Positions 1-64,000 of a DNA stretch of 64,000 bases are shown piece by piece (positions within the stretch are counted from its first letter, which is position 1; the number at the start of each line of letters is the position of its first letter). The position numbers and the translations under genes were made by a program. Under the pieces are notes generated by a model. That model was not told where the DNA came from. It saw only the letters and a program-made list of their open reading frames with translations, and did not search any database. Source of the stretch: Verrucomicrobiaceae bacterium (GTDB taxonomy: Bacteria > Verrucomicrobiota > Verrucomicrobiia > Verrucomicrobiales > Verrucomicrobiaceae); the NCBI GenBank assembly GCA_019694165.1, contig JAIBCL010000006.1, positions 1 through 64,000 of the forward strand, read 5' to 3'.

Positions 1-133
1 AGTTCGTGTAATCGCCGATGAGCGCGAGGATGACGACGCGCTGGTGCTTCTTGATCGCCTGCAAAAGAATGCCGGGAATGCCGAAAGGGCAGTCGTCGTA
101 ATGGGCGCCGATGGCGAGGATGGTGCGAGTCAT
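1..133 (-). CDS. PIG-L/LmbE family deacetylase, N-terminal part
   Basis: The gene starts at 133 on the minus strand and runs off the left edge, so only about 44 residues are visible. They begin [14 protein letters not shown], which matches the N-terminal beta strand and AHPDD metal-binding motif of the PIG-L/LmbE fold, with Tyr in place of the usual Pro. Family members are zinc-dependent de-N-acetylases acting on N-acetylglucosaminyl conjugates or related small molecules. Substrate cannot be told from this fragment. The next gene is divergent. Confidence 0.75.
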
Positions 134-286
134 GGTGGGAAGTAGCCGAAAGTGGTAGGTAGAACGCTGCGAAAGCGATGGACTCTCGGCGGCGGTGGCG
201 AAAACTTCGCCCCAAGTTTCGAGCACGCGGTCTCGTCGTGCGATCGACAACAGCCCGCCAGTCTCACAATCGGTTCCTCCACAGCC

Positions 287-994
287 ATGAGCACCAGCCC
301 TTCATCCTCAACACTCGCAGCTCTGTTCCTCGCCGCCGGGCTCTCGCTCGGCGGTTACTTTATCGGCAAAGGCATTTCCAATCGCGACGCGGGGTCGCGA
401 GTGATCTCGGTGAAAGGCCTCTCCGAGCGCGAAGAGCCGGCGAGCATCGCGATTTGGACGCTGGGCTACAATGTCACGGGCAATGATCTGCCGGAGATCA
501 ATACCAAGCTCGCTGGAAGCACGAAGGCCGTGATGGCCTATCTCAAGACGGCGGGCTTCGACGATGCGGAGCTGTCGCAGCAGCCGCCTTCGATTCGCGA
601 TCTGAGTCTTCAGGAGCGCGACAAGGACGCGCAGCCTCCGCCTTATCGCTACACGGCGTCGCAATCCGTGCTGCTGCGCACGAACAAGGTGGACAAGGTG
701 AAGCCTGCGGTCGCAGGCACTTCGGCGCTGATGGACAGTGGCGTGATGCTGAATTCCGGCAACCAGCCAAAGTACATCTTCGATCGTCTCAACGAGGTAA
801 AGCCCGGCATGATCGAGGAGGCGACGAAGAATGCGCGCGTGGCAGGGGAGCAGTTCGCTCGCGACTCCAACATCAAGCTCGGTCGGCTGCGCGATGCCTC
901 GCAGGGTTGGTTCCAGGTGGAAGATCGCGATGAAGCCACGCCCGAGCGCAAAGTCGTGCGCGTGGTGGTCGAGGTGAGGTTTGAGATCGAGTGA
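287..994 (+). CDS. SIMPL (DUF541) domain envelope protein
   Basis: The 235-residue product starts at ATG 287. An in-frame upstream extension to 152 exists but reads as unstructured arginine-rich sequence, while ATG 287 opens directly into a signal-anchor (hydrophobic stretch about residues 8-24, [16 protein letters not shown]). The rest has the pattern of SIMPL/DUF541 proteins: an early segment [15 protein letters not shown], a middle region with paired helices, and a C-terminal [10 protein letters not shown] strand. SIMPL proteins are periplasmic or envelope proteins whose biochemical role is mostly unknown. It converges with the AraC gene, with stops 15 bases apart. Confidence 0.75.
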
Positions 995-1008
995 TCGTCG
1001 CAAGCCCC

Positions 1009-1869
1009 TCACGCCGCATCCACGCCGCCATCTCGATATACCGACGGCGAGACACCCGTGTGTCGTCGAAACCACGCGGTGAAGTGCGAAGCGTGGCGAA
1101 AGCCGAGGGCGAATGCGACTTCTTTGAGCGAAGTGTCGTCGGCGAGAATGCGTTCGCGCGCTGAGTCGAGCCTGCGGTTCTCAAGGTAAGCTCGCAGACT
1201 GATGCCGAGTTCCTCTTGCAGCAGTTGATCGGCTCGGCGTTGGCCCAAAGGGAAACTGGGCGGCAATTCGAGCGTCGTTTGATGCAGCGGAAGCGCATCG
1301 AGCCAGGCGACAATTTGCGAGACACGACTGCGGCGACCTTTTGCGATGCGCGGCTCGGGCTCGATGCCGAGTTTGCGCACTTCCTCGATCCACGCAGCGA
1401 ACCACGTTTGAAACGCGGCTTCATGCGAGGCCCATGAAGTCGGCGCGCGAGCCATTGGCTTCACGGCCTCGCGAAACGTCACCGTTTTGCGACCGCGATG
1501 AACACGGCGAAAAAGCTCAAGCGTGGCAGCTCGCAACTTCGGCGATTTCGCGGCGACGTTCAGTCCGCTGCGGAAGACTGGTCTGCCATCTGGCCACTGG
1601 CATCGGAAGCCGACCGACAGCAATCGCGTGCCTGCGGCGAACCATTGTCTCCTCGGTCCCGGTGCAGAGAAGAATGCGTGACCGCGACTCACGATGATCT
1701 CTTTTCCGCCTGCGCAGATTCGCGCTTCGCCGCTCTCGACGAAAAACACACCGGCTGGCACCACGATCTCCGACGACCACACTTCCGTCCTCGGCACGAG
1801 ACCGCGATACACCCACAGCCACTCGCGGTGGAGGCTGCGCCAGGCTTCGGCGGTGATCGTCTCAGGCAT
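1009..1869 (-). CDS. AraC-family transcriptional regulator
   Basis: This 286-residue protein starts at the ATG encoding MPETITAEAW. A longer frame reaches 2010 but would overlap the start of the divergent secreted-protein gene. The N-terminal half looks like a cupin-type sensing domain (EIVVPAGVFFVESGEARI and following). The C-terminal 100 residues carry a two-helix-turn-helix AraC/XylS domain, with SLKEVAFALGFRHASHFTAW being the diagnostic second HTH and linker. It is probably a ligand-responsive activator. Divergent placement 90 bases from the 1959 gene makes that secreted-protein gene a plausible target; this is inference. Confidence 0.85.
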   Translation of the reverse strand: MPETITAEAWRSLHREWLWVYRGLVPRTEVWSSEIVVPAGVFFVESGEARICAGGKEIIVSRGHAFFSAPGPRRQWFAAGTRLLSVGFRCQWPDGRPVFRSGLNVAAKSPKLRAATLELFRRVHRGRKTVTFREAVKPMARAPTSWASHEAAFQTWFAAWIEEVRKLGIEPEPRIAKGRRSRVSQIVAWLDALPLHQTTLELPPSFPLGQRRADQLLQEELGISLRAYLENRRLDSARERILADDTSLKEVAFALGFRHASHFTAWFRRHTGVSPSVYRDGGVDAA

Positions 1870-1958
1870 CGCGGCAGCTTTGCGGGGGATGTAAGCGATT
1901 TCAATCCGGCATAACACAGCGCGGTTGCGTGCGGAGCCGATCCGCTTTTGCTGCGCGG

Positions 1959-4355
1959 ATGAAGCCCAACCTTCTGTCCTTCGTGCTGTCCGCATGTCTC
2001 GCCGGTTCACTTTGCTCCGCCGAGCCGCGCAACATCTCCGGCATCTATCCGAGCCTCGCGATGTTCAACAACGAAGGCGAATGCGGCACGGGCGCAGTCG
2101 TGCCGTGGGCCGATCGGCTGTGGGTGATCACGTATGGGCCGCATCTGCCGTTCGGATCGAGTGACAAGCTTTACGAGATCACGCCGGAGCTAAAGCAAAT
2201 CGTGCGACCCGAAAGCGTCGGCGGCACGCCCGCAAACCGGATGATTCACAAGGAGACGCAGCAACTGATCATCGGTCCCTATTTGATCGATGCGCAGCGA
2301 AACGTGCGCGTCATTCCGCCATCGCGAATGCCGGGCCGGCTCACCGGCAATGCGCGCAGTCTCACTGATCCTGCGAACAAGATCTTCTACGCGACGATGG
2401 AGGAGGGGCTCTACGGGGTGGATGTGAAGTCGCTCGCGATCACGTCGCTCATTCGTGATGGCAACGGCATCAAGAAAGGCTTCACGGTCGAGACTCCGCT
2501 GACAAATCTGAGTTCGCTGCTGCCCGGCTATCACGGCAAAGGTCTCTACAGCGGGCAGGGCCGCGTCGTTTACGCCAACAACGGCGACCACGACAAACGC
2601 GTGCTCACCGACCCAACGACACCGAGCGGCGCGCTCGGCGAATGGCGGAAGCCCGGCGATGACTGGCAACTCGTGCGGCGGAATCAATTCACCGAAGTCA
2701 CCGGTCCCGGCGGCATTTTCGGCAGCGAACATCCCGACGCCGATCCGATATGGAGCATCGGCTGGGATGCGAAGTCGCTCATCCTGATGTGCCTCGATGA
2801 AGGCAAATGGCACTCCTTCCGCCTGCCGAAAGTGAGCCACAGCTACGACGGCGCGCATGGCTGGAACACCGAGTGGCCGCGCATCCGCGACATCGGCGAA
2901 GATGCCTTGCTCATGACGATGCACGGCGCGTTCTGGCGGTTCCCACGCACGTTTTCGGCGAAGGGCCCGAACGGCATCCGTCCGCGCAGTGCATACATGA
3001 AAGTGATCGGCGACTTTTGCCGCTGGAACGATCGCCTCGTCTTCGGCTGTGACGACAGCGCGAAGTCCGAGTTCCTGAACAAGCGCAAAGTCAAAGGCGG
3101 CATCGACAGCGTCGGCCAGTCGCAGTCGAATCTCTGGTTCACGTCCCCCGACACGCCGGACAAGCTCGGCCCCGCGCACGCGAGCGGTGCCGTGTGGCTG
3201 CACGACAAAGTGAAGTCCGGCGACGAGTCGGAACCGTTCCTCGTCGCGGGCTGGAAGCATCGGCACATTTGGTTCATCAACCACGGCAAGACGCCCGCGA
3301 AATTCTCTGCCAATGGCACGGTAGCCAAGGTGTCGCCCGGTGAGTCAGCAAACGTGGACATCACGACGAAAGACGAGTGGCTCAAGGTGAAGTCCGAAGG
3401 GGAAAGCGACGACGTGAGCGTCGTCATCACGCTCACGAACGGCGACTCGCGCAGCGACGACTCCGATCCCATCTTCGACGGCATCGCGCGCATCGATGAC
3501 CAAAGCGCGCACACCGGCATCTTCCGCCTTCGCGGCGAGAACAAGCGCACACTCGGCTTCGCATCTGACGCTGGCTATTACGAGATGGGCGGTGATTTGA
3601 AACTGGCGCGAGTCGATGACGCGAAAGCCGAGGAGTACGTGAAGACGAAGGTCGCGATTCCGAAGAAAGTCGTCACGCTCGATGAGGCCAGCGTGCTTAT
3701 CGTCGATGATCGCGGCCGTCGCTGGCGTCTGCCGCGTGCTTCCGCCGATTACGATGCGGCTACCAATGCGGGCGAGCTGCGCATTTGCCGCGAAGTCGCC
3801 ACCGAACGCGACATGCTGAGCGTGTGCGGCACCTTCTTCGAGCTGCCTGCCGAGAATGCCGATGGCTTCGCGAAGCTCCGCCCGATCTGCTCGCACGATC
3901 TCCGCGTCACCGACTACGGCGCCTGCCGCGGCCTCTTCATCATGAGCGGCATCAAGCCCGACGCTCCAGCCGGCGATCACATCATCCGAAGCGACGACGG
4001 CAAAGCCGCCCTATGGGCCGGCGCGATCGATGACCTCTGGAAGCTCGGCAAGCCACACGGCAACGGCGGCCCATGGAACAACACCCAAGTCAAAGCCGGC
4101 GAGCCGAGCGATCCTTATCTCATGTGGGGTTACGACAAAAAGTCGATCACGCTCTCGCACAGCGCGAAGACTCCGGTCGAGATGAAGATCGAGCTGGATG
4201 TGACCGGCACCGGATTGTGGTGCGTGGATCGGACGATCTCGGTGCCGGCTGGTGGTGAGATGCGTTATGAGTTTCCGGCCAGCGTTTCAGCACGGTGGGT
4301 GCGTGTGACGGCGAACGCGGACTGTTCAGCGACGGCGGAATTTGTTTATCGCTGA
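1959..4355 (+). CDS. Large secreted protein, probable beta-propeller-like, function unknown
   Basis: The 798-residue product starts at ATG 1959, which gives a classic Sec signal peptide (MKPNLLSFVLSACLAGSLCSA, cleavage near residue 21). An upstream in-frame start at 1929 adds only ten charged residues. The mature protein is rich in repeating beta-type segments with Trp/Gly turns (for example VPWADRLWVITYGPHLP and DDLWKLGKPHG), which suggests a propeller or beta-sandwich architecture. No catalytic motif was recognised. The C-terminus (residues about 700-798) resembles a beta-sandwich module. It sits divergently from the AraC regulator. The family resembles uncharacterised exported proteins of planctomycetes and verrucomicrobia; function is not assigned. 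Confidence 0.7.
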   Translation: MKPNLLSFVLSACLAGSLCSAEPRNISGIYPSLAMFNNEGECGTGAVVPWADRLWVITYGPHLPFGSSDKLYEITPELKQIVRPESVGGTPANRMIHKETQQLIIGPYLIDAQRNVRVIPPSRMPGRLTGNARSLTDPANKIFYATMEEGLYGVDVKSLAITSLIRDGNGIKKGFTVETPLTNLSSLLPGYHGKGLYSGQGRVVYANNGDHDKRVLTDPTTPSGALGEWRKPGDDWQLVRRNQFTEVTGPGGIFGSEHPDADPIWSIGWDAKSLILMCLDEGKWHSFRLPKVSHSYDGAHGWNTEWPRIRDIGEDALLMTMHGAFWRFPRTFSAKGPNGIRPRSAYMKVIGDFCRWNDRLVFGCDDSAKSEFLNKRKVKGGIDSVGQSQSNLWFTSPDTPDKLGPAHASGAVWLHDKVKSGDESEPFLVAGWKHRHIWFINHGKTPAKFSANGTVAKVSPGESANVDITTKDEWLKVKSEGESDDVSVVITLTNGDSRSDDSDPIFDGIARIDDQSAHTGIFRLRGENKRTLGFASDAGYYEMGGDLKLARVDDAKAEEYVKTKVAIPKKVVTLDEASVLIVDDRGRRWRLPRASADYDAATNAGELRICREVATERDMLSVCGTFFELPAENADGFAKLRPICSHDLRVTDYGACRGLFIMSGIKPDAPAGDHIIRSDDGKAALWAGAIDDLWKLGKPHGNGGPWNNTQVKAGEPSDPYLMWGYDKKSITLSHSAKTPVEMKIELDVTGTGLWCVDRTISVPAGGEMRYEFPASVSARWVRVTANADCSATAEFVYR

Positions 4356-4389
4356 GATCAGCGGGCAGCTCTTGTCGCGGCTTCGAGTT

Positions 4390-4490
4390 TCTTTGGGTCT
4401 TGTGGGTCTCTTCGGTCCCTTCATCGGACGGGGAGAGTACGGAACACCTCGCCGGAAGGACGGAAGGGACGAAGGGGACGGAATGGACGC
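4390..4490. repeat. Imperfect inverted, GGACGAA-rich repeat
   Basis: The intergenic stretch after the secreted protein contains a purine-rich run with repeated units GGACGGAA, GGGACGAA, GGGGACGGAA and TGGACG (about 4452-4490). It is preceded by a pyrimidine-rich counterpart (about 4390-4427) that is roughly its reverse complement. The two halves could fold into a long imperfect hairpin after the 1959 gene. Similar GGGACGAA-type strings are familiar to me from other verrucomicrobial intergenic regions, but this was not checked. It could act as a transcription terminator or be a dispersed repeat. Confidence 0.4.
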
Positions 4491-4506
4491 AATCTGCGAA
4501 GACGGT

Positions 4507-4944
4507 CTACTTCATGCGAGCCTTCCGGTATATGCATACTGATAACATATAGACCAAATCACCGGAGCGGAAGACGGGATACTCCTCGCCGAGATCGAGT
4601 TTCATCTGCGACTGTGCGCCGGGCGAGGTCTCGCCAAAAGGCGGTGGCTGGCCGGTAGTCGTGGTGCGGAAGACATAGTCCACGAAGACCTTGTCCGATC
4701 CGGTCGGCCGCAGCGAACCTACCAAGTCCATCCACAGGCCTTTCCCATCGGCGGGGTTGGATTCGCCGCGAAACTGCGGCGATCCCGTGATGACGGACAT
4801 CTCGCCGCAAGGTGTCTGCGCGCCGGATTTCAACACGCGCACAGACACCAGATAGTTCTCGCGCAGAGACGCCGCCGGCTGGTCGATTGCACTGACTGCC
4901 GGCGTGCAGGCAGTCAGCAGGACGAGGGACAGCAGTTGTTTCAT
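4507..4944 (-). CDS. Small exported putative lipoprotein
   Basis: The 145-residue protein starts at ATG 4944, giving MKQLLSLVLLTACTPAVSA. This contains a lipobox-like LTAC with Cys13, so lipidation is possible; cleavage after VSA by signal peptidase I is the alternative. A longer frame to 5010 lacks a signal and was not used. The mature part is predicted beta-rich (YLVSVRVLKSGAQTP, KVFVDYVFRTTTT) with no recognised family. It lies downstream of the SHD1-domain gene on the same strand, about 100 bases away. Confidence 0.6.
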   Translation of the reverse strand: MKQLLSLVLLTACTPAVSAIDQPAASLRENYLVSVRVLKSGAQTPCGEMSVITGSPQFRGESNPADGKGLWMDLVGSLRPTGSDKVFVDYVFRTTTTGQPPPFGETSPGAQSQMKLDLGEEYPVFRSGDLVYMLSVCIYRKARMK

Positions 4945-5047
4945 TGTGTTCACGGAGACAGGTTCTCGCATCCACTGCCTATCGAAGCGCAAGAGGTGTG
5001 TGCAGAGCAATCAAAAAATGAGCGGGCGCAAAGCGCGCGCCGTCGAT

Positions 5048-5935
5048 TCATTTGGGCTCGAAGAACCAGAAGGCGTAGCCACTCACGTCCATCTCCTCTT
5101 TGCGCATGCGGAAGCACGCGTAGTCGGCGCCCCAGTACGGAATGTGCAGCATCACCTCGCCGCGCTGCCGGTTGTAGCCGATGATCATCGACGTGATGAT
5201 GGTCGATTCATTCTTCTCTTTCGGCCACTTCTTGCGCTCCGCCTCGTCGCGGGCGGAGGGCAGCTTCGCCTGCGGATCGTTCTTCAGCTCCTTCTCAAAG
5301 GCGATGAGCGCGGTGTCGCGCGTCTGCTCCCAGCACCGCCAGACGACGACAGGCCGGCCTTTGTTGATGGCGCGTATCACCTCCTCGATGTCGAGCTTGT
5401 CGGAGTAGAGCACGCGCGAGTGGGTTTCCTTGCCGATGGCGTTGTAAAACTTCGCCTGGTCCCAGTCGGTCCGGTCGGGCTGCCAGTTCATCTTCTTGGC
5501 CAGGGCGAGGATGTCCGCCGGCCAGTGGAAGTGCTTCTCCAGCACAAGTGCGACGGAGAGCGGGATGTAGTTCCGCACCTCGTCTTCGAGCGGGGGAGCC
5601 GGCAGATGGTCCAGCACCACATCACCATTCGGCAGCTTCGCCGGATGGAGTGCATCGGCCTTGCCGTCGGCCCTGTCGGATGGCGGTGTCGGAGTATTCG
5701 CGTGTTCGTCGGCCCACTGCCTGGCAAATTCTTGGTCTTCTTTGCTCAGCTTCGCAAGCGGCACGGGCGAGTCCTTGCCGTTGATGTTTAAGATCACCAT
5801 CCCGCCTTCCACGCGCCATTTCTGGACTTCGATCTTGCGGCCGGTTGTGTCCGTCCACGTCCGCGCTTCGCAGGGGGCGGCGCAGGCGAGCAGGGCGGAT
5901 GTGACGGGAAGCAACAGGAGTGCGGACAGTTTCAT
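5048..5935 (-). CDS. Secreted SHD1-domain protein with degenerate C39-like peptidase region
   Basis: The 295-residue product has an N-terminal signal (about 1-24, ALLLLPVTSALLACAAPCEA). Residues about 25-70 (RTWTDTTGRKIEVQKWRV ... VPLAKLSKEDQEFARQW) match the SHD1-like small beta domain found in many PVC-group exported proteins. The remaining 200 residues have the rhythm of a C39-like papain-fold domain: a helix after NYIPLSVALVLEKHF, a GRPVVVW strand, and IIGYNRQRGEVMLHIPYWG. The Cys expected before the first helix is not seen, so it is probably non-catalytic. Role may be binding or scaffolding outside the cytoplasm. Confidence 0.6.
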   Translation of the reverse strand: MKLSALLLLPVTSALLACAAPCEARTWTDTTGRKIEVQKWRVEGGMVILNINGKDSPVPLAKLSKEDQEFARQWADEHANTPTPPSDRADGKADALHPAKLPNGDVVLDHLPAPPLEDEVRNYIPLSVALVLEKHFHWPADILALAKKMNWQPDRTDWDQAKFYNAIGKETHSRVLYSDKLDIEEVIRAINKGRPVVVWRCWEQTRDTALIAFEKELKNDPQAKLPSARDEAERKKWPKEKNESTIITSMIIGYNRQRGEVMLHIPYWGADYACFRMRKEEMDVSGYAFWFFEPK

Positions 5936-6082
5936 CGGGAACGGGGGGATAAGCTGTTCCGGTGGCGGGCCAGCGTGTCACCGAGCGTATGAAACCGCCG
6001 GGTGAAAGGCAATGCCGGAGTGGTCGCGGTCTCTCGATTAAATGCTTTGCCATCTTGGCGCCGGCCTGTGCATGTTGACGGC

Positions 6083-7567
6083 ATGAAACGTCCCCCTTTG
6101 CGGCACCTGCTGCTGCCGATCTTCGGCGGCTTGTTTCTGACGTCATCGCTCGATGCGCAACTGTCGCGACCCTTTGGAATCCGGATCGTGGACGAGAAAA
6201 CCGGACGCGGCGTGCCGCTGATGGAACTGCGCACGGTAAACGACATCCGCTGCGTGACGGACAACGCGGGCTGGGCTGCGTTTTACGAGCCGGGTTTGAT
6301 GGATCGCGAGGTCTTCTTCTGGCTCAGCGGGCCGGGCTACGACATGGAGAAGGATGGTTTCGGATTCAAAGGCGTGCGCCCCACGCCGCGCTCGGGTGGG
6401 ACGGCGACCTACAAGGTGAAGAACACAAACATCGCCGAGCGCATCGGGCGTACCACGGGGCAGGGGATCTACCGTGACTCCGAGCTGTTGGGGCTGCCGT
6501 GCCCCGTGCCGAATCTCATGGCGGAGGTCATGGGCCAGGATTCGGTCCAGGCCGTGCCGTATCGCGGCAAAATCTTCTGGCTCTTCGGTGACACGAACAA
6601 CCCTCAGTACCCGCTGGGGAACTATCAAACGACCTGCGCCACTTCTCCCCCCGGCGCAGATCCCGAGAGGGGCCTCGTGCTCGACTATTTCATGGACCCG
6701 CAGAAGCCCGGCCGCCTGCGCCATATGATGCCGCATCCGGAGCATGGCGCGATCTGGCTGTTCGGACTGCTCACAGTGCGTGACGACAAAGGCGGGGAGG
6801 CATTGGTCGCGCACTACGGCAGGCACACGGGACTGAGCGATCCACTCGACCACGGCGTGTGCCGCTTCAACGACGCGAGGGGCGTCTTCGAAAAAGTGGT
6901 GGAGCTGGACGCAAACGAGAAGTGGCGCTTCCCGCGCGGAAATGCGGTGCGTGTGAAGAACGACGAGGGCGACTGGTTCTACTTCGCGCACCCCTTCTGC
7001 CACACGCGGGTGAAGGGCGCGCTGGGCGACCTCACCTCTCCGGCCAGTTTTGAAGCGCTCAGGTTCGATGAGGAATCGCGAGCATGGCGCTGGCAGCGCG
7101 ATGCGCCGGCCACCACCCAGGGGGAGGAGTTGAAACTCATGCTCTCCGGCAAGATGAAGGCGGAGCAGGCGCGCCATCATCTCAAGGATGCCGCGACGGG
7201 CAAAGCCGTGAGCCTCCATGCTGCGAGCATTGAATGGAACGCGTGGCGGCGGCGCTGGGTGCTCATCGGCCTGCAAAACGGGGGCAAGGACGACCCCTCG
7301 CCGCTCGGCGAAGTGTGGTATGCCGAGAGCAGCGCGCCAGACGGGCCGTGGCGCAAGGCGGTGAAGGTGGCCTCGCATCCACGCTACTCATTCTACAATC
7401 CCGTCCACCACGCCTTTCTCGACGGCGAGGGCGGGCGCATCATCTATTTCCAAGGCACCTACTCGCTGGAATTCTCCGGCAACCCCATCGCCCCCGCGCG
7501 CTACGACTACAATCAACTGATGTACCGCCTTGATTTGTCAGACGGGCGACTCCAAGGCGCGCATTGA
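6083..7567 (+). CDS. Secreted five-bladed-propeller-like protein (possible DUF4185 type)
   Basis: The 494-residue protein starts at ATG 6083, preceding a signal peptide (MKRPPLRHLLLPIFGGLFL, cleavage near SSLDA). The upstream extension to 6002 is not signal-like. After the signal, a carboxypeptidase-regulatory-like beta module spans about residues 25-115 (IRIVDEKTGRGVPLMELRTV). This leads into blades with repeated WxFGDTN- and YAESSAPDGPW-type motifs that resemble GH43/GH117-like propellers and DUF4185. That arrangement is common in planctomycete and verrucomicrobial secretomes, where the proteins are usually annotated only as hypothetical. A role in carbohydrate binding or cleavage is plausible but no catalytic residues are assigned. 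Confidence 0.6.
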   Translation: MKRPPLRHLLLPIFGGLFLTSSLDAQLSRPFGIRIVDEKTGRGVPLMELRTVNDIRCVTDNAGWAAFYEPGLMDREVFFWLSGPGYDMEKDGFGFKGVRPTPRSGGTATYKVKNTNIAERIGRTTGQGIYRDSELLGLPCPVPNLMAEVMGQDSVQAVPYRGKIFWLFGDTNNPQYPLGNYQTTCATSPPGADPERGLVLDYFMDPQKPGRLRHMMPHPEHGAIWLFGLLTVRDDKGGEALVAHYGRHTGLSDPLDHGVCRFNDARGVFEKVVELDANEKWRFPRGNAVRVKNDEGDWFYFAHPFCHTRVKGALGDLTSPASFEALRFDEESRAWRWQRDAPATTQGEELKLMLSGKMKAEQARHHLKDAATGKAVSLHAASIEWNAWRRRWVLIGLQNGGKDDPSPLGEVWYAESSAPDGPWRKAVKVASHPRYSFYNPVHHAFLDGEGGRIIYFQGTYSLEFSGNPIAPARYDYNQLMYRLDLSDGRLQGAH

Positions 7568-7694
7568 TCGGCGGCGCCATCCGCTGCACTTGGCGAGGGA
7601 CAACGCCTCTGGCTGCACTCGTCATCCAGCCGGTCAGTTGCGGTCGGTTGTGGAAATCCACATGGCCCTGCGGCATGGATATGTGGTGAAACCG

Positions 7695-8528
7695 ATGAAG
7701 ATACCATCAATCCGCCAACGAGATGACCTGTCTGGCAGCGCTGGCGCAGACCGTCTTTCCATCGAGTTCGTTGCGCTGGTGGTGTTGCTGCTGCTGCCGG
7801 CTGTCGGTCACGGGCAGGAGAAGGGTGTGAATCCACGCATGGATCTCGTACGCAAGCTGGATGCCCTGCGGCTGCCGGGCGGCAGTTTCACGGCGTCCGT
7901 GACAATCCGCAGGACCGCCGGCAAAGGCGGACAGGCTGAGGTATCGCGCTACACGCAGCAATCACGCAGGCGGGAGGAGGCAAACGGCCGGGTTGTGTTT
8001 GACACGCTCGTGCGCTGCATCGAGCCGCCGAAGGATGCTGGGAAGGCGCTGCTGTTTGTGGGTGACGCGTGCTGGTTTCATGCTCCGCACGCGCGGAATG
8101 CATCGCGGCTGTCCAGCGGCCAGATCGCGGCACAGGCGCTGGTGGCGGACCTCATGAACTGGAGGTTTGCCGAGGACTTCGATCACACCCTGGCCGGTGT
8201 GGAGAGAATCGAGGTCGGCGGTGGCACCCACGCCTGCACGGTGTTGGATTTTACGCCGAAGCCGGGCGTCAAGAACCGCTCCGCGCTGGTGCGTTGCTGG
8301 CTTGACGATGAAGGCCGGCCGTGGAAGGCGGAGCATTACACGGCGAGCAAGCGGCTGTTCCGCACGGTGTTGTTCGTGAAATACGCGGGCTTTGTCGATG
8401 CAGTGCGCCCGGTGGGCCTGGTGGTCATGAGCACGGGCATTGCCGAGGAGGTGATGCTCAGTGACGCGCGCGAGGCCCGTCCGCCGGAGGAACTTTTTGA
8501 TCCGAAACGCTGGGTTGATGGCGGGTAG
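7695..8528 (+). CDS. LolA-like outer-membrane lipoprotein-sorting family protein
   Basis: The 277-residue product was started at ATG 7695; ATG 7662 is an alternative. A hydrophobic signal (FVALVVLLLLPAVGHG, cleavage around residue 41) follows a rather long N-region. The mature protein resembles the LolA-like/TP0789 family: an unclosed beta-barrel signature with GSFTASVTIRRT, a middle helix LMNWRFAEDFDHTLAG and closing strands VRCWLDDEGRPWKAEHY. Such proteins bind acyl chains or lipoproteins in the periplasm. The gene begins 127 bases after the preceding secreted-protein stop and may be cotranscribed. It converges with the FAD oxidoreductase. Confidence 0.6.
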   Translation: MKIPSIRQRDDLSGSAGADRLSIEFVALVVLLLLPAVGHGQEKGVNPRMDLVRKLDALRLPGGSFTASVTIRRTAGKGGQAEVSRYTQQSRRREEANGRVVFDTLVRCIEPPKDAGKALLFVGDACWFHAPHARNASRLSSGQIAAQALVADLMNWRFAEDFDHTLAGVERIEVGGGTHACTVLDFTPKPGVKNRSALVRCWLDDEGRPWKAEHYTASKRLFRTVLFVKYAGFVDAVRPVGLVVMSTGIAEEVMLSDAREARPPEELFDPKRWVDGG

Positions 8529-8602
8529 TCGATGTCATCAGTTGTTCCGTCGAAGCCTCATAGTTTTGGCCGTCAACCGTCGACAACCATCCATCCACGA
8601 TC

Positions 8603-10015
8603 CTAGTCCTCAACGTACGCAGCCTCAGCTGGCGCTTGCTCCTGATACTCTTCGTAGTCGGTGTTGATGCTCCACAGATCGTGATGGGCACCTTCGGCGA
8701 TGTTTTGCGCGGCGAGCAGGCCCATCAGGATGCTGTGGTCCTGGTTGTTGTATTTGAACGAACCGTAGCGTCCGATGGCGGTGAGGCGCGGCAGCGAGCG
8801 CAGGTGTGCGGTGACGGGCGCGAGCCATTGCTTGTAACCGGTGCGGTAAACCGGATAACAACGCGGCAGGCGCACGACGTGGCCTTCGAGCACATGTGCG
8901 TGACCGGGCAGGCCGGTGGCGCTCAACTCGCGGGTGCCGAGCGCGATGAGTTCAGCGTCGGCGGTGCTCCAGATGGCGTCGTCATCATTGCACCAGTACT
9001 CGAGTGCGAGGATGGTGTCACGGTGACCCGTGCAGAGATCGGCGCCCCAGTTGCGGAAGTTCGTGATGCGGCCTAGGCGCAGCTTCGGCGTCTGCACGTA
9101 AAGCCACTGGTCGGGAAAGAGCGAGGGGTTGTCGATCCGCAGGTACACGAGGATGGTGTTTCGATAGGTGAGCTGGTCGAGAGCAGCGCGGGCGTCCGGT
9201 GGGATGGAGTCGAGCGAGCGCACCATCGCTGTGAGCGGCATGGTGGAGACTACGTGGTCGAACGCGCGTGCATGGCCGTCCGTGAAGCGAATGCCGCAAC
9301 CGTCGCCCGTGACGCCGGAGACCGGCGTGGAGAGATGAACGGCGCCGCCTTTGTCCCGTACGGCGGCGGCCATGCGCCCGTAAATCATGCCGGTGCCTCC
9401 GATGGGATGCTTGAACTCATCGACGAGCGTCTTGTGCCGGGTGCGGCCGATGCCGACGGCGCTGAGCACCGCGCCGCCGAGCGAGAATTTCTTGATGCGC
9501 TGGGCGGCGAAGTCGGCGTCCAGCTCGTTGCAGGGAATGCCCCAGAGCTTCTCGCTGTAGGACTTGAAGAACATTTCAAACAAGCGCCGCCCGAAGGTGG
9601 AGACGATCCAGTCCTCGAAGGTGCAGGCTGGTGGCGCGGCCCTCCGGTTTGCCAGCAATTGCCGCGCGTAGCTCATCATGCACGAGGCGGCGTTGAGCGC
9701 TCCCATGTTGCGCAGCGCGTTGGCTGGCCGGAGCGGGTAGTCGTAGAATTTGCCGTCGTAACAGATGCGCGTGAGGCGCTTCACGGTCTTGTAGTCCCCG
9801 GCGGCCACCTCGTGCCACACTGCGTTTACCCGCGGGTCTTTGCTGAAAAAGCGGTGAGGTCCGAGATCGACGCGCTGTCCCCACAGATCGATGGTGCGCG
9901 CCAGTCCGCCGACGTGCGCGCCGGCCTCGAAGATCTCCACGCGCACGCCTCGCTTCGCCAGCTCGTAGGCGGCGGTGATGCCGGCGGGACCTGCGCCGAT
10001 GATGCCGACGTTCAT
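8603..10015 (-). CDS. FAD-dependent oxidoreductase / UDP-galactopyranose mutase-like
   Basis: The 470-residue enzyme starts at ATG 10015, where the ATGA overlaps the stop of the upstream GT87-like gene. Residues 1-40 form a dinucleotide-binding Rossmann motif (GIIGAGPAG at 4-12, Glu30 ending the second strand, then GGLART). The rest follows the amine-oxidase/protoporphyrinogen-oxidase-like fold, with DLGPHRFFSKDP and an FAD-closing region near the C-terminus (RYGSFKYNNQDHSILMGLLA). Relatives act on nucleotide sugars or lipid-linked intermediates in surface polysaccharide synthesis. The reaction here is not determined. Translational coupling to a glycosyltransferase supports a glycan role. Confidence 0.75.
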   Translation of the reverse strand: MNVGIIGAGPAGITAAYELAKRGVRVEIFEAGAHVGGLARTIDLWGQRVDLGPHRFFSKDPRVNAVWHEVAAGDYKTVKRLTRICYDGKFYDYPLRPANALRNMGALNAASCMMSYARQLLANRRAAPPACTFEDWIVSTFGRRLFEMFFKSYSEKLWGIPCNELDADFAAQRIKKFSLGGAVLSAVGIGRTRHKTLVDEFKHPIGGTGMIYGRMAAAVRDKGGAVHLSTPVSGVTGDGCGIRFTDGHARAFDHVVSTMPLTAMVRSLDSIPPDARAALDQLTYRNTILVYLRIDNPSLFPDQWLYVQTPKLRLGRITNFRNWGADLCTGHRDTILALEYWCNDDDAIWSTADAELIALGTRELSATGLPGHAHVLEGHVVRLPRCYPVYRTGYKQWLAPVTAHLRSLPRLTAIGRYGSFKYNNQDHSILMGLLAAQNIAEGAHHDLWSINTDYEEYQEQAPAEAAYVED

Positions 10016-11295
10016 TGCAGCACCGCGGATTCGGGTTTGGACTTTTGCAGCACGGGCATCACGAGCATGAGCACCGCGCCCGTCATGAGGACGACGGACG
10101 GGAGATTGATGATCCATTTCTCCCGAGGCAGGGCGACCATCACCGCCCAGTTCAACGGCCAGGCTGCGAGCAACAGCCACACAAGCCATGGCTGGCGCCC
10201 GTGCGCGAGGACGAGGCCGAACGCGACCAGGTTGAGTATCTGCACGTCGTTGTAGCTGTTCCGCGGAGCGGGTAGAAAGAGATCACCGAGAAACGACCAT
10301 GCGGCGATGCCGGCCAGCACGATATCATCCGGCTGTCCGCGCGAAGCCCGGAACCACAGCGCCACGAGCAGCACGAGGGTCAGCAGCACAGGCAGTGCGG
10401 GCACGATGTCGGCACCCAGCGATTTGAAAAGGGCGAACACAGACGAGTCGGCGAACGGGATGTCACGGGAGAAGTGTGCGAGAGTGTCGATCGACAGCCC
10501 CTCCACCTGCGGCGGATAGGCTTGCGGCGGCGGCTTGGGATTGAAGGTGCCGGCACGATACAGGTCCGACCACGTCTGCATGGCGGAATGGTAATCCGAC
10601 CAGCATGAGGGACTCCAGAGCAAAGGCAGACCCGCACTCAGAACGAGGCCGCAAAGCGCGCCTAGAAGCTGCCCGCGACGGCGCACCAGGACAAAGGGAC
10701 TGAGCAGCAACAGGAAAGGGGGGCGCAGCGCCACGAGCAGGCCGGCGATGAGGCCCGGAAGAAAGCCGTTGTCATGTTTCGGATGCCTGGTGACGAGGAT
10801 CCAGCAGGCGAGGATGAAAAGCATGACGACGTAGGCCTGGCCGCGATCCGTGTGATGCCGCCAGGCAACCGTGAACGTGAATCCCGTGACCGTTGCGGCC
10901 CACAGCCAGCGCCATCCGCCTTTGGGAATTACCAGCATCCACATGGCGGCCGTCCCGAGCAACATCAGCCATTGTGTGATGAGCCAGATGTACTGGATGT
11001 AGCGATACGGCAGCGGCGCGAGCGGAAGATTCAGCATCAGCAGCGTGGGTGTGACGGTGGTGCGCGTAATGGGCAGCGCCGGATTGTTGAATGGATCACA
11101 CAGTTCCGACGGCTCGGGCAACTTCCATTTGTAGTGAAAGGCGTCGCGATGCGCCGCCATCAGCCGCGCTCCCGTGATGCGGTTGCGCAGATCAATGGAG
11201 CCGCCCGCGGCCATCTGTGTGACGTCAGTGCCGAAGCTGGCCACGAGCAGCACGAGCATCAGCACGACGGCGAAAACCGGAACGGCGGACTTCAT
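10012..11295 (-). CDS. Polytopic membrane glycosyltransferase, GT87/DUF2029-like
   Basis: The 427-residue protein starts at ATG 11295, immediately at a transmembrane helix (AVPVFAVVLMLVLLVASFG). A frame to 11415 has no hydrophobic lead. About ten membrane segments can be counted, with an extracytoplasmic acidic loop early on (residues 30-65, RLMAAHRDAFHYKW) as in GT-C polyprenyl-phosphate-sugar transferases of the DUF2029 group. Such enzymes add mannose or arabinose from a lipid carrier outside the membrane. The stop overlaps the start of the FAD oxidoreductase (ATGA), so the two are translationally coupled. Confidence 0.65.
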   Translation of the reverse strand: MKSAVPVFAVVLMLVLLVASFGTDVTQMAAGGSIDLRNRITGARLMAAHRDAFHYKWKLPEPSELCDPFNNPALPITRTTVTPTLLMLNLPLAPLPYRYIQYIWLITQWLMLLGTAAMWMLVIPKGGWRWLWAATVTGFTFTVAWRHHTDRGQAYVVMLFILACWILVTRHPKHDNGFLPGLIAGLLVALRPPFLLLLSPFVLVRRRGQLLGALCGLVLSAGLPLLWSPSCWSDYHSAMQTWSDLYRAGTFNPKPPPQAYPPQVEGLSIDTLAHFSRDIPFADSSVFALFKSLGADIVPALPVLLTLVLLVALWFRASRGQPDDIVLAGIAAWSFLGDLFLPAPRNSYNDVQILNLVAFGLVLAHGRQPWLVWLLLAAWPLNWAVMVALPREKWIINLPSVVLMTGAVLMLVMPVLQKSKPESAVLQ

Positions 11296-11783
11296 AGGCG
11301 GGCGCGGGGCGCGGAGGGGCTGGCTGGTGTGGCGTTGAGCATTGCTGAAACCGCACAGTGGACGCAGAGGGTGGCGCAGGTGGAGTGTCTCTGCGTACAT
11401 CGCGCAGCGGTTCAAATCAACGTTTCCCTAAAGCGCTGACGCGAGACGCTCAAACGGAATCTGGGAACGGTCCGTCTTGGCGGTGCATCCGGTCGGAATA
11501 GCCGTCCGTGCGGATGCCTTCATGTGCTTGCGGCTGCGTGGGCTTGGAATCTCGGGTTGATTCGGGTGGGCGGGTGTCCTTCGCAGTGGGTTCGCTGGCT
11601 TGGCCCTTTCAGGGTCGAAGCCGCCGACGAGACGGGTGCATCGGTGAAACGTTTCCCAAGGTTGAATTGCATTTCCCAGACAAATCGATCACTCGGGCAA
11701 GTCGAACTAATAAAATAGGCCTAAATAGCAAAAATTATAGATTTAGTGTTGCAATCATGATTGGATTTTCTATAATTCCAGTA
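11296..11783. other. Divergent intergenic region with an AT-rich island
   Basis: About 490 bases separate the minus-strand GT87-like gene from the plus-strand deacetylase gene. An open frame continues through most of it on the plus strand, but its residues look random. The last 80 bases (about 11700-11780) are sharply AT-rich compared with everything around and contain the promoter listed separately. No RNA gene was recognised. Confidence 0.5.
11749..11776 (+). promoter_or_regulatory. Candidate sigma-70-type promoter of the glycan operon
   Basis: TTGCAA (11749-11754) and TATAAT (11771-11776) are separated by 16 bases inside an AT-rich island. The -10 box is a perfect consensus. The chosen ATG at 11784 is only eight bases past the -10, so the message would be almost leaderless. 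Confidence 0.55.
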
Positions 11784-12818
11784 ATGCAACGCTCCAAAGC
11801 CAATCTCCCAACGACCAATTCGCCCGACAATCTTGGCAGGCGTCCAAAGGGTGCCCAAGGGCAGGCAAGTGTCTCGGTCGACCTCGACAATGAATGGGCC
11901 TACCTCAAGACGCAGGGTGTGAACGAATGGACCGGCTTCCCGTCCTACCTTCCCGGCGTGGTGCCTCGGATGCTGGAGGATTTCGATGCGGCGGGCATCG
12001 ACGTTACTTTCTTTGTCGTCGGCCGGGACGCGGCGCTTCCGGATCATGGCGAAACCTTCGACCGGATTGCGAATTCCGGACACGAAATCGCGAATCACTC
12101 CTTCATGCATGAACCGTGGCTGCATCTCTACAGCCGGGATGAGCTGCGAGACGATTTTGACAAGAGCGAGTCAGCCATCGCTGAAGCCACAGGGAGGCGG
12201 CCGGCGGGTTTTCGCGGTCCGGGCTTCAGTTCGTCCCCCCTGGTGAGGGAGACGCTCGTCGAGCGGGGTTACCAGTATGATGCGTCGGTCTTTCCCACCT
12301 CGCTCGGTCCTGTGGCGAGGGCCTACTTTCTGCTAAAGTCGAATCTCTCTAGCGAAGAGAAAAGAATGCGGCGCGGCTTGTACGGCGGCATCTCCAATGC
12401 ATTCAGCAGTCTTCGCCCGCATGTGATCGTCCCCGGCCTGGTCGAAGTACCGGTGACGACGATGCCCGTCACCCGTTTCCCGGTCCATCTCAGCTATCTG
12501 TTTTTCCTTGCCCGGTACTCCGAGGCGCTGGCGCGCCTCTACTGGCGTACGACCGTCGCGCTGTGCTCGGCGCTGAACGTCGGCCCTTCCGTCCTGCTGC
12601 ATCCCACCGACTTCATCGACCACACCGATGCGCCTCGGATGACATTCTTCCCGGGAATCGAGGTCCCTTCGGCACGCAAACGGGAGCTGGTGCGGTTTGT
12701 CCTGGGCACTCTGACGCGAAATTGGCAAACCGGCACCATCGCTGCCCACGCCCGCACTGCCGTCACCCGGCCGGCGCTCACACCCATTCTTGAACCTTCT
12801 TCCCAATCCATCCAATGA
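11784..12818 (+). CDS. Polysaccharide deacetylase (NodB-homology family)
   Basis: The 344-residue product is a carbohydrate esterase 4-type deacetylase. Visible NodB motifs are the acidic SVDLDNEW (residues 31-38, equivalent to TFDD), the zinc-binding NHSFMH (104-109) and the RGPGFS arginine motif. A TFFVVGRDA strand lies between the first two. The start at ATG 11784 (alternative 11757) leaves about 28 residues before the domain and no obvious signal peptide. Relatives remove acetyl groups from N-acetylhexosamine polymers during exopolysaccharide export. It opens a three-gene plus-strand cluster and its stop overlaps the start of the GT2 gene. Confidence 0.8.
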   Translation: MQRSKANLPTTNSPDNLGRRPKGAQGQASVSVDLDNEWAYLKTQGVNEWTGFPSYLPGVVPRMLEDFDAAGIDVTFFVVGRDAALPDHGETFDRIANSGHEIANHSFMHEPWLHLYSRDELRDDFDKSESAIAEATGRRPAGFRGPGFSSSPLVRETLVERGYQYDASVFPTSLGPVARAYFLLKSNLSSEEKRMRRGLYGGISNAFSSLRPHVIVPGLVEVPVTTMPVTRFPVHLSYLFFLARYSEALARLYWRTTVALCSALNVGPSVLLHPTDFIDHTDAPRMTFFPGIEVPSARKRELVRFVLGTLTRNWQTGTIAAHARTAVTRPALTPILEPSSQSIQ

Positions 12819-13678
12819 ACGCACATGCACCCATCAAAGACGTCGCCGTCGTCCTGCCGGCATACAATGAAGAGCGCGACCTTCCCGCCTTGCTGGCGCG
12901 ACTGAAGGAGACCCTCGAGCATCAGCCCTTCGGCTACAACGTCGTTGTCGTCGATGACGGATCGAAGGACCGCACCGCCGAGATCGCGCAGGAAGCGGCG
13001 AAGCACATGCCCGTGCATCTCGTGAAGCATGGTGTGAATCGCGGCCTCGGCTGCGCCATTTCCACCGGTCTGCGTGAGGCCGTGAAATACGGCGACCTCA
13101 TCGTCTCGATGGACGCCGACAATTCGCACGACCCGGCCTACATCACCGACATGGTGCGTCACATGAACACGCACGACACCGGCCTCGTGATCGCCTCGCG
13201 CTTCCGCAAAGGCAGCATCGTCAAAGGCGTGCCTGCCTTCCGCCAGGCCATGAGTTGGGGCTGCTTCCTCTTCATGAAGAGCATCGTGCCGTATCGCGAA
13301 GTGCGCGATTACTCCACCGGCTTCCGCGGCTATCGCGCCTCCGTTTTGCAGCGCCTCATCATGCAGTATGGCGACAAGCTCGTCGAAGAATCCGGCTTCG
13401 TCTGCATGCTCGAAGTGCTGCTCAAGCTCCGCGCCATTGGTGCAAAGGCCGCCGAGATTCCCTACACGCTGCGTTACGACCTGAAAGCTGGCGCCAGCAA
13501 GATGCGCGTCTTCCGCACCATCAAGCGCTACTTCTCCGTCGTGAATCGCTATCGCGCTGCGCTGCCGCCGAAGACCGCCGTCGCCGCCTCCGGCAAACCG
13601 GTGCCGGTTCCCGCCGCGATGCGCAAGCCCGTGCGTCTAGACACCGCTGCTGCTCAACCTCAGCACTCTGAAGCATGA
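12815..13678 (+). CDS. Family 2 glycosyltransferase (dolichol-phosphate-mannose synthase-like)
   Basis: The 287-residue enzyme has a GT-A fold: AVVLPAYNEERDLP at residues 11-24, VVVDDGSKDRT (44-54) and the metal-binding MDADNSHDP (99-107). The late DYSTGFRGYRA motif is also typical of DPM1/GT2 transferases acting on polyprenyl phosphates. There is no membrane anchor apart from a short amphipathic region. It overlaps the deacetylase by ATGA and is itself overlapped by the following FAD oxidoreductase, so the three are made together. The donor sugar is not predictable. Confidence 0.85.
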   Translation: MNAHAPIKDVAVVLPAYNEERDLPALLARLKETLEHQPFGYNVVVVDDGSKDRTAEIAQEAAKHMPVHLVKHGVNRGLGCAISTGLREAVKYGDLIVSMDADNSHDPAYITDMVRHMNTHDTGLVIASRFRKGSIVKGVPAFRQAMSWGCFLFMKSIVPYREVRDYSTGFRGYRASVLQRLIMQYGDKLVEESGFVCMLEVLLKLRAIGAKAAEIPYTLRYDLKAGASKMRVFRTIKRYFSVVNRYRAALPPKTAVAASGKPVPVPAAMRKPVRLDTAAAQPQHSEA

Positions 13679-15036
13679 TTGCCGCCGACTCGCGCAGCAT
13701 CGCCGTCATCGGTGGCGGCATCTCCGGACTCACCATGGCCCTCCGCCTTCGTGAGCAAGGACACGCCGTCACCTTGATCGAAGCCTCCGGACAACTCGGC
13801 GGACTCGGCACCTTCTTCGACTACGAAGGCCGCACGTTCGAGAAGTTCTACCACTGCATGCTGCCGAGCGACGGACCTCTGCTCGAGATCCTCGAAACAC
13901 TGGGCCTCACCGACGAAGTCTATTGGAAGCCCTCGTCCTTCGCCTATGCGTTTCAAAAGAAGATCTTCGCGCTCAATGGCGCGCTCGATCTGCTCAAGTT
14001 TAAGCCGCTCTCCTTCATCGAGCGCATCCGTGTCGGCATCACCGGCGCGTATGGTCGCATCGCCTCCGACAAAGGACTCGATCAAATGACCACCGCCGAG
14101 TGGCTCGGCAAACTCTCCGGTGCCAGCGCCTTCAAAAAGTTCTGGCAGCCCATGCTCGAAGCCAAATTCGGCGACCGCTATGCCGACGTGCCGGCGCTTT
14201 GGTTCTGGACGCGCTTCAATCGCGAAAAAGGCGAAAGCAAAGGCGAAGTGAAAGGCTACATCCGCGGCGGCTACAAACGCATCACCGACACCTTCGTCGC
14301 TCACCTGAAAAAGAAGGGCGTCACGCTTCGACTGAACACACCCGTCGTGCGCATCGACCTCGACGACGACGCGCAGCCCATCGTCATCACGGATCGCGGC
14401 GAAGAAACCTTCGACCAGGTCGTCGTCACTCTTCCGTGGCCCGGCTTCTCCAAGAGCGCCGGCCAAAACCTCCGCGCTGCCTCCGGTCGCATTGACTGGA
14501 ACATCGACTTCCAAGGCGTCATCAATTGCCTCTTCTTCCTCCGTCGTCCGCTCACGAAGCACTACTGGCTCGCCACCCCCGAGCCGTCGTTCCCCTTCGA
14601 CGGCATTATCGAGACCTCCACGCTCACTGACGAATCCGATCGCGGCGAAAACCGCCACGTCGTCTATCTCACGAAGTATCTGCATCGCACCGACGCGCGC
14701 TTCGCCACTCCCGATGAAGCCATCGGCAAAGACTGGTTCGCCGCCTTGCAGCAGCTTTTCCCCGATCTCACCGAGCAAGACATCGAAGCCCGCCACATCT
14801 TCCGCGCCCCCTTCGTCGAGCCCGTCTATACCAAAGGCTACCTCGCTCGCCGTCCGCCCGAAGTCCTCGTCCCCGGCAAAGTCTATCTCGCCACCTCCGC
14901 GCAGGTTTACCCAACCGTCACCAGTTGGAACGGCAGCGTCATACAAGCCAAGCGCACCCTCGACGCCATGGCCGCTGATCCGCTCCCACAACGCAAAGCC
15001 GTCAAAGCGGAAGCTCGCGAGTTGGCGGTGGCGTGA
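13675..15036 (+). CDS. FAD/NAD-dependent oxidoreductase, protoporphyrinogen-oxidase-like fold
   Basis: The 453-residue product starts with a Rossmann motif (AVIGGGISGLTMALRLREQG, residues 10-29) followed by IEASGQLGGLG. A C-terminal FAD-closing segment contains VYLATSAQVYPTVTSWNG. The organisation parallels the oxidoreductase at 8603-10015 although the two are clearly diverged. Coupling by ATGA to the GT2 gene and proximity to the deacetylase point to oxidation or isomerisation of a lipid-linked sugar rather than haem synthesis. Its last 130 bases overlap the 3' extension of the convergent sigma-factor gene. Confidence 0.75.
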   Translation: MIAADSRSIAVIGGGISGLTMALRLREQGHAVTLIEASGQLGGLGTFFDYEGRTFEKFYHCMLPSDGPLLEILETLGLTDEVYWKPSSFAYAFQKKIFALNGALDLLKFKPLSFIERIRVGITGAYGRIASDKGLDQMTTAEWLGKLSGASAFKKFWQPMLEAKFGDRYADVPALWFWTRFNREKGESKGEVKGYIRGGYKRITDTFVAHLKKKGVTLRLNTPVVRIDLDDDAQPIVITDRGEETFDQVVVTLPWPGFSKSAGQNLRAASGRIDWNIDFQGVINCLFFLRRPLTKHYWLATPEPSFPFDGIIETSTLTDESDRGENRHVVYLTKYLHRTDARFATPDEAIGKDWFAALQQLFPDLTEQDIEARHIFRAPFVEPVYTKGYLARRPPEVLVPGKVYLATSAQVYPTVTSWNGSVIQAKRTLDAMAADPLPQRKAVKAEARELAVA

Positions 15037-15866
15037 GGGTCAATCAAGGAGCAGGGACATTCCTGTCCCGTCGATCGCTCTTTGTGTCCCCGATCATCGA
15101 GAGCATCCGACGGGACAGGAATGTCCCTGCTCCTTGAATCCAGCCAACGGACATTCGGCTGACGGCTACCTCCCCCCAAGATCGCCACGAGGTAATCCAA
15201 CTCCTCCCGCACCTCGCTCTCGCCTACTGTTTGCGCGACTTCAGCTTTCACCATCTCGCGGAAGCGTTTGCGCAGTCGATGGATCGCCACTTTGACCGCA
15301 CCTTCGTTCATGCCGAGTCGTTGGCCGATCTCAGCTTGTGTGACTGAGCCATCGTCGCCGGTCAGCCACGGTTTGAGCTGATCGAAGTGCTCCGCTTTGC
15401 CCGCGGCCTCAAACTCGTCCGCCAATTGCCTCAGCACGCGATCCAGCATCGTCAGCGCCCACTGACGGTCAAAGGCGCGATCAGGCGCTGTCGCGTTGGC
15501 ATCGGGCAGAGTCAGCCCTGTCTCCGTGATGGCTTGCACCTCCGCGCCACCGCCGCGCTTTTGCGCCCGTTCGCGGTCGAGAGTATCGCACACGAAATGC
15601 CGCACAGCACCGAGCAGATAGGATCGAAAACGCCCTCGCTCCGCATCAGCCTTCAGGGTCTGCGACGCTGAGAGCACCCGAGCGAAGAAGTCATGCGCCA
15701 GATCACGCGCACGACCTTCTTCGAAGCCACTGCGCGCAATGAACGCGACGACCGGCGCATAGTAGGCCGCGCACAGATTACTCAGCGCCTGTTTTGCCTC
15801 CGTGTCATCACCGCGCGACTGACGGACGAGCGTCCAGTGGGTGGTTTGGAAACTTGATGAATTCAT
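14907..15866 (-). CDS. ECF-like RNA polymerase sigma factor with repeat-derived C-terminal extension
   Basis: Residues about 1-215 form an extended ECF sigma factor: a region-2 helix set with DLAHDFFARVL and FRSYLLGAVRHFVCD, then region 4 (TQAEIGQRLGMNEGAVKVAIHRLRKRFRE) with its helix-turn-helix. Relatives typically end near residue 232 (YLVAILGG). Here the frame runs another 87 residues through the palindromic repeat at 15044-15137 (peptide SRDIPVPS ... TGQECPCSL) and then antisense through the end of the FAD oxidoreductase gene. The extension is therefore probably accidental. The gene begins 11 bases after the kinase stop on the same strand, so the two probably form a regulatory pair. Confidence 0.75.
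   Translation of the reverse strand: MNSSSFQTTHWTLVRQSRGDDTEAKQALSNLCAAYYAPVVAFIARSGFEEGRARDLAHDFFARVLSASQTLKADAERGRFRSYLLGAVRHFVCDTLDRERAQKRGGGAEVQAITETGLTLPDANATAPDRAFDRQWALTMLDRVLRQLADEFEAAGKAEHFDQLKPWLTGDDGSVTQAEIGQRLGMNEGAVKVAIHRLRKRFREMVKAEVAQTVGESEVREELDYLVAILGGGSRQPNVRWLDSRSRDIPVPSDALDDRGHKERSTGQECPCSLIDPHATANSRASALTALRCGSGSAAMASRVRLACMTLPFQLVTVG
15044..15137. repeat. Nested palindromic repeat element, copy 1
   Basis: Perfect 30-base inverted arms at 15044-15073 and 15108-15137 flank a 34-base loop. Each arm contains its own smaller palindrome, GGGACA-TTCC-TGTCCC on the left and its complement on the right. The element begins eight bases after the oxidoreductase stop and is translated as part of the sigma-factor extension. 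It shares its GACATTCCTGTC core and architecture with the copy at 17245-17316. Confidence 0.85.
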
Positions 15867-15877
15867 CTGATGGAAGA

Positions 15878-17951
15878 TCAGGAGCGACTTTTGTTCTTTG
15901 TGTTCTCATCCATCAGCGATGATCGCACTACTGCTTCGCGCCGTTTTCGTTCCCACGCCTCTTTTAACAGGCTCACCACACAGATTCCCGGTAGTCCGAT
16001 GCAAATCGCCCGCACGACGAAGTACAAATGAATTCGCCAGCCCCATGAGGTCCAACTGGCCGGCCACTCCATCTTTCGGGGGGCGCCAGCCGCGAAGTCG
16101 GACGGAGTGATCGGCGCATCCCTCGCCCACGCGAGCGAAAGGAAGGCGCCGACGACCACCGTGACGACGCAGATGAATCGTCCGAAGCTTCCAAGGTTCA
16201 TCTTTGCGCGGAAATCGCGCTGGAGGAGCGAACACGCCAAACCCACGCCGCCGACGATGAGAATGCCATCCAGCCAAAATCTACCCAGCAAAAGCCACCT
16301 GGGGGTCTCCGCTGAAAGTCGCTTCAATTCATCGATGCGCACAACCTCCATCCACCAGCCGATAACAAAGCATCCAAACGGCAATAGCGGCAGAAACACG
16401 TTTGCGCCTGGGCTGCGAGCGGACGGGTAGAAGCGCAGGCGACAGATCATCTCGAGCAGGAGCGATGGCACGGCCAGCAGCGAGCCGAGCTTCAGCGATT
16501 GCATCGCTTCGAGTCCGGGAACAAAACGCAGGAACGACAAAAGGTGCAGGCCGATCCCGATCACAAAGAGCCGCCAAGCCCACACGGAGTGAAATCCCAT
16601 GCGCCCCAGGCTGCCCACGCGGCGGGCGATGCTGCCGGCCCGCAAAATCAGATAACTCGTCGCGCGCCACGCTCCCGTCTCGTCCTTCGCCAATGTCACG
16701 GTCTCGTTCGCTTCGCTCATGCCATCGAAACGGCTCTTGAACTTTACCGTCGCCACTTTGCCACCGACGGACGGTTGCGAATCCGCGCTCAGCTCACGAG
16801 AGACCACGCCACCTAGCGGCGTGCGAATAGCCAAGCCCTTCTCAGTCCACAGTTTGCTCGTCACTGCCTTCTGGAAAGATGCGTGTGCCGCCTGCCACGC
16901 ATCGCCATACTCACCGCGATCCATGATCGCCAGCCATGTGCGCGAGACGGATTCTTCATCGGCTGGAGGGCTGCTCTGCGAGACTTTCGTAACCTCCGCC
17001 TTCAGATCACTCGCCGTTTGCCAGCGCAGCTCGGGCTTGGAGTTCAGAGCGCGCAGCACGACCTCGTCGAGCCGCACATCGATCTGCACGCGCTGTGATG
17101 GCGGCGTGAGTTTTGCGCCCGGTGCCTCGCCAGTGAGCAGTTCATAGAGCACCACACCGAGCGAGTAAATGTCCGCGCGATGATCAACATGACGCGGATC
17201 CGTCATCTGCTCCGGCGCAGCGTAGCGTGGGGTGCCGACAAGGTGTGACGCAGACATTCCTGTCTGCCCGCTGTTTGAAGACTCACCAGCCGTGCAGACA
17301 GGAATGTCTGCATCACTCTTGAGCATCTTCGCGACCCCAAAGTCCGCGATCTTCACGCGGCCATCTTTGTCGAGCAGCAGGTTCTCCGGTTTGATGTCGC
17401 GATGCACGATGCCGTGATCGTGCGCGTATTGCAGCGCGTCGCACACCGGCGGCACGATGGCGAGCGCCTGCTCGGGCGTGAACCGACCCGCGCTCATCGC
17501 CTGACGAAGGTTTACGCCATCGACGATCTCCATCAGCAGGAAGTAAAAGCCGCCCGATTCACCGAAGTCATGAATCGTCACGATGTTCGGATGGCTCAGC
17601 GTCGCGAGCGCGCGTGCTTCGGTGGCAAAACGTTCCGCAAAGCCCGCCGTCTGCACCAGCTCAGGCGCGAGCAATTTCAACGCAACGAGCCGTCCCCAAG
17701 AACTCCCGCGCCTTGTAAACCACGCCCATTCCGCCGCGACCGATCACTTCGATCACCTCCAGCTCAGGAAACGCCGCCGCCACTGTTTCGAGCGAAGGCG
17801 CACCTGTCTTCGGCATCTTCAGCGTCTCGTCCTCCGTCACGAACGCCGCATTCGCCGGCAGGCAATGCGGGCACAATCCCTGCGGCGCATCGTCCGTGAG
17901 TGGTTGGTGACACTTCGGGCACGTCTGGGGAGCGAAAGAATTCTCGTTCAT
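15878..17951 (-). pseudogene. Membrane-anchored Ser/Thr protein kinase, frameshifted
   Basis: An N-terminal zinc ribbon (CPKCHQPLTD ... GLCPHCL, residues 11-31) is followed by the glycine loop GRGGMGVVYKA (71-81). The frame then fails at about base 17693: TTGGGGACGGCTCG has one more base than needed to join the next frame, which resumes with LVALKLLAPEL, including the catalytic Lys. Downstream are HRDIKPENLL, DFGVAK, the APEQ motif, a DUF4019-like domain (TWLAIMDRGEYGDAWQAA and following) and about four C-terminal membrane segments. A palindromic repeat lies inside the activation loop. It is either inactivated, a sequencing error, or rescued from the TTG at 17680 without the glycine loop. Confidence 0.75.
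17245..17316. repeat. Nested palindromic repeat element, copy 2 (inside kinase)
   Basis: Two 23-base arms (17245-17267 and 17294-17316) are inverted with one mismatch around a 26-base loop. Each arm is itself palindromic, CAGACA-TTCC-TGTCTG and its complement. The element is in frame and encodes a peptide of the form DADIPVC ... GQTGMSA between DFGVAK and VGTPRYAAPEQ of the kinase, i.e. in the activation loop. Confidence 0.85.
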
Positions 17952-17978
17952 GCCACCTGTTGAGAAGAAGCCGATCAC

Positions 17979-18328
17979 GAGGTTACATGCTGATGGAAGT
18001 TTTTCCCGCAGAGATAAACTCTTTCCGGGTTACCGGGAGCACTCTTGATCAACCGCATTCCACGACGAACGCACCAATTGCGAATGGGCGATCATATTTG
18101 AGGCCATTCAACTACCAGCGTAGCGGTGCCCGTCGGCCACGAATGCGATCTGGTCACCCGCGCCCGCCGTCTTGTCCCCACGGACGGGTTGCACTTCGTC
18201 TGGCACGGCGTCGTCGGGACGATCAGAGAACTCCTATCGCTCTCGCGCACCAGTGTCACCAAGGAAAGGGGCTGCTGGCATGCCCGGTGTCGAGGCTGGT
18301 GCCTGATTGAAGAACGTATCACCGCGCT
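17979..18328. other. Divergent intergenic region, no feature recognised
   Basis: This 350-base stretch separates the minus-strand kinase gene from the plus-strand XRE gene. Short frames cross it but none has a coherent composition. It must hold the promoters of both flanking genes; no strong -35/-10 pair stood out. Confidence 0.4.
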
Positions 18329-18772
18329 TTGCCTTTTTGTCACTTCGAGATTTGGGTGCCTGCCTGCCGTTTGAAAGCGTTGACGTTGAGAAAGAATGGC
18401 CTTATCGAGCGACCAATAACGCTTGGGGAGCATCTGCGGAACCGGAGGTTGGTTTTGGGGCTGCGGCAGCAAGACGTCGCCCGCCGGCTGAACACCCAGC
18501 GCGAGGTATATGAGCGATGGGAGCGAGACGAACGTGTACCAGTGGTTTCGGTATGGCCAGGGATCATTCGCTTCCTCGGCCGCTACCCGTTCGCCCTTTT
18601 GTCAGACGCAGATTTGGTGTTGATGGCACGACGGGTTCAAGGCACGTCTCAGAAGACTCTGGCAGGTAGGGTAGGCGTGATTCACCAAACACTCCGGGCT
18701 TGGGAACGAGGATCTGATGACATTGTTCCCAGGTTTCGGGCGCGAATATCGGCATTGGCAGAATCGTCGTAA
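18329..18772 (+). CDS. Double helix-turn-helix (XRE-type) DNA-binding protein
   Basis: The 147-residue protein contains two HTH units. The first is LGEHLRNRRLVLGLRQQDVARRL (residues about 32-54), followed by a conserved-looking ERWERDERVP and WPGIIRFLGRYPF. The second is GTSQKTLAGRVGVIHQTLRAWERG. This arrangement is typical of small XRE-like regulators common in verrucomicrobia and planctomycetes. The true start may be downstream of 18329, because the first 30 residues do not look structured; ITLGEHL is where homology would begin. It is an orphan gene with no operon partner. Confidence 0.65.
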   Translation: MPFCHFEIWVPACRLKALTLRKNGLIERPITLGEHLRNRRLVLGLRQQDVARRLNTQREVYERWERDERVPVVSVWPGIIRFLGRYPFALLSDADLVLMARRVQGTSQKTLAGRVGVIHQTLRAWERGSDDIVPRFRARISALAESS

Positions 18773-19295
18773 ATCAGAGGCTTGCCGTGAGGCGATAACC
18801 ACAAATACGAACGCCGAAATTGTGCGGACAGGCTCAAGGCAACAGAAGTAGCTCATTGAGCGGCGTACTGCGTTGAGGGAAACGGCAGCAGTACGATGCG
18901 CTTCGTTCAGTGGTGCCAAGGACGAGCAACAAGACGCGCAACCAGGTTTGGAAGAAGCAGGTATCTGTTCGGATGCCAGATCAAGCATTGGCGGACGAAT
19001 TGGCCGTGTAGCTCCCTTCATCGTTTCGGCCAGGGGACGAGACGTGGCGGAACCGCGATCACGAACTTTGATCGGTGTATCCTGTTGGGTTGTCGTCCCG
19101 TCTCGCTTTGCCTCGCAAACGTTTGCCATCGAGAAATCTTCCCGCAACGCATGGGGTCAAACCAAACGGCGGAGAAAAGCAGTCCGGGCGATGCCCGTCT
19201 GACTTGTTCCTCCCAGTCGCGGAGGCTCGGTGACGAAAGTGGCACACCTCGCGTCTTCACAAATCGCTCCTCTGATGGACATTCGTGGCGCTCGC
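18773..19295. other. Intergenic region without convincing genes
   Basis: About 520 bases precede the GT4 gene. Several overlapping frames of 80-180 codons occur on both strands, but all are rich in Arg/Ser/Cys without domain character and none has a plausible start context. It may include a decayed gene; nothing could be identified. Confidence 0.35.
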
Positions 19296-20462
19296 ATGAA
19301 CTTCATGCTCATCACCGATACCTTTCCGCCGTTGATCAATGGCGTTTCGCGCACATTGCAAATTCTTGCCGCTGGTCTCGCGAATGCGGGTCATCGTGTC
19401 GAGGTTGTCACCACCGTTGACGGTGGCTGCCAGAATCCGGCCGTTCAAGTCACGACGGTACCATCCATCCCGTTGCCAGGGTATCAGGGCATTCGGCTGG
19501 GCCTGACGACTTCTGGCTTTATGAAGCGACGAATGAAGGCCATGAAGCCCGACGGGGTCTATGTGGCCGTGGAAAGCCTGATGGGCGCGGCAGCTGTGAA
19601 CGCGGCGCGAAAGCTTGGTATCCGCTTCGTGACAGGGTTTCACACGAACTTCCACTCTTACATGAGCGACTACCGGGTCGGAATGTTGTCCAGCGTCGCA
19701 GAGCGTTACCTGCGCTGGTTTCACAGTCGCGCGGCGCGGACCCTGGTACCTTCATCGACGGTGGCCGAGAATCTACGCCAGATGGGAATCCGTCGCATCA
19801 ACGTGATGGGGCGCGGTGTTGATTCCGCACTGTTTCATCCTTCGAAGCGAAACCACGAACTGCGAGCATCCATCGGAGCCACGGACCAAACGCCGGTTGC
19901 TCTTTACGCCGGCCGCGTGGCGGCGGAGAAAAATCTCGAGCTCGCGATCTCGTCCTTCCTCTCAATTCGCCGTACAAACCCGGCCGCACGTTGCGTCTTC
20001 GCCGGCGATGGTCCACGAGTCCCGGAGCTTAGCGCGAAATACCCAGAGTTTCACTTCGTCGGAGCCTGTGGCGACGACTTGCTCTCACGCTGGTACGCCA
20101 GCGCGGACGTGTTTGTGTTTCCGAGTTTGACGGAGACGTATGGGAACGTCGTCGCCGAGGCGATGGCCAGCGGCCTGGTGGTCGTAGCCTTTGCTTATGC
20201 CGCGGCGCAAAAGCTGATCCGACATCACGAGACAGGCTTTCTTGCGCCGTTTGGCGATCAGGAAACTTTCCTTTGTCATGTCACTAGCGCGCTCAATCAC
20301 TGGCACAATCAAGAGATGCGCGGAGCGGCACGGCATGCCGTGGAGCCTCTCGGCTGGCAGGAGATCATCCTCCAGTTCGAGCGGGAACTCCTCGGTGATC
20401 TGGAGTCCGTGCCGTTTGGCAAAGAGTCCCTGCAATCCCAGCTCGCACCAGCCCATGCCTGA
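19296..20462 (+). CDS. Family 4 glycosyltransferase (GDP-mannose-type alpha-mannosyltransferase)
   Basis: The 388-residue enzyme begins MNFMLITDTFPPLINGVSRT at ATG 19296 (ATG 19275 is possible). It is a two-domain GT-B protein: the N-terminal acceptor domain includes GFHTNFHSYMSDYRVG. The C-terminal donor domain has VALYAGRVAAEKNLELA, VFAGDGP and the retaining-enzyme motif PSLTETYGNVVAEAMASGLVVVA around residues 275-300. Relatives transfer mannose to lipid acceptors (PimB/MgtA-like). It overlaps the start of the following phosphoesterase by eight bases, a pairing known from glycolipid loci of other bacteria. Confidence 0.8.
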   Translation: MNFMLITDTFPPLINGVSRTLQILAAGLANAGHRVEVVTTVDGGCQNPAVQVTTVPSIPLPGYQGIRLGLTTSGFMKRRMKAMKPDGVYVAVESLMGAAAVNAARKLGIRFVTGFHTNFHSYMSDYRVGMLSSVAERYLRWFHSRAARTLVPSSTVAENLRQMGIRRINVMGRGVDSALFHPSKRNHELRASIGATDQTPVALYAGRVAAEKNLELAISSFLSIRRTNPAARCVFAGDGPRVPELSAKYPEFHFVGACGDDLLSRWYASADVFVFPSLTETYGNVVAEAMASGLVVVAFAYAAAQKLIRHHETGFLAPFGDQETFLCHVTSALNHWHNQEMRGAARHAVEPLGWQEIILQFERELLGDLESVPFGKESLQSQLAPAHA

Positions 20463-21318
20463 AAAACTCAAGCCACGATTCAAGACGATCTTCATCTCCG
20501 ACTTGCATCTCGGCGCAGCCGACTGCAAGGCGGAGCAGGCCAGCCACTTCCTCCGTCACTCGCAATGCGAGAAGCTCGTGATGAATGGCGACATCATCGA
20601 TGCCTGGGCGCTGCTGCGCGGCGGGAGATGGGAGAAGCCCCACACGCACTTCATCCGGACCGTGCTGCGGAAGATGGAAAAGGAGAATACCGAGGTCATC
20701 TACACGCGTGGCAATCACGACGACGTGCTGGAACGCTTTCTGCCCATCGCGATCGACAACCTTTGCATCGTGCAGGATCACATCCATGAGTCGCCTCATG
20801 GACGGTATCTCGTCATTCATGGAGACGGCTTCGACCATGTGACCACGAATCACAAATGGGCGGCGAAGGTCGGTGCCATCGGTTACGACACGCTCCTGCG
20901 CATCAATCGTCTCTACAACGTGTGGCGGCAATGGCGTGGGAAGCCGCCCTTTTCCTTCGCAAAATGGGTGAAGGCACGGGTGAAGGGCGCGGTCAGCTTT
21001 GTCGGCAAATACGAAGAGCAGCTTCAGCAGCTCGCCACCGAGAAAGGCTGCCGCGGTATCATCTGCGGCCACATTCACACCCCTGCGGACAAGAAGGTCG
21101 GCGACGTCCATTACCTCAACTCCGGCGACTGGGTGGAGTCCCTCACCGCAGTCGTGGAGCATCTGGACCGCACCTTCGAGGTCATCACATATGACGAGTG
21201 GTGCCGCCGCACGAACCGGCAGCCGCGAGGCACGTCCGGTTACCTGGATGCGGATGATGACGCCGACGATTCCATCGCCGATCTGCAGGGTGCGTTCGAC
21301 GCCGGAGCCGCCGCCTAG
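20455..21318 (+). CDS. LpxH-like UDP-2,3-diacylglucosamine diphosphatase-family metallophosphoesterase
   Basis: The 287-residue protein starts at ATG 20455 inside the GT4 stop region. It carries the full calcineurin-like motif set: DLHLG (residues 16-20), NGDIID (44-49), GNHDD (86-90), HGDGFD (122-127) and the closing GHIHTP near residue 203. LpxH-type enzymes hydrolyse UDP-2,3-diacylglucosamine in lipid A synthesis. Proteins of this subgroup paired with GT4 enzymes often act on other lipids, so the substrate here is uncertain. The C-terminal 25 residues are acidic. Confidence 0.75.
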   Translation: MPEKLKPRFKTIFISDLHLGAADCKAEQASHFLRHSQCEKLVMNGDIIDAWALLRGGRWEKPHTHFIRTVLRKMEKENTEVIYTRGNHDDVLERFLPIAIDNLCIVQDHIHESPHGRYLVIHGDGFDHVTTNHKWAAKVGAIGYDTLLRINRLYNVWRQWRGKPPFSFAKWVKARVKGAVSFVGKYEEQLQQLATEKGCRGIICGHIHTPADKKVGDVHYLNSGDWVESLTAVVEHLDRTFEVITYDEWCRRTNRQPRGTSGYLDADDDADDSIADLQGAFDAGAAA

Positions 21319-21475
21319 ATTTGACGGCGGCGCATCGCACCGGCGAAGTCCCTGCCTGTGCCTGACAGATTTGTAACCCACCCATCATGGCGCCCACCCG
21401 CGCGCTTGTCATGCTGCGCGTACCATCGGCCTTTGCGCCGCCTCTCGTCCCTCGGAGCACCCAGCTTTCACCGCC

Positions 21476-21739
21476 ATGCCGCGCCCCTCGAAATACTCGC
21501 CCGCCGAAAAATCGTTCTTGTTGAAGACCGCTCGCGCGCTGCTGCGCGAGGGCGTCAGTCGGAAAGAAATCTGCACCCGACTGCAACTTCAGAATGCCAT
21601 GCTCACGTCCTGGCTGAAGCAGGAGGCGCTTGATGCGATGTATCCGCCCATGCCTTCAGTCTCGCTGCGGAACCGCGCGGCTCACTTTGCCGTCTCATCG
21701 CATCAACGGCGCTTCTCCCTTGGCGCATCTCCGCCGTGA
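21476..21739 (+). CDS. Small HTH-like protein, transposase-related or regulatory
   Basis: The 87-residue frame begins MPRPSKYSPAEKSFLLKTAR and has a helix-turn-helix pattern (ALLREGVSRKEICTRLQLQNAMLTSWLK, residues 21-48) of the type at the front of IS3/IS630-like transposases and small regulators. The second half has biased composition. No transposase core or inverted repeats lie nearby, so it is either a free-standing HTH protein or a remnant. Confidence 0.4.
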   Translation: MPRPSKYSPAEKSFLLKTARALLREGVSRKEICTRLQLQNAMLTSWLKQEALDAMYPPMPSVSLRNRAAHFAVSSHQRRFSLGASPP

Positions 21740-21826
21740 CGGATCTGGCAGGTTGGGCCGACGGATGGCAACGAAGGAGTTGCCCTGCAATCTTAGATTG
21801 GGCGCACGCTTGTGCTTCATTGCGGG

Positions 21827-22069
21827 ATGGCTTTGCAATTTCCATCCGATCTCCCGCCAGAGCAGCGTCAGAAGCCGCCTTTCGATTACGAGACCATGTT
21901 CTGCGGTCTCCTAATGGGTCTGGCCGTGCTGGCGTTCGCCGCCTGCCTGTTGCTCGTCATCAATGGCAAGGCGGAGCAGTGGCTTCGGGAGAGGTTTGGT
22001 GTCCTTCAACTCAAGAAAGGGAGCTTCAAGCAATCGCAATCGTCAGAGGGCGCAGGGAATCCCAGATGA
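21827..22069 (+). CDS. Small single-span membrane protein
   Basis: The 80-residue frame starts at ATG 21827 (a GTG at 21812 would add five residues). A clear transmembrane helix runs about residues 24-46 (MFCGLLMGLAVLAFAACLLLVIN). It is preceded by a short polar N-terminus and followed by a basic tail ending KKGSFKQSQSS. No family was recognised. The composition of the helix argues for a real protein rather than chance. Confidence 0.4.
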   Translation: MALQFPSDLPPEQRQKPPFDYETMFCGLLMGLAVLAFAACLLLVINGKAEQWLRERFGVLQLKKGSFKQSQSSEGAGNPR

Positions 22070-22148
22070 ATCGCGCATTTGCGTTCGGGGCATCCCAGCT
22101 CGTTCGTCTCACGGCGAACACGCTGCCGAGCCTCGTGTTGGCGGAAGA

Positions 22149-22943
22149 TCACCTCACCATTGCGGCGCGCTCATGGGCGAGTTGCACGGCGGCTTCGATC
22201 TGGCGTTTCATGAGGGCGCGAGTGCCGAAGTGGTCGGCGTACATTTTGTCGCTCATCTGCACGGCGGCGTCCCAGCGCTGGCGGTAGGCTGGATCGTTCG
22301 GATCCTGCGGCGTGGGGCCGACGGCTTCGACAAATTTTTGCGTGATCGCATCGGCAGTGGCCCGCTCGTCGGCGATGGTGGCCTTTGCATCAGCGGAGCG
22401 TGGGGCCGTGCGCGCAGCCCTGACGTCGATCGCGGCAACGCTCGCATTATGCGCGTAGATGGCGGGATAAACGGGACGGGTGAAGCTGGAGGACGGGGCG
22501 GTGTTCGCCGCCGATGACGGCATGGTACCTTCACTGCCTTGCGTGACATTGCCATTCCCGGCAGGACCGGTGTTGCGGTTCTCGATTGCAGAGGAAGGCT
22601 CGATCTCGACGGGACCCGAAGTGGCAAAGGACGCGGTGCCTGACTTTGCCGCAGCAGCGGCAGGCGTCAAAGGGGAAGGCAAGGCGGCGGCAACACGATT
22701 CTGCCCGGCATGGAACGAAGTGTGTGATGGAGATGGTGTCGCATGCGTGCTCGCCTGCGCCGCAGTTGACGCCGAAGATGAAACAGCCTCAAAATTGCCC
22801 TCAGTCCGTTGAAAGGCGGCGGGTCGAGCGGCTAAGTCAAAAGCCGCCGGTGTCGTCTGTTGCAGATTCCAGACGAGCAGAAAGGTGCAGGTGGCCGCGA
22901 GGGCGAGGTTCAGGGCAACGGAGATTTTCAGCGCGCGGGACAT
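22149..22943 (-). CDS. Membrane-anchored Ala/Ser-rich protein of unknown function
   Basis: The 264-residue product has an N-terminal signal-anchor (ISVALNLALAATCTFLLVW, residues 7-25). A low-complexity Ala/Ser/Thr/Pro region follows to about residue 150. The C-terminal helical part (residues 180-264, DERATADAITQKFVEAVGPT ... AAVQLAHERAAMVR) is probably coiled. No known domain was found. It is separated from the PstS-like gene upstream by a strong terminator and has its own transcription unit. Confidence 0.6.
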   Translation of the reverse strand: MSRALKISVALNLALAATCTFLLVWNLQQTTPAAFDLAARPAAFQRTEGNFEAVSSSASTAAQASTHATPSPSHTSFHAGQNRVAAALPSPLTPAAAAAKSGTASFATSGPVEIEPSSAIENRNTGPAGNGNVTQGSEGTMPSSAANTAPSSSFTRPVYPAIYAHNASVAAIDVRAARTAPRSADAKATIADERATADAITQKFVEAVGPTPQDPNDPAYRQRWDAAVQMSDKMYADHFGTRALMKRQIEAAVQLAHERAAMVR

Positions 22944-22986
22944 AGTGGGAAATGACGAACGATGAATGGAGAAGGACGAACGACTG

Positions 22987-23028
22987 AAAAAGAATGCTGG
23001 CCCCGGTGAGTGATCACGCGGGGCCAGC
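22987..23028 (-). terminator. Rho-independent terminator of the PstS-like gene
   Basis: On the minus strand a 9-base-pair stem (GCTGGCCCC with GGGGCCAGC; arms 22996-23004 and 23020-23028) is followed by ATTCTTTTT. It lies about 50 bases past the stop at 23081. The 15-base loop contains the small palindrome GTGATCAC. Confidence 0.8.
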
Positions 23029-23080
23029 GGGTTGAGAGTCAGTATTGTTCTCGCATAGGACGGCGCAGGCCGTCAACCAA

Positions 23081-24406
23081 CTAGGGGCCGACGAGGCCGC
23101 CGTCTTCCGAACGGGAAACGAGCATGGTGTTCACGTCGATGCCCGAGGGAGCGGCGGCACCGAAGGGCTGCATGTTCGCACCCATCTGGGCGATGATGGC
23201 ATCGCGCACGCTTGTCTGGCTGTTGGCACCCGTGCTGAGCGTGCCCGCCTTGTTATAGACGTGGAGGTAGCCCCACTCGGTGTATTTGCCGTTGCGTACG
23301 TTGTCCGTGCTGAACGCAACACCGTTGTAGGTCAGCTCCTTACCACCATTGTTGACGGCGGTGAGCGCATCACCGAGGCCAAGGTGAGCGACGAGGATGA
23401 TGCTCGATCCGGGCACCGTGCCGAGGGTTGTGCCCGTGCCATTCTTCAAGGTGACGGTGGCGGCCATCGTGGAGGAGAGTGCATTTGCAACGCTACCGCC
23501 GCTCGTGAATCCGCCATTGCCTTCGTTGGCATGATTGAGCGTGTTGGCCGGAGGGCTAGCTTCCTGGGCGGTGCCCGGCCAGACGCGAAGCTCGGCGATG
23601 GACCCATTCAAGCCTGGCAGCGTAGCGGTTGCGGCGACCACTGTGGACGGACGATACTGCGCAACGATACGGGCCACACCGTAGCGGGTCTCGGCGAGCT
23701 GGGTGCCTCGGGTGCCGGAGCCGTTGTCACGACCGGTGGCGTACACCGTGTTGCCAGCATCAGCCGGATTGCCCGTCACGACCGAGAGATCCACCGTGCC
23801 GCCCGAGAAGAGCAGCTCGTGGAGCTGGTCGGTGATGTTGGTGATGTTCGCGTTCAGGGCGCTCTCCTGAGCGACCCACTTGAAGGGAATCACACCGCCG
23901 ATGGCTTCCTCAAAGGTGACGCCTGCCACGGTAGGATCTAGAGCGATGGCGGAGTCCGCATACACGTCCGAGCAGGCCACGGTTGGGGTGACCGAGACGG
24001 TGGCGTTGTTGCTCTTGGCTGTGCCGAAAGTGGAGGTGCCATTGCAAGCGCCGAAGGTCGCGGTGGCGGGGTCCACCCAACCAGCCGTGGTGGCGGGAGA
24101 TGCCTTCACGTCCTTGAGGCCGTTGATGGAGCCGGACCAGTTGCAGTTCACCGTGTGAGCGACAGCACCGATGGTGCCTTTGAAGCAGACCTTGCCCGCG
24201 CCGCTGAGCTGGGAAGCCGTGGCGGCCGTCGCGGTGGTGGTGCCGGTCTGGACGGCAGCCGTGCAGGTGCCCGCATCGAAGGCCGCGACGATGGCGGCGT
24301 GCGTGACGGAACGGAACGCGGTGGAGCCGGTGATATTGACCGTCACCGCCTGGGCGAACGGGGCCGACATCGCGATGGCGGCGAGGATGAGTTTTGAGTT
24401 TTTCAT
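23081..24406 (-). CDS. Secreted PstS-like substrate-binding protein
   Basis: The 441-residue protein has a signal peptide (MKNSKLILAAIAMSAPFAQA, residues 1-20). The first mature strand VNITGSTAFRSVTHAAI corresponds to the GSTAxx phosphate-contact region of PstS-like periplasmic binding proteins. A later GRDNGSGTRGTQLAE resembles the second phosphate-binding loop (R-x-D-x-S-G-T). It is longer and more Thr/Ala-rich than ordinary PstS (about 330). No Pst ABC transporter genes are nearby, so it may be a surface or secreted phosphate binder rather than part of a permease. It follows the PEP-CTERM gene by 57 bases on the same strand. Confidence 0.65.
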   Translation of the reverse strand: MKNSKLILAAIAMSAPFAQAVTVNITGSTAFRSVTHAAIVAAFDAGTCTAAVQTGTTTATAATASQLSGAGKVCFKGTIGAVAHTVNCNWSGSINGLKDVKASPATTAGWVDPATATFGACNGTSTFGTAKSNNATVSVTPTVACSDVYADSAIALDPTVAGVTFEEAIGGVIPFKWVAQESALNANITNITDQLHELLFSGGTVDLSVVTGNPADAGNTVYATGRDNGSGTRGTQLAETRYGVARIVAQYRPSTVVAATATLPGLNGSIAELRVWPGTAQEASPPANTLNHANEGNGGFTSGGSVANALSSTMAATVTLKNGTGTTLGTVPGSSIILVAHLGLGDALTAVNNGGKELTYNGVAFSTDNVRNGKYTEWGYLHVYNKAGTLSTGANSQTSVRDAIIAQMGANMQPFGAAAPSGIDVNTMLVSRSEDGGLVGP

Positions 24407-24463
24407 GATGAGAGGAACTGAATGAGGTGTGGGTTGATCAAGACTGGATGAATGGTGATGGAA

Positions 24464-25318
24464 TCAGGCTTTCTTGGTGTTGCGGCGACGGCGGAAGATG
24501 AAGCCCATGGCGCCGAAGCCGAGAAGCAGCGCGCGGCTGGGCTCTGGAGCAGCGGCGTAGTTCGGAGCGACGGAGAATCCGACGTTGCCGGAGTCGTCGA
24601 TGTGGAACGTGCCTTCGTAGGAACCGACCCGGAGCGTGCCGGTCGGATTCGCACCGGTGGTGGTGCCGAGAACGCGGAAGAGATCCAAAGCCGTGCCGGC
24701 GGTGCCAGCGGCGAAGTTTCCTTCTGGCGTGCCACCGTTGGTCGAAGTGAAGGCACCCCAGGTGTTGGAATAGCCCGTGTCGTCCCAGCTCGTGCTTCCC
24801 GCACCACTGGAAGGCATGATCGTCGCGTTGGCGAGGCTGGTCGGCGTCGCGGCCGCGAACTCTCCTTGCACCGTGACCATCTTGCCCGCCGCAGCGGTCA
24901 AATTTGTTGCGGAAACAGTCTGCCCGGTGACGCCCCATGCCGTGGTCTGTGTACCGACGGTCGGCTCAGCGCGACTGACGTAAACCGTTTGGCCCGGATC
25001 TCCATTGACTACGCCAGCGGAGGTGAGGTTGGCGCGGACACCGGCCACTTCCCAGAAGAGGTCGGCCTGAGTGGTCCACCCGGCTCCGAAGGCGGTGGTG
25101 AGGTCGGAGTTGATGTTGACGATGTTGGTGATGTCGGCGGTGGCGTCACGATAGTTGGTGGCCGCGCCGACATTGACGAGATAGACGCTGGAGCTGCTCG
25201 TGGAGCGAAAGCCCAGGATCAGATCTCCAGCCGTGAAGGTGACCGCGGCCTTGGCCGGAGTCACAAACGCCGAACCCGCGATGGCGAGGAGGGCGATGAG
25301 TGTGTTTCTGATTTTCAT
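24464..25318 (-). CDS. PEP-CTERM sorting-domain exported protein
   Basis: The 284-residue protein starts at ATG 25318 with signal peptide MKIRNTLIALLAIAGSAFV (cleavage near PAKA). The C-terminus is a textbook PEP-CTERM tripartite signal: APEPSRALLLGFGAMG followed by FIFRRRR, i.e. PEP motif, hydrophobic helix and arginine cluster. Such proteins are cut by an exosortase, which must be encoded elsewhere. The mature region is Gly/Thr-rich and beta-type, with no recognised domain. It is divergent from the repeat-protein gene at 25490 and probably cotranscribed with the PstS-like gene. Confidence 0.85.
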   Translation of the reverse strand: MKIRNTLIALLAIAGSAFVTPAKAAVTFTAGDLILGFRSTSSSSVYLVNVGAATNYRDATADITNIVNINSDLTTAFGAGWTTQADLFWEVAGVRANLTSAGVVNGDPGQTVYVSRAEPTVGTQTTAWGVTGQTVSATNLTAAAGKMVTVQGEFAAATPTSLANATIMPSSGAGSTSWDDTGYSNTWGAFTSTNGGTPEGNFAAGTAGTALDLFRVLGTTTGANPTGTLRVGSYEGTFHIDDSGNVGFSVAPNYAAAPEPSRALLLGFGAMGFIFRRRRNTKKA

Positions 25319-25428
25319 TGGGTGGTGTGTGGATGCTTGGTTTTTTGGTCGAGGAATGCCCGGGGCCATCAGGTGACCAAGGCGCGCCATTTGTAGCGAT
25401 CTCACGCTCCCATCGCGAGAAACTTAGG

Positions 25429-25444
25429 GTCACTCTTTTGTAAC
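25429..25444 (+). promoter_or_regulatory. Pho-box-like direct repeat
   Basis: GTCAC at 25429 and GTAAC at 25440 are 11 bases apart, the spacing of PhoB-type half sites, 45 bases upstream of the 25490 start. Similar pairs occur at 21362-21377, 30663-30678 and 50780-50795. Assignment to the PhoB-like regulator encoded at 27348-28127 is inference. Confidence 0.3.
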
Positions 25445-25489
25445 ACTGTTTTTCGCGTTTCATCCGCATGACGGCGCATCGTACCAGGC

Positions 25490-27322
25490 ATGAAAAAGCA
25501 GGACGAACCCGCTGCTCCTACGCAGAGAAAACCCGCTCCGGCCACAGCTGCGGAGTCAAGCAACCTTCCCGACACTCTCGGTTACAAAACTGACACGCAC
25601 CGGCCAAGCCGGATCATCAAGAAAACGATCGTGCGGCTGCTCATCGCATTCCTCGTCGCGGCGTTGCCGCTGCTTGGATTGCTGGTAAAACTCGGCGTCA
25701 ATTCCGCGCGCCAATGGTGGTCGCAAACCCGCGCCGAAAATGCGGCGAACGACGACAGCGAAACCGATCTGCATAAGCGCGCGCAGACCATCATCGGCAG
25801 CCTTCGCCAGACACCGAATGACCCCAAGCTGCTGCGGACCTGGGCGTCATTTTTGAAGGAGAACAAAGGAGCGCCCTCCGACCGTGTCGCCGCATTGCGG
25901 CAAGTGGCAGCCTCGGATGAAGCAACGAACGATGACCGCAAGGAACTAGCGCTGGCCTTCATCGACGCGACGCAGTTTGACGAGGCACGGCCGCTGATCG
26001 AAGCATTGCCGCCTTCCCTTCTCGCAACGTTGGAAGTGCGCGAGGCGCGTGCGGCGCTGCTCGATGCGAGCGGAGATCACAAAGGCGCGACTGCGCTGCG
26101 CCGTGATGCCTGGCAATCCACTGCCGACGATGCGCGCAGCCGTCTTAATCTCGCGCTGCTCGATCTGAACGCAGTCTTTGAAGAAAAGCGGGTTGCCGCC
26201 ATTGAAACGCTTTGGACTCTCTCAGACGGCGCGGATGAGAATGCGCTGCAAGCCGTGCGAGCCCTTGCACGGCTTCCCTCGCTCACGCCCATGCGTGCCG
26301 AGACGCTGCAGCAGCGAGTGCAAAGACTCCGCTCCGCATCGAACCCTGATGTCTTCCTCGTGCTCAGCGCCGTCCTCCGCACGCATCCCCAGCAGAAAGC
26401 CACCATACTCGCCGGAGAAGTCGAGAAGGCGCGTTCGTACAGCCCGGCAGATCTTGCGGCGTTTCTGACCTTCCTGGATGAAGTGCATGAATGGAGTTTC
26501 ATGCTGTCATTGCTGCCTGCCGAGAAGGCGATGCTGGACCGAGATCTGTGTGTGATGCGCATCAAGGCTCTGAGCGAGCTTGGCCGCTTCTCTGAATTGG
26601 AGGCCATGCTGGCCTCGCGTCAAAAGCTTCCGTTGTCCAACGGGCATCTCGCGGTGTTTCGCGCCTTTTTCCACCAGAAGAAAGGAGAGACGGACGATGC
26701 ATTGCGTCAGCTCTCCACGGCATTGGCACACGCCACGGCTGATGAGGATCTCGAAACAGTGCGCCGCATCGCAGGCTTCGCACGTGAACAGGGCTTCACG
26801 GACACCGCCGCAAAGGCCTTCGCGTGGATCGCGGAACACGACCGCGACTTCCGTCTCTCCGCGCTCAACGATCTCTTCAAGATCGCCGTCGCGAAAGGTG
26901 ATGCGTCGCTCATGCTAAGCACGGCGGAGCGCATGGTCGAAATGCGGAAGCAAAACGCGCCGCTGCTGTTGAACGTGGCCTACCTGCGATTGCTCGTCGG
27001 CAGCCGCATCGAGACGGTGCCGGAACTACTGACAAGATTGGACGCCCGGAGCAGAGAATCCGACGGTCACCCCACGGATGCCAGCGTCGCGCTGTTGCAA
27101 GCGTTCATGAGCTACCGCTTCGGCGACGCATCGGGTGTGCGCGAAGCACTCGCCCGCATCGACGACTGCTCGCTGCTGCCGCCCGGCCAGCGCGCTATCG
27201 CGGCGGCACTGTTCCAAGCATACGGCAGCAGCGCGTCGGCCTTTGAACTTGCCTCGACACTTCCCGCACTCGCGCTTCTGCCCGAGGAGAAGAACCTCTG
27301 GATCAATCTTACTTCCCGCTGA
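25490..27322 (+). CDS. Membrane-anchored helical-repeat (TPR-like) protein 1
   Basis: The 610-residue product has a polar N-terminus of about 45 residues and then one transmembrane helix (VRLLIAFLVAALPLLGLLVKLG, residues 48-69). About 530 residues of alternating helices follow, with TPR-like Ala/Leu spacing (for example LRTWASFLKENKGA, DEARPLIEALPPSLLATLEV). It has the same plan as the protein at 28324-30420, and both end in LPEEK followed by a short tail, suggesting paralogy. The topology puts the repeats outside the cytoplasm, or inside if the N-terminus is external. A scaffold or assembly role next to the secretion operon is plausible. Confidence 0.6.
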   Translation: MKKQDEPAAPTQRKPAPATAAESSNLPDTLGYKTDTHRPSRIIKKTIVRLLIAFLVAALPLLGLLVKLGVNSARQWWSQTRAENAANDDSETDLHKRAQTIIGSLRQTPNDPKLLRTWASFLKENKGAPSDRVAALRQVAASDEATNDDRKELALAFIDATQFDEARPLIEALPPSLLATLEVREARAALLDASGDHKGATALRRDAWQSTADDARSRLNLALLDLNAVFEEKRVAAIETLWTLSDGADENALQAVRALARLPSLTPMRAETLQQRVQRLRSASNPDVFLVLSAVLRTHPQQKATILAGEVEKARSYSPADLAAFLTFLDEVHEWSFMLSLLPAEKAMLDRDLCVMRIKALSELGRFSELEAMLASRQKLPLSNGHLAVFRAFFHQKKGETDDALRQLSTALAHATADEDLETVRRIAGFAREQGFTDTAAKAFAWIAEHDRDFRLSALNDLFKIAVAKGDASLMLSTAERMVEMRKQNAPLLLNVAYLRLLVGSRIETVPELLTRLDARSRESDGHPTDASVALLQAFMSYRFGDASGVREALARIDDCSLLPPGQRAIAAALFQAYGSSASAFELASTLPALALLPEEKNLWINLTSR

Positions 27323-27347
27323 TCAACGACGGCACGCCCTCTTTCGT

Positions 27348-28127
27348 TCAGAACGCATCTTGTGCTCCGGCAGTCGCGGAAATCATCGGACTGCCGCTGC
27401 TATTCGGCGGCGCGAGGCAGTAGCCGTTGCCTCGGGAGGTTTGCAGCCACTCGGCGCGTGTCCCCAGCTTCTCTCGCAGACGCTTTACATGCGTGTCGAG
27501 CGTCCGGGTCTTGGTGTGCTCGGAGTAGTTCCATACTTCGCGCAGGATCGTGTCGCGGGATACGAGCGCGCCATAGTGGCTGGCGAGCAGGTGAAGCAGC
27601 TTGAACTCAATCATCGTCAGCGACGAGATTTCGCCATCCACGAGCAGCCTTACGTTGGGAGGGTCGAGTTCAAACGGACCCACGCGTAGCGTGGTCTGCT
27701 TCTCCCGGAGGGCGAGCCGTTTCACCAGAGATTGAACGCGGAGCACCAACTCCTTCGGACTGAACGGTTTCGTCAAATAGTCATCAGCACCGAGCTGCAG
27801 ACCGACGATGCGGTCCTGAATCAGATCGCGCGCGGTGAGCATCAGCACAGGCACTGCCAGTGTTTCGGGATCGGCCCGCAGCAGTCGGCAAACTTCGTAG
27901 CCGTCGCGGTCCGGCATCATGATATCCAGCACGACGGCGGATGGAAGATTCTCTTTGATCAGCCGGCTCGCCTCCAGTCCATTCGGTGCCTCCAAGGTAT
28001 CAAACCCCGCCTGCCCCAGGTTCAAGCACACCAGCTCGCGAATCTCGTCATCATCGTCGGCCACCAGAACGCAGCGCCTTGCAGGTTCCGCTCCTTGTCT
28101 CTCGCAGCTTTGATCGCCAGGAATCAT
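27348..28127 (-). CDS. OmpR/PhoB-family response regulator
   Basis: The 259-residue protein starts at ATG 28127; a longer frame to 28322 is arginine- and cysteine-rich and was rejected. The receiver domain shows the acidic cluster DDDD (24-27), phospho-acceptor Asp68 in VLDIMMPDRDG, Thr98 in MLTARD and Lys120 in LTKPF. The C-terminal winged helix has LTMIEFKLLHLLASH, RDTILREVWNY and TLDTHVKRLREKLG, typical of PhoB-like proteins. No histidine kinase is adjacent, so it is an orphan here. It sits between the two repeat proteins, converging with the first and diverging from the second. Confidence 0.9.
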   Translation of the reverse strand: MIPGDQSCERQGAEPARRCVLVADDDDEIRELVCLNLGQAGFDTLEAPNGLEASRLIKENLPSAVVLDIMMPDRDGYEVCRLLRADPETLAVPVLMLTARDLIQDRIVGLQLGADDYLTKPFSPKELVLRVQSLVKRLALREKQTTLRVGPFELDPPNVRLLVDGEISSLTMIEFKLLHLLASHYGALVSRDTILREVWNYSEHTKTRTLDTHVKRLREKLGTRAEWLQTSRGNGYCLAPPNSSGSPMISATAGAQDAF

Positions 28128-28323
28128 GGTTTCAGGGCCGCACGATGTCACATGAGCAAATCGTTTCGCGGCATGCGTGATCGAAGCTAAAACCCGGCAC
28201 TCCATCAATGGGGCTGTGGTGAAGCATTCGTCACACGGGCCATGAGACCGGGCCGCTCTGCAACGGATTCGTAACGCGCTTTGCTTTGCCCGTGAGGGGC
28301 ATTGGCAGGAGGGGTTCCACACG

Positions 28324-30420
28324 ATGGCTTACACTCCTCGCCCCAACCGCTCCGTCAGTTCGACCGCCCGAGAGCGGAGAGCCGCGAAGCCACTGGGGGC
28401 GAAGCAGCTATCGTCGCCTCCGCATCGTGAGAAGAAGTTTCGCGTGAATGAAACGTCGCTGCCGATGGCAAAGAAGGCGGCCGTGCCAAGGCACCATTCT
28501 TCGTCACCGGCCGCGCCTGTCAGACGAATGCAAAAAAAGCGCAGTCTGCGCGAGCAGCGGTTCAGTCTGGTGATGTCTTCGAATTCGTCGGTCACATCGC
28601 ACTCCCGTCAGGGCCTCGCTTTCAGGCAAGGCATCCGTCAGCAGCAGGCGATGCTGGCGGTTCCTCGCTCGGTAGCGCCAGAGTTCTCTCTCCCGGCGCG
28701 GCTCTTGAATGGCTTTCTCCGCGCTTGGGAAGAACGCCCGATGCGGAACAAGCTCGTTGCCAGCGGAGCGATCGTGATCGCTTCCACGGCGATGATGGCG
28801 GGCAGCCTCGGATGGGCGCGGCGGGCGACCGTCTCCTGGAAGAACTGGCGTGCGGAGGCAAAGATCGAGCAGGCGGAGGCACGCTTCGAGAGTGAAGACT
28901 TCGGTACCGGCTTCCTGCTGGCGAGCGAGGCCTGTAGGGACGCTCCGGCTAACGAGAAAGCCATCCGCTGTCTCGCACGTCGGTGGGAGGAGGTAGGATC
29001 ATCGAAGAGTCTCTATTTCGTCGAACGTCTTGAAAAAATTGGCAAGCTTACGCGCGAAGACCAGATTACTAAGCTGGCCGCACTCATCAACGAACGTCGG
29101 TTCAAGGAAGCGCAGTCGCTTGCGGTTGAATTGTGCGTGCGTGAAGACATCGAACCGAGACTTGTAAAGCTGGGTTGCGAAATCGGTCGCGCGGGATTTC
29201 AAATCCCGCCCGCGTTGCGGGCGAAAGCCGTCGCGTCTCTCACATTGACGCATAGTCACAATGATGTCCTTGATCTGGCTTCGGTCATGATCGGCACCAA
29301 TGATCACGAGCGTGCGGCTGCCGCCCTTTGGAACATAGTGGAAAGGGCAAAGCCAGCCGTCGCCCGGAAGGCAGCCCGAGTACTTCACGACCACACGCCT
29401 TTCACCGCCCCATCTTCGGCCTATCTCGCGTGGGTGATGACGGAGCTGCCGGATGCCGATGCGACTCTCCGTGCATCGGCGCTTGAACGAGCGATCAAAA
29501 GCGATCCTTCGAAGGCCGGGCAGATTCTCAAACAAGCGGTGATCGACTGGAGCATCGCGCCGCTGGCAGATCGCGCGATTCTCGGACGTCTGATTTCATC
29601 TTGCAGGCAACCAACATCACTCGTCGGCCTTTTCGGCCACGATGAGGCGACGACGGATCCTGTAGTCGCCAACTTGTATGCGGAGAGCCTGCTCGCCCAC
29701 GGTCGCGTGGAGGAAAGCGTGGCCCTGCTGAAGGACGAGCGGCTTCCCGTCAGCCGTGCCCAGCGCGCTTATGGGGAGGCGGTGATCACGCTCCATGCGA
29801 CAGCGGACGTGGATGAGCGCCGCTTCCGTCTTCTCTGCGCACTGGATGCCTCCGGTGCGGAGGCGAATGTCAATCTTCTCATCGGCGTCGCTGAACTCGC
29901 CACCGGATGCGGACAGATTCCCGTGGCCGAACGTGCTTACGACGAGTGCCGTCATCTGCGTGGCGCGCGCGAGGCCGCGATGGACGGCCTGATCGCTCTT
30001 TACGAGACCCACGGCAGCACCGAGAAGCTGCTCGCCACGACGCAGGAAGCGATGCTGATGTGGCCGGGCAACGAGCGATACCTGGAGAAGAATGTTTATG
30101 CGTCCCTGCTGCTCGGCCAGAACATGGAAGAGGCCGCCGTGAAGGCCGAAAGCCTGCTGGAAAAACGACCGACGGATGAAGTCCGACTGTTCCTCGCCTC
30201 CATGGCTCACGCGCGCATGGGAAACGCGACCATGGCCCGCTGCGAATTACGAAAACTCAGCGTCAGCCGAAACATTCCTCCGCGCTATCGAGCGGTGATC
30301 GGCGGCCTGCTCAAAAGCGTAGGCGACAGCCAGTCGGCATCCGATTTCGTGATCGATGTCTCCGACCAAGAGGTGCCGCTGCCGGAGGAGAAGGCGTTTC
30401 TCGCGCTCGCGAGGCTCTGA
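28324..30420 (+). CDS. Membrane-anchored helical-repeat (TPR-like) protein 2
   Basis: The 698-residue protein begins with a basic low-complexity tail of about 135 residues. One transmembrane helix follows (KLVASGAIVIASTAMMAGSLGWA, about residues 142-164), then roughly 530 residues of paired helices with TPR-like character (RFESEDFGTGFLLASEACRD, AERAYDECRHLRGAREAAMD). It matches the protein at 25490-27322 in layout and in its LPEEKAFLALARL terminus. The start at ATG 28324 is only 196 bases from the divergent response-regulator start. No enzymatic motif is seen; it is probably a scaffold. Confidence 0.6.
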   Translation: MAYTPRPNRSVSSTARERRAAKPLGAKQLSSPPHREKKFRVNETSLPMAKKAAVPRHHSSSPAAPVRRMQKKRSLREQRFSLVMSSNSSVTSHSRQGLAFRQGIRQQQAMLAVPRSVAPEFSLPARLLNGFLRAWEERPMRNKLVASGAIVIASTAMMAGSLGWARRATVSWKNWRAEAKIEQAEARFESEDFGTGFLLASEACRDAPANEKAIRCLARRWEEVGSSKSLYFVERLEKIGKLTREDQITKLAALINERRFKEAQSLAVELCVREDIEPRLVKLGCEIGRAGFQIPPALRAKAVASLTLTHSHNDVLDLASVMIGTNDHERAAAALWNIVERAKPAVARKAARVLHDHTPFTAPSSAYLAWVMTELPDADATLRASALERAIKSDPSKAGQILKQAVIDWSIAPLADRAILGRLISSCRQPTSLVGLFGHDEATTDPVVANLYAESLLAHGRVEESVALLKDERLPVSRAQRAYGEAVITLHATADVDERRFRLLCALDASGAEANVNLLIGVAELATGCGQIPVAERAYDECRHLRGAREAAMDGLIALYETHGSTEKLLATTQEAMLMWPGNERYLEKNVYASLLLGQNMEEAAVKAESLLEKRPTDEVRLFLASMAHARMGNATMARCELRKLSVSRNIPPRYRAVIGGLLKSVGDSQSASDFVIDVSDQEVPLPEEKAFLALARL

Positions 30421-30425
30421 AGCCC

Positions 30426-30614
30426 TCAACGAATGATGCGCGGGGGATTGATCGACTCCGCCGCTTTCACCTTCTTCTCGTGAACGAACGGCAGCCGACA
30501 AATCAGGATCAGCGCAACAATGATGAGCGCCAACGTAAGGAGCGGACCGCCACGATGACGCAGGAAGCGCGTCCGGCGACGCCACGAAAGATGACGATGA
30601 ATTTCGGGCGGCAT
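30426..30614 (-). CDS. Small single-span membrane protein downstream of the giant exoprotein
   Basis: This 62-residue frame encodes a basic N-terminus (IHRHLSWRRRTRFLRHRGG), a transmembrane helix (LLTLALIIVALILICRLPFV, about residues 25-44) and a short charged tail. It converges with the repeat-protein gene (stops five bases apart) and lies 123 bases after the giant gene's stop on the same strand. A real product is suggested by the positive-inside layout, but no homologue was recognised. Confidence 0.4.
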   Translation of the reverse strand: MPPEIHRHLSWRRRTRFLRHRGGPLLTLALIIVALILICRLPFVHEKKVKAAESINPPRIIR

Positions 30615-30737
30615 GACAGTCGCGCAATCGCATCATCAGCACGCTGTGACAACCGGATCGAGGTCACATTGCCGTCACGCGGCTACGCCGAGCGTGCCGC
30701 TGTCTCCGCGGAGAAATCCGCATCGAGCATTTCGGCA

Positions 30738-33700
30738 TCAAAGACCCGCCCCGCGCTTTTTCTTCTGTTCGTCGTCCCCTTCCGGCTCGCCTTCACCGCC
30801 GCCGTAGCCGATGACTTCGACATTGATGATGGAAGGCAGCGGCTCCTTCTGCGGCGTTGCTTGCTGTGCCTTTGTGGCGGCTTTCGCTGCTGAATCGGCG
30901 GCGGAAGAATTTGATCCAGCAGCCGATGACGCTGCCGCAAGGCCGCCGATGTTCGGCGCGCTCACTGCGGGTGCCGAAGGCGTGCCGGTGCTGGTGCCGG
31001 CGACAGAGATGTTGCTCGCGTTCAGCACCGCGGTGGCGGCGATGTTGAGATTGCCCGAGGAGCGGATGCCAGCGTCACCCGCATCGACCACGCCGACGGG
31101 TGCGATGAGATCGACGTTGCCCGGCGGAACGCCGACGACGGTGTCGAGCACGCCGATGCCGCCGCCGGTGGCGAGGCCGGAGAGGTCGGTCTGCACGTTG
31201 CCGCTTTGCGGATCGATGACCACGCGCGTCGGCGGCGCGGACTGCACCGTTTTCGATGACGCACCGGCGGCGATATTGCCGGTGGAGGACCAGATCATGA
31301 TGTCACCGCCGCGCAGCGTGAAGATTCGCGAGGTGCCGAGATCGACATTGCCATTGGCGAAAATGTTGATGCTGCCGCCGCGCTCTGTGAGAACGCCCTG
31401 CTCGAGCGATTGTCCGTCCGGACGGTCGATGCCGACGGACAGCTTTCCGCCGGGCGCGAGGATGCTGATGTCGCCACCGACTCGCGTCTTGATCTCGCGC
31501 GCCGTGAGCGAGATGTCTCCTGTGTATTTATCTTTCGAGAAGAGCGCCTTGATGGCGGCGAAGCCGCCGTCGTAGGTGGCTCCGACGTTGCTATGGTCGC
31601 GACCTGCATCACGCAAAGCAAGGAAGAGGACGGACAGAGAGCGCCGCCACTGCTCGTCCGGCGACAGAGCATTGAACTTGTCCACCGTCAACGGATCGGT
31701 CAGCTCGGATAAGTATCTCGAGCCATTCGACCCGCCGATGATCGTGCTGATGAAGGCGTCGAAGTCGAAGCCGCCCGCATTCAGTCCGCCTGCGACTCCG
31801 AGACCCGCCGCCACTCTGATGTCAGAGCCATCAAAGGGCAGATACGGATTGCGCGCATTGCCGATGCTCACGATGCCGACGCCCGTGCCGTCCGCATTGT
31901 TCGCGCCGCTGCCGAGGTCGAGATTGCGTCCGGCGAGCACCTCCAGCGTGCCGGGGCCGCTGATTTGAATGTCACCCGCTTCCACCGGCTCGTTGCTGGC
32001 CAGGCGGTTCAGTCCGGTCTGCGACTTCACGCGCAGTTGCGAATTCGGATTGTACAGGACAATGTCCCGCCCGCTGGAAACCACACTCACATCGCTGTCG
32101 CGCACGTTCTGGATGTAGAGCGAGACATCCGTGATGTCCTGGCCGGAGAAAATCGAGGCTGCCTTCGGCGAGAAAAGTGTAAGGCCGGAGAGACTGCCCG
32201 TGCCGGAGTAGAGGCGGACCGGCTCGGTGTCCTTCGCGTGCAGCGGTCCCGAAGCGTGGAGGTTTTGTTTGCTTTGGATGGTGGCGAAAGCCCCCGTGCT
32301 GGAACCAGACTCGATGAACTTCTTCTTGATGAAGGAGAGGAAATCCGTCGAGGTCGTAGATCGCTGCGATGTCGCCTTGCCCGAGATGTTGAAGTAGGCA
32401 TAAGGCGACGCCACGCCAGGAATGGATGCTGGATTCGCGTCGGAAACGTTGATGGTGGAGGAGGTCCAGTATGTGATCCTCTGGCCCGTGAGGTCGGTGC
32501 TGGTGCCGGTGGGAGCAAGACCGTTGATGGCACCGCCGGCGACGATTTGCAGAGTGCCTGTCGCCGACGGGAAGAGTGTGAGATCGCCGGTCACATTCAC
32601 ATCACCCGAGAATGCCGTGACGCGAAGCGAAGACGGCATCACGCTGTAGAGGGTGTCGAACTGGGAACCCACGCTCGTCTCGGAGAGACGCAGCCAGGGC
32701 TGGTAGTTGGCTGCCGAGTTTGAGTTCAGCAGCAGTTCCTTTTCTTCCCAAAGCCGAAGCAGAGATGTGGGTGTGGTGCTGCCATTGATCGAAGCGGACT
32801 CACGCAAGGTGACGTTGCCGCCGATCGACGAGACATTGACCGCGCTCGTCGAGCTGTGCGTCGAGAAGTAGGTTTTGTACCAGTAGCGGTTCTGCTGACC
32901 CTGCGGCAGCCAGAAGACGTTCGCCACCGGGCCGAGCAGGACATCGCCACGCGCGCTCACATTGAAGATCGTCTTTCCGGCGAACAGCGTCGTCGGCAGC
33001 CAGGTGAGTTCCGACTCGATGATCGGCGTGGCAGAACCACTCAGCCTTCCGAGTGATGGCGAGCGCGTGGAGTTCGTTGTGATGCTTCCTCCGGCTTTCA
33101 ACGTGCCAGTGCCGCGCTCGACGTAATACACTCCACCGTCGATATTTCGACCGGCATCGAGCGAGAGATCTCCGCCGCCGAGTTCGAGGATCTTGGATGC
33201 ATCGGGCGTGCCAGAGGGCGCACGCGCATTAGTTGGAGTGTGAGCATCAACGTTTTGAATGTCGCGCCCTGCGTTGAGCGTGACATCACCGCCGCCCAGC
33301 GCGCCCACGCCGCTGAAGAAATTGCTGAAATCGACCCACCAGCTCGTCGAGGCGGAAGGGTCGTTAACCTGGACGGTGATGGACTGGAAGACTCCGGAGT
33401 TCCCGTACTGGCCGGTCGCAGGATCGACGTAGCCGCGACGATAGAGCCAGTTCTCGGGGAGCTGACGTGACGAGTCGAGAATCAAATTGCCGGCATTGTC
33501 CTTCGTCAGATGCTTGATGTCCTGCTGCGCGGCGACGACCACGTTTCCACCCGCCATGCTGTATTGAGCAAAGTAGTTCTGCTGAAGAGCGCCCAGACCA
33601 GTCTGTGCTGGCGTGTTGTTTGAAGAGACGATGGGCGTGACGAAGTCGCCTGCGGTGAAAACGGTCGTCGGGCTCGCAACCTGAGTGCCCGCGGTGTAAA

Positions 33701-36700
33701 TCGTGGCGAACTGGTTGAGCAACTGCACATCACGTCCCGCCGTCACGGTGATGTCGCCGCTGCCGGTGCGGATGACCTGGAAGCGATTCGATCCCGTATT
33801 CGCATTCGTCGAGTTCGAGGGATTGATCGCGCTGCGTGTCGTGGCATTGCTGCCACCGCTCACCGTTGCCTGGCCTGCATTTTGTCCGATCAAGATGGAG
33901 CCGCTGTTTGAAGGCAGGCTCGTCATCGAGATCACATTGCGGAAGTCCGCGCCGGAGAAGTCCGCGCCGGAGGTGATGCGATAGGACCACGACTGCGCAT
34001 TCACCGGCAGCGTGCTGCTCTGCGCGAGCAAAGGAGCGGTCCAGAGCTTTTCGAGTGCATTGGTCGATGTCGCGCCGTTCACATCGAAACCGTCGCTCAA
34101 AGCGTTGTAAAACACGACATCGCCCGCTGCCTTCAGCGTAAGCACGCCGGGTGCGTTCTTCGTGCCGAAACGGAATGTGGCGAGGTTCCAGTCATTGACC
34201 ACAGGCGAGGATGCGCTCGACCCCAGCGTGATGTTGCCGGTGCGATTGATGATCTCCGCTCCGGGCATCACGACGAGAACCGACGATAGCCCTGCGTTAT
34301 TGGCGAGAATGCGGCTGGTGATGTTCGTGGCGGCAGCGCCGAAGGTGTTGCCGTTGTTTTTCACCTGCGTCTGGATGTTGTTCGCGCCGGTGTTGATGAT
34401 GACGCCGCTGCCCGTGATGTCGTAAAGCTTGTACCCTTCCACTTCGATCTTCGAGGCGCCGAGGATCGTGCCGTTGATCGGATTGATCTGAAGTTCGTTC
34501 GCTGCCGCCACCTGCGGCGCGCGAATGTGGAGCGAGCCAGTGAACTGGCCAAACTTCGCGCTGTCCGCCGTGTTCGAGGCGACCGACAGATTGATCAACG
34601 AGCCTGTCTTCACGTCCACGAGTGCAGCGGTGTTGATCACGCCATTGATCTCCGATCCAGCTTCGAGATACACCGCACCGCCTTTGCCTGAATTGCTGAA
34701 GGTCTGCGCCGATGCGTCGAGAATCGCACCGGCATTCAAGGTGACGCTGCCACTGGCCTTGAGATCAATGGTGCCGCCGGTCGTTCCTGAGGCGTCGATC
34801 GTTCCCGTCACGGTGATCGAGCCGCCATCGGTGGAGAGGATGAAGTTCTTCGTCTTTGACACGCCATCGACGGTCACATTGCCCGAATGCACGCGAAGGG
34901 TGCGCGATTCATTGAACGAGCCATTGTTCAACACGGTGGTGAGCGAAGAGAAGCTCGCGAGCGTGCCGGTGTCGAGATTGAACGAGCCTCCCTTGCCACC
35001 AGCGCCGCCCTGCCCGGAGACGGTGCCGCCAAGCACGAACGACCCCTTGGGTGCGCTCACGGTGAATGTTCCGGCATTTCCGAGGTCGGGATGCGCTGCG
35101 ACATTGATCACGCCGCCGTCTTTGATCTGCACAGAGCCATTGTCAGCCGCGAGAGTGATGCTGCCGGCGTCGGTGTATTGAATGAGGTCATAAAACGTCT
35201 GTGCCGTGCCACCAACATCGAGGCGGCCGCCGACGGAGACATTGCCAGTGAGCGCCTGCATTTTCAGGAGACCGCTCGGCAACAGCACATCCGTGTCCGC
35301 CGTGATGCTCGCGCCTTGGAAGCTCAAGCTTGATCCGAGTCCACCGGTGACTGCGGCCGTCGTGCCGCTCTTCACGAGCGACAAAGCGCCGCCTGCGGTG
35401 ATGCCGTGGCTGGCGGATTTTTCTGCGGTGATCACCGGGGTCGTGGCAGTGACCGCACCTTGTGCCACGAGCGAGCCCGTGCCCTTCGCGATGATGCCGC
35501 CCGACGCCGTGAGGAGGAGGTTCGCATACTGATCGATGTTCAGTGTGCCTTGTCCGAGACGGATCGTGTCGCCGACGAAGGCCAGCGTGCCGCTCAATTT
35601 CGCCGCTGATGCGGGTGCCTCGGCATTGGCACTGTTATCGAGCGTGATGTCGCCGGCCGTGAAGGTCACCTGCCCGCCGCCGTTGTTGAAACCACGAATC
35701 GATCCGGCATGAAGCGCGAGCTTGCCTGCCGAAGAGAACTGTCCGGTGCCATAAATGTCGAGCGTGGTGTAGCTCAGCAGCGAGAGCGACTGCGCGTTCT
35801 GCAGACCGGCAAGCGCAGAACCGGAGAGCACGAGGCCGACGGTCGGATTGAGCGCGCCTGGATTGTCGAGCTGGATGCTGATGCGCCCGCTGTTCAGAGA
35901 AATCGCGCTGCCGAGAATGGACGCACTGGCATCGAGCGAGGTGGCATAGGTCGAGTCGAGGATGATGCTCTGACCGCTCACTGTTGCTCCCGCGCCGATG
36001 GTCATCTTCGGCACGATTTGCGTCGGGAAGTCAGCAGGCACCGTGACGGAGTTGCGGAAGATCTGCGCATTCGGATCGCTGCTCACGCGCAGCATCGTGC
36101 CATTGCCGCTGCCAACGACGGCGGAGTCGCCAAACACCAGCAGGTCTGCCGCCCCGCCCATGGAACCTGACTGGAGGATTTGCGCGCCATCAGTCAGCGT
36201 GAGCGTCTTCGTCGCCGCGAGAATGATCTCCGGACCAGTGAGTGGCGCGCCTGCATTGTCCACAGTGATGTTGTTCGCTGTCACTTTCACCGTCGTGCTG
36301 TCGCGTCCGAAGGCGCGATAGCCACCGATCAGAAGACTCTCGGCGCCCCAGCGACTCACAAGTGCCGAGTCGAGGACCAGCTTGCCCGTTTGTCCGCTTG
36401 CGCCCGCGCCGCCGATGACGATATCGATCGGTGTGCTGATGTCGATCTGGCCGCCGCGACCTCCCGCCTTACTCATGCCGTACACGTCGCCTTGTAGTGA
36501 CATCGCTTGAGTGGAGCTGAAGAGCAGATAGCCGCCGTCGATCGGCAGTCGCGGCACTGGTGAGTCCAGCTTGATCGCGCTGTCTCTCAGGAAGGTGTTT
36601 GCGTAGTAGCGTTCATACGTCGCGCGCTGGCTCACCACGGAGTAGGAGGCGACTTCAAAACGCGAGTAGAGCGAGGAAACGTCGCGACTGCTGTTCAAGT

Positions 36701-39700
36701 CGTTGAAGCGATAGCCGTTTACGAAGTAAGAGCCATCGGGATTGAGGAAGGTGCCAATCGGATTCCCCGACTTCGGGGTCACGAGCACCGCGCCCGGCAT
36801 GAGTGCGTATCGAGCTGGCAGGAGCGTGTAAACACCAGCCGCGAGAGCATTGCTGCCACTAAGATAGACGCGATCACCAGCCTGAATTGTACTGTTCACG
36901 TAGCCAGGATCGCCGCTGAAGGCCGAGGACGTGCTGCTGAACGGCGCGTAAGGCGAGACGTTCGAGTCGTAGCCCGGTATCACCGCGAAGCTGCCACTGG
37001 AGGCGAGGATGTCCGTGCTGCCGCCATTGCCCTTCACCCACGAATATGCGAGCAAGTCACCGCCTCCCGAGATGTCCACGAGAGATCCAGCCTCGGTGGT
37101 CACACTTGCTCCGGAAAGCCTGATCGATTTCCCAGAGATGCCGCCAGCCGTGATGTTCAGGCCGGTCGGATCGATCCACGATGCGCCGCTGTCCACCACG
37201 AGACCGTAAGGTATGAGCGATGCCTGCCCCGTCACGGGATCAACAGCGGAGACTGACGTGATGCTGCCAGCGGAAAGCGTGAGCTGCTGCGTGACGGGCA
37301 CGGCAGAATTGGTCAAAAGATTAACGGGAGCCGTGCCGGTGCCGTCCCAGCCGATATTGATGTTCCCGATCGGTGCGCGCAGCACGCCGCCTTGATTGAT
37401 GATGGAGCCGTAAATGTTCAGCGTGCCACCAGCGGAGAGCGGCAGGCTCCTTTGCACGCCCGACGAAGCGATGGTGACCGAGCCAGGCTGCGTTACATCG
37501 TTCACTTTGTAATCGTAGGCGACGATGGTGAAGGTGGATGCCGTCGTCGGATAAATCTGTCCGGCGGTGAGAGTCAGATTGCCGGCGATGTTGAAGACGC
37601 CGTTGCCGCGGATGTCGTTCTTCGCGTAGAGATTCGCCGTGCCGATGTTTTGCAGCGAGAGCGTGCCGATGTCGAGATTGTCGGAGGTGATGTTCAGCAC
37701 TCCTGTCCCGTAGGTCGGAAGGAAATAGCTCTTATCCACGGCACCGCCCGCCACTGAGAAGAATGGCGTCTGCACTTCCTCCGGCAGCATCGGCGTGGTG
37801 AAGGGTCTGCCGATGGCGACGTAGGGCGCGGCGAGATTCACGGTGGAGTCTGCCTGAATGATGCCGCCGAGGCCCACCTTCAGAGAACCGCGCGCCGAGA
37901 TATTCACGGGACCGCGAAACTCAACGTTCCCATCGAGGGTGAGTGAATCGAAACCGCCGCTGAGGAAGGAATTCGCTCCGAAGTATCCGACCGCCGTGAT
38001 CGCATTGCCATTGGCATCCATGATCGCTTGTCCGATCGGTGACTTGTCGGATTTGAAGGTCGGGAAGCTCAAGGACGAAGCGTCCTGCGCCACCACAAGA
38101 TTGATCGCTTTGTCATCGCGATCGCCGAATCGCCCGGACGCGAGCGACAACGTGCCGCCCGTGGCCGTCGGTCCGCCAGCATCGCCCTTTAGCGTCGCGC
38201 GCGTGAAGAGAAACTCTCCGCCCTTCATCGCGATGGAGCCGCCGTTGCTGTCGATCTGCGTTGGCACACCGAGAGACGCATAGAGTGGTGAGGTGATGCC
38301 GCTGGTAAGCGGAACGATGCGATTGTTCGCCATCGGATCGGCCAGCATCGCATCGAGATTCAGATACGACGGATGCACGTCGAGCACGGCGCTCGTGCCG
38401 GACACGTCGAGCAACGCACCGGCATCGGCCACGATGTTGCCAGAGATCTTGATGCTGCCGCCCGGTAGCACGTAGCCTGTGTTTCGACCGAACGGATCAA
38501 GCAGATTCACCGTCGTGCCCGCCGTGGACAGAGAGCTGCCGGGGCCGAGATAAACCGTGGGCGACACGATCACTTCGCCTCGCACAGGGAACTTGTCCGA
38601 TGCGCTGATGGTGATGCTTCCACCCGGAGCCGTGACGGATCCGAGAATGGAAACCGTCTGTCCTTCAAAGCTGACCGAAGCGAGCGGATCAGTTTTGATG
38701 CGCGCTCCAGCACCCATCACGATGTCGCTGCGCACTTTGAGAATCGGAGCTGCCGTTGCTTCCGTCTGCACGCCAGGGAGGGTTTGGAAGCTCAGGCTCA
38801 CGGGCGAGCGATAACCGACGGGTTTCAAAATCGTGGTGACGCCGAAGGTGTCGCTGTCAGCGGGATTCGGAATCGCCAGCAAACTCTGAGCCACCGGCTC
38901 GATCACCGTGCCCGGTGCGATCGCGACGGCAGGCGCATACTGCTCAGGCGCGATCGGGTCCGTCGGATTCAAATCCGCGCCGATGCCGATAAGCGTGAAT
39001 TTGGTGAAGCCACCCGTGCTGAAGAAGCCTGGGTGCAACAACAGCGTGTTTGGATAAGTGGCCACTCCGCCGACTTGAATCAATTGCGCCTGCAAGGTGA
39101 GCGAACCGCCTTGTGCACCCGAATAAGCGCGAAGCGTGCTGCCGAGATTGAAGGTGCCACCGAGCACGGACGGATGATTGATGTCCTTGCCCGCCTTGAT
39201 GCTGATGCTGCCGCCATTGCCATACGTGAGCTTGCCGAGCTGATTCATGAGCACACCGCCTGATGCATCGATCACACTTCCAGCCGCGAGGTCAGCATTG
39301 AACGCCTCAATTGCGACTGAGCCGCCCGCCAGCGTGCTGCGAGTCTGCACATGATCGGCATCCACTCGCACACTTACGCCGAGCGGTTGGGTGAAGGGAG
39401 CTGGAGCATTGAGGCGATCGTCAATCAAGAGACCTGCCACATCGATGCTGCTGCCCGCGCCGAGCGTGAACGTGCCACGCCCCGCAACCGGATCTTCGGA
39501 CGTGAGCGTCTGGAGATAAGGCGAGACGTTGTAAGCCTTCAGCGTTATCGAGCCTGCCGGTGCTTTGAGCGAGCCGAGCACGGCGATGTTCTTGCCTGAA
39601 AGCGTGATCGATCCAGCGGGCGGGGCCGCCAGCTCGACATTCGCCGGCACGACGACATCGCCATCGCTGTTCTCGACGGTGAGCGAGCCAAAGCCGTTCT

Positions 39701-42119
39701 TCGTCATCAACTCGGGAGACAGGATGACCTGCGATTTGCGATCATCCCGAAGTGCGCGAGGCGTGCCCGTTTCATCGAGCGAGAATGCATCAGCGGCAGC
39801 CAGCGAACCTCCATTTTGAAACGTGATCGACGGCGGTGTCGGCGCGATGCTGAATAGCGTGCCGCCCGTGAGCATCTGCTGTGAAGTGAACTTCAGCGCC
39901 AGGCTGCTCTGCTGCGGATTCACCTCGCGCTGACGCGGTCCCGCGACGGTGTTGCCGCGCATTTCGCCATCGAGTGCCATCGCCGGAGCCTGGATGTCGA
40001 TCTTCCCTCCGTTCGCACCTTGCACATAGTCTTGCTCGTAGTGCCTCCCGCTCATCCACGGCACGTTGTAGGTCTTCGTCACACCCCAACGCGATGACCC
40101 GGTGGTGAACTGCCCGGTATAGAGGCCGTCATAGACCTGATCCGGCGTCGCTTTCGACACATCGATCAAGTTCCCGCCCATCAACACGCGTGAGGTCTGC
40201 ACCCAGCCGCCCTGATAATTCATGAAGCCGCCCGACACATCGACGATCGAGCCCTTTTGCATCACGACCGATTCGCCAGCGGAAATGGAGACTGATCCGC
40301 CATCGACGGTCAGTTCCCCTGCTGTGCGCTGAATGAGACCGACGTAGCCGCTCAAGTCGGCGAGTGGCGTGCCATACCAGGTCTTTCCGTTGTAGGTGCC
40401 AGTTTGGCGAAGATCGACAGTGAGCGTCGGACCGCGCAGCACTCCCGTTCTTTGCACGGGCGAGTCAGCGAGCTCTGCTCCGCGCAGTTCCACCGACAAA
40501 ATGTACTCTGCCATCGCGACGAGAATGTCCGTCGAGCCCGCGACATTGATCATCGCACCCGAATCGAGATAGACCTGGCCGCTGGATTTGACGAACCGGC
40601 TGTCGATCAGGCCGGAGCCCACCGAGAATGTGCTCCACACGCCCGCGCTGACGGTGACATTCGCATTCGGGGCGAGCAGCGTGGAGTTCGCACCGAAATG
40701 CACGGCCTGCCCCTGCACGTTCACCTGCGAGAGAATCGGCAGCTTGGTGCCCACGGCCTTTTCCGTGCTCGCCCACTCCGGCAGGATCTGCATCACACTT
40801 CCTGCGCCGACGGTGACTGTTCCCGAGCTTTGATTGATGTAGGGAAGACCGAAAGCGGTGTTCGTGGAGTCATAACGCGAGTTCGGCGTTGCGTTGTAGT
40901 TTGCGAGAAGATCAATGCGTCCGTTGAGGGAGACAGATGTCGAGCCGTCGATGCCGCCATTCTGATTGACGTTCTTGCCCGCCATCGTCGCATTGCCACG
41001 GAAGATTTCGATGAGACCGTCATTCGTTGCCGTGCCCGCGTATTCACCGAGTGCGGCATCGGTCACCGCGCCGATGTAAACATCGAGCCCGCGCAAACTC
41101 GCATCATTGCTGCTGTGCGCTTCGACACCGACCTGCAAGCCAGCGGCGAGGATGGTCTGGCCGTCGGGGGTGGAGATGGTGCCGGAGTTTTTCACGTTTG
41201 GGCCGACGAGCATGACGCGTCCGCCGACGTGATCGGAGGTGGTGGGCGCGGTAATTTGTGCGCCGGGCTGCACGACGACATCTCCGCTGCGACCATCGGG
41301 CGTGTTTGCCTTTGGCGGTGTGAACGCTGGTGTTCCCTTGGCACCGGCGGGCAAAGCGATGGCGGAGAACAAGTACTGCAAATCAGGATTATTGAGCAAC
41401 CCCTGTGAGATGAGGTTGTCATTAATCGGCAGCGACGACGCGACGAGCGTGTGGACGTTCACGTGGCTGCTGCCGCCGAAGATGATGCCGTTTTGGTTGA
41501 TGATATAGACCTGCCCCTGTGCGTTGATGGAGCCGAGAATTTGCGAAGGCCGTCCGCTGGGGTCGTTGACCTTGTTGAAGGCGATCCACTCCCCGACCTG
41601 CGCGCCTCCAGCGCTCTGATCGAAATTCACCGTCGTATTTTTGCCGATGTTGAACGTGCGCCAGTTCAGCACCGCTTGCTGTTCCGTCTGCGTGATGTTC
41701 ACCGTCCCCCTGCTTTGAGACGGCAGCGACGCGCCCTTCCATAATGCGGGATTGTTCGTCACGGCGGGATCGATTTCCAGTCCATCGACAGCCAGACCGT
41801 TAGGAACCATCGGTAGTAGTTCACCAGGGTGGTTCGGATCGGCACCGAGGCTGTTTGGGCCGGCCTTTGCCGCATTGCGCGCCGATTCCTGCATCGCACG
41901 GATGGCCGTGAGCGCGCCGGTGGTCCGGGCGAGTGCGTCCTTGGCGTTGTTGCGCAGCGCGTCGGTGGCCGATGCGGTGGCAGCATCGGACGCGGATGTC
42001 GGATTGCGCTTCATCGTGGCGGCTCCGCCGCGCAGGAGATCGCCCGCGTGAGCGACAGGGCACACGGCGGCGAGCAGGGCGAAGAGGATTCCGCGGCGAA
42101 GCGTGGCCGTCGATGACAT
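30738..42119 (-). CDS. Giant filamentous-haemagglutinin-like exoprotein (TpsA), DUF3739 type
   Basis: The 3793-residue product is the exported partner of a two-partner secretion system. A Sec signal covers about residues 1-25 (cleavage after AHA). The TPS secretion domain follows, with NWRTFNIGKNTTVNFDQ (152-168) and NQNGIIFGG (208-216), the latter a variant of the NPNGI motif. The bulk is a very long parallel beta-helix built from variable G-S-I-x-I/L and A-G-A-x-I/V repeats. The last 250 residues match the DUF3739 region (GGDIMIWSSTGNIAAG, NVDLIAPVGVVDAGDAGIR), then an acidic-basic tail. Expected role is adhesion or a surface fibre. It ends the operon begun by its TpsB transporter. Confidence 0.9.
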   Translation of the reverse strand: MSSTATLRRGILFALLAAVCPVAHAGDLLRGGAATMKRNPTSASDAATASATDALRNNAKDALARTTGALTAIRAMQESARNAAKAGPNSLGADPNHPGELLPMVPNGLAVDGLEIDPAVTNNPALWKGASLPSQSRGTVNITQTEQQAVLNWRTFNIGKNTTVNFDQSAGGAQVGEWIAFNKVNDPSGRPSQILGSINAQGQVYIINQNGIIFGGSSHVNVHTLVASSLPINDNLISQGLLNNPDLQYLFSAIALPAGAKGTPAFTPPKANTPDGRSGDVVVQPGAQITAPTTSDHVGGRVMLVGPNVKNSGTISTPDGQTILAAGLQVGVEAHSSNDASLRGLDVYIGAVTDAALGEYAGTATNDGLIEIFRGNATMAGKNVNQNGGIDGSTSVSLNGRIDLLANYNATPNSRYDSTNTAFGLPYINQSSGTVTVGAGSVMQILPEWASTEKAVGTKLPILSQVNVQGQAVHFGANSTLLAPNANVTVSAGVWSTFSVGSGLIDSRFVKSSGQVYLDSGAMINVAGSTDILVAMAEYILSVELRGAELADSPVQRTGVLRGPTLTVDLRQTGTYNGKTWYGTPLADLSGYVGLIQRTAGELTVDGGSVSISAGESVVMQKGSIVDVSGGFMNYQGGWVQTSRVLMGGNLIDVSKATPDQVYDGLYTGQFTTGSSRWGVTKTYNVPWMSGRHYEQDYVQGANGGKIDIQAPAMALDGEMRGNTVAGPRQREVNPQQSSLALKFTSQQMLTGGTLFSIAPTPPSITFQNGGSLAAADAFSLDETGTPRALRDDRKSQVILSPELMTKNGFGSLTVENSDGDVVVPANVELAAPPAGSITLSGKNIAVLGSLKAPAGSITLKAYNVSPYLQTLTSEDPVAGRGTFTLGAGSSIDVAGLLIDDRLNAPAPFTQPLGVSVRVDADHVQTRSTLAGGSVAIEAFNADLAAGSVIDASGGVLMNQLGKLTYGNGGSISIKAGKDINHPSVLGGTFNLGSTLRAYSGAQGGSLTLQAQLIQVGGVATYPNTLLLHPGFFSTGGFTKFTLIGIGADLNPTDPIAPEQYAPAVAIAPGTVIEPVAQSLLAIPNPADSDTFGVTTILKPVGYRSPVSLSFQTLPGVQTEATAAPILKVRSDIVMGAGARIKTDPLASVSFEGQTVSILGSVTAPGGSITISASDKFPVRGEVIVSPTVYLGPGSSLSTAGTTVNLLDPFGRNTGYVLPGGSIKISGNIVADAGALLDVSGTSAVLDVHPSYLNLDAMLADPMANNRIVPLTSGITSPLYASLGVPTQIDSNGGSIAMKGGEFLFTRATLKGDAGGPTATGGTLSLASGRFGDRDDKAINLVVAQDASSLSFPTFKSDKSPIGQAIMDANGNAITAVGYFGANSFLSGGFDSLTLDGNVEFRGPVNISARGSLKVGLGGIIQADSTVNLAAPYVAIGRPFTTPMLPEEVQTPFFSVAGGAVDKSYFLPTYGTGVLNITSDNLDIGTLSLQNIGTANLYAKNDIRGNGVFNIAGNLTLTAGQIYPTTASTFTIVAYDYKVNDVTQPGSVTIASSGVQRSLPLSAGGTLNIYGSIINQGGVLRAPIGNINIGWDGTGTAPVNLLTNSAVPVTQQLTLSAGSITSVSAVDPVTGQASLIPYGLVVDSGASWIDPTGLNITAGGISGKSIRLSGASVTTEAGSLVDISGGGDLLAYSWVKGNGGSTDILASSGSFAVIPGYDSNVSPYAPFSSTSSAFSGDPGYVNSTIQAGDRVYLSGSNALAAGVYTLLPARYALMPGAVLVTPKSGNPIGTFLNPDGSYFVNGYRFNDLNSSRDVSSLYSRFEVASYSVVSQRATYERYYANTFLRDSAIKLDSPVPRLPIDGGYLLFSSTQAMSLQGDVYGMSKAGGRGGQIDISTPIDIVIGGAGASGQTGKLVLDSALVSRWGAESLLIGGYRAFGRDSTTVKVTANNITVDNAGAPLTGPEIILAATKTLTLTDGAQILQSGSMGGAADLLVFGDSAVVGSGNGTMLRVSSDPNAQIFRNSVTVPADFPTQIVPKMTIGAGATVSGQSIILDSTYATSLDASASILGSAISLNSGRISIQLDNPGALNPTVGLVLSGSALAGLQNAQSLSLLSYTTLDIYGTGQFSSAGKLALHAGSIRGFNNGGGQVTFTAGDITLDNSANAEAPASAAKLSGTLAFVGDTIRLGQGTLNIDQYANLLLTASGGIIAKGTGSLVAQGAVTATTPVITAEKSASHGITAGGALSLVKSGTTAAVTGGLGSSLSFQGASITADTDVLLPSGLLKMQALTGNVSVGGRLDVGGTAQTFYDLIQYTDAGSITLAADNGSVQIKDGGVINVAAHPDLGNAGTFTVSAPKGSFVLGGTVSGQGGAGGKGGSFNLDTGTLASFSSLTTVLNNGSFNESRTLRVHSGNVTVDGVSKTKNFILSTDGGSITVTGTIDASGTTGGTIDLKASGSVTLNAGAILDASAQTFSNSGKGGAVYLEAGSEINGVINTAALVDVKTGSLINLSVASNTADSAKFGQFTGSLHIRAPQVAAANELQINPINGTILGASKIEVEGYKLYDITGSGVIINTGANNIQTQVKNNGNTFGAAATNITSRILANNAGLSSVLVVMPGAEIINRTGNITLGSSASSPVVNDWNLATFRFGTKNAPGVLTLKAAGDVVFYNALSDGFDVNGATSTNALEKLWTAPLLAQSSTLPVNAQSWSYRITSGADFSGADFRNVISMTSLPSNSGSILIGQNAGQATVSGGSNATTRSAINPSNSTNANTGSNRFQVIRTGSGDITVTAGRDVQLLNQFATIYTAGTQVASPTTVFTAGDFVTPIVSSNNTPAQTGLGALQQNYFAQYSMAGGNVVVAAQQDIKHLTKDNAGNLILDSSRQLPENWLYRRGYVDPATGQYGNSGVFQSITVQVNDPSASTSWWVDFSNFFSGVGALGGGDVTLNAGRDIQNVDAHTPTNARAPSGTPDASKILELGGGDLSLDAGRNIDGGVYYVERGTGTLKAGGSITTNSTRSPSLGRLSGSATPIIESELTWLPTTLFAGKTIFNVSARGDVLLGPVANVFWLPQGQQNRYWYKTYFSTHSSTSAVNVSSIGGNVTLRESASINGSTTPTSLLRLWEEKELLLNSNSAANYQPWLRLSETSVGSQFDTLYSVMPSSLRVTAFSGDVNVTGDLTLFPSATGTLQIVAGGAINGLAPTGTSTDLTGQRITYWTSSTINVSDANPASIPGVASPYAYFNISGKATSQRSTTSTDFLSFIKKKFIESGSSTGAFATIQSKQNLHASGPLHAKDTEPVRLYSGTGSLSGLTLFSPKAASIFSGQDITDVSLYIQNVRDSDVSVVSSGRDIVLYNPNSQLRVKSQTGLNRLASNEPVEAGDIQISGPGTLEVLAGRNLDLGSGANNADGTGVGIVSIGNARNPYLPFDGSDIRVAAGLGVAGGLNAGGFDFDAFISTIIGGSNGSRYLSELTDPLTVDKFNALSPDEQWRRSLSVLFLALRDAGRDHSNVGATYDGGFAAIKALFSKDKYTGDISLTAREIKTRVGGDISILAPGGKLSVGIDRPDGQSLEQGVLTERGGSINIFANGNVDLGTSRIFTLRGGDIMIWSSTGNIAAGASSKTVQSAPPTRVVIDPQSGNVQTDLSGLATGGGIGVLDTVVGVPPGNVDLIAPVGVVDAGDAGIRSSGNLNIAATAVLNASNISVAGTSTGTPSAPAVSAPNIGGLAAASSAAGSNSSAADSAAKAATKAQQATPQKEPLPSIINVEVIGYGGGEGEPEGDDEQKKKRGAGL

Positions 42120-42141
42120 GGGCAGTCGGTCTTTGGAAAGG

Positions 42142-43053
42142 CTATTTGGCCTCGGCGCTCTTCGGCAGGATCTGCGAGAGGGCGAGTTCGTTGACGGCGA
42201 CGGGATTGGCCTTCAAAAGCGCGGCGAGATGTGCCTGCTGGTTTTCGCGCGTCTTGTCGGCGCGCATCTGGCGGACGAGCTGCGGGCGGATCTGCACGAG
42301 CGTGGGCGTGTGCGCTTCGCGGATGTCGGTGACCTTGATGATGTGCCAGCCGTCGTCGAGACGGATGGGATCGGAGACCAAATTGACGGCGAGCTTCGGA
42401 AGCTGCGCGCGGATTTCCGGCTGTATCTGCGCGTCGGCGAGCCAGCCGATTTCTCCGCCGTTCTTCACGCTGGCGGCGTCTTCGCTGTGCGCAGCGGCGA
42501 GCGCGGCAAAGTCAGCGTTCGGCTTCTTCAACGCTTCACGGACGACGGCGAGCTTGAGCTTGGCATCGGAACGCGCGGTGGCGTCGGCGGTATTGAGTTC
42601 GGCGATGTAGATTTGCGAGAGACGATAAGTCTTCGGCACGAGCAGCGAGGGCTTCGCGGCTTCGTAGGCGGCTTTCAACTCGTCTTCGCCCGGATAGTTG
42701 TCCGGCGGTTGCGAGATGGACTGCAGATAGGTTTCGGTGATGGCGCTTTCGCGCACGCGCTGGAGCTGGAGGGCGATGTCGGGCTTTTCATCCCACTTCT
42801 TTTCGAGCGCCTCTTTCAAAACGAGCCGCTGCACGAGCAGGGCGCGCACCATCGTGTTGAGCTGCGCGGAGTCCTTGGCGATCGACTGCTTCTCGGCATC
42901 ACCAAGAGGCGCGAGCGCGGCGCGGATGTCTTCGATCTTGATCTCCGTGTCGCCGATGCGGCCGACGATGTTCGCTTTGTCCGCGTGTTCCTCCGCAGTG
43001 GCGGGGATGCAGAGCAAGAGGACTGTGATGATGCAATGAGATGAGGAGTTCAT
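42142..43053 (-). CDS. PpiC/SurA-type parvulin peptidyl-prolyl isomerase
   Basis: The 303-residue protein has a short signal peptide (CIITVLLLCIPATAE). A SurA-N-like helical region follows (LVQRLVLKEALEKKWDEKPDI), then a parvulin domain around residues 140-245 (YRLSQIYIAELN, FAALAAAHSEDAASVKNGGEIGWL, VSDPIRLDDGWHIIKV). Periplasmic parvulins assist folding of outer-membrane and secreted proteins. Its position immediately before the giant exoprotein (22 bases) suggests it keeps that protein or the porin export-competent. It overlaps the coiled-coil gene by ATGA. Confidence 0.85.
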   Translation of the reverse strand: MNSSSHCIITVLLLCIPATAEEHADKANIVGRIGDTEIKIEDIRAALAPLGDAEKQSIAKDSAQLNTMVRALLVQRLVLKEALEKKWDEKPDIALQLQRVRESAITETYLQSISQPPDNYPGEDELKAAYEAAKPSLLVPKTYRLSQIYIAELNTADATARSDAKLKLAVVREALKKPNADFAALAAAHSEDAASVKNGGEIGWLADAQIQPEIRAQLPKLAVNLVSDPIRLDDGWHIIKVTDIREAHTPTLVQIRPQLVRQMRADKTRENQQAHLAALLKANPVAVNELALSQILPKSAEAK

Positions 43054-43853
43054 GTTTTCGCCTTGGTTTTCGCTGCGCTCGGAGCCTGCGCGGCAGGAGC
43101 CTGCACTTTTGCGGCATCCTCGGGTTTGGTTGGCGGAGCAGGCTCATTGGCTTTGTCGGCCTTGTTCTTCTTGTCCTCGGGCAGCGTGTTGTTGTAATCA
43201 GCGGGCCGGATTTTCTGCGCGACGAGCTTCTCCTCGTAGTTCTGCATGAGGTTCTGCAGCTTCACGCGGGTGATGCCGGTGAACGGCTCGCGCGCGGTGA
43301 GCGCAGTGCCGAGGCCGAACCCTTTGTAGCGGTCGAGGATTTCGTTGCCGATCTTGAACATCTCCGCGTTCTTCGCCTCGTTGTCGGCGACGCGGCGCTC
43401 GAGCACGACGACCTTGCCGGCGAGCACACTGCGCTCGGCCTCCTTCTTCTGCGCGATGGCGGCGGCCTTGCCGTAGCCGTCCTTCCACTTCGTGAGCGTC
43501 TGTTTCGTGCGGGCGAGATCCTGCTCGGTGTTCGCGACTTTCGAAGTCAGCTCGTTGATCGACTTGTCGGTCGCCGCCTTGTCTTCAGCGGTCTTCTTGC
43601 GCAGGGCGTCGAGCTGCTTCGTCAGGTCGGCGATCTTCTTCTCGTTCTCCGTCTTCGTCGTTTCGAGTTCGGCCTGCAGCGTCGCCTTCTCGGCTTCGAC
43701 GGTTTGGAGCTGCACCATCGTGGTGCGCAAAGTTTCGCGCATTTTCTTCAGCGCGGCCTCCATGGCGTTAGCCTGCTGCTGTTGTTGCGCATTCGCTGAT
43801 GTGACGATGCACAGCGCGACAGCGAGAGCGGTGGTTTTCAAAAATCGGTTCAT
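43050..43853 (-). CDS. Periplasmic coiled-coil protein
   Basis: The 267-residue product has a signal peptide ending at TSANA (about residue 22), a poly-Gln start, and a long coiled coil (residues 30-160, heptads such as LQTVEAEKATLQAELETTK and ADLTKQLDALRKKTAED). A short globular part (AREPFTGITRVKLQNLMQNY) and a Pro/Ala/Lys tail follow. It could be a rod-like periplasmic spacer or chaperone. It lies between the porin and the parvulin in the TPS/Ton operon and overlaps the parvulin by ATGA. Confidence 0.7.
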   Translation of the reverse strand: MNRFLKTTALAVALCIVTSANAQQQQQANAMEAALKKMRETLRTTMVQLQTVEAEKATLQAELETTKTENEKKIADLTKQLDALRKKTAEDKAATDKSINELTSKVANTEQDLARTKQTLTKWKDGYGKAAAIAQKKEAERSVLAGKVVVLERRVADNEAKNAEMFKIGNEILDRYKGFGLGTALTAREPFTGITRVKLQNLMQNYEEKLVAQKIRPADYNNTLPEDKKNKADKANEPAPPTKPEDAAKVQAPAAQAPSAAKTKAKT

Positions 43854-43865
43854 GAGGAGTCGCGA

Positions 43866-45881
43866 TCAAAACTTGGCTGACAGGTCGAACATGAGGATGT
43901 CCGCGCTGAGGGGCGGGCCGGCGATTTCATCGGCGCTCATCCAGCGCACGCCGATCTTCACGCGTGGCGAGAGCGCGACGGCGGCACCGATGGTGATGCC
44001 CTTGTGATTCGTGCCGCCGAGGCCGAAGTCGGAGTCGCTGAACGCATCGACGACGGCGTCTGACTCGACGTAGCGATAGCCGATGCTCGCATTCCAGTCC
44101 CAACGCTTCTCAAACTTGCCTTTGCCGACCTGAAGCTGCACGGACCACGCGGTGTCGCCGCCTTCGTATTTGCCGATACCGTTGACGTTGCCCTGCTCGA
44201 TGGCTCCGCGGTTGTTCACGGCGATCGCATCGACCGCTGCGGCGTCGAACTCGAGGTTCTTGGCGTATTCGCCGAGCAGCGAGATCTGATACGGCTCGAA
44301 GAAGTTGAAGTCGATGCGGCCGCTGTAGCTGGCGATCTTGAACGGTGTGGCGAGGCCGAAGTATTGGAACTGGTTCTTCGTGCCGTAGTCGTTGAGCGCG
44401 CTCGGGATGATGTTGCGCAGCGCCATGTAGGTGTTGCCTTTCTGCGCGAAGGACGGGCGTGTGTTGTCCGTGTTGCCCGCGTCATCGGCCGTGAGCGGCG
44501 TGTAAGGATCCGACAGCTTGCCTTCGACATCTTTGAAGTCGTAGTAAGACGCCGCGAGCTTGGCGACGACCTTGTCCTTGATGTTGAACTCGAAGCCTCC
44601 CTGCGCGGCGTAGAGCCATTTGTCGGTGCTCTCAAACTTGTCCGGCTGGTTCGAGGAGAAGTTGAAGTCGGTGTTGAAGATGGGGAACAGGCCGCCGGTG
44701 ATGAACGGCGTGATGCCGCGCAACACTTCGTATTTCGTGGTGAGAGCCACGCCGTCGAAGCCGAGATCCTCGTCCCACATCATCTCGCTCGTGGTGAAGA
44801 ACGGATTGTCGAAACGGCCCGCCATGAAGGCGAGGTTCTTGTTCGGCTTGCCGCCGAGTTCGTATTTGATGAACGCGCGGTCGAGCCAGATGGCATACTT
44901 GCTGAAGTTGCCGCCCTGGCCCTGGTTCGCGAGGCCGAAGCTCTGATTCGCGGAGACCGGCGTGCTGCTGTCGCCGGTGGCGAGGCGGATGCCAGCCGTA
45001 AAGCCATCACCCAGATTCACATCCATGCCGAGGCGCGCGCGCAAACGCAGACGCTGACGGTCTTCGTCCACGTTGAGCTGCGGGGAGAACACGGTGCCGG
45101 CGACGTCGAAGGGCTTGCCGGTGTTGATGGCGTTGAAGTTCGGGAACGAGCCGGTGTTGTCGTTGCCATCCGGGAACATGTTCATCTCGTAGCGCACGCG
45201 GATGTCGCCGAACCAACGGATGCGGTTCACCCAATCCGGGAATGCAGCAGCACCGGCCCACTTTTCATCGCGCGCCTGGGCGAGCACTTCGCTTTTGATC
45301 TCGTCGCGGATCTGCGCCTTCACGGACTCGGGCACATAGGCCACGCGCACGGTGCCGTCGCCGTTCGGTGCGATAGCGTCGCCTGCTTCGGCTTCTGCGC
45401 GCGCCTTGGCGGCATCAGCGATGGCTTGTTTGATCAACTCCTCCGCATCCTGATGCGTGAGCACGCCGCGTTCGACGAGACGGTTGATCAAATTGATCGT
45501 GACGTTCTGCGATGGCGTCTGCGCCTGCTGCGTCATCGTCGGCTCCGGCGTTGGAAGCGGGAGCTTGTCGATGGCGGGCAGTTCCGCGCCCGTCGCTGGA
45601 TCAGTGACCGCGAACAGGGCGGGCGTGGCGAGGTGCTCCTTGTCATCGAAGAGATCCACCGTGGCCGGCAGCGGCTCTCCCGCATCCTTCTTCGCGGATG
45701 GCGGTGCATCGGCAGATGCAGCCGCCGGCTTTGGTGTGGGCGATGCAGCCGTAGGCGCGGCAGGTTTTTCCTTCGCGGCTTCCGCGGCGCGCGAGGACAC
45801 GAGGCCGCTGCCGCACAGCGCAAAAATCAGCGCGAAGGCGAGACATGACGGAAGACGAAGTCGTGGATCAATGAGGAGCAT
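43866..45881 (-). CDS. Outer-membrane beta-barrel porin (putative porin family)
   Basis: The 671-residue protein has an N-terminal signal (to about residue 33). An Ala/Pro/Lys linker and a helical segment with NLINRLVERGVLTHQDAEELIKQAI (about 125-150) come next. From about residue 215 it is a beta barrel (IRWFGDIRVRYEMNMFPDG onward) with strictly alternating strands and a C-terminal Phe (MFDLSAKF), the BAM recognition signature. The layout fits the putative porin family (Porin_5-like). The N-terminal helix may be periplasmic and contact TonB or peptidoglycan. It lies 18 bases after the TonB gene. Confidence 0.85.
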   Translation of the reverse strand: MLLIDPRLRLPSCLAFALIFALCGSGLVSSRAAEAAKEKPAAPTAASPTPKPAAASADAPPSAKKDAGEPLPATVDLFDDKEHLATPALFAVTDPATGAELPAIDKLPLPTPEPTMTQQAQTPSQNVTINLINRLVERGVLTHQDAEELIKQAIADAAKARAEAEAGDAIAPNGDGTVRVAYVPESVKAQIRDEIKSEVLAQARDEKWAGAAAFPDWVNRIRWFGDIRVRYEMNMFPDGNDNTGSFPNFNAINTGKPFDVAGTVFSPQLNVDEDRQRLRLRARLGMDVNLGDGFTAGIRLATGDSSTPVSANQSFGLANQGQGGNFSKYAIWLDRAFIKYELGGKPNKNLAFMAGRFDNPFFTTSEMMWDEDLGFDGVALTTKYEVLRGITPFITGGLFPIFNTDFNFSSNQPDKFESTDKWLYAAQGGFEFNIKDKVVAKLAASYYDFKDVEGKLSDPYTPLTADDAGNTDNTRPSFAQKGNTYMALRNIIPSALNDYGTKNQFQYFGLATPFKIASYSGRIDFNFFEPYQISLLGEYAKNLEFDAAAVDAIAVNNRGAIEQGNVNGIGKYEGGDTAWSVQLQVGKGKFEKRWDWNASIGYRYVESDAVVDAFSDSDFGLGGTNHKGITIGAAVALSPRVKIGVRWMSADEIAGPPLSADILMFDLSAKF

Positions 45882-45899
45882 GTGAGGAGTCGTATCAGA

Positions 45900-46613
45900 T
45901 CAGTTCGGCCGCTGTCCGCTGATGCGCAGGACGATGGGCATGGGCATGTTCGAGGGCGGTGCTTCGCGGAGCTGGAGGCCGGTGAGCACCTCGCCGTTCA
46001 GCGCGGCGTTCACGTCGGCCTCGCCGCCGCCGCCGGAGATCGAGGCGCGCGTGATGCGGCCCGTGGCGTCCACCCAAATGCGCACCGTGCGCTGACCGGT
46101 GGCGAACTTCGTTTTGCCATGGCGGCGCACGGCATCGGCGATGCTGCTCTGCACCTGGCCGGCATACCAGCCAAAGGCACTGCCCTTCTTGCGGCCGGTG
46201 CCATTGCCACTGCCGCCAACCATGCCATTGCCGCTGCCGCTCAGTCCAAAACCATCGCCAGCGCCGTCGCCCTTGATCGCAGTGCCGAGCGCGGGCGGCG
46301 GATCGTCCTTTGCGGGCTCAGGCTTCTGCTCGGGCTCCTCGACCTTCGGCTGCTCGATCATTTCCTCCTTCTTCTGTTCCTCGGGCTCCGGCGGTTTGGG
46401 CTTCGGCGGTGGAGGTGGTGGAGGCGGCTTCGGCAAAGGCGGAAGCGGCGCGATGAAGATCATCTTCTCAGGCTTCGGCGGTGGTGGTGCTTCGTCTTTC
46501 GGCTTCACCTGCACAAAGGCGAAGGCCACTCCGCCTCCTAGCATGGTGATGCAGGCCGGCAGCAACCAGCGGTGGCGCTGCCAGATGGATTCTTCTTCGT
46601 CGTCCCAGTTCAT
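45900..46613 (-). CDS. TonB-like energy transducer
   Basis: The 237-residue protein has a short cytoplasmic N-terminus and one membrane helix (WLLPACITMLGGGVAFAFVQV, about 16-36). A long Pro/Lys/Glu periplasmic linker (about 40-105) is followed by a Gly-rich hinge and a C-terminal TonB-like domain (GKTKFATGQRTVRIWVDATGRITRA). TonB transmits ExbBD-harnessed proton-motive force to outer-membrane proteins. No TonB-dependent receptor is encoded here, leaving the porin, the TpsB barrel or remote receptors as possible partners. It sits between exbD and the porin. Confidence 0.8.
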   Translation of the reverse strand: MNWDDEEESIWQRHRWLLPACITMLGGGVAFAFVQVKPKDEAPPPPKPEKMIFIAPLPPLPKPPPPPPPPKPKPPEPEEQKKEEMIEQPKVEEPEQKPEPAKDDPPPALGTAIKGDGAGDGFGLSGSGNGMVGGSGNGTGRKKGSAFGWYAGQVQSSIADAVRRHGKTKFATGQRTVRIWVDATGRITRASISGGGGEADVNAALNGEVLTGLQLREAPPSNMPMPIVLRISGQRPN

Positions 46614-46650
46614 AAGCGTGTGCGTGTGGGTTTGCGGTTGCGATTCGTGA

Positions 46651-47055
46651 TCATTTGTCCCGCGCCTTCGTGGCGAGGCCGATCTGCGTGATGCTGAGTC
46701 CGCCGAGGACGTTCAGCACATCCATGATGGTCTGGTATTGCGTGCCGCTGTCGCCGCGCACGACGACAGGCAGCTCGGGCATGCTCGACTTCAGTGCGGC
46801 GAGCTTTGACTCCAGCTCGGCGAGCGTGACGGGAATGGTGTTGAGGAAGATTTTCCCCTCGTTGTTGATCGTGATGGCCTGCGTCTTCGGCGCATCCATC
46901 TTCTGCGAGGCGGGCGCACCGCTCTTCGGCAGGTTCACCTTGATGCCCTGCACGCCGGCCGTCGTCATGATGATGAAGATCAGCAGGAGGACCAGATAGA
47001 GGTCCACCATCGGCGTGACGTTGATGTCGTCGTAGGACTTGGAGTCGGCCTGCAT
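46651..47055 (-). CDS. exbD: ExbD/TolR-family biopolymer transport protein
   Basis: The 134-residue protein has the usual ExbD layout: a short N-terminus, one membrane helix with a membrane-embedded Asp (INVTPMVDLYLVLLLIFIIMT, Asp18) and a periplasmic domain (TLAELESKLAALKSSMPELPVVVRGD). With the ExbB subunit it forms the proton-conducting stator complex. It begins six bases after the ExbB fusion stop and precedes tonB by 37 bases. Confidence 0.9.
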   Translation of the reverse strand: MQADSKSYDDINVTPMVDLYLVLLLIFIIMTTAGVQGIKVNLPKSGAPASQKMDAPKTQAITINNEGKIFLNTIPVTLAELESKLAALKSSMPELPVVVRGDSGTQYQTIMDVLNVLGGLSITQIGLATKARDK

Positions 47056-47061
47056 GACGCG

Positions 47062-48978
47062 TCAGTCTTTCACCTCCGGATACCGCTCGGCCATGCGAGC
47101 GAGGAACTCGTCGATGAACGTCTCCATGTCGTTCACCGCCTGCTTGATGCGCGAGCTGAGATAGCTGTAGGCAAACAGCGCCGGAATGGCGACAGCCAGA
47201 CCTGCGACAGTGGCGAGCAGTGCGCCCGCGATGCCCGGCGCGATGGAGTTCACCTCGACCTCGCCCGTCTTCGCGATGACGGCAAAGGTGATCATCACGC
47301 CGATCACCGTGCCGAGCAGTCCGAGATACGGACCACCGGCGATGCCGATGGTGAGGAACACGAGCTTGCTGTTGAGCTTCTCAACTTCGCGCACGAGACC
47401 GGTGTGCAGCGTGGCCTTGATCGCGGCGATGGAGCGGCTGGAGAGTCCCTTCACGGTCTTCGGCGCGCCTTTGAGCGACACCTGACTGACGCTCTGCAAT
47501 CGATTGCGGATTTCATCCGAGCCGATGTGGTAGATGTGATACAGCGGCGAGTGCCGCATCTGCCGGTGCGCCTTCGGACTCGCGGTGCCGCCGAGCGTTT
47601 TGACGGTTTCCTCGTCGGTGTGGTCGATCGCCGTGATGTCCGCCGTCACCTTCTGCCAGCGCGCGAGGAACACCTTCGTCGCCTTGCTGATCTTGTTCAG
47701 ATAAAGCAGCTTTCCGAGCGCAACGAACCCGCCGATGAGTGCGAGGATGGTGCAGGCGTAGATGACGATCCAGCCGTCGAGCGTGAGGCTCTTCGAGATG
47801 TCCTTGATGAGCGACAGATGCTTCGCCAGCTCGTCCTCATGCGCGGCGCCGCCCGAGGCTTCATCCGCGCCGACGATCATGAGCTTCTGCGCATCGGAAC
47901 TCGATCCCTGGTTCACCGTGGCAAACCGCAGCCAGCCGACACTACGGGCCACGCGGGAGATTTGCAGCTCGTCGAGTTCGCCCACGAATGCCGTCGCATT
48001 CGCCGGTCCGCCTTCGCCATCTTTTCCAATCGTCGCCGCACCTTTGAACGCGGGCAGCGCGGCGTTGAGCGTGCCGTATTGCTTGCCGTCGAGATAAACG
48101 GTGAGTGTCGCATCGCTCGCGACGACGGCGAGATGACGCCACGCATTCGCCGCGAGTGCTTCGCCGGTCGATGAACGCGCCTTGTTCACCTCGACAAAGG
48201 GAACGCCGTTGTCGAGACCGATCACAAAACCGCTGCCGCCTTCGCGACGCGAGAAGATCGTCGCGTTCGCAGCGAGCGCCGTCGGCTTGATCCATGCGGA
48301 CCACGTCAGCGCACCGCCAGCAGCCCACTCAAGCGACGGCGCGGCAGGAACCGTGATCGCTGCCTGTCCGAGCAAACGCAGACCGCCTGACACAAGCGAG
48401 CCCGCAGCTGGCGGCGGCACGCCTTCGATCTTCAATCCGCTCGCCGACGAGTCGGTCGAGGCATTCACCGCATCGGCAAAATGGAAGACTGCCGTGGTGT
48501 CGGCATCATACGTTTCCTTCGCGGGCGATGCGGGCGTCGCATCGATCGTGTTGCCGTAATAGAGCCACACTGTCGTCGCGGCCGACGGTTTGATCTCCGG
48601 CACCTGCACCCACACGTAGGCTTCATTGAGCAGCGTGTCCCACTTCTCGATGTGATGCTTCAGCACCGTCTTGCCGTCCTCGGCCACGAAGCGCAGATCG
48701 CTGCCGTCTTCCTTCGCGGAGAAGAACCCGAAGTTCCCATCATGCAGCCGCACGAGCACGGCTGACTTGCCGATCGCGTCGGTGATCGTCACGCCTTTGT
48801 CGCTCGTGTCGATCGTGAGCTTCTTGCGCGTCGGCCACTTCGCATCCCACCACGGCGCGTGTTCCTTTCCTTTCTCGGCCGCTTCGCCGTGCAAGGAAGA
48901 CGCGCTCATCAGCGCGCTGAGCGCGAGGCCGGTGAGCAACGCTCGGGAAAGAAGTATCTGGACGTTTTTCAGGATCAT
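47062..48978 (-). CDS. ExbB/TolQ proton channel fused to DUF2341 and LamG-like domains
   Basis: The 638-residue protein has a signal peptide (residues 1-34). A DUF2341-like region follows (about 43-135, WWDAKWPTRKKLTIDT ... TVWLYYGN), then a LamG/concanavalin-like domain (about 150-345, AAGGALTWSAWIKPTALA, WRHLAVVASDATLTVYLDGKQYG). Only then comes the ExbB part: one helix (WIVIYACTILALIGGFVALG, about 405-425) and two pore helices (LVFLTIGIAGGPYLGLLGT and GIAGALLATVAGLAVAIPALF). The sugar-binding-like head would be periplasmic. DUF2341-ExbB fusions exist in other bacteria. It is coupled to exbD and follows the tpsB gene. Confidence 0.85.
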   Translation of the reverse strand: MILKNVQILLSRALLTGLALSALMSASSLHGEAAEKGKEHAPWWDAKWPTRKKLTIDTSDKGVTITDAIGKSAVLVRLHDGNFGFFSAKEDGSDLRFVAEDGKTVLKHHIEKWDTLLNEAYVWVQVPEIKPSAATTVWLYYGNTIDATPASPAKETYDADTTAVFHFADAVNASTDSSASGLKIEGVPPPAAGSLVSGGLRLLGQAAITVPAAPSLEWAAGGALTWSAWIKPTALAANATIFSRREGGSGFVIGLDNGVPFVEVNKARSSTGEALAANAWRHLAVVASDATLTVYLDGKQYGTLNAALPAFKGAATIGKDGEGGPANATAFVGELDELQISRVARSVGWLRFATVNQGSSSDAQKLMIVGADEASGGAAHEDELAKHLSLIKDISKSLTLDGWIVIYACTILALIGGFVALGKLLYLNKISKATKVFLARWQKVTADITAIDHTDEETVKTLGGTASPKAHRQMRHSPLYHIYHIGSDEIRNRLQSVSQVSLKGAPKTVKGLSSRSIAAIKATLHTGLVREVEKLNSKLVFLTIGIAGGPYLGLLGTVIGVMITFAVIAKTGEVEVNSIAPGIAGALLATVAGLAVAIPALFAYSYLSSRIKQAVNDMETFIDEFLARMAERYPEVKD

Positions 48979-48996
48979 GGAGTCAGGTCAGAGGAG

Positions 48997-50682
48997 TCAA
49001 AATTCAGCCCACGCGCGGAAGGAGATGAAGGCGTCGTCGGCCAGCGTGTTGCCCGCGCTGATCAGCGGGAAGCTCAGGTCGATGGAGCCATTGAGATGAC
49101 CGAAGAGCTTCATGCGGCTGCCCACGCCCCAGCTCGCCAGATCGTGCTGCTCCACTTCATCCGGCAGCGGATCATTGATGCCCAGCCGCCCGCCTTCGAG
49201 GAAGGCATACACGCGCCATTCATGCGGCGAGCTTTCTTCATCAGCGGCGGCGTCATCGCTCTTCGCCTTCTTTTTGCGGAACAACTCGAAGATGTCGGGA
49301 CTGCGCAGCTCGACGGTGCCGAAGATCGCATTGTCACCGAGGGTTTCGGATTCGAGGTAGCCGCGCGCTGTGGCGAGACCGCCGCCGGCAAATTGCTCGC
49401 TGTTGATCAGCGGATCGCTGCTGATCTGTCCCTGCGCCTTCACATAAGCCTGGAACCCGCCGGGCAGGTCGTGCGTGTGCGAGGCATCGCCGCGCAGATA
49501 AAGATAACTGCCGCTCGAGTTGTAACGCTTGTTGTCAAACTCCACCGGCTCGCTGCCCATGCCGCGCACGTGCCAGTTCGCCGAGAGGTTCAGCTCCGTG
49601 AAGCTGTGCTTCCCGCTCCACGTCGCTCCATATGCCAGCGTGAACGGCCAGTACTCGATCGGCGTTGAGAACGCCTGGCCATCGACGACGACATCTTCGT
49701 CGAAGTGTTTGTAATCGACGCCAAAGCTCAGCGAGTGGAAGAACTTGTTCCTTCCCGGCAGCGTGATCATCGCGCGAATGCCCGCCACCTCACCGCGACC
49801 CGCCACCGCCGCACCGCCGAGCGTGGACACATTGCTGTCCTGCTTCGTGCCCTGCAAAATGAAGCTCAACCGCTGCCACGCCGGCGCGCGGAACACGTAG
49901 TAGCCCGAGTAGATCAGCGCATCCTCCGTGCGCTCCGGCGCGACCTGCATCGAAAAGCCCGCCGAGTGGCCGAGCTGCCAGAGATTGTTGTAGCTGATCG
50001 AGCCATTGAGCCGCAGCGGCGTCGTGTTCGGGCTGTAGCGGTTGTTGACCTCGATGCTCCCGTGCAGCGGGAACTTGTCTTTGACGTTCAGATCGATGTC
50101 CACCGTCCCCGGCTCGATCCCCGGCACCAGCGACGGCGTCACACGACGGTCGCCGAGCTGATTGAGCGCAATGATGTCGCGCGTCACGTCATTGAAGTTC
50201 GGCACCACGCCCGGCGCCAGCGACGGCGCGCGACGCTTGATTTCACTCGGCAAAAACCAACGCGCACCGTTCACACGAAGACGGCCCACCTTGTTTTCGA
50301 TGACGTTCATCACGATTACCCCGCGCCTCGGCCGCTGCTGCGGCACTTCGACAGTCACCGTCTGAAAACCCTTGTCCCGATACGCCTTTTCCAAAGCCGC
50401 ACGCGCCCCCTCCACATCCTCCGTCGTCCGCATCGGCCCCAAAAACGGATACACCGCCCGCTCCACCTCGATCGGAGCCAACACCTTCGACCCCGTCACC
50501 CGATACTCGCGGATGTACATCGTCGGCTGTGGCACGGCCGACGTTTCTCCGCTCTGCTCTTTGCTCTTCGGCGGCTCACTTGAAGACTCCTCCGCAGCCG
50601 ACGCAATCCACGTCACTCCTGCCAAGAGCACGAAGACCCATCGAAGCAAAAGCAGAGGTCGAAGTGCAGGAGTGAGTCGCAT
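48997..50682 (-). CDS. Two-partner secretion transporter (TpsB; ShlB/FhaC/HecB family)
   Basis: The 561-residue product has a signal peptide (to about residue 29). Two POTRA-like segments follow: about 55-120 (MYIREYRVTGSKVLAPIEVERAV ... GFQTVTVEVPQ) and about 125-200 (GRLRVNGARWFLPSEIKRRAP). A 16-strand-type barrel ends in Phe (FISFRAWAEF), with GGGLATARGYLESE as the conserved lid motif. It is Omp85-superfamily and exports the giant exoprotein encoded at the far end of the same operon. It is the first gene of the operon, with its promoter in the 250-base gap downstream of ardC. Confidence 0.9.
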   Translation of the reverse strand: MRLTPALRPLLLLRWVFVLLAGVTWIASAAEESSSEPPKSKEQSGETSAVPQPTMYIREYRVTGSKVLAPIEVERAVYPFLGPMRTTEDVEGARAALEKAYRDKGFQTVTVEVPQQRPRRGVIVMNVIENKVGRLRVNGARWFLPSEIKRRAPSLAPGVVPNFNDVTRDIIALNQLGDRRVTPSLVPGIEPGTVDIDLNVKDKFPLHGSIEVNNRYSPNTTPLRLNGSISYNNLWQLGHSAGFSMQVAPERTEDALIYSGYYVFRAPAWQRLSFILQGTKQDSNVSTLGGAAVAGRGEVAGIRAMITLPGRNKFFHSLSFGVDYKHFDEDVVVDGQAFSTPIEYWPFTLAYGATWSGKHSFTELNLSANWHVRGMGSEPVEFDNKRYNSSGSYLYLRGDASHTHDLPGGFQAYVKAQGQISSDPLINSEQFAGGGLATARGYLESETLGDNAIFGTVELRSPDIFELFRKKKAKSDDAAADEESSPHEWRVYAFLEGGRLGINDPLPDEVEQHDLASWGVGSRMKLFGHLNGSIDLSFPLISAGNTLADDAFISFRAWAEF

Positions 50683-50779
50683 TTGAGACGCGTTTGGAAA
50701 TGGGACGACCTATCTCGCGAATCCCAACTCCACCTCAATCCGACGCGTGCGACGATCATGTCACGAGGCGACAGGAACC

Positions 50780-50795
50780 GTTACAAAGATGTCAC
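50780..50795 (+). promoter_or_regulatory. Pho-box-like direct repeat upstream of the TPS operon
   Basis: GTTAC (50780) and GTCAC (50791) are 11 bases apart, about 100 bases upstream of the TpsB start. The site is orientated away from the operon, which weakens the case. Confidence 0.25.
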
Positions 50796-50900
50796 AGGCC
50801 GTCCAAGAACCTGCAAAGGCCCGCACCACCGCTGCCAAGACGCTGTTCCCAACGGCGTTGAATCAGTCATTGGAGCCGCGATGAAGGGCGATGTGAAGAG

Positions 50901-50928
50901 AAAAACCTCCCGCGCAAAACGGGAGGTT
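50901..50928 (-). terminator. Rho-independent terminator of ardC
   Basis: Arms AACCTCCCG (50904-50912) and CGGGAGGTT (50920-50928) form a perfect 9-pair stem with a 7-base loop, and the minus-strand transcript continues in a run of T. It lies seven bases after the ardC stop and separates the mobile region from the TPS operon. Confidence 0.85.
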
Positions 50929-50934
50929 GGGTTT

Positions 50935-51924
50935 TCAAGGCTTTGCTTCATCAATGGTCGGCGGCTTGATGCCGAGCACGCAATCGGCGGCTTTCGCGGC
51001 TTGGCTCGCGGCGATGACGATCCATCGCTTGTGGTCGGGTTCGCGGAGAACATCAAGCCAGCTCTGAATGTAGGCGGCGGCGTTCAGGTGATCGTCCTGC
51101 ACGATGTCGGCTTCGAGGCCGAGGTAGGCGGCTCCCATCTCGGCGACCAGCTCTTCTTGCGAGTACACTTTGCCGCCGAAGCCATCGTGCTCGACGAGCG
51201 TCTTGCGGTTGAGCCGCGACTCGTGGCCGGTGGCGTGGACCAGCTCGTGGAAGAGCGTGAGGTGGTAGTCCTCAATGCTCGCGAACGAGTTCTCGGGAGG
51301 CACGAACACGGTGTCGGTGGACGGCTTGTAGGCCGCCATATCGCGCTGCCCCTGCATGATGAGGGGCGGCTGCGGCATGTTCGCGACGATTTGCTCGGCG
51401 ACCTCGACGCTCTTCGATTTGGGCATCGGCGCTGCCGAGGCGATTGGTGGGAACTCGATGCCCTCGGTCTGGGCGGCGTTGAAGACGATGTATTCCTTGA
51501 GGTAGAACCTCGACTTCCGCCTGCCGTTGGCGGCCTGGCTGTCGGTGTCGTCTTGCTTCGGGGTGAACTGGCCCCAGTTGACGACCGTGCTTCCCCGCTC
51601 GCCCTTGCGGACGCTGCCGCCGAGCGCTTTCACCTGCTGGAACGTGAGCCAGAACGGCGAGGCGAACTTGCGCAGACCGAGCAGGAGCAGGTTCACGCCC
51701 CGGTATGGCTTGCCCGTGTGGAAGTTGCGCGGCTTCCCCACCTCGCGGCTCCACGGGCGTCGCCACGGTACGACGCCTTCTTCGAGATGGCGGAGGATGG
51801 TGTCGGTGACGAATTGATAGGGATCTCTGCGGTCCGCGCGGTCGTTCGGCGGCGCGGCATTTTCGGTGACGGGCGCGACGACATCAGTCGCCGCTTTCTT
51901 CTTGGGTTTGGATTTCGTTGGCAT
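50935..51924 (-). CDS. ardC: ArdC-like antirestriction protein
   Basis: The 329-residue protein starts at ATG 51924; the frame extends to 52002 but that part precedes the conserved start. The N-terminal DUF1738/ArdC-N single-strand-DNA-binding domain spans about residues 35-155 (ILRHLEEGVVPWRRPW, NFHTGKPYRGVNLLLL, FWLTFQQVKALGGSVRKGE). The C-terminal zincin-type peptidase domain carries HELVH at 226-230 and a downstream Glu in QEELVAEMGAAYL. ArdC proteins protect incoming plasmid DNA from restriction. This places the left boundary of the mobile region here. It has its own terminator. Confidence 0.85.
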   Translation of the reverse strand: MPTKSKPKKKAATDVVAPVTENAAPPNDRADRRDPYQFVTDTILRHLEEGVVPWRRPWSREVGKPRNFHTGKPYRGVNLLLLGLRKFASPFWLTFQQVKALGGSVRKGERGSTVVNWGQFTPKQDDTDSQAANGRRKSRFYLKEYIVFNAAQTEGIEFPPIASAAPMPKSKSVEVAEQIVANMPQPPLIMQGQRDMAAYKPSTDTVFVPPENSFASIEDYHLTLFHELVHATGHESRLNRKTLVEHDGFGGKVYSQEELVAEMGAAYLGLEADIVQDDHLNAAAYIQSWLDVLREPDHKRWIVIAASQAAKAADCVLGIKPPTIDEAKP

Positions 51925-51995
51925 GACGAATTCTGTGTTTGGTTTTTGATGAGCGAGTGAAGCCAGCCTCGTTTGCGAGACGGGCTTCATGCCGT

Positions 51996-52535
51996 TCACC
52001 AACCCTCCCCTTCGCAGCGCCTCTCTTCGTTGCGCCTCAGTGCCGAGCGCACCGGCCGCATCCCGAACTGTGGACGGCCTGTGGATTGGCTGGGGAAAAG
52101 TCCGGAATTCTGATTCGAATTCCTGTTCTCATTCCCATTCAAGTCCGAAACCCTTTCAAAGGCTTTCCGCGCGGCGGCGACGGTGACCGGCAGCCGCTCA
52201 ATCAGTTCGCGCGGCGCGCGGTCGAGCGCCCGCGCGATGCCGATGCGCATGTTGGGGTTCGGCTTCTGGTGGCGCAGGAAGTTCACGATGCCGATCCAGC
52301 CGTTCTGCTGCACGATCTTCCCGTCGCGCTCGAACCGATCGAACGCAGCCGCGATCTCCTTTTGCGGCAGCCCCGTGTCCATCGCCGCGCGACGCGACGT
52401 GAGTTCATAGACGCCACCCGGCGTGGTCAAGGGATTGGTGAGAAGGTAGAGGAACAGCAGCTTCTCGCTCGGACTCAACCGGATGACGTAGGTATCGTCC
52501 CAGAAGCGGGTGTTCACATACCTGTTTTTGTCCAT
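51996..52535 (-). CDS. Phage/plasmid replication-type winged-helix protein
   Basis: The 179-residue product starts at ATG 52535 (MDKNRYVNTRFWDDTYVIRL). It has the profile of phage or plasmid replication proteins: SPSEKLLFLYLLTNPLTTPGGVYELT and LPQKEIAAAFDRFERDGKIV form a winged helix about residues 20-80. A helical extension and a low-complexity, Asn/Arg-rich tail follow (SDLNGNENRNSNQNSG). It is likely an origin-binding or replication-initiation accessory. It is 71 bases upstream of ardC on the same strand. Confidence 0.6.
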   Translation of the reverse strand: MDKNRYVNTRFWDDTYVIRLSPSEKLLFLYLLTNPLTTPGGVYELTSRRAAMDTGLPQKEIAAAFDRFERDGKIVQQNGWIGIVNFLRHQKPNPNMRIGIARALDRAPRELIERLPVTVAAARKAFERVSDLNGNENRNSNQNSGLFPSQSTGRPQFGMRPVRSALRRNEERRCEGEGW

Positions 52536-53191
52536 GTGCGTTGGTTGCTCATGCCCGCGCGTCCGATGCATCGCGGCGGCGGACCAGCCGGGGCGCGTGC
52601 GCCTGGGGCCAGCGCGCCGGAGCGCGTTGCTGCGCGGGCGGTTTGAATCAGAACTCGATGACTCGCGGTTCCGCTACCTCCTCACCCCTCGACGAGCGAT
52701 GGCACGAGCATCTGCGTGAATCCGCGAGCCTTGGGAAGAGCAGCCGCAGCAGCCGAATGAGGAAGCCACGTTTTTGTGGCCGCTGCGACCGCTCCAAGGC
52801 GACGGGCAGGCACTCGGTCTCGAATCGCTGGCGCATGGGCGAGGTGGTTAGTCTTGGTAATGCTCGACCTAAGTGCCCCCGGTTTGTGCCGGGAAGCCTG
52901 GCGGCGGTCTCTCCCCGTGTCTCTCAGTGCCGCCAGGCTTCCCGACGCAAAAGAACCGCCCCTTCGAGGAACGGCCCTTCTGCTTGCCTGGAGTGGTGCG
53001 CTTGACTTCCGGTAGTAAAGCTTTTGCGACACTACGCCCCTTTTTGAAGGGGCGCTCGTCGCGCCCGGAAGTCAGAGTCTTGTTCAGCAGCAGCGTCTCG
53101 CCCGAGGCGAAACCGGACCGTTCCTGTGAGGATGAAGGAGCCGGGGGCCATTATAGCCCCCGTCGCTCTCCCGTACAAGTCAGGTGCCTTG
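52536..53191. other. Non-coding region with nested hairpins next to the integrase
   Basis: No convincing gene was found in about 650 bases. It contains a 15-base perfect inverted repeat (52891-52905 / 52929-52943), partly overlapping a shorter alternative stem CCCGG-CCGGG (52878-52893). A nested structure follows (outer arms 53003-53012 / 53065-53074, inner 8-pair hairpin 53035-53054) and a 7-pair hairpin at 53142-53162. Such concentrations are typical of replication origins, oriT or recombination sites. Confidence 0.55.
52891..52943. repeat. 15-base perfect inverted repeat
   Basis: GGGAAGCCTGGCGGC and its exact complement are separated by 23 bases. An upstream stem overlaps its left arm, so the two structures are mutually exclusive. 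Confidence 0.7.
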
Positions 53192-54154
53192 TCACGCCGC
53201 CAGCGCCAATTCGGACTGCATCGCGAATTGCCTCCGCCCGTACTCCGAGAACTCCGGTCGGCTGAGCTTCGTGTAGTGCGCGATGGTGTGCGTGGTGCTG
53301 TGGCCGACGAGCTGCGCAATGATCGCGTCCGGCGTGCCCAGCTTCGCCTGCCGGTGAATGTAGGCGTGCCGGAACGAGTGCGGCGACAGGTGACGCTCGA
53401 GCCCGGCCAGCTTGCACGCGCGCTGGACGACGCGCTGCATCATCCGCGTGGTGAGCGACGACTCGCCATCGCCCCGCTTCGCGACGAACAACCAGTCGCT
53501 CTGCGCGCCCGAGTTGATCCGCTGCACGATCAGATTGTGAATCACATCATCCGTGTCCTGATTCCAGAACACGCGGCGACGCCGCACCGTCTTCTCCGTG
53601 CGAATCACGGCAGAGGCATCCTCCTCGATTTGCTCGATCTCCAGCGTGGCCAGTTCGCCCACGCGCATTCCTGTGTCGCGCAGCATCATCACGATGGCGA
53701 GATCGCGCAGGCTTCGCTCACCTTCTTTTCGCAGAGCCGCGACCATCCGGCGATATTCCTCCTCGCTGATCGCGAGGTGCGATTGCGAGATGGCCTTTGG
53801 CACCCGCGCGAGGTACAATGGCAGCCTCCGAAGCCTGCCCTGTTCATGCCAGAACCTCAGGTAGTTGTGGACGATGTTCAAAGCGAACTCCACGGACTTC
53901 GGAGCAAAGCGCCCGTCGAGGCTTCGTGCAAAGGCGGTCCAATCGCCAAGCGTCACGGCCTCGGGCGCTTTGTTGGTGGCGGCCTGAAAGCGACGCACCC
54001 AACGCGCATACATCCGCGCCGCCGGTGGCGCGTAGCTGCTTTTCCACTCCAGGTATTGACGGACCAGCGATTCGTTGTCCTCGCTCGGCGCGAAGACACT
54101 CTCTACCGGCACATACCGCGTCATGCGGTGCGGCCGGTTCTTCGTTCTCTCCAT
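53192..54154 (-). CDS. Tyrosine recombinase / phage-type integrase
   Basis: The 320-residue protein has a SAM-like N-terminal domain (residues about 25-110). The catalytic domain carries the full tyrosine-recombinase set: Arg164 in DTGMRVGEL, Lys188, HSFRH (His259-Arg262), His285 in GHST and Tyr294 in AHYTKLS. The start may be ATG 54124 instead, ten residues in. It catalyses site-specific strand exchange and is the likely integrase or resolvase of the surrounding element. Attachment sites could not be located with certainty. Confidence 0.9.
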   Translation of the reverse strand: MERTKNRPHRMTRYVPVESVFAPSEDNESLVRQYLEWKSSYAPPAARMYARWVRRFQAATNKAPEAVTLGDWTAFARSLDGRFAPKSVEFALNIVHNYLRFWHEQGRLRRLPLYLARVPKAISQSHLAISEEEYRRMVAALRKEGERSLRDLAIVMMLRDTGMRVGELATLEIEQIEEDASAVIRTEKTVRRRRVFWNQDTDDVIHNLIVQRINSGAQSDWLFVAKRGDGESSLTTRMMQRVVQRACKLAGLERHLSPHSFRHAYIHRQAKLGTPDAIIAQLVGHSTTHTIAHYTKLSRPEFSEYGRRQFAMQSELALAA

Positions 54155-55009
54155 GTTGCCTTGTCAGGCGAATAAATGGCCTCCGCTCCCCCGCTCATCG
54201 CAGAGGGACACATTCGTTGAGAGACCGCAAGCCAGCCTACCCGGAGTCATGCGCAGCCCGCAACACGCGGGCCGCTATGTCAATGAACGGCGGAGGCCGG
54301 GGCAAGTACAGCGTACCCGCTGCCGCCCTGTCAAAGCACCGCCGCAACGCGACGGGCATTTGCCACTGCCAGCCCCGACATCGCGCCCGACAACCACGGC
54401 ATGTCGAGGCGCGCAACACGCCGACCGGCGTTTCGCCCTTGGAAACCAAAGGGATTTCTACTTCCCATGTGTCGGCCTCACGGCCCGACTTGCACGGCAA
54501 CCGCAGGCTATCGGGCGAGTCCTTGAGGCAACGCCATCAAGGACATCGCCTTGCCGTGCAAGTCGGGCCGCGATGCGGACACGACACATGGGGAACTAAT
54601 AGTTCAACGACGGGTTCCCGCTCGCGCGGGACGACGGCTTTTAACGACGGGCTGCCCGCCGCATCACTGCCACGCGCGACCATCGACCCGGTGGGAGTCC
54701 GCTCCGCCCGCTGTCCCGCCTGCGCTCGCTCCCACACGAACCGATGCACGCGCCCTCCCCTCTGCCCGAACGCGGTTTCCTCGGACGAGGTGCGGCAGCA
54801 GACGGCCAAAGGCCGCCCCCTGCCTCTGCGGGTTCACCCGCAGCGCGGGTGGAGTTTCAAGACGGGTTCAACTGGTAGACGAGGGGTGAACGACGTTGTA
54901 GCGAGTGTTTGAAGACAGTCAGATTGGGCTCAAAATAGCTTTTGTGCTCAACCGACTTCGCCTCCACTGTGCAACTCAATCGCCATAGCCTTGGCCGGAT
55001 CAATATCCC
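54155..55009. other. Long non-coding region with a large hairpin, upstream of the integrase
   Basis: About 850 bases between the integrase start and the PRTase gene contain no plausible gene in six frames. The region is GC-rich on the integrase side, with many short stems, the large palindrome at 54481-54570, and a duplicated AACGACGGG motif at about 54605 and 54653. It becomes AT-rich only near 54900. It is a candidate origin, oriT or attachment region. Confidence 0.5.
54481..54570. repeat. 20-base perfect inverted repeat with inner stem
   Basis: Outer arms 54481-54500 and 54551-54570 (CGGCCCGACTTGCACGGCAA and its exact complement) enclose an inner stem, GTCCTTGA at 54519-54526 with TCAAGGAC at 54537-54544, preceded by a bulged GGCGA/TCGCC extension. 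Homology continues outward imperfectly (CATGTGTCG on both sides), giving arms of about 45 bases. Confidence 0.8.
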
Positions 55010-55573
55010 GTGGACGTACTATCAACAACTGCCGACAGCATCAGCATCGTTGATGCGATGAGGAGGCTGCTAAACAAGAGAAAGCGGAAATCTTGGCGGT
55101 ATGTTAAACGTCAAATTGAGCGGCTTCATACCTTGATGGCGGGCCAGTCGTTCGCTCCAGATGTTGTTATCGGTATTGGCCGCGAGGGTGGATTGGTCGG
55201 CGCGCTCCTCGGAGTCAACTGGAGGTTGAAGCCTTTTTGTGTGATTGATCGAGATTTCGTTTTTGACCAACACTCGCAGTCGCAGAACGTGGAGGTTAAG
55301 GAAATGCTGCTTGTCTCTGTTTATCGCGGCAAAAAGGTTTTGCTGGTCGATTGTGAGGTGAACACCGGAGAAACCTTGAAAGCTGCAAAAGCTTTTTTCG
55401 AGCAGAAGGGTGCCAGCATTGTTCGGACAATGGCACTCGCACGAAGCAAATCTTCACGCTTTCTCCCTGATTATTGCGCTGTTGAGTACACAGAACGATT
55501 GTTTTGGCCGTGGGAATACACCCCCGAGATCAAACACCTCAGGCATCACATGGAACTCAAGGACAGGCGTTGA
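55010..55573 (+). CDS. Phosphoribosyltransferase-like protein
   Basis: The 187-residue product (GTG start at 55010; ATG 55058 is an alternative) is a type I PRTase-fold protein. The PRPP-binding loop reads LLVDCEVNTGETL (residues 111-123), and an earlier strand VVIGIGREGGLVGALL (52-67) provides the second PRPP contact region. The N-terminal helical cap (RRLLNKRKRKSWRYVKRQIERL) is basic. Codon use is more AT-rich than that of neighbouring genes, suggesting separate acquisition. It precedes a ribokinase-like gene by 44 bases; together they could make or consume PRPP-linked ribosides. Confidence 0.7.
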   Translation: MDVLSTTADSISIVDAMRRLLNKRKRKSWRYVKRQIERLHTLMAGQSFAPDVVIGIGREGGLVGALLGVNWRLKPFCVIDRDFVFDQHSQSQNVEVKEMLLVSVYRGKKVLLVDCEVNTGETLKAAKAFFEQKGASIVRTMALARSKSSRFLPDYCAVEYTERLFWPWEYTPEIKHLRHHMELKDRR

Positions 55574-55617
55574 TAATCTGTCCTGTCAAATCTTTAAAAA
55601 TTATTTCAACTCGCAGA

Positions 55618-56598
55618 ATGCGTCCCCCTATAGGTGAACGAATTGTGGTAGTTGGAAGCCATGCCCCTGCGATCATGGTGTATTCGGATCGGATTCCCAC
55701 CAAGGGAGAGACCGTAATGGCATCTTCATACGCCGAGCCTCAAGATGGTGGCAAAGGCAGTCTTCAGGCTATCGCAGCGGCGCGACTTGGAGGCAATGTA
55801 GTGTTCCTCGGCTGTGTTGGCCGCGATCGCTTAGGTGAATCGGGTCTTGAGATGTTGTCAACCGAAGGTGTGGATGTAAGTCGTGTAAAGCAGAGCGCAG
55901 AGCTTCCTACTGGCGCAGGCTTCGTGATAATCGACCATTTCGGGGAGCCAGCCATCCTAACGGCCATCGGTGCCAATGCACTGGTCAATGACTCCTATAT
56001 TGCAAAAAACCAAGATCGGATCCGTGAAGCCAAGGTATTGTTAACGCAACTTGAAACCAATCTCTCTGGTGTCCTATCGGCATTGTTGCTTGCACGTTCC
56101 GCGAAGGTTATTTCAATCCTCAATCCAGCGCCAGTTCCCTCAGATCGCCGAGTCATGCACCGAATAGTATCAAAGGCCGACATTCTGACGCCAAACGCAA
56201 TTGAGGCCGCTGAACTAGTCCAATCAACTGTCGCTAATGTACTCTCCGACCCTGCAGCTGCAGCGACCGAAATCCAGAAACGCTTTTGTGTAGAATCGGT
56301 TGTCCTCACCCTTGGATCTTCGGGTGCGGTCGTTGCGTCAGATGGTCACATACTAAAACTGGATGGCTGGTCAGTTCCCGCAGTTGATGCCACGGGTGCT
56401 GGAGACGCATTTTCCGGCGCTCTCGCGCACGGTCTTTCAAAAGGGTGGAAATTGGCGGACGCTGCGGAGTTTGCCAATTGTGTAGCTGCAGCGTCTGTTA
56501 CGCTGCATGGCACCGTTTGTTCGATGCCCTTCGCCCGGGAACTGAAGGATATATTTAGTAGGCTGAAAATTTCGATTTCATCGCCTTTGATCTGCTGA
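55618..56598 (+). CDS. PfkB/ribokinase-family sugar kinase
   Basis: The 326-residue enzyme starts at ATG 55618, 44 bases after the PRTase; the frame reaches upstream to 55504 inside that gene. Recognisable elements are DGGKGSLQAIAAARLGG (43-59, corresponding to the GGKGANQAVAAARLGG of ribokinases), ILNPAP (167-172), TPNAIEA and the catalytic DATGAGDAFSG (257-267) with Asp263. It phosphorylates ribose or a related sugar or nucleoside. Like its partner it is AT-richer than the surroundings. The pair looks like a cargo module within the mobile region. Confidence 0.85.
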   Translation: MRPPIGERIVVVGSHAPAIMVYSDRIPTKGETVMASSYAEPQDGGKGSLQAIAAARLGGNVVFLGCVGRDRLGESGLEMLSTEGVDVSRVKQSAELPTGAGFVIIDHFGEPAILTAIGANALVNDSYIAKNQDRIREAKVLLTQLETNLSGVLSALLLARSAKVISILNPAPVPSDRRVMHRIVSKADILTPNAIEAAELVQSTVANVLSDPAAAATEIQKRFCVESVVLTLGSSGAVVASDGHILKLDGWSVPAVDATGAGDAFSGALAHGLSKGWKLADAAEFANCVAAASVTLHGTVCSMPFARELKDIFSRLKISISSPLIC

Positions 56599-56632
56599 AA
56601 ATTCATTGTTGCCGCAGACTGACCAACTTATT

Positions 56633-56641
56633 TGCTATACT
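56633..56641 (+). promoter_or_regulatory. Candidate extended -10 promoter
   Basis: TGCTATACT is an extended -10 (TGnTATAnT) inside a locally AT-rich stretch, about 160 bases upstream of the VirD4-like gene. Confidence 0.45.
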
Positions 56642-56798
56642 TGGACGAGTCAGTTCTTCCCCGAAGCCTCGCGCTTCGGCATCGGCGGCAGCTTCTCTCC
56701 TCCCCGGCTCCTCAACTCAGGTTTGCCGGTCGTTTTCGTTGCCGCGCTGATCGCACGGGGCGCGGCAATGAGAATTGGCGAGGGCAGCCGCCTCCGGT

Positions 56799-58070
56799 AT
56801 GACGCGCATCTACCTCGGCCAACGGTTCGCCTACGGAGGCGTTGAAGTTCCTTGCTTCTTCGACACGGATGCCCTCACGCGGCACGTTCACGTTCTCGGC
56901 AAGACCGGCATGGGCAAGTCCACGCTGCTACAAACCTTGATCGCCGGTTTGATCGAGAGCGGCGCTGGCGTGGGCATCATCGACCCGCACGGCGACCTAG
57001 CGGAATGGGCCTTGCGCTGTGTGCCTCCGCAGCGGCACGACGACGTTGTGTTGATTGATCCAGCCGACCCAATCTTCGCCCCGTCTCTCAATCTCGTCTC
57101 CAGCAGCCTTCCAGAGCCTCACAGGCCACGAGCTGCCTCCGCCCTGCTCGCGGCCTTTCGACACATATGGGCCGAGTCTTGGGGACCACGACTTGAGCAC
57201 ATCCTCTACCACGCGCTGCGGACGCTGCTCGACGCCGAGAACGCCAGCCTTGTCGCGCTCCCCCGTCTGCTCACCGATGAAGCCTACCGCGCCTCGCTCG
57301 TGAAGCAGTGCCGTGACCCGTTCATCCGCTCGTTCTGGAGCGCCGAGTTCGATGCCTGGGACAAACGCTTTCGGGCGGAGGCGATTGCTCCGATCCTCAA
57401 CAAGCTCGGCCAGCTTGTGGCGATTCCCGCGCTGCGCGAGTCGCTGGGCCAGGTCCGGCTGCGTGTGGACTTCGCCGACATCCTCCGCAGCGGACGCATC
57501 CTCATCGTGAGCATCCCGAAGGGCAAACTCGGCGACGACGCCTCGCGCCTGTTCGGCGCGCTCATCACCTCTAGCCTCAGCGCTGTCGCGATGGAGCGGG
57601 CATCGCTTCCCGAGCACGAGCGCCGGAGTTTCACGCTTATTATCGACGAGGCGCAGAACTTCCTCTCGGACGCGCTCTCGACCATCCTCTCGGAGAGCCG
57701 CAAGACAGGCCTCGGACTCGTGATGGCGCACCAATACCTCGATCAGCTCACGCCGTCCGTGCAATCCGCCGTGCTCGGCAACGCGGGCACCACCTTCGCC
57801 TTCCGCCTCGCGGGCGAGGACGCGCAGCGGGCAGCGCTGCACTTCGGCAACACCTCGCCCGCCGCCTTCGTCGAGCTGCCGCCGTTCACCGCGATGGTCC
57901 GTCCGCTCGATGGCACTGGCTTTCCGTTCCGGCTCACGCTATCACCTGTCGCGCATGAGCCGGCCACGCACGTTGCCGAGCTTCGCGCGAAGTCACGACG
58001 GCGACACTGCGCGCGGCGCGACCAAGTGCGGGAGCGCCTGCGCCGATGGAGCCAGCGCGTGGTAGAATAG
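56799..58070 (+). CDS. VirD4/TraG-type conjugative transfer ATPase
   Basis: The 423-residue protein starts at ATG 56799; a TTG in frame at 56775 is weaker. Walker A is GKTGMGKST (34-42), followed by GVGIIDPHGDLAEW (58-70), the signature of VirD4-like or HerA-like DNA pumps. Walker B is LIIDEAQNF (280-288), followed by the sensor region LGLVMAHQYLDQL. There is no N-terminal membrane segment, unlike classical VirD4 proteins. It probably moves element DNA during transfer or partition and is followed almost directly (GTG 58075) by a replication-relaxation protein. Confidence 0.8.
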   Translation: MTRIYLGQRFAYGGVEVPCFFDTDALTRHVHVLGKTGMGKSTLLQTLIAGLIESGAGVGIIDPHGDLAEWALRCVPPQRHDDVVLIDPADPIFAPSLNLVSSSLPEPHRPRAASALLAAFRHIWAESWGPRLEHILYHALRTLLDAENASLVALPRLLTDEAYRASLVKQCRDPFIRSFWSAEFDAWDKRFRAEAIAPILNKLGQLVAIPALRESLGQVRLRVDFADILRSGRILIVSIPKGKLGDDASRLFGALITSSLSAVAMERASLPEHERRSFTLIIDEAQNFLSDALSTILSESRKTGLGLVMAHQYLDQLTPSVQSAVLGNAGTTFAFRLAGEDAQRAALHFGNTSPAAFVELPPFTAMVRPLDGTGFPFRLTLSPVAHEPATHVAELRAKSRRRHCARRDQVRERLRRWSQRVVE

Positions 58071-58074
58071 CCGC

Positions 58075-58989
58075 GTGTCGCAACCGAGGCCGAGGAAGCC
58101 ACGGTTTGTCCGTTCCGATGCATTCCCGCCGCTCGCCACCACGGAGCGCGACGTTCGCATTCTGAGCCTCATCGAGCGCCACCGGTTCGCGCGCTCGGAT
58201 CACGTCCGCGCCTCTGTTGGCGGGAGCTGCCAACACCTCACGCGCCGCCTCGGCAGGCTCTACCACGCGGGCCTGCTGGAGCGCCCGCGCGCGCAACTCC
58301 TCATTCGTAATCGCCCCAACGCGCACTTCGCCTATTGCATCACCGTCGCAGGCCAGTCGCTGCTGCGCGAGCGCGGCCTGCCCATCTTCGCCTCGCCACC
58401 GCGCGCTCGCGGCGAGACAATGGCGCTCTCACTCTCCCACTCGCTGCGCGCGACCGACGTGATGCTTGCGCTTGAGCGGTCGGTGTTGGCATCCGGCGCG
58501 ACGTTTCTACATCATGATCAGTGGCGAACGGATTCGGAGGAAAGCACTCGCCTGTCCCACATGCGCTGGAGTGTGACGATCCGATACGACGGCAAACGTG
58601 TCCGCTGCGCCGTGCTACCCGACGGTGCATTCGCGCTCGACCGCGCTGGCAAGCGCTCATACTTCCTCGTCGAGGTGGATCGCGGCACCATGCCGGTGTC
58701 ACGCGGCAGCCCGGAGCAGACCTCGTTTCGTCGCAAGGTGCTCGCCTATAAGGCGACACGTGACGCAGGCGTGCTGTGGAGGTGCCACGAGATTCCCGGC
58801 TTCCGCGTGCTGGTGCTGGCCGAGAATCTTCGCCGTCTGTCGGAGCTGCGATCCGCTGCCGCGTCCTGCTTCCAGCGCGGCGACTCCACAATGTTCTGCT
58901 TTGCCGTCACCGGGCAGTTCATCAGCGGACGCGACGAATGGCTGTCTTGCGGCGGCGCATCCGTTCGCCCGCTTGCGCCGTCGCCGTGA
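58075..58989 (+). CDS. Replication-relaxation family protein
   Basis: The 304-residue product uses GTG 58075, four bases after the VirD4-like stop. An N-terminal winged helix (RDVRILSLIERHRFARSDHVRASVG, residues about 25-50) leads into a central domain with LSHSLRATDVMLALER (about 121-136) and FLVEVDRGTMPVSR (about 199-212), the hallmarks of the replication-relaxation family of plasmids and integrative elements. It resembles proteins required for plasmid replication or transfer initiation. Tight spacing shows an operon with the ATPase. Confidence 0.75.
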   Translation: MSQPRPRKPRFVRSDAFPPLATTERDVRILSLIERHRFARSDHVRASVGGSCQHLTRRLGRLYHAGLLERPRAQLLIRNRPNAHFAYCITVAGQSLLRERGLPIFASPPRARGETMALSLSHSLRATDVMLALERSVLASGATFLHHDQWRTDSEESTRLSHMRWSVTIRYDGKRVRCAVLPDGAFALDRAGKRSYFLVEVDRGTMPVSRGSPEQTSFRRKVLAYKATRDAGVLWRCHEIPGFRVLVLAENLRRLSELRSAAASCFQRGDSTMFCFAVTGQFISGRDEWLSCGGASVRPLAPSP

Positions 58990-58994
58990 CACCG

Positions 58995-59053
58995 TGGTAA
59001 AATGGACGCCGAGGAAGCCACACCAGCCCCACAGGCTGGCCGTGGCTCTTTTT
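58995..59053 (+). promoter_or_regulatory. Extended -10 promoter followed by a terminator-like leader hairpin
   Basis: TGGTAAAAT (58995-59003) is an extended -10. From base 59016 a strong hairpin (AGCCAC with GTGGCT, CCAGCC with GGCTGG, arms 59016-59028 and 59034-59047) is followed by CTTTTTG, ending 32 bases before the primase start. It is either a terminator of the preceding operon or an attenuator in the primase leader. The segment GCCGAGGAAGCCAC is duplicated at 58089-58102. Confidence 0.6.
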
Positions 59054-59084
59054 GTTCCAACTCCAAACCCAGTTCCTTCACAAC

Positions 59085-60137
59085 ATGAGCACCATTCATT
59101 CCATGCCATCAAACGCGTTCGTGGACTTCAAGGAGGTGAAGTCTCGCGTCTCCATCCTCCAAGTGCTGGAGCGCTACGACCTCACCCGCACGCTCAAGCG
59201 CAGCGCCGACCGGCTCTCCGGCCCGTGCCCGCTGCACCGGGGCACCAACCCCACGCAGTTCCGCGTGTCGGCCAGCAAGAACTGCTGGAACTGCTTCGGC
59301 GCGTGCGGACGCGGCGGCAACGTCATCGACTTCGTGTCGATGCGCGAGGCCGTTCCCTTCCGCGACGCCGCGCTGCTCTTGCAGGAGTGGTTCATGCCGG
59401 AGAAGTCAGCCCTGCGCGTCGCGGAGTCTGCGTCATTCCAATCGCACCGATCCTCGCCGCCTGCCGGCCCGCCACCGGTCACACCGGTTGCGGCGGCGAG
59501 TTCCAGCGACGATGACGGCGAGGCGGGCGAAAACCCGCCTCTCTCATTTGAGCTGAAGTCGTTGAAGCTCGATCACCCGTATCCCGCCTCGCGCGGCCTC
59601 TCGGCGGCGCTGGTGCTGGACTACGGCATCGGCTTCTGCTCGAAGGGCTGCCTGCGCGGCTACCTCGCCATCCCCATCCGCAACCGCGAGGGAAAGCTCG
59701 TGGCCTACATTGGGCGCTGGCCCGGCGATCCGCCGGAGGACAAGCCGAAATACAAACTGCCGAAGGGCTTCAAGAAGTCTCTGGAGGTGTTCAACCTCGA
59801 CCGCGCCGCGAAGGAGCCAGGCGATCACGCTCTGCTCGTCGTGGAGGGCGTCTTCGACTGCCTCCGCCTCGTGCAGCTCGGCTACCCGCGCACCGTCGCG
59901 CTGCTCGGCTCCTCGCTGTCGAAGCGGCAGGAGGCGTTGCTTTGCGACGCGGCGGGCAGGGGAGGTCAGATCACTCTCCTGTTCGACGCCGACGAGGCCG
60001 GGCGGCGCGGCGCGGCAGACGCGGCGGCGCGGCTGTCGCGCCACTGCACTGTGCGCAACGTGGACATCGGCGAGTTCCGGCACCAGCCGGAGCACTTGGA
60101 GAAGCAGGAACTCGAAGCGCTGCATCGCAATCGCTGA
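59085..60137 (+). CDS. CHC2 zinc-finger DNA primase
   Basis: The 350-residue protein starts at ATG 59085. A DnaG-type zinc finger lies at residues 48-70 (CPLH ... CWNC, with a further Cys at 74), preceded by VSILQVLERYDL. A linker of about 50 residues leads to a TOPRIM domain with Glu254 (LLVVEGVFDCL) and Asp301/Asp303 (LLFDADEAGRRG). It synthesises RNA primers for plasmid or element replication. It is half the length of a typical chromosomal DnaG and lacks the helicase-binding domain, consistent with an element-encoded primase. Confidence 0.85.
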   Translation: MSTIHSMPSNAFVDFKEVKSRVSILQVLERYDLTRTLKRSADRLSGPCPLHRGTNPTQFRVSASKNCWNCFGACGRGGNVIDFVSMREAVPFRDAALLLQEWFMPEKSALRVAESASFQSHRSSPPAGPPPVTPVAAASSSDDDGEAGENPPLSFELKSLKLDHPYPASRGLSAALVLDYGIGFCSKGCLRGYLAIPIRNREGKLVAYIGRWPGDPPEDKPKYKLPKGFKKSLEVFNLDRAAKEPGDHALLVVEGVFDCLRLVQLGYPRTVALLGSSLSKRQEALLCDAAGRGGQITLLFDADEAGRRGAADAAARLSRHCTVRNVDIGEFRHQPEHLEKQELEALHRNR

Positions 60138-60145
60138 TCCACGCC

Positions 60146-60475
60146 ATGGACGTTCACTGCTCCACCTGCGGCGAGCCGTGGGACACCTGGCACCTTTACC
60201 AAGATGCCATCTATGAAACGGCTCTGCCCGAGGAGGAAGCGGAAGCGTGGGGACGGCTGAGCCACAATGACCAGCTCGCCCCGCGCTACCGCGCCGCCTT
60301 CAAAGAAGCCGAATACGAATTCGGCCTCACCGTGATGAACCTCATCCGCTGCCCCGCCTGTCCGCGCGACGCGAAGCCGCATGAGGAGCGCACCGCGATC
60401 AAGTTCGCCGTCGAGGAGCTTCTTGGCGACGACCTCGACGCCATCGCCGCAACCTTCAACGACCACGACCTATGA
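60146..60475 (+). CDS. Small zinc-ribbon protein of the replication cluster
   Basis: The 109-residue product starts at ATG 60146, eight bases after the primase stop. A longer frame starting within the primase gene was rejected. It has MDVHCSTCGEPWDTWHLYQD at the N-terminus and RCPACPRD at about residue 70, giving two CxxC pairs of a zinc ribbon. The ATGA overlap with the next gene shows translational coupling. Function is unknown; similar small Cys-rich proteins sit in plasmid maintenance operons. Confidence 0.65.
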   Translation: MDVHCSTCGEPWDTWHLYQDAIYETALPEEEAEAWGRLSHNDQLAPRYRAAFKEAEYEFGLTVMNLIRCPACPRDAKPHEERTAIKFAVEELLGDDLDAIAATFNDHDL

Positions 60476-60750
60476 GCGAAAGACGAATCCAATTCTCTCT
60501 CGGCAGAATCCTCGCCACGCCGGGAGCACTCGAAGCACTCACGCAAGGAGACATTCACGGGGCCATTGCCCGGCACTCGCTTTGCGAATGGGGCGATCTC
60601 GATCACGAAGACAAGCAGGCCAATGCAGACGCGCTCACGCACGGCGGCCGTCTGCTCTCCGCGTATCACAGCCAGAACCAAATCAAGTTCTGGATCATCA
60701 CCGAAGCCGACCGCAGCGCCACCACGGTGCTGTTGCCGGATGAATACTGA
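60472..60750 (+). CDS. Small plasmid-associated protein
   Basis: The 92-residue protein overlaps the zinc-ribbon gene by ATGA. It starts MSERRIQFSLGRILATPGAL and contains GAIARHSLCEWGDLDHEDKQ, then WIITEADRSATTVLLPDEY. This profile is familiar from small genes next to RadC in plasmids and integrative elements, usually annotated hypothetical. It is followed by the RadC gene eight bases on. No catalytic motif is seen. Confidence 0.65.
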   Translation: MSERRIQFSLGRILATPGALEALTQGDIHGAIARHSLCEWGDLDHEDKQANADALTHGGRLLSAYHSQNQIKFWIITEADRSATTVLLPDEY

Positions 60751-60758
60751 CCAACACC

Positions 60759-61259
60759 ATGCACCAGCCGGAATTGTTCAGCGCGCTGCTCCCAGGGCGG
60801 CGCATCCGCAGCCAGCCGAAGGAGTGGAAGGTCGTCTCCCTCCGCGAGTGCCCGTCGCCCGAGGAAATGATCCGCATCAACCAGCCGTCCGACGCGCTCG
60901 CCTACTGGCAGAAGCACATCGCCACTACCCCGCAGTTCAATCCAGACTGCGAGTGCGTGGTCGTGCTGCTGCTCAACACCAAGCTGCGCGTCAAAGGCCA
61001 TCAAGTTGTCTCTGTGGGCACGCTCAACGAGGCGATGGCCCACCCGCGCGAGGTGTTCCGCGTCGCCGTCATGGGTGCCGCGTGCGCAATCGTGCTCATG
61101 CACAATCACCCGAGCGGAGAAACCGACCCGTCCAGCGCCGACCGCGCTCTCACCAGGCGCATCCGCGAGGCCGGAGAAATCCTCCGCATCGAGGTTCACG
61201 ACCACGTCATCGTCGGCCACCAGCGTTACTTCTCGTTCCGAGAGAGCGGACTGCTGTAG
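60759..61259 (+). CDS. radC: RadC-like JAB/MPN metalloprotein
   Basis: The 166-residue protein carries the JAMM motif: Glu65, then HNHPSG (His115-Gly120) and a following SSAD (Ser125-Asp128). A helical start (SPEEMIRINQPSDALAYWQKH) precedes it. Such RadC-type proteins are abundant on mobile elements. The function is unclear (neither DNA repair nor deubiquitylation is proven). It closes the replication operon and is followed by a strong terminator. Confidence 0.85.
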   Translation: MHQPELFSALLPGRRIRSQPKEWKVVSLRECPSPEEMIRINQPSDALAYWQKHIATTPQFNPDCECVVVLLLNTKLRVKGHQVVSVGTLNEAMAHPREVFRVAVMGAACAIVLMHNHPSGETDPSSADRALTRRIREAGEILRIEVHDHVIVGHQRYFSFRESGLL

Positions 61260-61270
61260 CCCACATCCCC

Positions 61271-61299
61271 ATCCGGCGCACGCCGGGTGGTTTTCTTTT
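61271..61299 (+). terminator. Rho-independent terminator after radC
   Basis: Arms ATCCGGCG (61271-61278) and CGCCGGGT (61281-61288) form a GC-rich hairpin followed by GGTTTTCTTTT. It lies 11 bases past the stop. Confidence 0.75.
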
Positions 61300-61317
61300 A
61301 CGGGATCAATCGGTGCT

Positions 61318-61773
61318 TCAGCCGATGATCCGCTCGACAAACGCCGCGAAGTCCGGGTCCTGATACGCGCGCAGATCGCGCCAAACATCGCGCGGGATTG
61401 GGAGGACGAAGAACTCGCGAATGTCCTTCTCCATGCCCGCGGGCCGCAACAGCTCATCGAGCTTCACCGCCCGATACACCGTGCTCAGATACAGGATCAC
61501 CGAGCAAAGAAAATCGCGCTCCGCAGAGGTGGGCGGGACTCGCAGCGCATCGCGCTGCGAGTCGAAGATTGCGGCAATCTTCGGGTCCCCGCTCGCCTGC
61601 CGCCACAGGTCGCGATGCTGCGCGACGAGACTGATCATGTTCTCGATCCGCCGCGCTTTCGAGTCGCGGTGCAGCCCTACGCCAGTGAAGATCAATCCGC
61701 CGACAATGCCAGCGCTCTCCAGCAGCGAATGCCCGTGCTGCATCAGCCATCGGGTGATTTCCATGCCGCGCAT
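61318..61773 (-). CDS. Small membrane-anchored protein of unknown function
   Basis: The 151-residue product begins MRGMEITRW (the ATG at 61764 is an alternative start). It has one hydrophobic helix (residues about 16-34, HSLLESAGIVGGLIFTGVGL), then a cytoplasmic helical domain (IENMISLVAQHRDLWRQASG) with FLCSVILYLSTVYRAVKL. The layout matches small proteins with a SMODS/SLATT-like anchor, but no family is assigned. It is convergent with radC. Confidence 0.5.
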   Translation of the reverse strand: MRGMEITRWLMQHGHSLLESAGIVGGLIFTGVGLHRDSKARRIENMISLVAQHRDLWRQASGDPKIAAIFDSQRDALRVPPTSAERDFLCSVILYLSTVYRAVKLDELLRPAGMEKDIREFFVLPIPRDVWRDLRAYQDPDFAAFVERIIG

Positions 61774-61803
61774 GATACCACCGCACGCGAAGCGCCAACC
61801 CCA

Positions 61804-62052
61804 TCAAAGCGCGTCGGGAATGTCGCACTTGGCCGCCACCAACACACGGCGCGGGATTCGCACTACCGTCTCGTCGGGGCCGCAGCCCACGCCAGACGGC
61901 AGGCGGGCCACCGCATCTGCGCGAATGTCCTTGCCGATGACGGCGAAATCACCGTCCGCGAGTTCCAGGATGTCAGGGCAGTTGCGCAACGCGATGCACT
62001 CCGTAGCGCCGCGCTGCGGATTCTTAGGGCCGAGTTTGCGTAGGAAGGTCAT
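61804..62052 (-). CDS. Small protein divergent from the XRE regulator
   Basis: The 82-residue frame starts at ATG 62052 (MTFLRKLGPKN) and reads ATECIALRNCPDILELADGDFAVIG, then VVRIPRRVLVAAKCDI. Balanced composition and the divergent position across an operator-like palindrome support a real gene. No family was recognised; it may be the target of the divergent XRE protein. Confidence 0.5.
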   Translation of the reverse strand: MTFLRKLGPKNPQRGATECIALRNCPDILELADGDFAVIGKDIRADAVARLPSGVGCGPDETVVRIPRRVLVAAKCDIPDAL

Positions 62053-62104
62053 GGCTGTGGTTCGGTTCACTGCACCGTATCTGCTCTCATTTTGGAAGCA
62101 AGGA

Positions 62105-62139
62105 CTTCTGCTGGGAACTTCTGCTGGGAATTTCCCAGC
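62105..62139. promoter_or_regulatory. Operator-like palindrome and tandem repeat
   Basis: A 17-base palindrome (GCTGGGAATTTCCCAGC, 62123-62139) abuts the proposed XRE start at 62140. Immediately upstream is an exact tandem repeat of CTTCTGCTGGGAA (62105-62117 and 62118-62130), giving an extra half site. This is typical of an autoregulator binding its own divergent promoter. Confidence 0.7.
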
Positions 62140-62397
62140 GTGAAGAAGTCCGTCCACGGCAAACTCTCGAAAATCTTCTGCGCTCGCATTGTGTCGCTGC
62201 GGGAGAAGGCCGGCATGACGCAGCGCGATCTCGCCGACGCACTCGGCCGCGAGCACGGCATGGTGGCCCGCATCGAGCTTGGCGAGCGCCGCGTGGATTT
62301 CGTCGAGGCTTATGAGCTTTTCAAGGCGCTGGGAGCCGATCCAGCCAAGGAAGCGGAGGGGTTGATGACGGAATACTCAAAGCAAAGTGGTAGTTAG
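62140..62397 (+). CDS. XRE-family repressor-like regulator
   Basis: The GTG start at 62140 gives an 85-residue protein (start inferred from the operator position; ATG 62092 would add 16 residues across the operator). The HTH is AGMTQRDLADALGREHGMVARIELGERR (residues about 23-50), characteristic of Cro/C1-type repressors. It is short and lacks a sensor domain. It probably represses itself and the divergent 62052 gene, as in toxin-antitoxin or element-maintenance switches. Confidence 0.75.
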   Translation: MKKSVHGKLSKIFCARIVSLREKAGMTQRDLADALGREHGMVARIELGERRVDFVEAYELFKALGADPAKEAEGLMTEYSKQSGS

Positions 62398-62474
62398 AAC
62401 GAAGGAACATTGCATTCCCCGGCTTTGTTCGCCAAACTGCTGGTAGCGTTGCGCGTGGCCCAACGCCGCTGCCC

Positions 62475-63134
62475 ATGACTGAGAAACTAGACTTCTATGA
62501 TGTGATTGGCGTTTTGATTCCAGGAACGGTATTCCTGTGTGCTGGCGCAATCTGCTACCCCTCCCTCGCCAGTCATTTGGCGATTCCTCAGTTGCCCGAG
62601 GCATTTGCGGTGATTGCATTGGTTTCGTTGGCCTTATTATGCGGGCATGTGCTCCAATCGCTCGCGAGTTTTATTGAACCATTGATCGAGAAGACTTGGG
62701 GCGGACGCACCTCTGAAAAGGCGTTTCGTTCTGGTTTGGGAGAACGCTATCTTCCGAAGGAAAGCGCCGACAGAATCGCTCAAGCGCTTTCAAAAGCGAT
62801 GAGTGTGGAAAGCGGCCTGCGGTCAAAGTTTCTCTTTGCCATGCAGATCTCGGAGACAGCGGGCAATTCAAGGGTCGCGAGGTTCAATGCCCTCTATGCG
62901 CATTTTCGTGTGCTTCTTGTCATGGCGCTCGTCGTTCTTTTGATGCTGATCCACGCCTCTATGTGGGGGGCTTTACGCTCATGGCCCTGCTCGTCAAAGC
63001 TCGGTGTTTGTATTCTGGCATCAGTGGTTACGGCCTTGTTCTGGAACAGGGCACGCCAGAGGGCAATCTATTATGTCCGAGAAGTTCTCCTGACTGCCGA
63101 ACGCACCCTGCTCCAGCGTCCTGCCAACTCTTGA
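62475..63134 (+). CDS. Multi-pass membrane protein of unknown function
   Basis: The 219-residue protein has four predicted helices: VIGVLIPGTVFLCAGAICY (10-28), AFAVIALVSLALLCGHVL (43-60), RVLLVMALVVLLMLIHASM (about 144-162) and KLGVCILASVVTALFW (about 174-189). A central cytoplasmic segment of about 80 residues separates the pairs. No family is recognised. It ends three bases before a ComEC-like hydrolase gene, so the two form a pair, an arrangement seen in some defence or accessory cassettes. Confidence 0.6.
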   Translation: MTEKLDFYDVIGVLIPGTVFLCAGAICYPSLASHLAIPQLPEAFAVIALVSLALLCGHVLQSLASFIEPLIEKTWGGRTSEKAFRSGLGERYLPKESADRIAQALSKAMSVESGLRSKFLFAMQISETAGNSRVARFNALYAHFRVLLVMALVVLLMLIHASMWGALRSWPCSSKLGVCILASVVTALFWNRARQRAIYYVREVLLTAERTLLQRPANS

Positions 63135-63137
63135 TTT

Positions 63138-64000
63138 ATGACGAACACCGCGCAATCCATGCTCATTCCTCCCTCGACAGACGTCCTGCTTCGAGTCGCG
63201 TTTCTCTATGTGGGCCAAGGCTCCAGTGCGCTTGTGCTCGCTAGAAATGGGTCGTATTACGAAGTCTCACTTGTGGACATCAACATGGATCGCAAAGCGG
63301 GCGGCATTGACGTTCCACGATTGGTTCGAGACTTAATGGGAAATGTGGGCCTGAAATGGTTCATCAACACGCACCCTCACGACGACCACCTTCTGGGCGT
63401 CGAAGCGCTGCAAGAGGAGGTGACGATCCATGGTGTCCAGCATTCCGGCCACAAGCCTGGCAGGCAGTTTCAGGACGCCTACAAGCAACTGGAGAACGTG
63501 ATCAAGAAGGTGAAAGACGATGGCGGCAAAGAGGTTGTGCTGCTGGGAAGCCGGTCCGCTGTGGCATTCGGAGAAGCCCAGATGCATGTGCTCGCACCCG
63601 CTGCCTATGTGACCGACGAGGTGAACGATGAAACCCCCGACACCCGCTACAACCGGATTCACGAACAGTGCGCCGTCATCAAGTTCGGCGATGGTGTTAA
63701 TTGGATCATGATCGCCGGAGATGCCGATCATATCGCATTCAAAGACCACATCACCCCATATCACAAGGATCGGCTTGGGGCGTATGTTCTGGCCGCCTCG
63801 CATCACGGCTCGCGCACCTTCTTCATGGCGAAAGAAGGTGATGATCCCTACTTGGATGCCCTGAATGCAATCTCTCCCTCGTGCGTCGTCGTTTCTGCTC
63901 CAACGCAGAATGAGAGCAGACACGATCACCCGCACGACGAGGCCATGGAACTCTACGAGAATGCCGTGGGCGTTGAAAATGTGCTTCACACCGGGCAGGA
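63138..64000 (+). CDS. ComEC-like metallo-beta-lactamase-fold hydrolase, truncated by window end
   Basis: Starting at ATG 63138, about 287 residues are visible before the edge. A beta-lactamase-fold N-terminus (VLLRVAFLYVGQGSSALVLARNG) leads to the metal site THPHDDH (residues about 78-84), WIMIAGDADH and AASHHGSRTFF. Proteins of this ComEC/Rec2-related group act on nucleic acids or small phosphoesters; free-standing forms also occur in defence islands. The partner membrane protein lies immediately upstream. The C-terminal half is missing. Confidence 0.85.
   Translation, partial: MTNTAQSMLIPPSTDVLLRVAFLYVGQGSSALVLARNGSYYEVSLVDINMDRKAGGIDVPRLVRDLMGNVGLKWFINTHPHDDHLLGVEALQEEVTIHGVQHSGHKPGRQFQDAYKQLENVIKKVKDDGGKEVVLLGSRSAVAFGEAQMHVLAPAAYVTDEVNDETPDTRYNRIHEQCAVIKFGDGVNWIMIAGDADHIAFKDHITPYHKDRLGAYVLAASHHGSRTFFMAKEGDDPYLDALNAISPSCVVVSAPTQNESRHDHPHDEAMELYENAVGVENVLHTGQ

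Follow-up and report, generated by a model that had tools for sequence, protein, structure and literature searches.

A predicted phosphate-limitation island around a Pdt-type two-partner secretion operon in a Verrucomicrobiaceae bacterium

The window analysed here comprises 64,000 nt from a Verrucomicrobiaceae bacterium (assembly GCA_019694165.1, contig JAIBCL010000006.1, positions 1–64,000, forward strand). All genes that an earlier note had named in and beside the studied stretch of 22,149–30,614 are present, i.e., those for a PstS-like protein, a response regulator, two repeat proteins and the exoprotein (TPS-A) of a two-partner secretion (TPS) system. The island as read here extends further, to approximately 19.2–50.8 kb. 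In it, a very large secreted protein of the cell surface, a protein of phosphate-binding type, membrane-lipid remodelling and a PhoB paralogue are encoded side by side.

The TPS operon lies on the reverse strand. Behind the gene for a ShlB/FhaC-type TpsB with POTRA domain (48997–50682) follow genes for an ExbB protein fused to DUF2341 and Laminin_G_3 (47062–48978), ExbD (46651–47055; PF02472, 3.1e-26), a TonB-like protein (45900–46613), a Porin_5 outer-membrane porin (43866–45881), a coiled-coil protein (43050–43853) and a PpiC-type peptidyl-prolyl isomerase (42142–43053). At the end of the operon lies the gene for the giant TPS-A exoprotein of 3793 aa (30738–42119), with a TPS domain and DUF3739, so that both partners, TpsA and TpsB, are encoded. 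The TonB-like protein was assigned by position and HMM, its TonB_2 match (0.068) being below the cut-off. DUF2341 is called a domain of unknown function in a published paper, and the operon supplies a genomic context in which this domain occurs fused to ExbB.

The window genes were compared with the published gene list, not the protein sequences, of the pdt operon of Pseudomonas aeruginosa, which is given as pdtA, pdtB-exbB2-exbD2-tonB4-PA0696(porin)-PA0697-PA0698-PA0699(PpiC) in PMC7035377. A giant TpsA and the order TpsB-ExbB-ExbD-TonB-porin-small protein-PpiC are common to both, with TonB placed by position and HMM only and with the coiled-coil protein at the position of PA0697. Unlike pdt, the window operon lacks a PA0698 (YbjN-family) gene, for which there is no room because the genes for the coiled-coil protein and PpiC overlap by 4 bases and the other gaps behind the porin gene are below 25 bases. 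It also differs in the location of TpsA at the operon end, and in its neighbourhood, which holds genes for a PEP-CTERM protein, the TPR proteins, Agt-PlcP and the PhoB paralogue. The operon is of a known kind (Pdt) in another phylum. Operons on plasmids of Methylosinus, Klebsiella and Cupriavidus also match the window-operon HMMs; plasmid genes annotated as TonB match the HMM of the TonB-like protein, and 'hypothetical' genes at the corresponding place match that of the coiled-coil protein. In the Cupriavidus plasmid operon PpiC precedes TpsB. The Burkholderia stagnalis plasmid record carries no annotation and was read by HMM only. These plasmid records were used instead of Pseudomonas homologues, none of which occurs among the best 80 of 234 relatives whose contigs were scanned. 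Nearly all of the 80 are labelled as Verrucomicrobiota groups, with Reyranella in addition, and they include loci of Chthoniobacter flavus Ellin428, Brevifollis gellanilyticus and Haloferula sp. BvORR071.

The PstS-like protein (23081–24406, reverse strand) carries a leader recognised by eye. It has no Pfam match and matches the NCBIfam PstS model with E 0.0084. Its AF2 model, in contrast, matches PstS structures with Z-scores up to 25.5, and as modelled the protein has a PstS fold. An R-D-x-x-S-G-T motif, presumably anion-binding as in E. coli PstS, is present as GRDNGSGTR. It is conceivable, if rather doubtful, that the protein has lost phosphate binding and fulfils a structural or other-ligand role at the surface: its sequence is far from that of PstS, and of 23 members aligned, five show GRNTDAGQR in place of GRDxGSGTR and three more have GRN for GRD. 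The window protein itself, however, keeps the motif, and each of the 38 best structural rows for its model is a phosphate-binding, PstS or DING protein. Phosphate binding is the preferred reading. As the earlier note observed, the gene has no Pst permease neighbours, none of the window ORFs matching PstC, PstA or PstB; a pstS-C-A-B-B cluster is located outside the window, on contig C52.

DING/PstS exoproteins are known beside Hxc type II secretion, with P. fluorescens psp and P. aeruginosa lapA/lapB as examples. The P. fluorescens psp product is secreted and Pi-induced, and its gene adjoins that of a 4083-aa haemagglutinin, so that the pairing of a PstS-type gene (DING in that case) with a giant haemagglutinin gene, as in the window, is already in print. 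The DING structure 2q9t matches the window model with a Z-score of 17.9, but the sequence is very different and the window protein lacks the DINGGG N-terminus, reading ...AQAVTVNITGSTAFR instead. In Methylosinus, too, a PstS-type gene lies beside the TPS locus. Its product has a Pfam PBP_like_2 domain and an RSDGSGT motif and is absent from the window-family PstS-like HMM list at E 1e-3; the Methylosinus PstS-type proteins may have joined the TPS locus independently.

On either side of the PstS-like gene, and on the same strand, lie genes for a small protein without Pfam family and with a hydrophobic N-terminus as judged by eye (22149–22943), which in some relatives sits between the PstS-like gene and TpsB, and for a PEP-CTERM protein (24464–25318). 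The latter scores 24.2 bits with TIGR02595 (cut-off 16) and 17 bits with Pfam PF07589, below the cut-off of 20.7; two exosortase matches are present in the genome. Its PEP-CTERM nature had been overlooked in the earlier note, as had a pair of genes on the forward strand at 19230–21318. The first of these encodes an agt-like GT4 glycosyltransferase (ORF 19230–20462, likely start ATG 19275 or 19296; Pfam GT4/GT1), for which NCBIfam ranks glycolipid synthase models highest, with scores below cut-off. The second encodes a metallophosphoesterase (20455–21318, in an ORF from 20242 with likely start ATG 20455; Metallophos 5.6e-10), which is named PlcP-like from its neighbourhood rather than from a family model. 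In relatives an agt-like homologue is found beside a response regulator–histidine kinase pair and a plcP-like gene. A tandem glycosyltransferase and PlcP-like protein behind a predicted Pho box resembles the plcP-agt lipid remodelling described for phosphorus deficiency (PMC4796936). The window pair differs in its order, agt before plcP, and in its linkage to the TPS island, and the corresponding activity is predicted from sequence.

The two repeat proteins, TPRA (25490–27322) and TPRB (28324–30420), both on the forward strand, are indeed paralogous, their cross-HMM scores being 156 and 179 bits. The structural model of TPRA shows a disordered N-terminus and a single long helix at residues 41–86, which appears by eye to be transmembrane, followed by helices only; TPRA is described as a membrane-anchored helical-repeat protein. 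The TPRA HMM finds a TPR protein of Methylosinus with weak significance (E 1.9e-4). The LPEEK end belongs to an LPEE/LxEE motif that the TPR family keeps loosely at the C-terminus. A sorting or anchoring function was rejected because the ends of the family vary (LPEER, LPEEQ, LLEEE, LLDEE).

Between the repeat proteins, on the reverse strand, lies the gene for the orphan response regulator (27348–28127; ORF to 28322, likely start ATG 28127), which contains Response_reg (5.1e-26) and Trans_reg_C (4.7e-22) Pfam domains. The description of this protein as PhoB-like is borne out by the trees, which identify it as a paralogue that has diverged from the PhoB of this genome: it groups with the PhoB of the pst operon, inside a four-member clade (support 99/97) that contains the PhoB of each of the two species sampled from the genus. 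It resembles PhoB of the PhoR-PhoB system in its domains, in this grouping and in keeping the phospho-acceptor Asp, but differs in having no adjoining kinase gene in the window, as had been noted, in its identity to the genome's PhoB of only 63% and in its long branch in two trees. It misses the NCBIfam PhoB equivalog cut-off (202 bits versus 296), as does, at 218 bits, the PhoB linked to pst in the second species sampled from the genus. With a second PhoB-like protein of that species it pairs weakly (86/63). This other paralogue is encoded on a separate contig, where agt-plcP and genes for DUF3419 and a methyltransferase lie nearby, and has Asn at the phospho-acceptor position. Orthology of the window regulator with the cluster regulators of relatives was rejected because the latter form a different clade. 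A kinase adjoins the cluster regulator in several relatives, its best NCBIfam models being PnpS and PhoR, both below cut-off. A cognate kinase, which the earlier note proposed to seek elsewhere in the genome, is absent beside the regulator, but the genome's best match to the cluster kinases of relatives adjoins PhoB on contig C7.

Of 20 regions with a PstS-like gene in relatives, 13 also contain TpsB and 17 contain at least one of TpsB and TpsA, and a PstS-like gene is found upstream of TpsB in 27 of the 51 named loci for which the sequence covered at least 3.5 kb before TpsB. Conservation of gene order is seen for the PstS-like gene in its TPS neighbourhood, but not for the order TPRA-regulator-TPRB, which was seen in this genome and in none of the relatives examined; in the second species sampled from the genus, TPRB has lepA (named by eye) beside it.

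Candidate PhoB sites were searched with a motif trained on 21 pst/phoB promoters, 19 of which contain a site, with TPS promoters excluded. A first background set of 800 regions contained true Pho promoters and was replaced by other controls. Exactly three sites scoring at least 12 are found in the 64 kb: before the agt-like gene (19227–19248, reverse strand; score 16.8), between the regulator and TPRB (28216–28237, forward; 13.3) and 95 bp before TpsB (50777–50798, reverse; 15.3). A weak Pho-box-like site (25425–25446, forward) between the PEP-CTERM gene and TPRA scores 8.7, a value reached in 2 of 88 control promoter regions. The count of three is by itself not decisive, since 0.95 sites are expected in random sequence and a 316-kb set of natural control sequence contains four; the placement of the sites and the enrichment across genomes carry the weight. 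A site scoring at least 12 precedes TpsB in 25 of 59 named loci, compared with a single one of 287 operon-internal regions (those of ExbB, TonB, porin and coiled-coil protein, with PpiC and TpsA counted separately), 2 of 87 control promoters, and a mean of 0.44 and maximum of 3 of the 59 TpsB regions for column-shuffled matrices; the sequences in these counts are related rather than independent. PpiC has such a site in 1 of 39 upstream regions and TpsA, which lies inside the operon in most loci, in 8 of 66, so that the motif is not confined to TpsB. Other counts weigh against a shared programme. A site scoring at least 12 precedes PstS-like genes in only 3 of 27 cases and PEP-CTERM genes in only 4 of 28, where the HMM may also pick up other PEP-CTERM proteins; TpsB boxes are rarer in loci with a PstS-like gene (8 of 30) than in loci without one (17 of 29); and among 19 co-directional runs whose flank was long enough, only 6 carry a box of at least 12 at the run start or at TpsB. 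In the second species sampled from the genus, boxes lie near the probable start of TpsB (25.2, 20.1) and upstream of TPRB (22.6).

The consensus, TGTGAC-N6-GTCACA, is near-palindromic, so that another regulator is possible. Recognition by a CRP/FNR-like or other palindromic-site regulator, with the programme answering a different signal, is nevertheless improbable. CRP sites have a spacing of N6, whereas the inner spacing between TGTGA and TCACA is N8. The training promoters are those of pst and phoB, and other sites lie at Porin_O_P, response regulator–kinase and agt promoters. Moreover, the pst promoter of genome G009 holds an exact direct repeat of TGTCAC spaced by 11 bp, the spacing of E. 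coli Pho boxes, and further pst promoters are at most one mismatch from TGTCA-N6-TGTCA. The exact core motif occurs at five distinct places in the 7.8 Mb genome, versus one for the backward-read control; one is at the pst operon, and two lie in tandem between Porin_O_P and divergent PQQ-repeat genes. The evidence on the signal points to phosphate, and the motif provides a candidate Pho box for Verrucomicrobiota.

A likely PhoB site in several promoters of the island suggests a single response to phosphate shortage. One could argue instead for constitutive expression or another kind of regulation of the TPS operon with its accessory genes, the PhoB paralogue and agt-plcP being chance neighbours: 34 of the 59 TpsB regions are without a site scoring at least 12, the PstS-like gene is missing from 24 of 51 loci within the upstream sequence covered, and the regulator is elsewhere in the second species sampled from the genus. 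We regard this as very unlikely in view of the box enrichment before TpsB, the kinase and regulator adjoining the cluster in several relatives, and the OmpR/PhoB-type regulators (5/51) and plcP-like genes (3/51) upstream of TpsB in named loci, as raw counts within the sequence covered. In addition, PhoB controls the equivalent gene order in P. aeruginosa: pdt is under PhoB and sigma-VreI control, PhoB binds at the promoters of pdtA and phdA, and activity requires the pho box of pdtA. The predicted box before the window unit adds to its likeness to pdt.

The region of approximately 19.2–50.8 kb is thus, with good probability, a phosphate-limitation island. The proposal of one phosphate-responsive envelope programme finds support for the most part, in the PstS-like/TPS neighbourhood, the PhoB paralogy and the predicted Pho boxes, but not in the TPRA-regulator-TPRB order and the LPEEK anchor. 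At low phosphate, PhoB, encoded on contig C7 beside a PhoR-like kinase, and the window paralogue would bind the Pho boxes and co-induce the genes; the long branch of the window paralogue and the Asn of its counterpart in the second sampled species count against this. Agt-PlcP, if active as predicted, would replace phospholipids by glycolipids, and the Pdt-type operon would export its 3.8k-residue exoprotein, presumably to the surface, using its own TonB-ExbB-ExbD motor, porin and isomerase. Less surely, the exported PstS-fold phosphate-binding protein, the PEP-CTERM surface protein and the two inner-membrane TPR proteins, as putative helpers in export, would be induced as well. A more specific scheme, which we consider unlikely, is that a TonB-ExbBD-powered surface fibre displays or loads the PstS-fold protein, catching phosphate ahead of uptake by porin and Pst, while the orphan PhoB paralogue tunes the programme without a kinase of its own. 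In the second sampled species of the genus, this paralogue lacks the phospho-acceptor.

The experimental papers found on Pdt-type secretion concern Pseudomonas, where the TonB system of Pdt and the products of PA0696-PA0700 are described as uncharacterised (PMC7035377). Literature searches combining Verrucomicrobia, filamentous hemagglutinin and PEP-CTERM gave no match, and those combining Verrucomicrobi with two-partner secretion, or with Pho regulon/PhoB, gave no description of the island in the titles and abstract beginnings of the papers listed; given this limited search, absence from print is claimed only that far. Pdt-kind operons with a promoter motif predicting control by phosphate are present in many Verrucomicrobiota, in part of which PstS-like and lipid-remodelling genes lie beside them. 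The recurrence of operon, motif and neighbours across the phylum makes a common function testable in the strains named above. Elsewhere in the window, searches with Rfam (gathering threshold) and for tRNAs gave no match over the 64 kb, and the Pfam scan places an ECF-type sigma factor gene at 14907–15866, adjoining a Ser/Thr kinase gene.

At its left end the island carries plus-strand genes for an agt-like glycosyltransferase and a plcP-like phosphoesterase, followed by minus-strand genes for a small protein, a PstS-fold protein (PstS-like, 23081-24406(-)) and a PEP-CTERM protein. To the right lie TPRA (+), the response regulator (-) and TPRB (+), TPRA and TPRB being paralogous helical-repeat proteins of the TPR family, and then a minus-strand two-partner secretion (TPS) operon encoding TpsB, ExbB (with DUF2341 and Laminin_G_3), ExbD, a TonB-like protein, Porin_5, a coiled-coil protein, PpiC and a giant TpsA with DUF3739. 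Left of the island (14907-17680(-)), a Ser/Thr kinase gene carrying DUF4019 is followed by an ECF sigma factor gene. Upstream of the TPS operon (50935-54154(-)) are genes for a phage-type integrase and for an anti-restriction protein of the ArdC type, which may mark where an integrated element ends.

The operon has the gene order of the Pseudomonas aeruginosa pdt cluster, described as pdtB-exbB2-exbD2-tonB4-PA0696 (porin)-PA0697-PA0698 (YbjN)-PA0699 (PpiC), except that PA0698 is missing. In P. aeruginosa, PhoB is reported to bind the pdtA and phdA promoters, and pdtA activity to require the pho box (PMC7035377, PMC4971064 for order and regulation). A review lists PdtAB as a phosphate-controlled TPS, and the terms ExbB and Verrucomicrobia do not occur in its searched text (PMC5422565). 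In P. fluorescens, psp, described as coding for a secreted, Pi-regulated DING/PstS protein, has Hxc type II genes on one side and a gene for a 4083-aa haemagglutinin on the other (PMC2225411). Relatives of the operon are also found on plasmids. In Methylosinus, a PstS-type protein, TPR proteins, an ECF sigma factor and type II secretion genes are encoded nearby; the Klebsiella operon comes with three genes of the pdt set (YbjN, PpiC and LysR), and that of Cupriavidus adjoins type II secretion genes. In all three, ExbB carries DUF2341 and Laminin_G_3. The island is a predicted phosphate-starvation island of the Pdt/DING kind in another phylum, Verrucomicrobiota, and does not form a new category. 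The window ExbB (47062-48978(-)) shares its fusion to DUF2341 and a LamG-like domain with these three proteobacterial Pdt-type operons. On the Klebsiella quasipneumoniae plasmid at L269, which is classed as conjugative, a complete Pdt-type operon accompanied by a DUF4880 gene lies close to genes for arsenic resistance.

Pho boxes were predicted with a matrix trained on 21 regions upstream of pst and phoB genes, taken from the window genome and its relatives; TPS promoters were not part of the training set. A site was present in 19 of the 21 regions, with a consensus near AATGTGACGCTTTCGTCACAAA and leave-one-out scores of 11.3 to 30.7. The 64 kb window contains exactly three sites scoring at least 12, at 19227 (agt), 28216 (regulator/TPRB) and 50777 (TpsB), where first-order Markov sequence gives an expectation of 0.95 per window; 316 kb of other regions from the window genome and relatives (L073-L088) contain four. 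The interval from the PEP-CTERM gene to TPRA contains a weaker site (8.7); two of 88 control regions equal or exceed this score. Searching the 7.8 Mb genome for the exact core gives five distinct places, versus one for the backward-read control: one at the pst operon, two in tandem between a Porin_O_P gene and a PQQ-repeat gene divergent from it, and two where no phosphate gene is evident. The tandem pair (L285:5318-5413) precedes the Porin_O_P gene. Association of plcP with agt and Pho boxes has been described for marine bacteria, and plcP is reported in Verrucomicrobia too (PMC4796936).

Across loci from named genomes, kept from a porin search, sites scoring at least 12 precede TpsB in 25 of 59 cases; among control promoters the count is 2 of 87. 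When the columns of the matrix are shuffled, the same TpsB regions yield a mean of 0.44 and a maximum of 3. Upstream of the other genes the corresponding counts are 1/63 (ExbB), 0/70 (TonB), 0/77 (porin), 0/77 (coiled coil), 1/39 (PpiC), 8/66 (TpsA), 4/28 (PEP-CTERM), 3/27 (PstS-like) and 2/5 (regulator). When all cluster loci are taken, some genomes being counted twice, TpsB has a site in 36 of 73, and in 31 of these 36 it begins 21 to 126 bp upstream of the ORF start as called. All cross-locus counts of this kind are inflated by kinship among the sequences. An earlier note had proposed a single phosphate- or surface-stress-responsive envelope programme around the regulator, the PstS-like gene, the repeat proteins and the TPS operon. 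Membership of one programme is well supported for the TPS operon, for agt-plcP and for the promoter shared by the regulator and TPRB. Evidence against this reading is that TpsB boxes are rarer in loci with the PstS-like gene (8/30) than in those without it (17/29), and that among 19 co-directional PEP-CTERM/PstS-like/TpsB runs only 6 show a box of at least 12 at the run start or at TpsB. Membership of the PstS-like/PEP-CTERM unit is moderately supported, the link coming from gene order more than from promoters.

PstS-like matches were found in 26 of 57 genomes searched, the window genome among them. Twenty such regions were fetched from relatives: TpsB lies within the stretch in 13 of them, and either TpsB or TpsA in 17; the others are L089, L092 and L107, with a contig end close by in the first two. 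A PEP-CTERM-type neighbour is present in 19 of the 20, some perhaps matching via shared C-terminal features only. The porin search of genome contigs found 234 relatives, and among the best 80 of these 62 show the HMM-read order TpsB-ExbB-TonB-porin-coiled coil on one strand, with TpsA behind it in 53. In four of the remaining nine the sequence stops within 600 bases, and in L189, L191, L197, L198 and L202 at least 5 kb follow in which TpsA is absent. In the 51 of the best 80 with at least 3.5 kb before TpsB, genes on either strand there include PstS-like (27), PEP-CTERM HMM matches (26), OmpR/PhoB-type regulators (5), plcP-like (3) and a kinase (1). TPRA follows TpsA co-directionally in seven loci from six genomes (L098, L140, L144, L145, L155, L156, L157), and 35 of 57 genomes, all within the taxonomic family of the window, contain matches to the TPR family. 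In 16 of the regions fetched (L073-L088) the TPR copies are mostly about 25% identical to TPRB, and TpsA and TpsB are absent from the fetched stretch.

The PstS-like protein is barely detected by sequence libraries (NCBIfam 0.0084), but a profile from 23 aligned members matches PstS (4exl, 9.3e-9). Its AF2 model (pLDDT 80.2, pTM 0.81) also resembles PstS (Foldseek 7.5e-11; Z 25.5, rmsd 2.6 across 255 residues), and the top 38 structural matches are all PstS, DING or phosphate-binding proteins, with hits to other domains following from Z 14.3. The window protein retains GRDNGSGTR, a position which reads GRNTDAGQR in 5 of the 23 aligned members and begins with GRN in three further ones. The GRNTDAGQR subgroup (L098, L100, L101, L102, L108) also has an altered N-terminal loop (SNGDR), and its genes keep the same neighbourhood.

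The window regulator shares 63% identity with the PhoB of the same genome, a protein encoded next to a PhoR-like kinase on another contig (C7). In a 40-row tree both fall in one clade (99/97) with two proteins from the one further species of the genus that was sampled, its PhoB and a second PhoB-like protein, and the cluster regulators of relatives with adjoining kinases fall in a separate clade. The PhoB of the other species adjoins phoR and pstS-C-A-B-B. In its second PhoB-like protein (L318:2213-2950) Asn replaces the phospho-acceptor Asp; the gene is located near Porin_O_P, methyltransferase, DUF3419 and agt-plcP genes, where several Pho boxes are predicted, and we take the methyltransferase and DUF3419 genes to be btaB/btaA-like. 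The simplest reading is that PhoB was duplicated within the genus and the spare copy retained close to phosphate genes. The window regulator retains both the phospho-acceptor Asp and the RTLDTHxKRLREKLG stretch.

Follow-up and report, generated by a model that had tools for sequence, protein, structure and literature searches.

A DUF3739-class two-partner secretion operon of Verrucomicrobiota with its own putative TonB/TolA-type motor

In a Verrucomicrobiota relative of Brevifollis, eight tightly spaced genes, all on the minus strand and running from 50682 to 30738 of the 64,000-nucleotide stretch analysed here (the window), encode a two-partner secretion (TPS) pair together with an ExbB–ExbD–TonB/TolA-type motor, a porin and periplasmic helpers. 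The operon probably constitutes one trans-envelope machine, in which the TPS pair is combined with a proton-driven motor of its own. On the sequences compared, pairing of this motor with the DUF3739 class of TpsA is near-obligate, spans families and phyla and is specific to that class. In Verrucomicrobiota and, to the extent that plasmid records reveal it, in Proteobacteria, a large class of TPS substrates comes almost invariably with a dedicated motor. Type V secretion is the usual model case of proteins being exported without outside energy. TPS translocation is described as requiring none, and its reconstitution into liposomes succeeded with no external energy supplied (PMC5422565). Should the motor act on the exoprotein, type V secretion would include an energised branch; should the porin be its target, a Ton-driven channel would exist outside the family of TonB-dependent receptors (TBDTs).

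Organization of the operon

The order and spacing of the eight genes given in a preliminary description are confirmed by open reading frame coordinates and HMM identities. The first gene, tpsB (48997–50682), encodes a 561-residue outer-membrane transporter with a POTRA_2 domain (residues 57–129; PF08479) and a ShlB/FhaC barrel (residues 192–462; PF03865). After 18 nucleotides it is followed by a 638-residue ExbB/TolQ-type stator subunit with an N-terminal fusion (47062–48978) and, 6 nucleotides further on, by a 134-residue ExbD/TolR-type stator subunit (46651–47055), recognized by an ExbD HMM. The 237-residue TonB/TolA-type transducer (45900–46613) begins 37 nucleotides downstream, and 18 nucleotides separate it from a 671-residue outer-membrane porin (43866–45881; Porin_5, HMM E-value 1e-205). 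The gene for a 267-residue periplasmic coiled-coil protein (43050–43853) follows after 12 nucleotides and overlaps by 4 nucleotides that of a 303-residue parvulin-type peptidyl-prolyl isomerase (42142–43053; Rotamase HMM). The giant exoprotein TpsA (30738–42119; 3,793 residues, one of them Cys; TPS and DUF3739 HMMs) is encoded last, after a gap of 22 nucleotides. By HMM, a TPS-domain TpsA and a POTRA/ShlB-type TpsB share one locus, as in two-partner (type Vb) secretion. Upstream of tpsB lie an ardC-like gene, a gene for a small protein without a Pfam match, and an integrase gene. In the interval that separates tpsB from the ardC-like gene, a terminator-like stem-loop of 10 pairs with a T run (50904–50928, minus strand) suggests a new transcription unit beginning with tpsB.

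The ExbB subunit has the HMM architecture DUF2341 (residues 91–177), Laminin_G_3 (LamG, residues 206–346) and MotA_ExbB (channel domain, residues 514–619), of which the first two domains are expected to lie in the periplasm. Residues T557 and T590 of ExbB are invariant among 21 sequences, and Asp18 in the transmembrane segment of ExbD is kept in 66 of 66; the proton-coupling residues of the stator are intact, as expected for a working proton motor. The gene product annotated as ‘energy transducer TonB’ among its orthologues had no Pfam or NCBIfam match in the HMM search. It comprises one transmembrane segment, called from sequence only, a Pro-rich and Gly-rich linker and a C-terminal domain (45903–46271) with a predicted α-β-β-α-β fold. 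Structure prediction was carried out on single chains, namely the porin and this C-terminal domain; the solved structures closest to the latter are the C-terminal domains of TolA, HasB and TonB (Foldseek probabilities 0.80–1.00, with weak E-values of 0.009–0.09), TolA being the closest fold. The gene is assigned as a TonB/TolA-type transducer because of the predicted fold and the proline-rich linker, and the orthologue annotation agrees.

The porin is predicted to form a 16-stranded barrel with periplasmic N-terminal helices and no plug. Its closest solved barrel is the stalked tethering porin OmpM1, and OmpM and general porins, not TBDTs, are its nearest relatives by fold. Neither HMM search nor the model places it in the receptor type, which has 22 strands and a plug, so the predicted barrel is not a classical TonB client. 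The periplasmic N-terminus is strongly conserved, with a segment at residues 123–166 (45384–45515; PSQNVTINLINRLVxRGVLT..DAxELIxQAE) that follows a disordered Pro-rich linker. The coiled-coil protein, which is the counterpart of PA0697 by position, ends in a conserved RYExFGLGxALAAREPFTGxTRVKLENLVQDY stretch and matches by sequence only generic coiled coils among known folds. The parvulin is missing from about half of the cassettes. TpsA itself consists of a helical N-terminal extension, a TPS secretion domain (residues 134–402, 40914–41720; PF05860, TIGR01901), β-rich repeats and a C-terminal DUF3739 domain (residues 3604–3714, 30978–31310; HMM); members of its class span about 3,300–4,500 residues.

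Conservation of the cassette and its pairing with DUF3739

Comparison of 56 related TpsA loci with sufficient upstream DNA showed the whole cassette upstream of TpsA in 50, no cassette in 6 and a partial one in none, an agreement in order that places the operon architecture beyond chance. Among 241 genomes of the phylum, which are not phylogenetically independent, DUF3739 is confined to 7, and these are also the only ones with the ExbB fusion. The gene order that the preliminary description proposed to look for around other DUF3739-type TpsA genes is therefore found, across families and phyla; confinement to this strain, which it had named as a refutation, does not apply, and a strain-specific gene assembly is ruled out by the two sets of counts. 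A Ton motor for all TPS proteins is likewise ruled out, since PF05860 occurs in 36 of the 241 genomes and 29 of these have other TPS proteins without the ExbB fusion.

The proteobacterial side of the pairing consists of plasmid records. Eleven carry the ExbB fusion; ten of them also match DUF3739, and in the eleventh (Aquabacterium) a giant TpsA adjoins the fusion. Plasmid loci of Klebsiella and Methylosinus correspond to the verrucomicrobial cassette as well as to the PUMA3 gene order of Pseudomonas aeruginosa. Where TpsA genes lie outside the operon, their genomes retain a TpsA-less cassette (G006, G038, G044).

Rearranged loci bear on which component is served by the motor. TpsB and TpsA stand together ahead of an ExbB–ExbD–TonB–porin–coiled-coil block in Aquabacterium, and in G003 and G013 TpsB has been relocated to the opposite end of TpsA, arrangements that mark this block as the tightest. 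They favour the porin as the client: the exoprotein would bind a ligand such as a phosphorus source at the surface, the motor would act on the periplasmic N-terminus of the porin to open the channel or drive uptake, and secretion would be energy-free. The conserved porin segment behind its disordered linker also fits this alternative, as do the induction of the homologous P. aeruginosa locus by phosphate starvation (PMC4971064) and the alkaline phosphatases near the Methylomagnum locus. It is nevertheless judged rather unlikely, as the Methylomagnum ExbB–ExbD–TonB–coiled-coil block lacks a porin and the predicted barrel is plugless and of the OmpM/general-porin kind. To our knowledge, there is no precedent for a TonB-driven 16-stranded porin.

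Mere co-regulation of the genes within a phosphate-starvation regulon, without a common mechanism, would agree with the control of the entire PAO1 set by VreI and PhoB (PMC4971064, PMC7035377). This explanation is very improbable, given that the order is retained in Verrucomicrobiota and that genomes hold all of the genes or none. Moreover, no sigma/anti-sigma genes were found upstream of tpsB within the window, and a simple Pho-box-like pattern, which is crude and may not be the verrucomicrobial box, is absent upstream of 50 tpsB genes.

Candidate clients of the motor

The preliminary description had stated that the operon contains no TonB-dependent receptor; this holds, and neither the plug (PF07715) nor the barrel (PF00593) model found one in the assembly, which is 96% complete. 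Other cassette-bearing genomes do hold 2–12 TBDT barrels, as would suit a motor working for TBDTs encoded elsewhere in the genome, but with no plug or barrel match in its own genome and a motor that follows DUF3739 rather than TBDTs, this explanation is disfavoured to the point of being negligible. The assembly has 8 ExbD-family genes in total, so stators without TBDTs are not unique to the operon.

The ExbB and ExbD parts score closer by HMM to TolQ and TolR than to ExbB and ExbD proper. Together with the TolA-like transducer domain and the resemblance of the porin to OmpM1, an outer-membrane tether (PMC10628300), this points to a Tol–Pal-like function, in which the motor and the stalked porin would brace or pull the outer membrane at the giant secretion site and affect the exoprotein indirectly. 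Such a function is improbable: HMM searches of the operon found neither TolB nor Pal nor an SLH domain, and a general envelope role would not lead one to expect so strict a pairing with a single class of TpsA.

The motor most likely serves the TpsB–TpsA–porin assembly, and it is somewhat favoured, from sequence comparison, that it serves TpsA export, retention or release rather than TBDT- or porin-driven uptake. The exoprotein would leave through TpsB, the parvulin and the coiled-coil protein keeping its periplasmic form export-competent. By analogy with CdiA and with FhaB, whose secretion pauses with the C-terminal prodomain in the periplasm (PMC11077949), export may halt with the C-terminal part still inside. 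The transducer would then engage the outer-membrane assembly at the paused TpsA tail, at TpsB or at the porin stalk, and the proton-motive force would complete export, keep the protein under tension or let it go.

A candidate TonB contact lies in the variable C-terminal linker of TpsA, where comparison of C-termini identified a conserved tail motif (IINVEVIGYG, residues 3764–3773, 30801–30830). Its consensus, PS[ILV][IF][TS]VEV[LI]G[YF]G, a pattern defined after the data had been looked at, was matched by 40 of the 41 TpsA C-termini compared, which come from two phyla, and by a single one of 991 windows taken from other parts of TpsA. A TonB-box position weight matrix, built from the segment before the plug of 30 TBDTs from related genomes, scored the TpsA tail at 4.5, the porin at 1.9 and TpsB at −0.2; the tail score, though the highest of the segments compared, is not above composition shuffles (median p 0.17). 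The short pre-POTRA segment of TpsB was also considered as a TonB box and rejected, as it contains no conserved motif. As a working guess, held with low confidence, the transducer may contact the tail strand PS-I-I-T-V-E-V-L-G-Y-G. A proton-driven type Vb mechanism, in which the motor would grip the paused periplasmic tail of TpsA via the PSIITVEVLGYG strand and complete, hold or retract the exoprotein, is similarly tentative.

In the weighing of a motor acting on TpsA, the points counted in favour were the 50 of 56 cassettes, the 7-of-7 genome co-occurrence, the plasmids, the TpsA-less cassettes kept in genomes whose TpsA genes lie elsewhere, the intact proton residues, the lack of an own-genome TBDT, the tail motif and the precedents of Oar (PMC6434023) and FhaB (PMC11077949). 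Counted against were energy-free TPS (PMC5422565), the PA0695 mutant (PMC2729926), the shuffle p-value, the conserved porin segment, the 8 ExbD-family genes, the 96% completeness of the assembly and phylogenetic non-independence.

Comparison with known systems

The gene architecture is already published as the pdt/PUMA3 locus of P. aeruginosa (pdtA, pdtB, exbB2, exbD2, tonB4 and PA0696–PA0699; PMC7035377, PMC2729926), whereas the TpsA-class pairing, the spread in Verrucomicrobiota and the ExbB fusion appear to have no description in the literature searched. The pdt/PUMA3-type gene set of TpsB, ExbB, ExbD, TonB, porin, coiled coil, PpiC and TpsA is present in the window, and the likeness to PAO1, taken there from the published gene list, covers TpsA, TpsB, ExbB, ExbD, TonB, a putative porin, PA0697 and PpiC. 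The window differs in lacking the adjoining VreA–VreI–VreR signalling genes, which are present at the plasmid loci, and the YbjN gene, and in having TpsA as the last gene of the operon rather than separately transcribed. The Ton system of pdt/PUMA3 is ‘still uncharacterized’ in the published account, its Ton genes having been so since 2009; an insertion mutant of the tonB homologue PA0695 was as virulent as the wild type in zebrafish, a readout other than PdtA export (PMC2729926).

Fusions of DUF2341 to ExbB have been noted as being of unknown function (PMC12505986). An extra domain is common to the N-terminally extended ExbB relatives (DUF3450, DUF2341), among which that of the window is of the DUF2341–LamG type and tied to a giant TpsA. 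The porin resembles OmpM1 of Veillonella (PMC10628300) in its barrel fold and periplasmic N-terminal helices, but an SLH domain was not detected in it by HMM.

Oar of Myxococcus xanthus, acting on PopC, offers a likeness in that a Ton system aids outward passage of a protein over the outer membrane (PMC6434023), although Oar belongs to the TBDTs and has their 22 strands, plug and TonB box, and the window encodes no such receptor. The HxuA/HxuB/HxuC operon of Haemophilus influenzae likewise links TPS to TonB energy, but there HxuC is an in-operon TonB-dependent haem receptor and the energy powers import, whereas the window has no receptor (PMC5422565). With FhaB/FhaC, CdiA/CdiB, HMW and ShlA/ShlB the operon shares a TPS-domain substrate and a POTRA/ShlB transporter in one locus, and to this core TPS system it adds a dedicated ExbB–ExbD–TonB motor, a porin and a coiled-coil protein (PMC5422565).

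Organization of the operon and its motor

The minus-strand operon (50682 to 30738) encodes TpsB, an ExbB fusion, ExbD, a TonB-like transducer, a porin, a coiled-coil protein, a parvulin and TpsA, and an open reading frame check confirmed this eight-gene order as first described, with spacings of 6–37 bases and one four-base overlap. In Pfam and NCBIfam analysis, TpsB, the two-partner secretion (TPS) transporter, comprises POTRA_2 and ShlB, the ExbB/TolQ channel is preceded by DUF2341 and LamG, one gene each is assigned to ExbD/TolR and Porin_5, and coiled-coil and parvulin genes are also present. The exoprotein TpsA (3,793 residues) has a TPS domain towards its N terminus and DUF3739 towards its C terminus. 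A conserved, helical-looking extension (41750–41990, TpsA residues about 44–124) connects its signal peptide with the TPS domain, outside the Pfam TPS match.

A terminator-like hairpin separates tpsB from the ardC-like gene that precedes it, consistent with tpsB being the first gene of its own transcription unit. The region to the right of the operon (50935–64000) contains this ArdC-like anti-restriction gene, a small protein without a Pfam match, a tyrosine integrase (53192–54154), a HerA/TrwB-like ATPase (56775–58070) and a DnaG-like primase (59052–60137), and is probably an integrative element adjoining the operon. At the other end, TpsA adjoins a plus-strand open reading frame of 698 residues without a Pfam match (28324–30420), itself neighboured by an OmpR-type response regulator (27348–28322).

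The transducer has no family match in Pfam or NCBIfam. Its C-terminal 123 residues are predicted to fold as α-β-β-α-β, with the C-terminal domains of TolA, HasB and TonB as closest solved structures (Foldseek probability 0.80–1.00, E-values only 0.009–0.09), and a profile search of PDB sequences placed HasB and TolA on the same region (E 0.2–0.9); we therefore refer to it as a putative TonB/TolA-type protein. The ExbD membrane aspartate, Asp18, is kept in 66 of 66 aligned rows. In the ExbB part, T557 and T590, which we take to be counterparts of the functional threonines in TolQ/ExbB, are kept in 21 of 21 rows of the fusion alignment (A6). The proton-coupling positions of the motor are thus intact.

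Pairing of the fusion with DUF3739 exoproteins

The 80 best relatives of TpsA all belong, by record title, to Verrucomicrobiota, a few bearing depositors' labels such as Akkermansia muciniphila; one genome, G024, is of the same family as the assembly studied here. In 20 relatives' loci the cassette upstream of TpsA (TpsB, ExbB fusion, ExbD, TonB, porin and coiled coil) is usually whole and its order unchanged, and among the 56 of 80 named loci in which 9 kb or more of sequence precedes TpsA it is whole in 50, absent in 6 and partial in none, the two sets partly overlapping with the same species behind both. Parvulin accompanies about half of the 50 whole cassettes. The sole apparent TonB/porin swap (L045) arose from an over-extended reading frame. 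Some cassettes contain a second ExbD (L067, L070, L074, L112 and L038) or a second TonB (L072). Where TpsA stands on its own (G006, G038 and G044), a TpsA-less cassette lies elsewhere in the same genome.

DUF3739 occurs in 23 of 57 near relatives, and 22 of these contain DUF2341 as well, the exception (G028) having a fragment only. In 241 genomes drawn evenly across the phylum, the fusion (searched with profile A6, E ≤ 1e-60) and DUF3739 each occur in 7, the identical 7 genomes, spread over five families; such counts reflect shared ancestry, and hence are not independent trials. As a control, a TPS domain occurs in 36 of the 241. Because DUF3739 and the fusion are both missing from the other 29, the pairing is with the DUF3739 class of TpsA and not with TPS at large. 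The fusion was found in 11 of 72,556 plasmid records, with 92–94% of the protein aligned; ten also match DUF3739, and in the eleventh (Aquabacterium) a giant TpsA directly adjoins the fusion cassette. Within plasmid sequence, the fusion is missing alongside DUF3739 in five records, which represent four plasmids, one of them sequenced twice.

Candidate clients of the motor

The preliminary description proposed that proton-motive force drives, gates or times export or surface assembly of the giant protein. This interpretation is supported in part, by the architecture, the class-specific pairing and the lack of a TonB-dependent receptor (TBDT) client. Neither a plug model nor a barrel model detected a TBDT in this assembly (G000; 7.8 Mb, 66 contigs, 96% complete), so that a TBDT is a very unlikely client here; other cassette carriers have 2–12 each. 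The genome holds eight ExbD-family genes in total; such stators therefore have other uses in the organism too, and stators without TBDTs seem common in it.

FhaB export halts while about 1,200 residues are still periplasmic, and once its extreme C terminus is removed, the processing that ends in release begins (PMC11077949), while PopC export in Myxococcus requires a Ton system, with a TBDT (PMC6434023). With these precedents set beside the operon anatomy, the general reading with the most support is that the motor works for the TpsB/TpsA/porin assembly.

The main rival explanation is that the motor acts on the porin, which the exoprotein feeds. It is somewhat favoured by the ExbB-to-coiled-coil block staying together while TpsB and TpsA are more mobile: in G003 and G013, TpsB has shifted to the opposite end of TpsA and converges with it. 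Against it stand a block without a porin on a Methylomagnum ishizawai plasmid (L040; ExbB fusion, ExbD, TonB and coiled coil) and the predicted barrel type. The porin model (mean pLDDT 70.8; 27 sequences) has 16 strands, N-terminal helices, a disordered Pro-rich stretch (26–124) and no plug, and in this predicted form is closest in fold to OmpM1, a trimeric porin whose periplasmic stalk anchors the outer membrane to the wall. The porin segment PSQNVTINLINRLV is well conserved in the alignment. Alkaline phosphatase genes separate the L040 motor block from its TpsA, about 15 kb off.

For a motor serving the TpsB/TpsA/porin assembly, an attractive, specific version, which we nevertheless consider unlikely, is that the transducer would grip the tail of a paused TpsA. 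Beyond DUF3739 follow a variable linker, the motif PS[ILV][IF][TS]VEV[LI]G[YF]G and a variable charged tail. The motif is present in 40 of 41 C termini, Proteobacterial ones included, the last bearing a clear variant (SIMVDVVGFG), and occurs elsewhere in TpsA in only 1 of 991 windows; the pattern was defined after inspection, so these counts show conservation and yield no p-value. It resembles TonB boxes of relatives' TBDTs (for example, LPPVTVTA and LPTITVTA). Because the tail's TonB-box score, the highest among the segments compared, lies within the range of shuffled tails, TonB contact at this motif is offered as a hypothesis. The TpsB stretch ahead of the POTRA domains contains no conserved motif in the alignment.

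Relationship to the pdt/PUMA3 locus

The operon shares its gene set with the published pdt/PUMA3 locus of Pseudomonas aeruginosa PAO1, whose VreI regulon comprises pdtA, pdtB, exbB2, exbD2, tonB4 and PA0696–PA0699, encoding a putative porin (PA0696), a protein structurally like channel-forming colicins (PA0697), YbjN (PA0698) and PpiC (PA0699), and is induced by phosphate starvation via PhoB (PMC2729926, PMC4971064, PMC7035377). PUMA3 homologues accompanying TPS, ExbBD and PA0696 in several Proteobacteria were noted in 2009, and a PA0695 insertion mutant fully retained VreI-induced virulence in zebrafish embryos (PMC2729926).

The Klebsiella quasipneumoniae plasmid pKqq_SB98_1 is a complete bridge from the PUMA3 locus to the fusion cassette, with the order VreA-like, sigma factor, anti-sigma, TpsA, TpsB, ExbB fusion, ExbD, TonB, porin, hypothetical, YbjN, PpiC, hypothetical and LysR; the Methylosinus pMSC49a locus is similar. 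The K. quasipneumoniae plasmid contains two DUF3739 TpsA genes, and Klebsiella IncFIB-type plasmids (L037, L122 and L123), one typed conjugative, carry a PUMA3-like TPS/Ton locus.

Full-text searches of open-licence papers for DUF2341 with ExbB returned nothing beyond a general remark on ExbB N-terminal appendages (PMC12505986), and no occurrence of ExbB was found in a TPS review (PMC5422565). The architecture itself has been described before, in the regulon of one pathogen. New, as far as the open-licence literature was searched, are its Verrucomicrobial spread and a pairing that is near-obligate and specific to one TpsA class.
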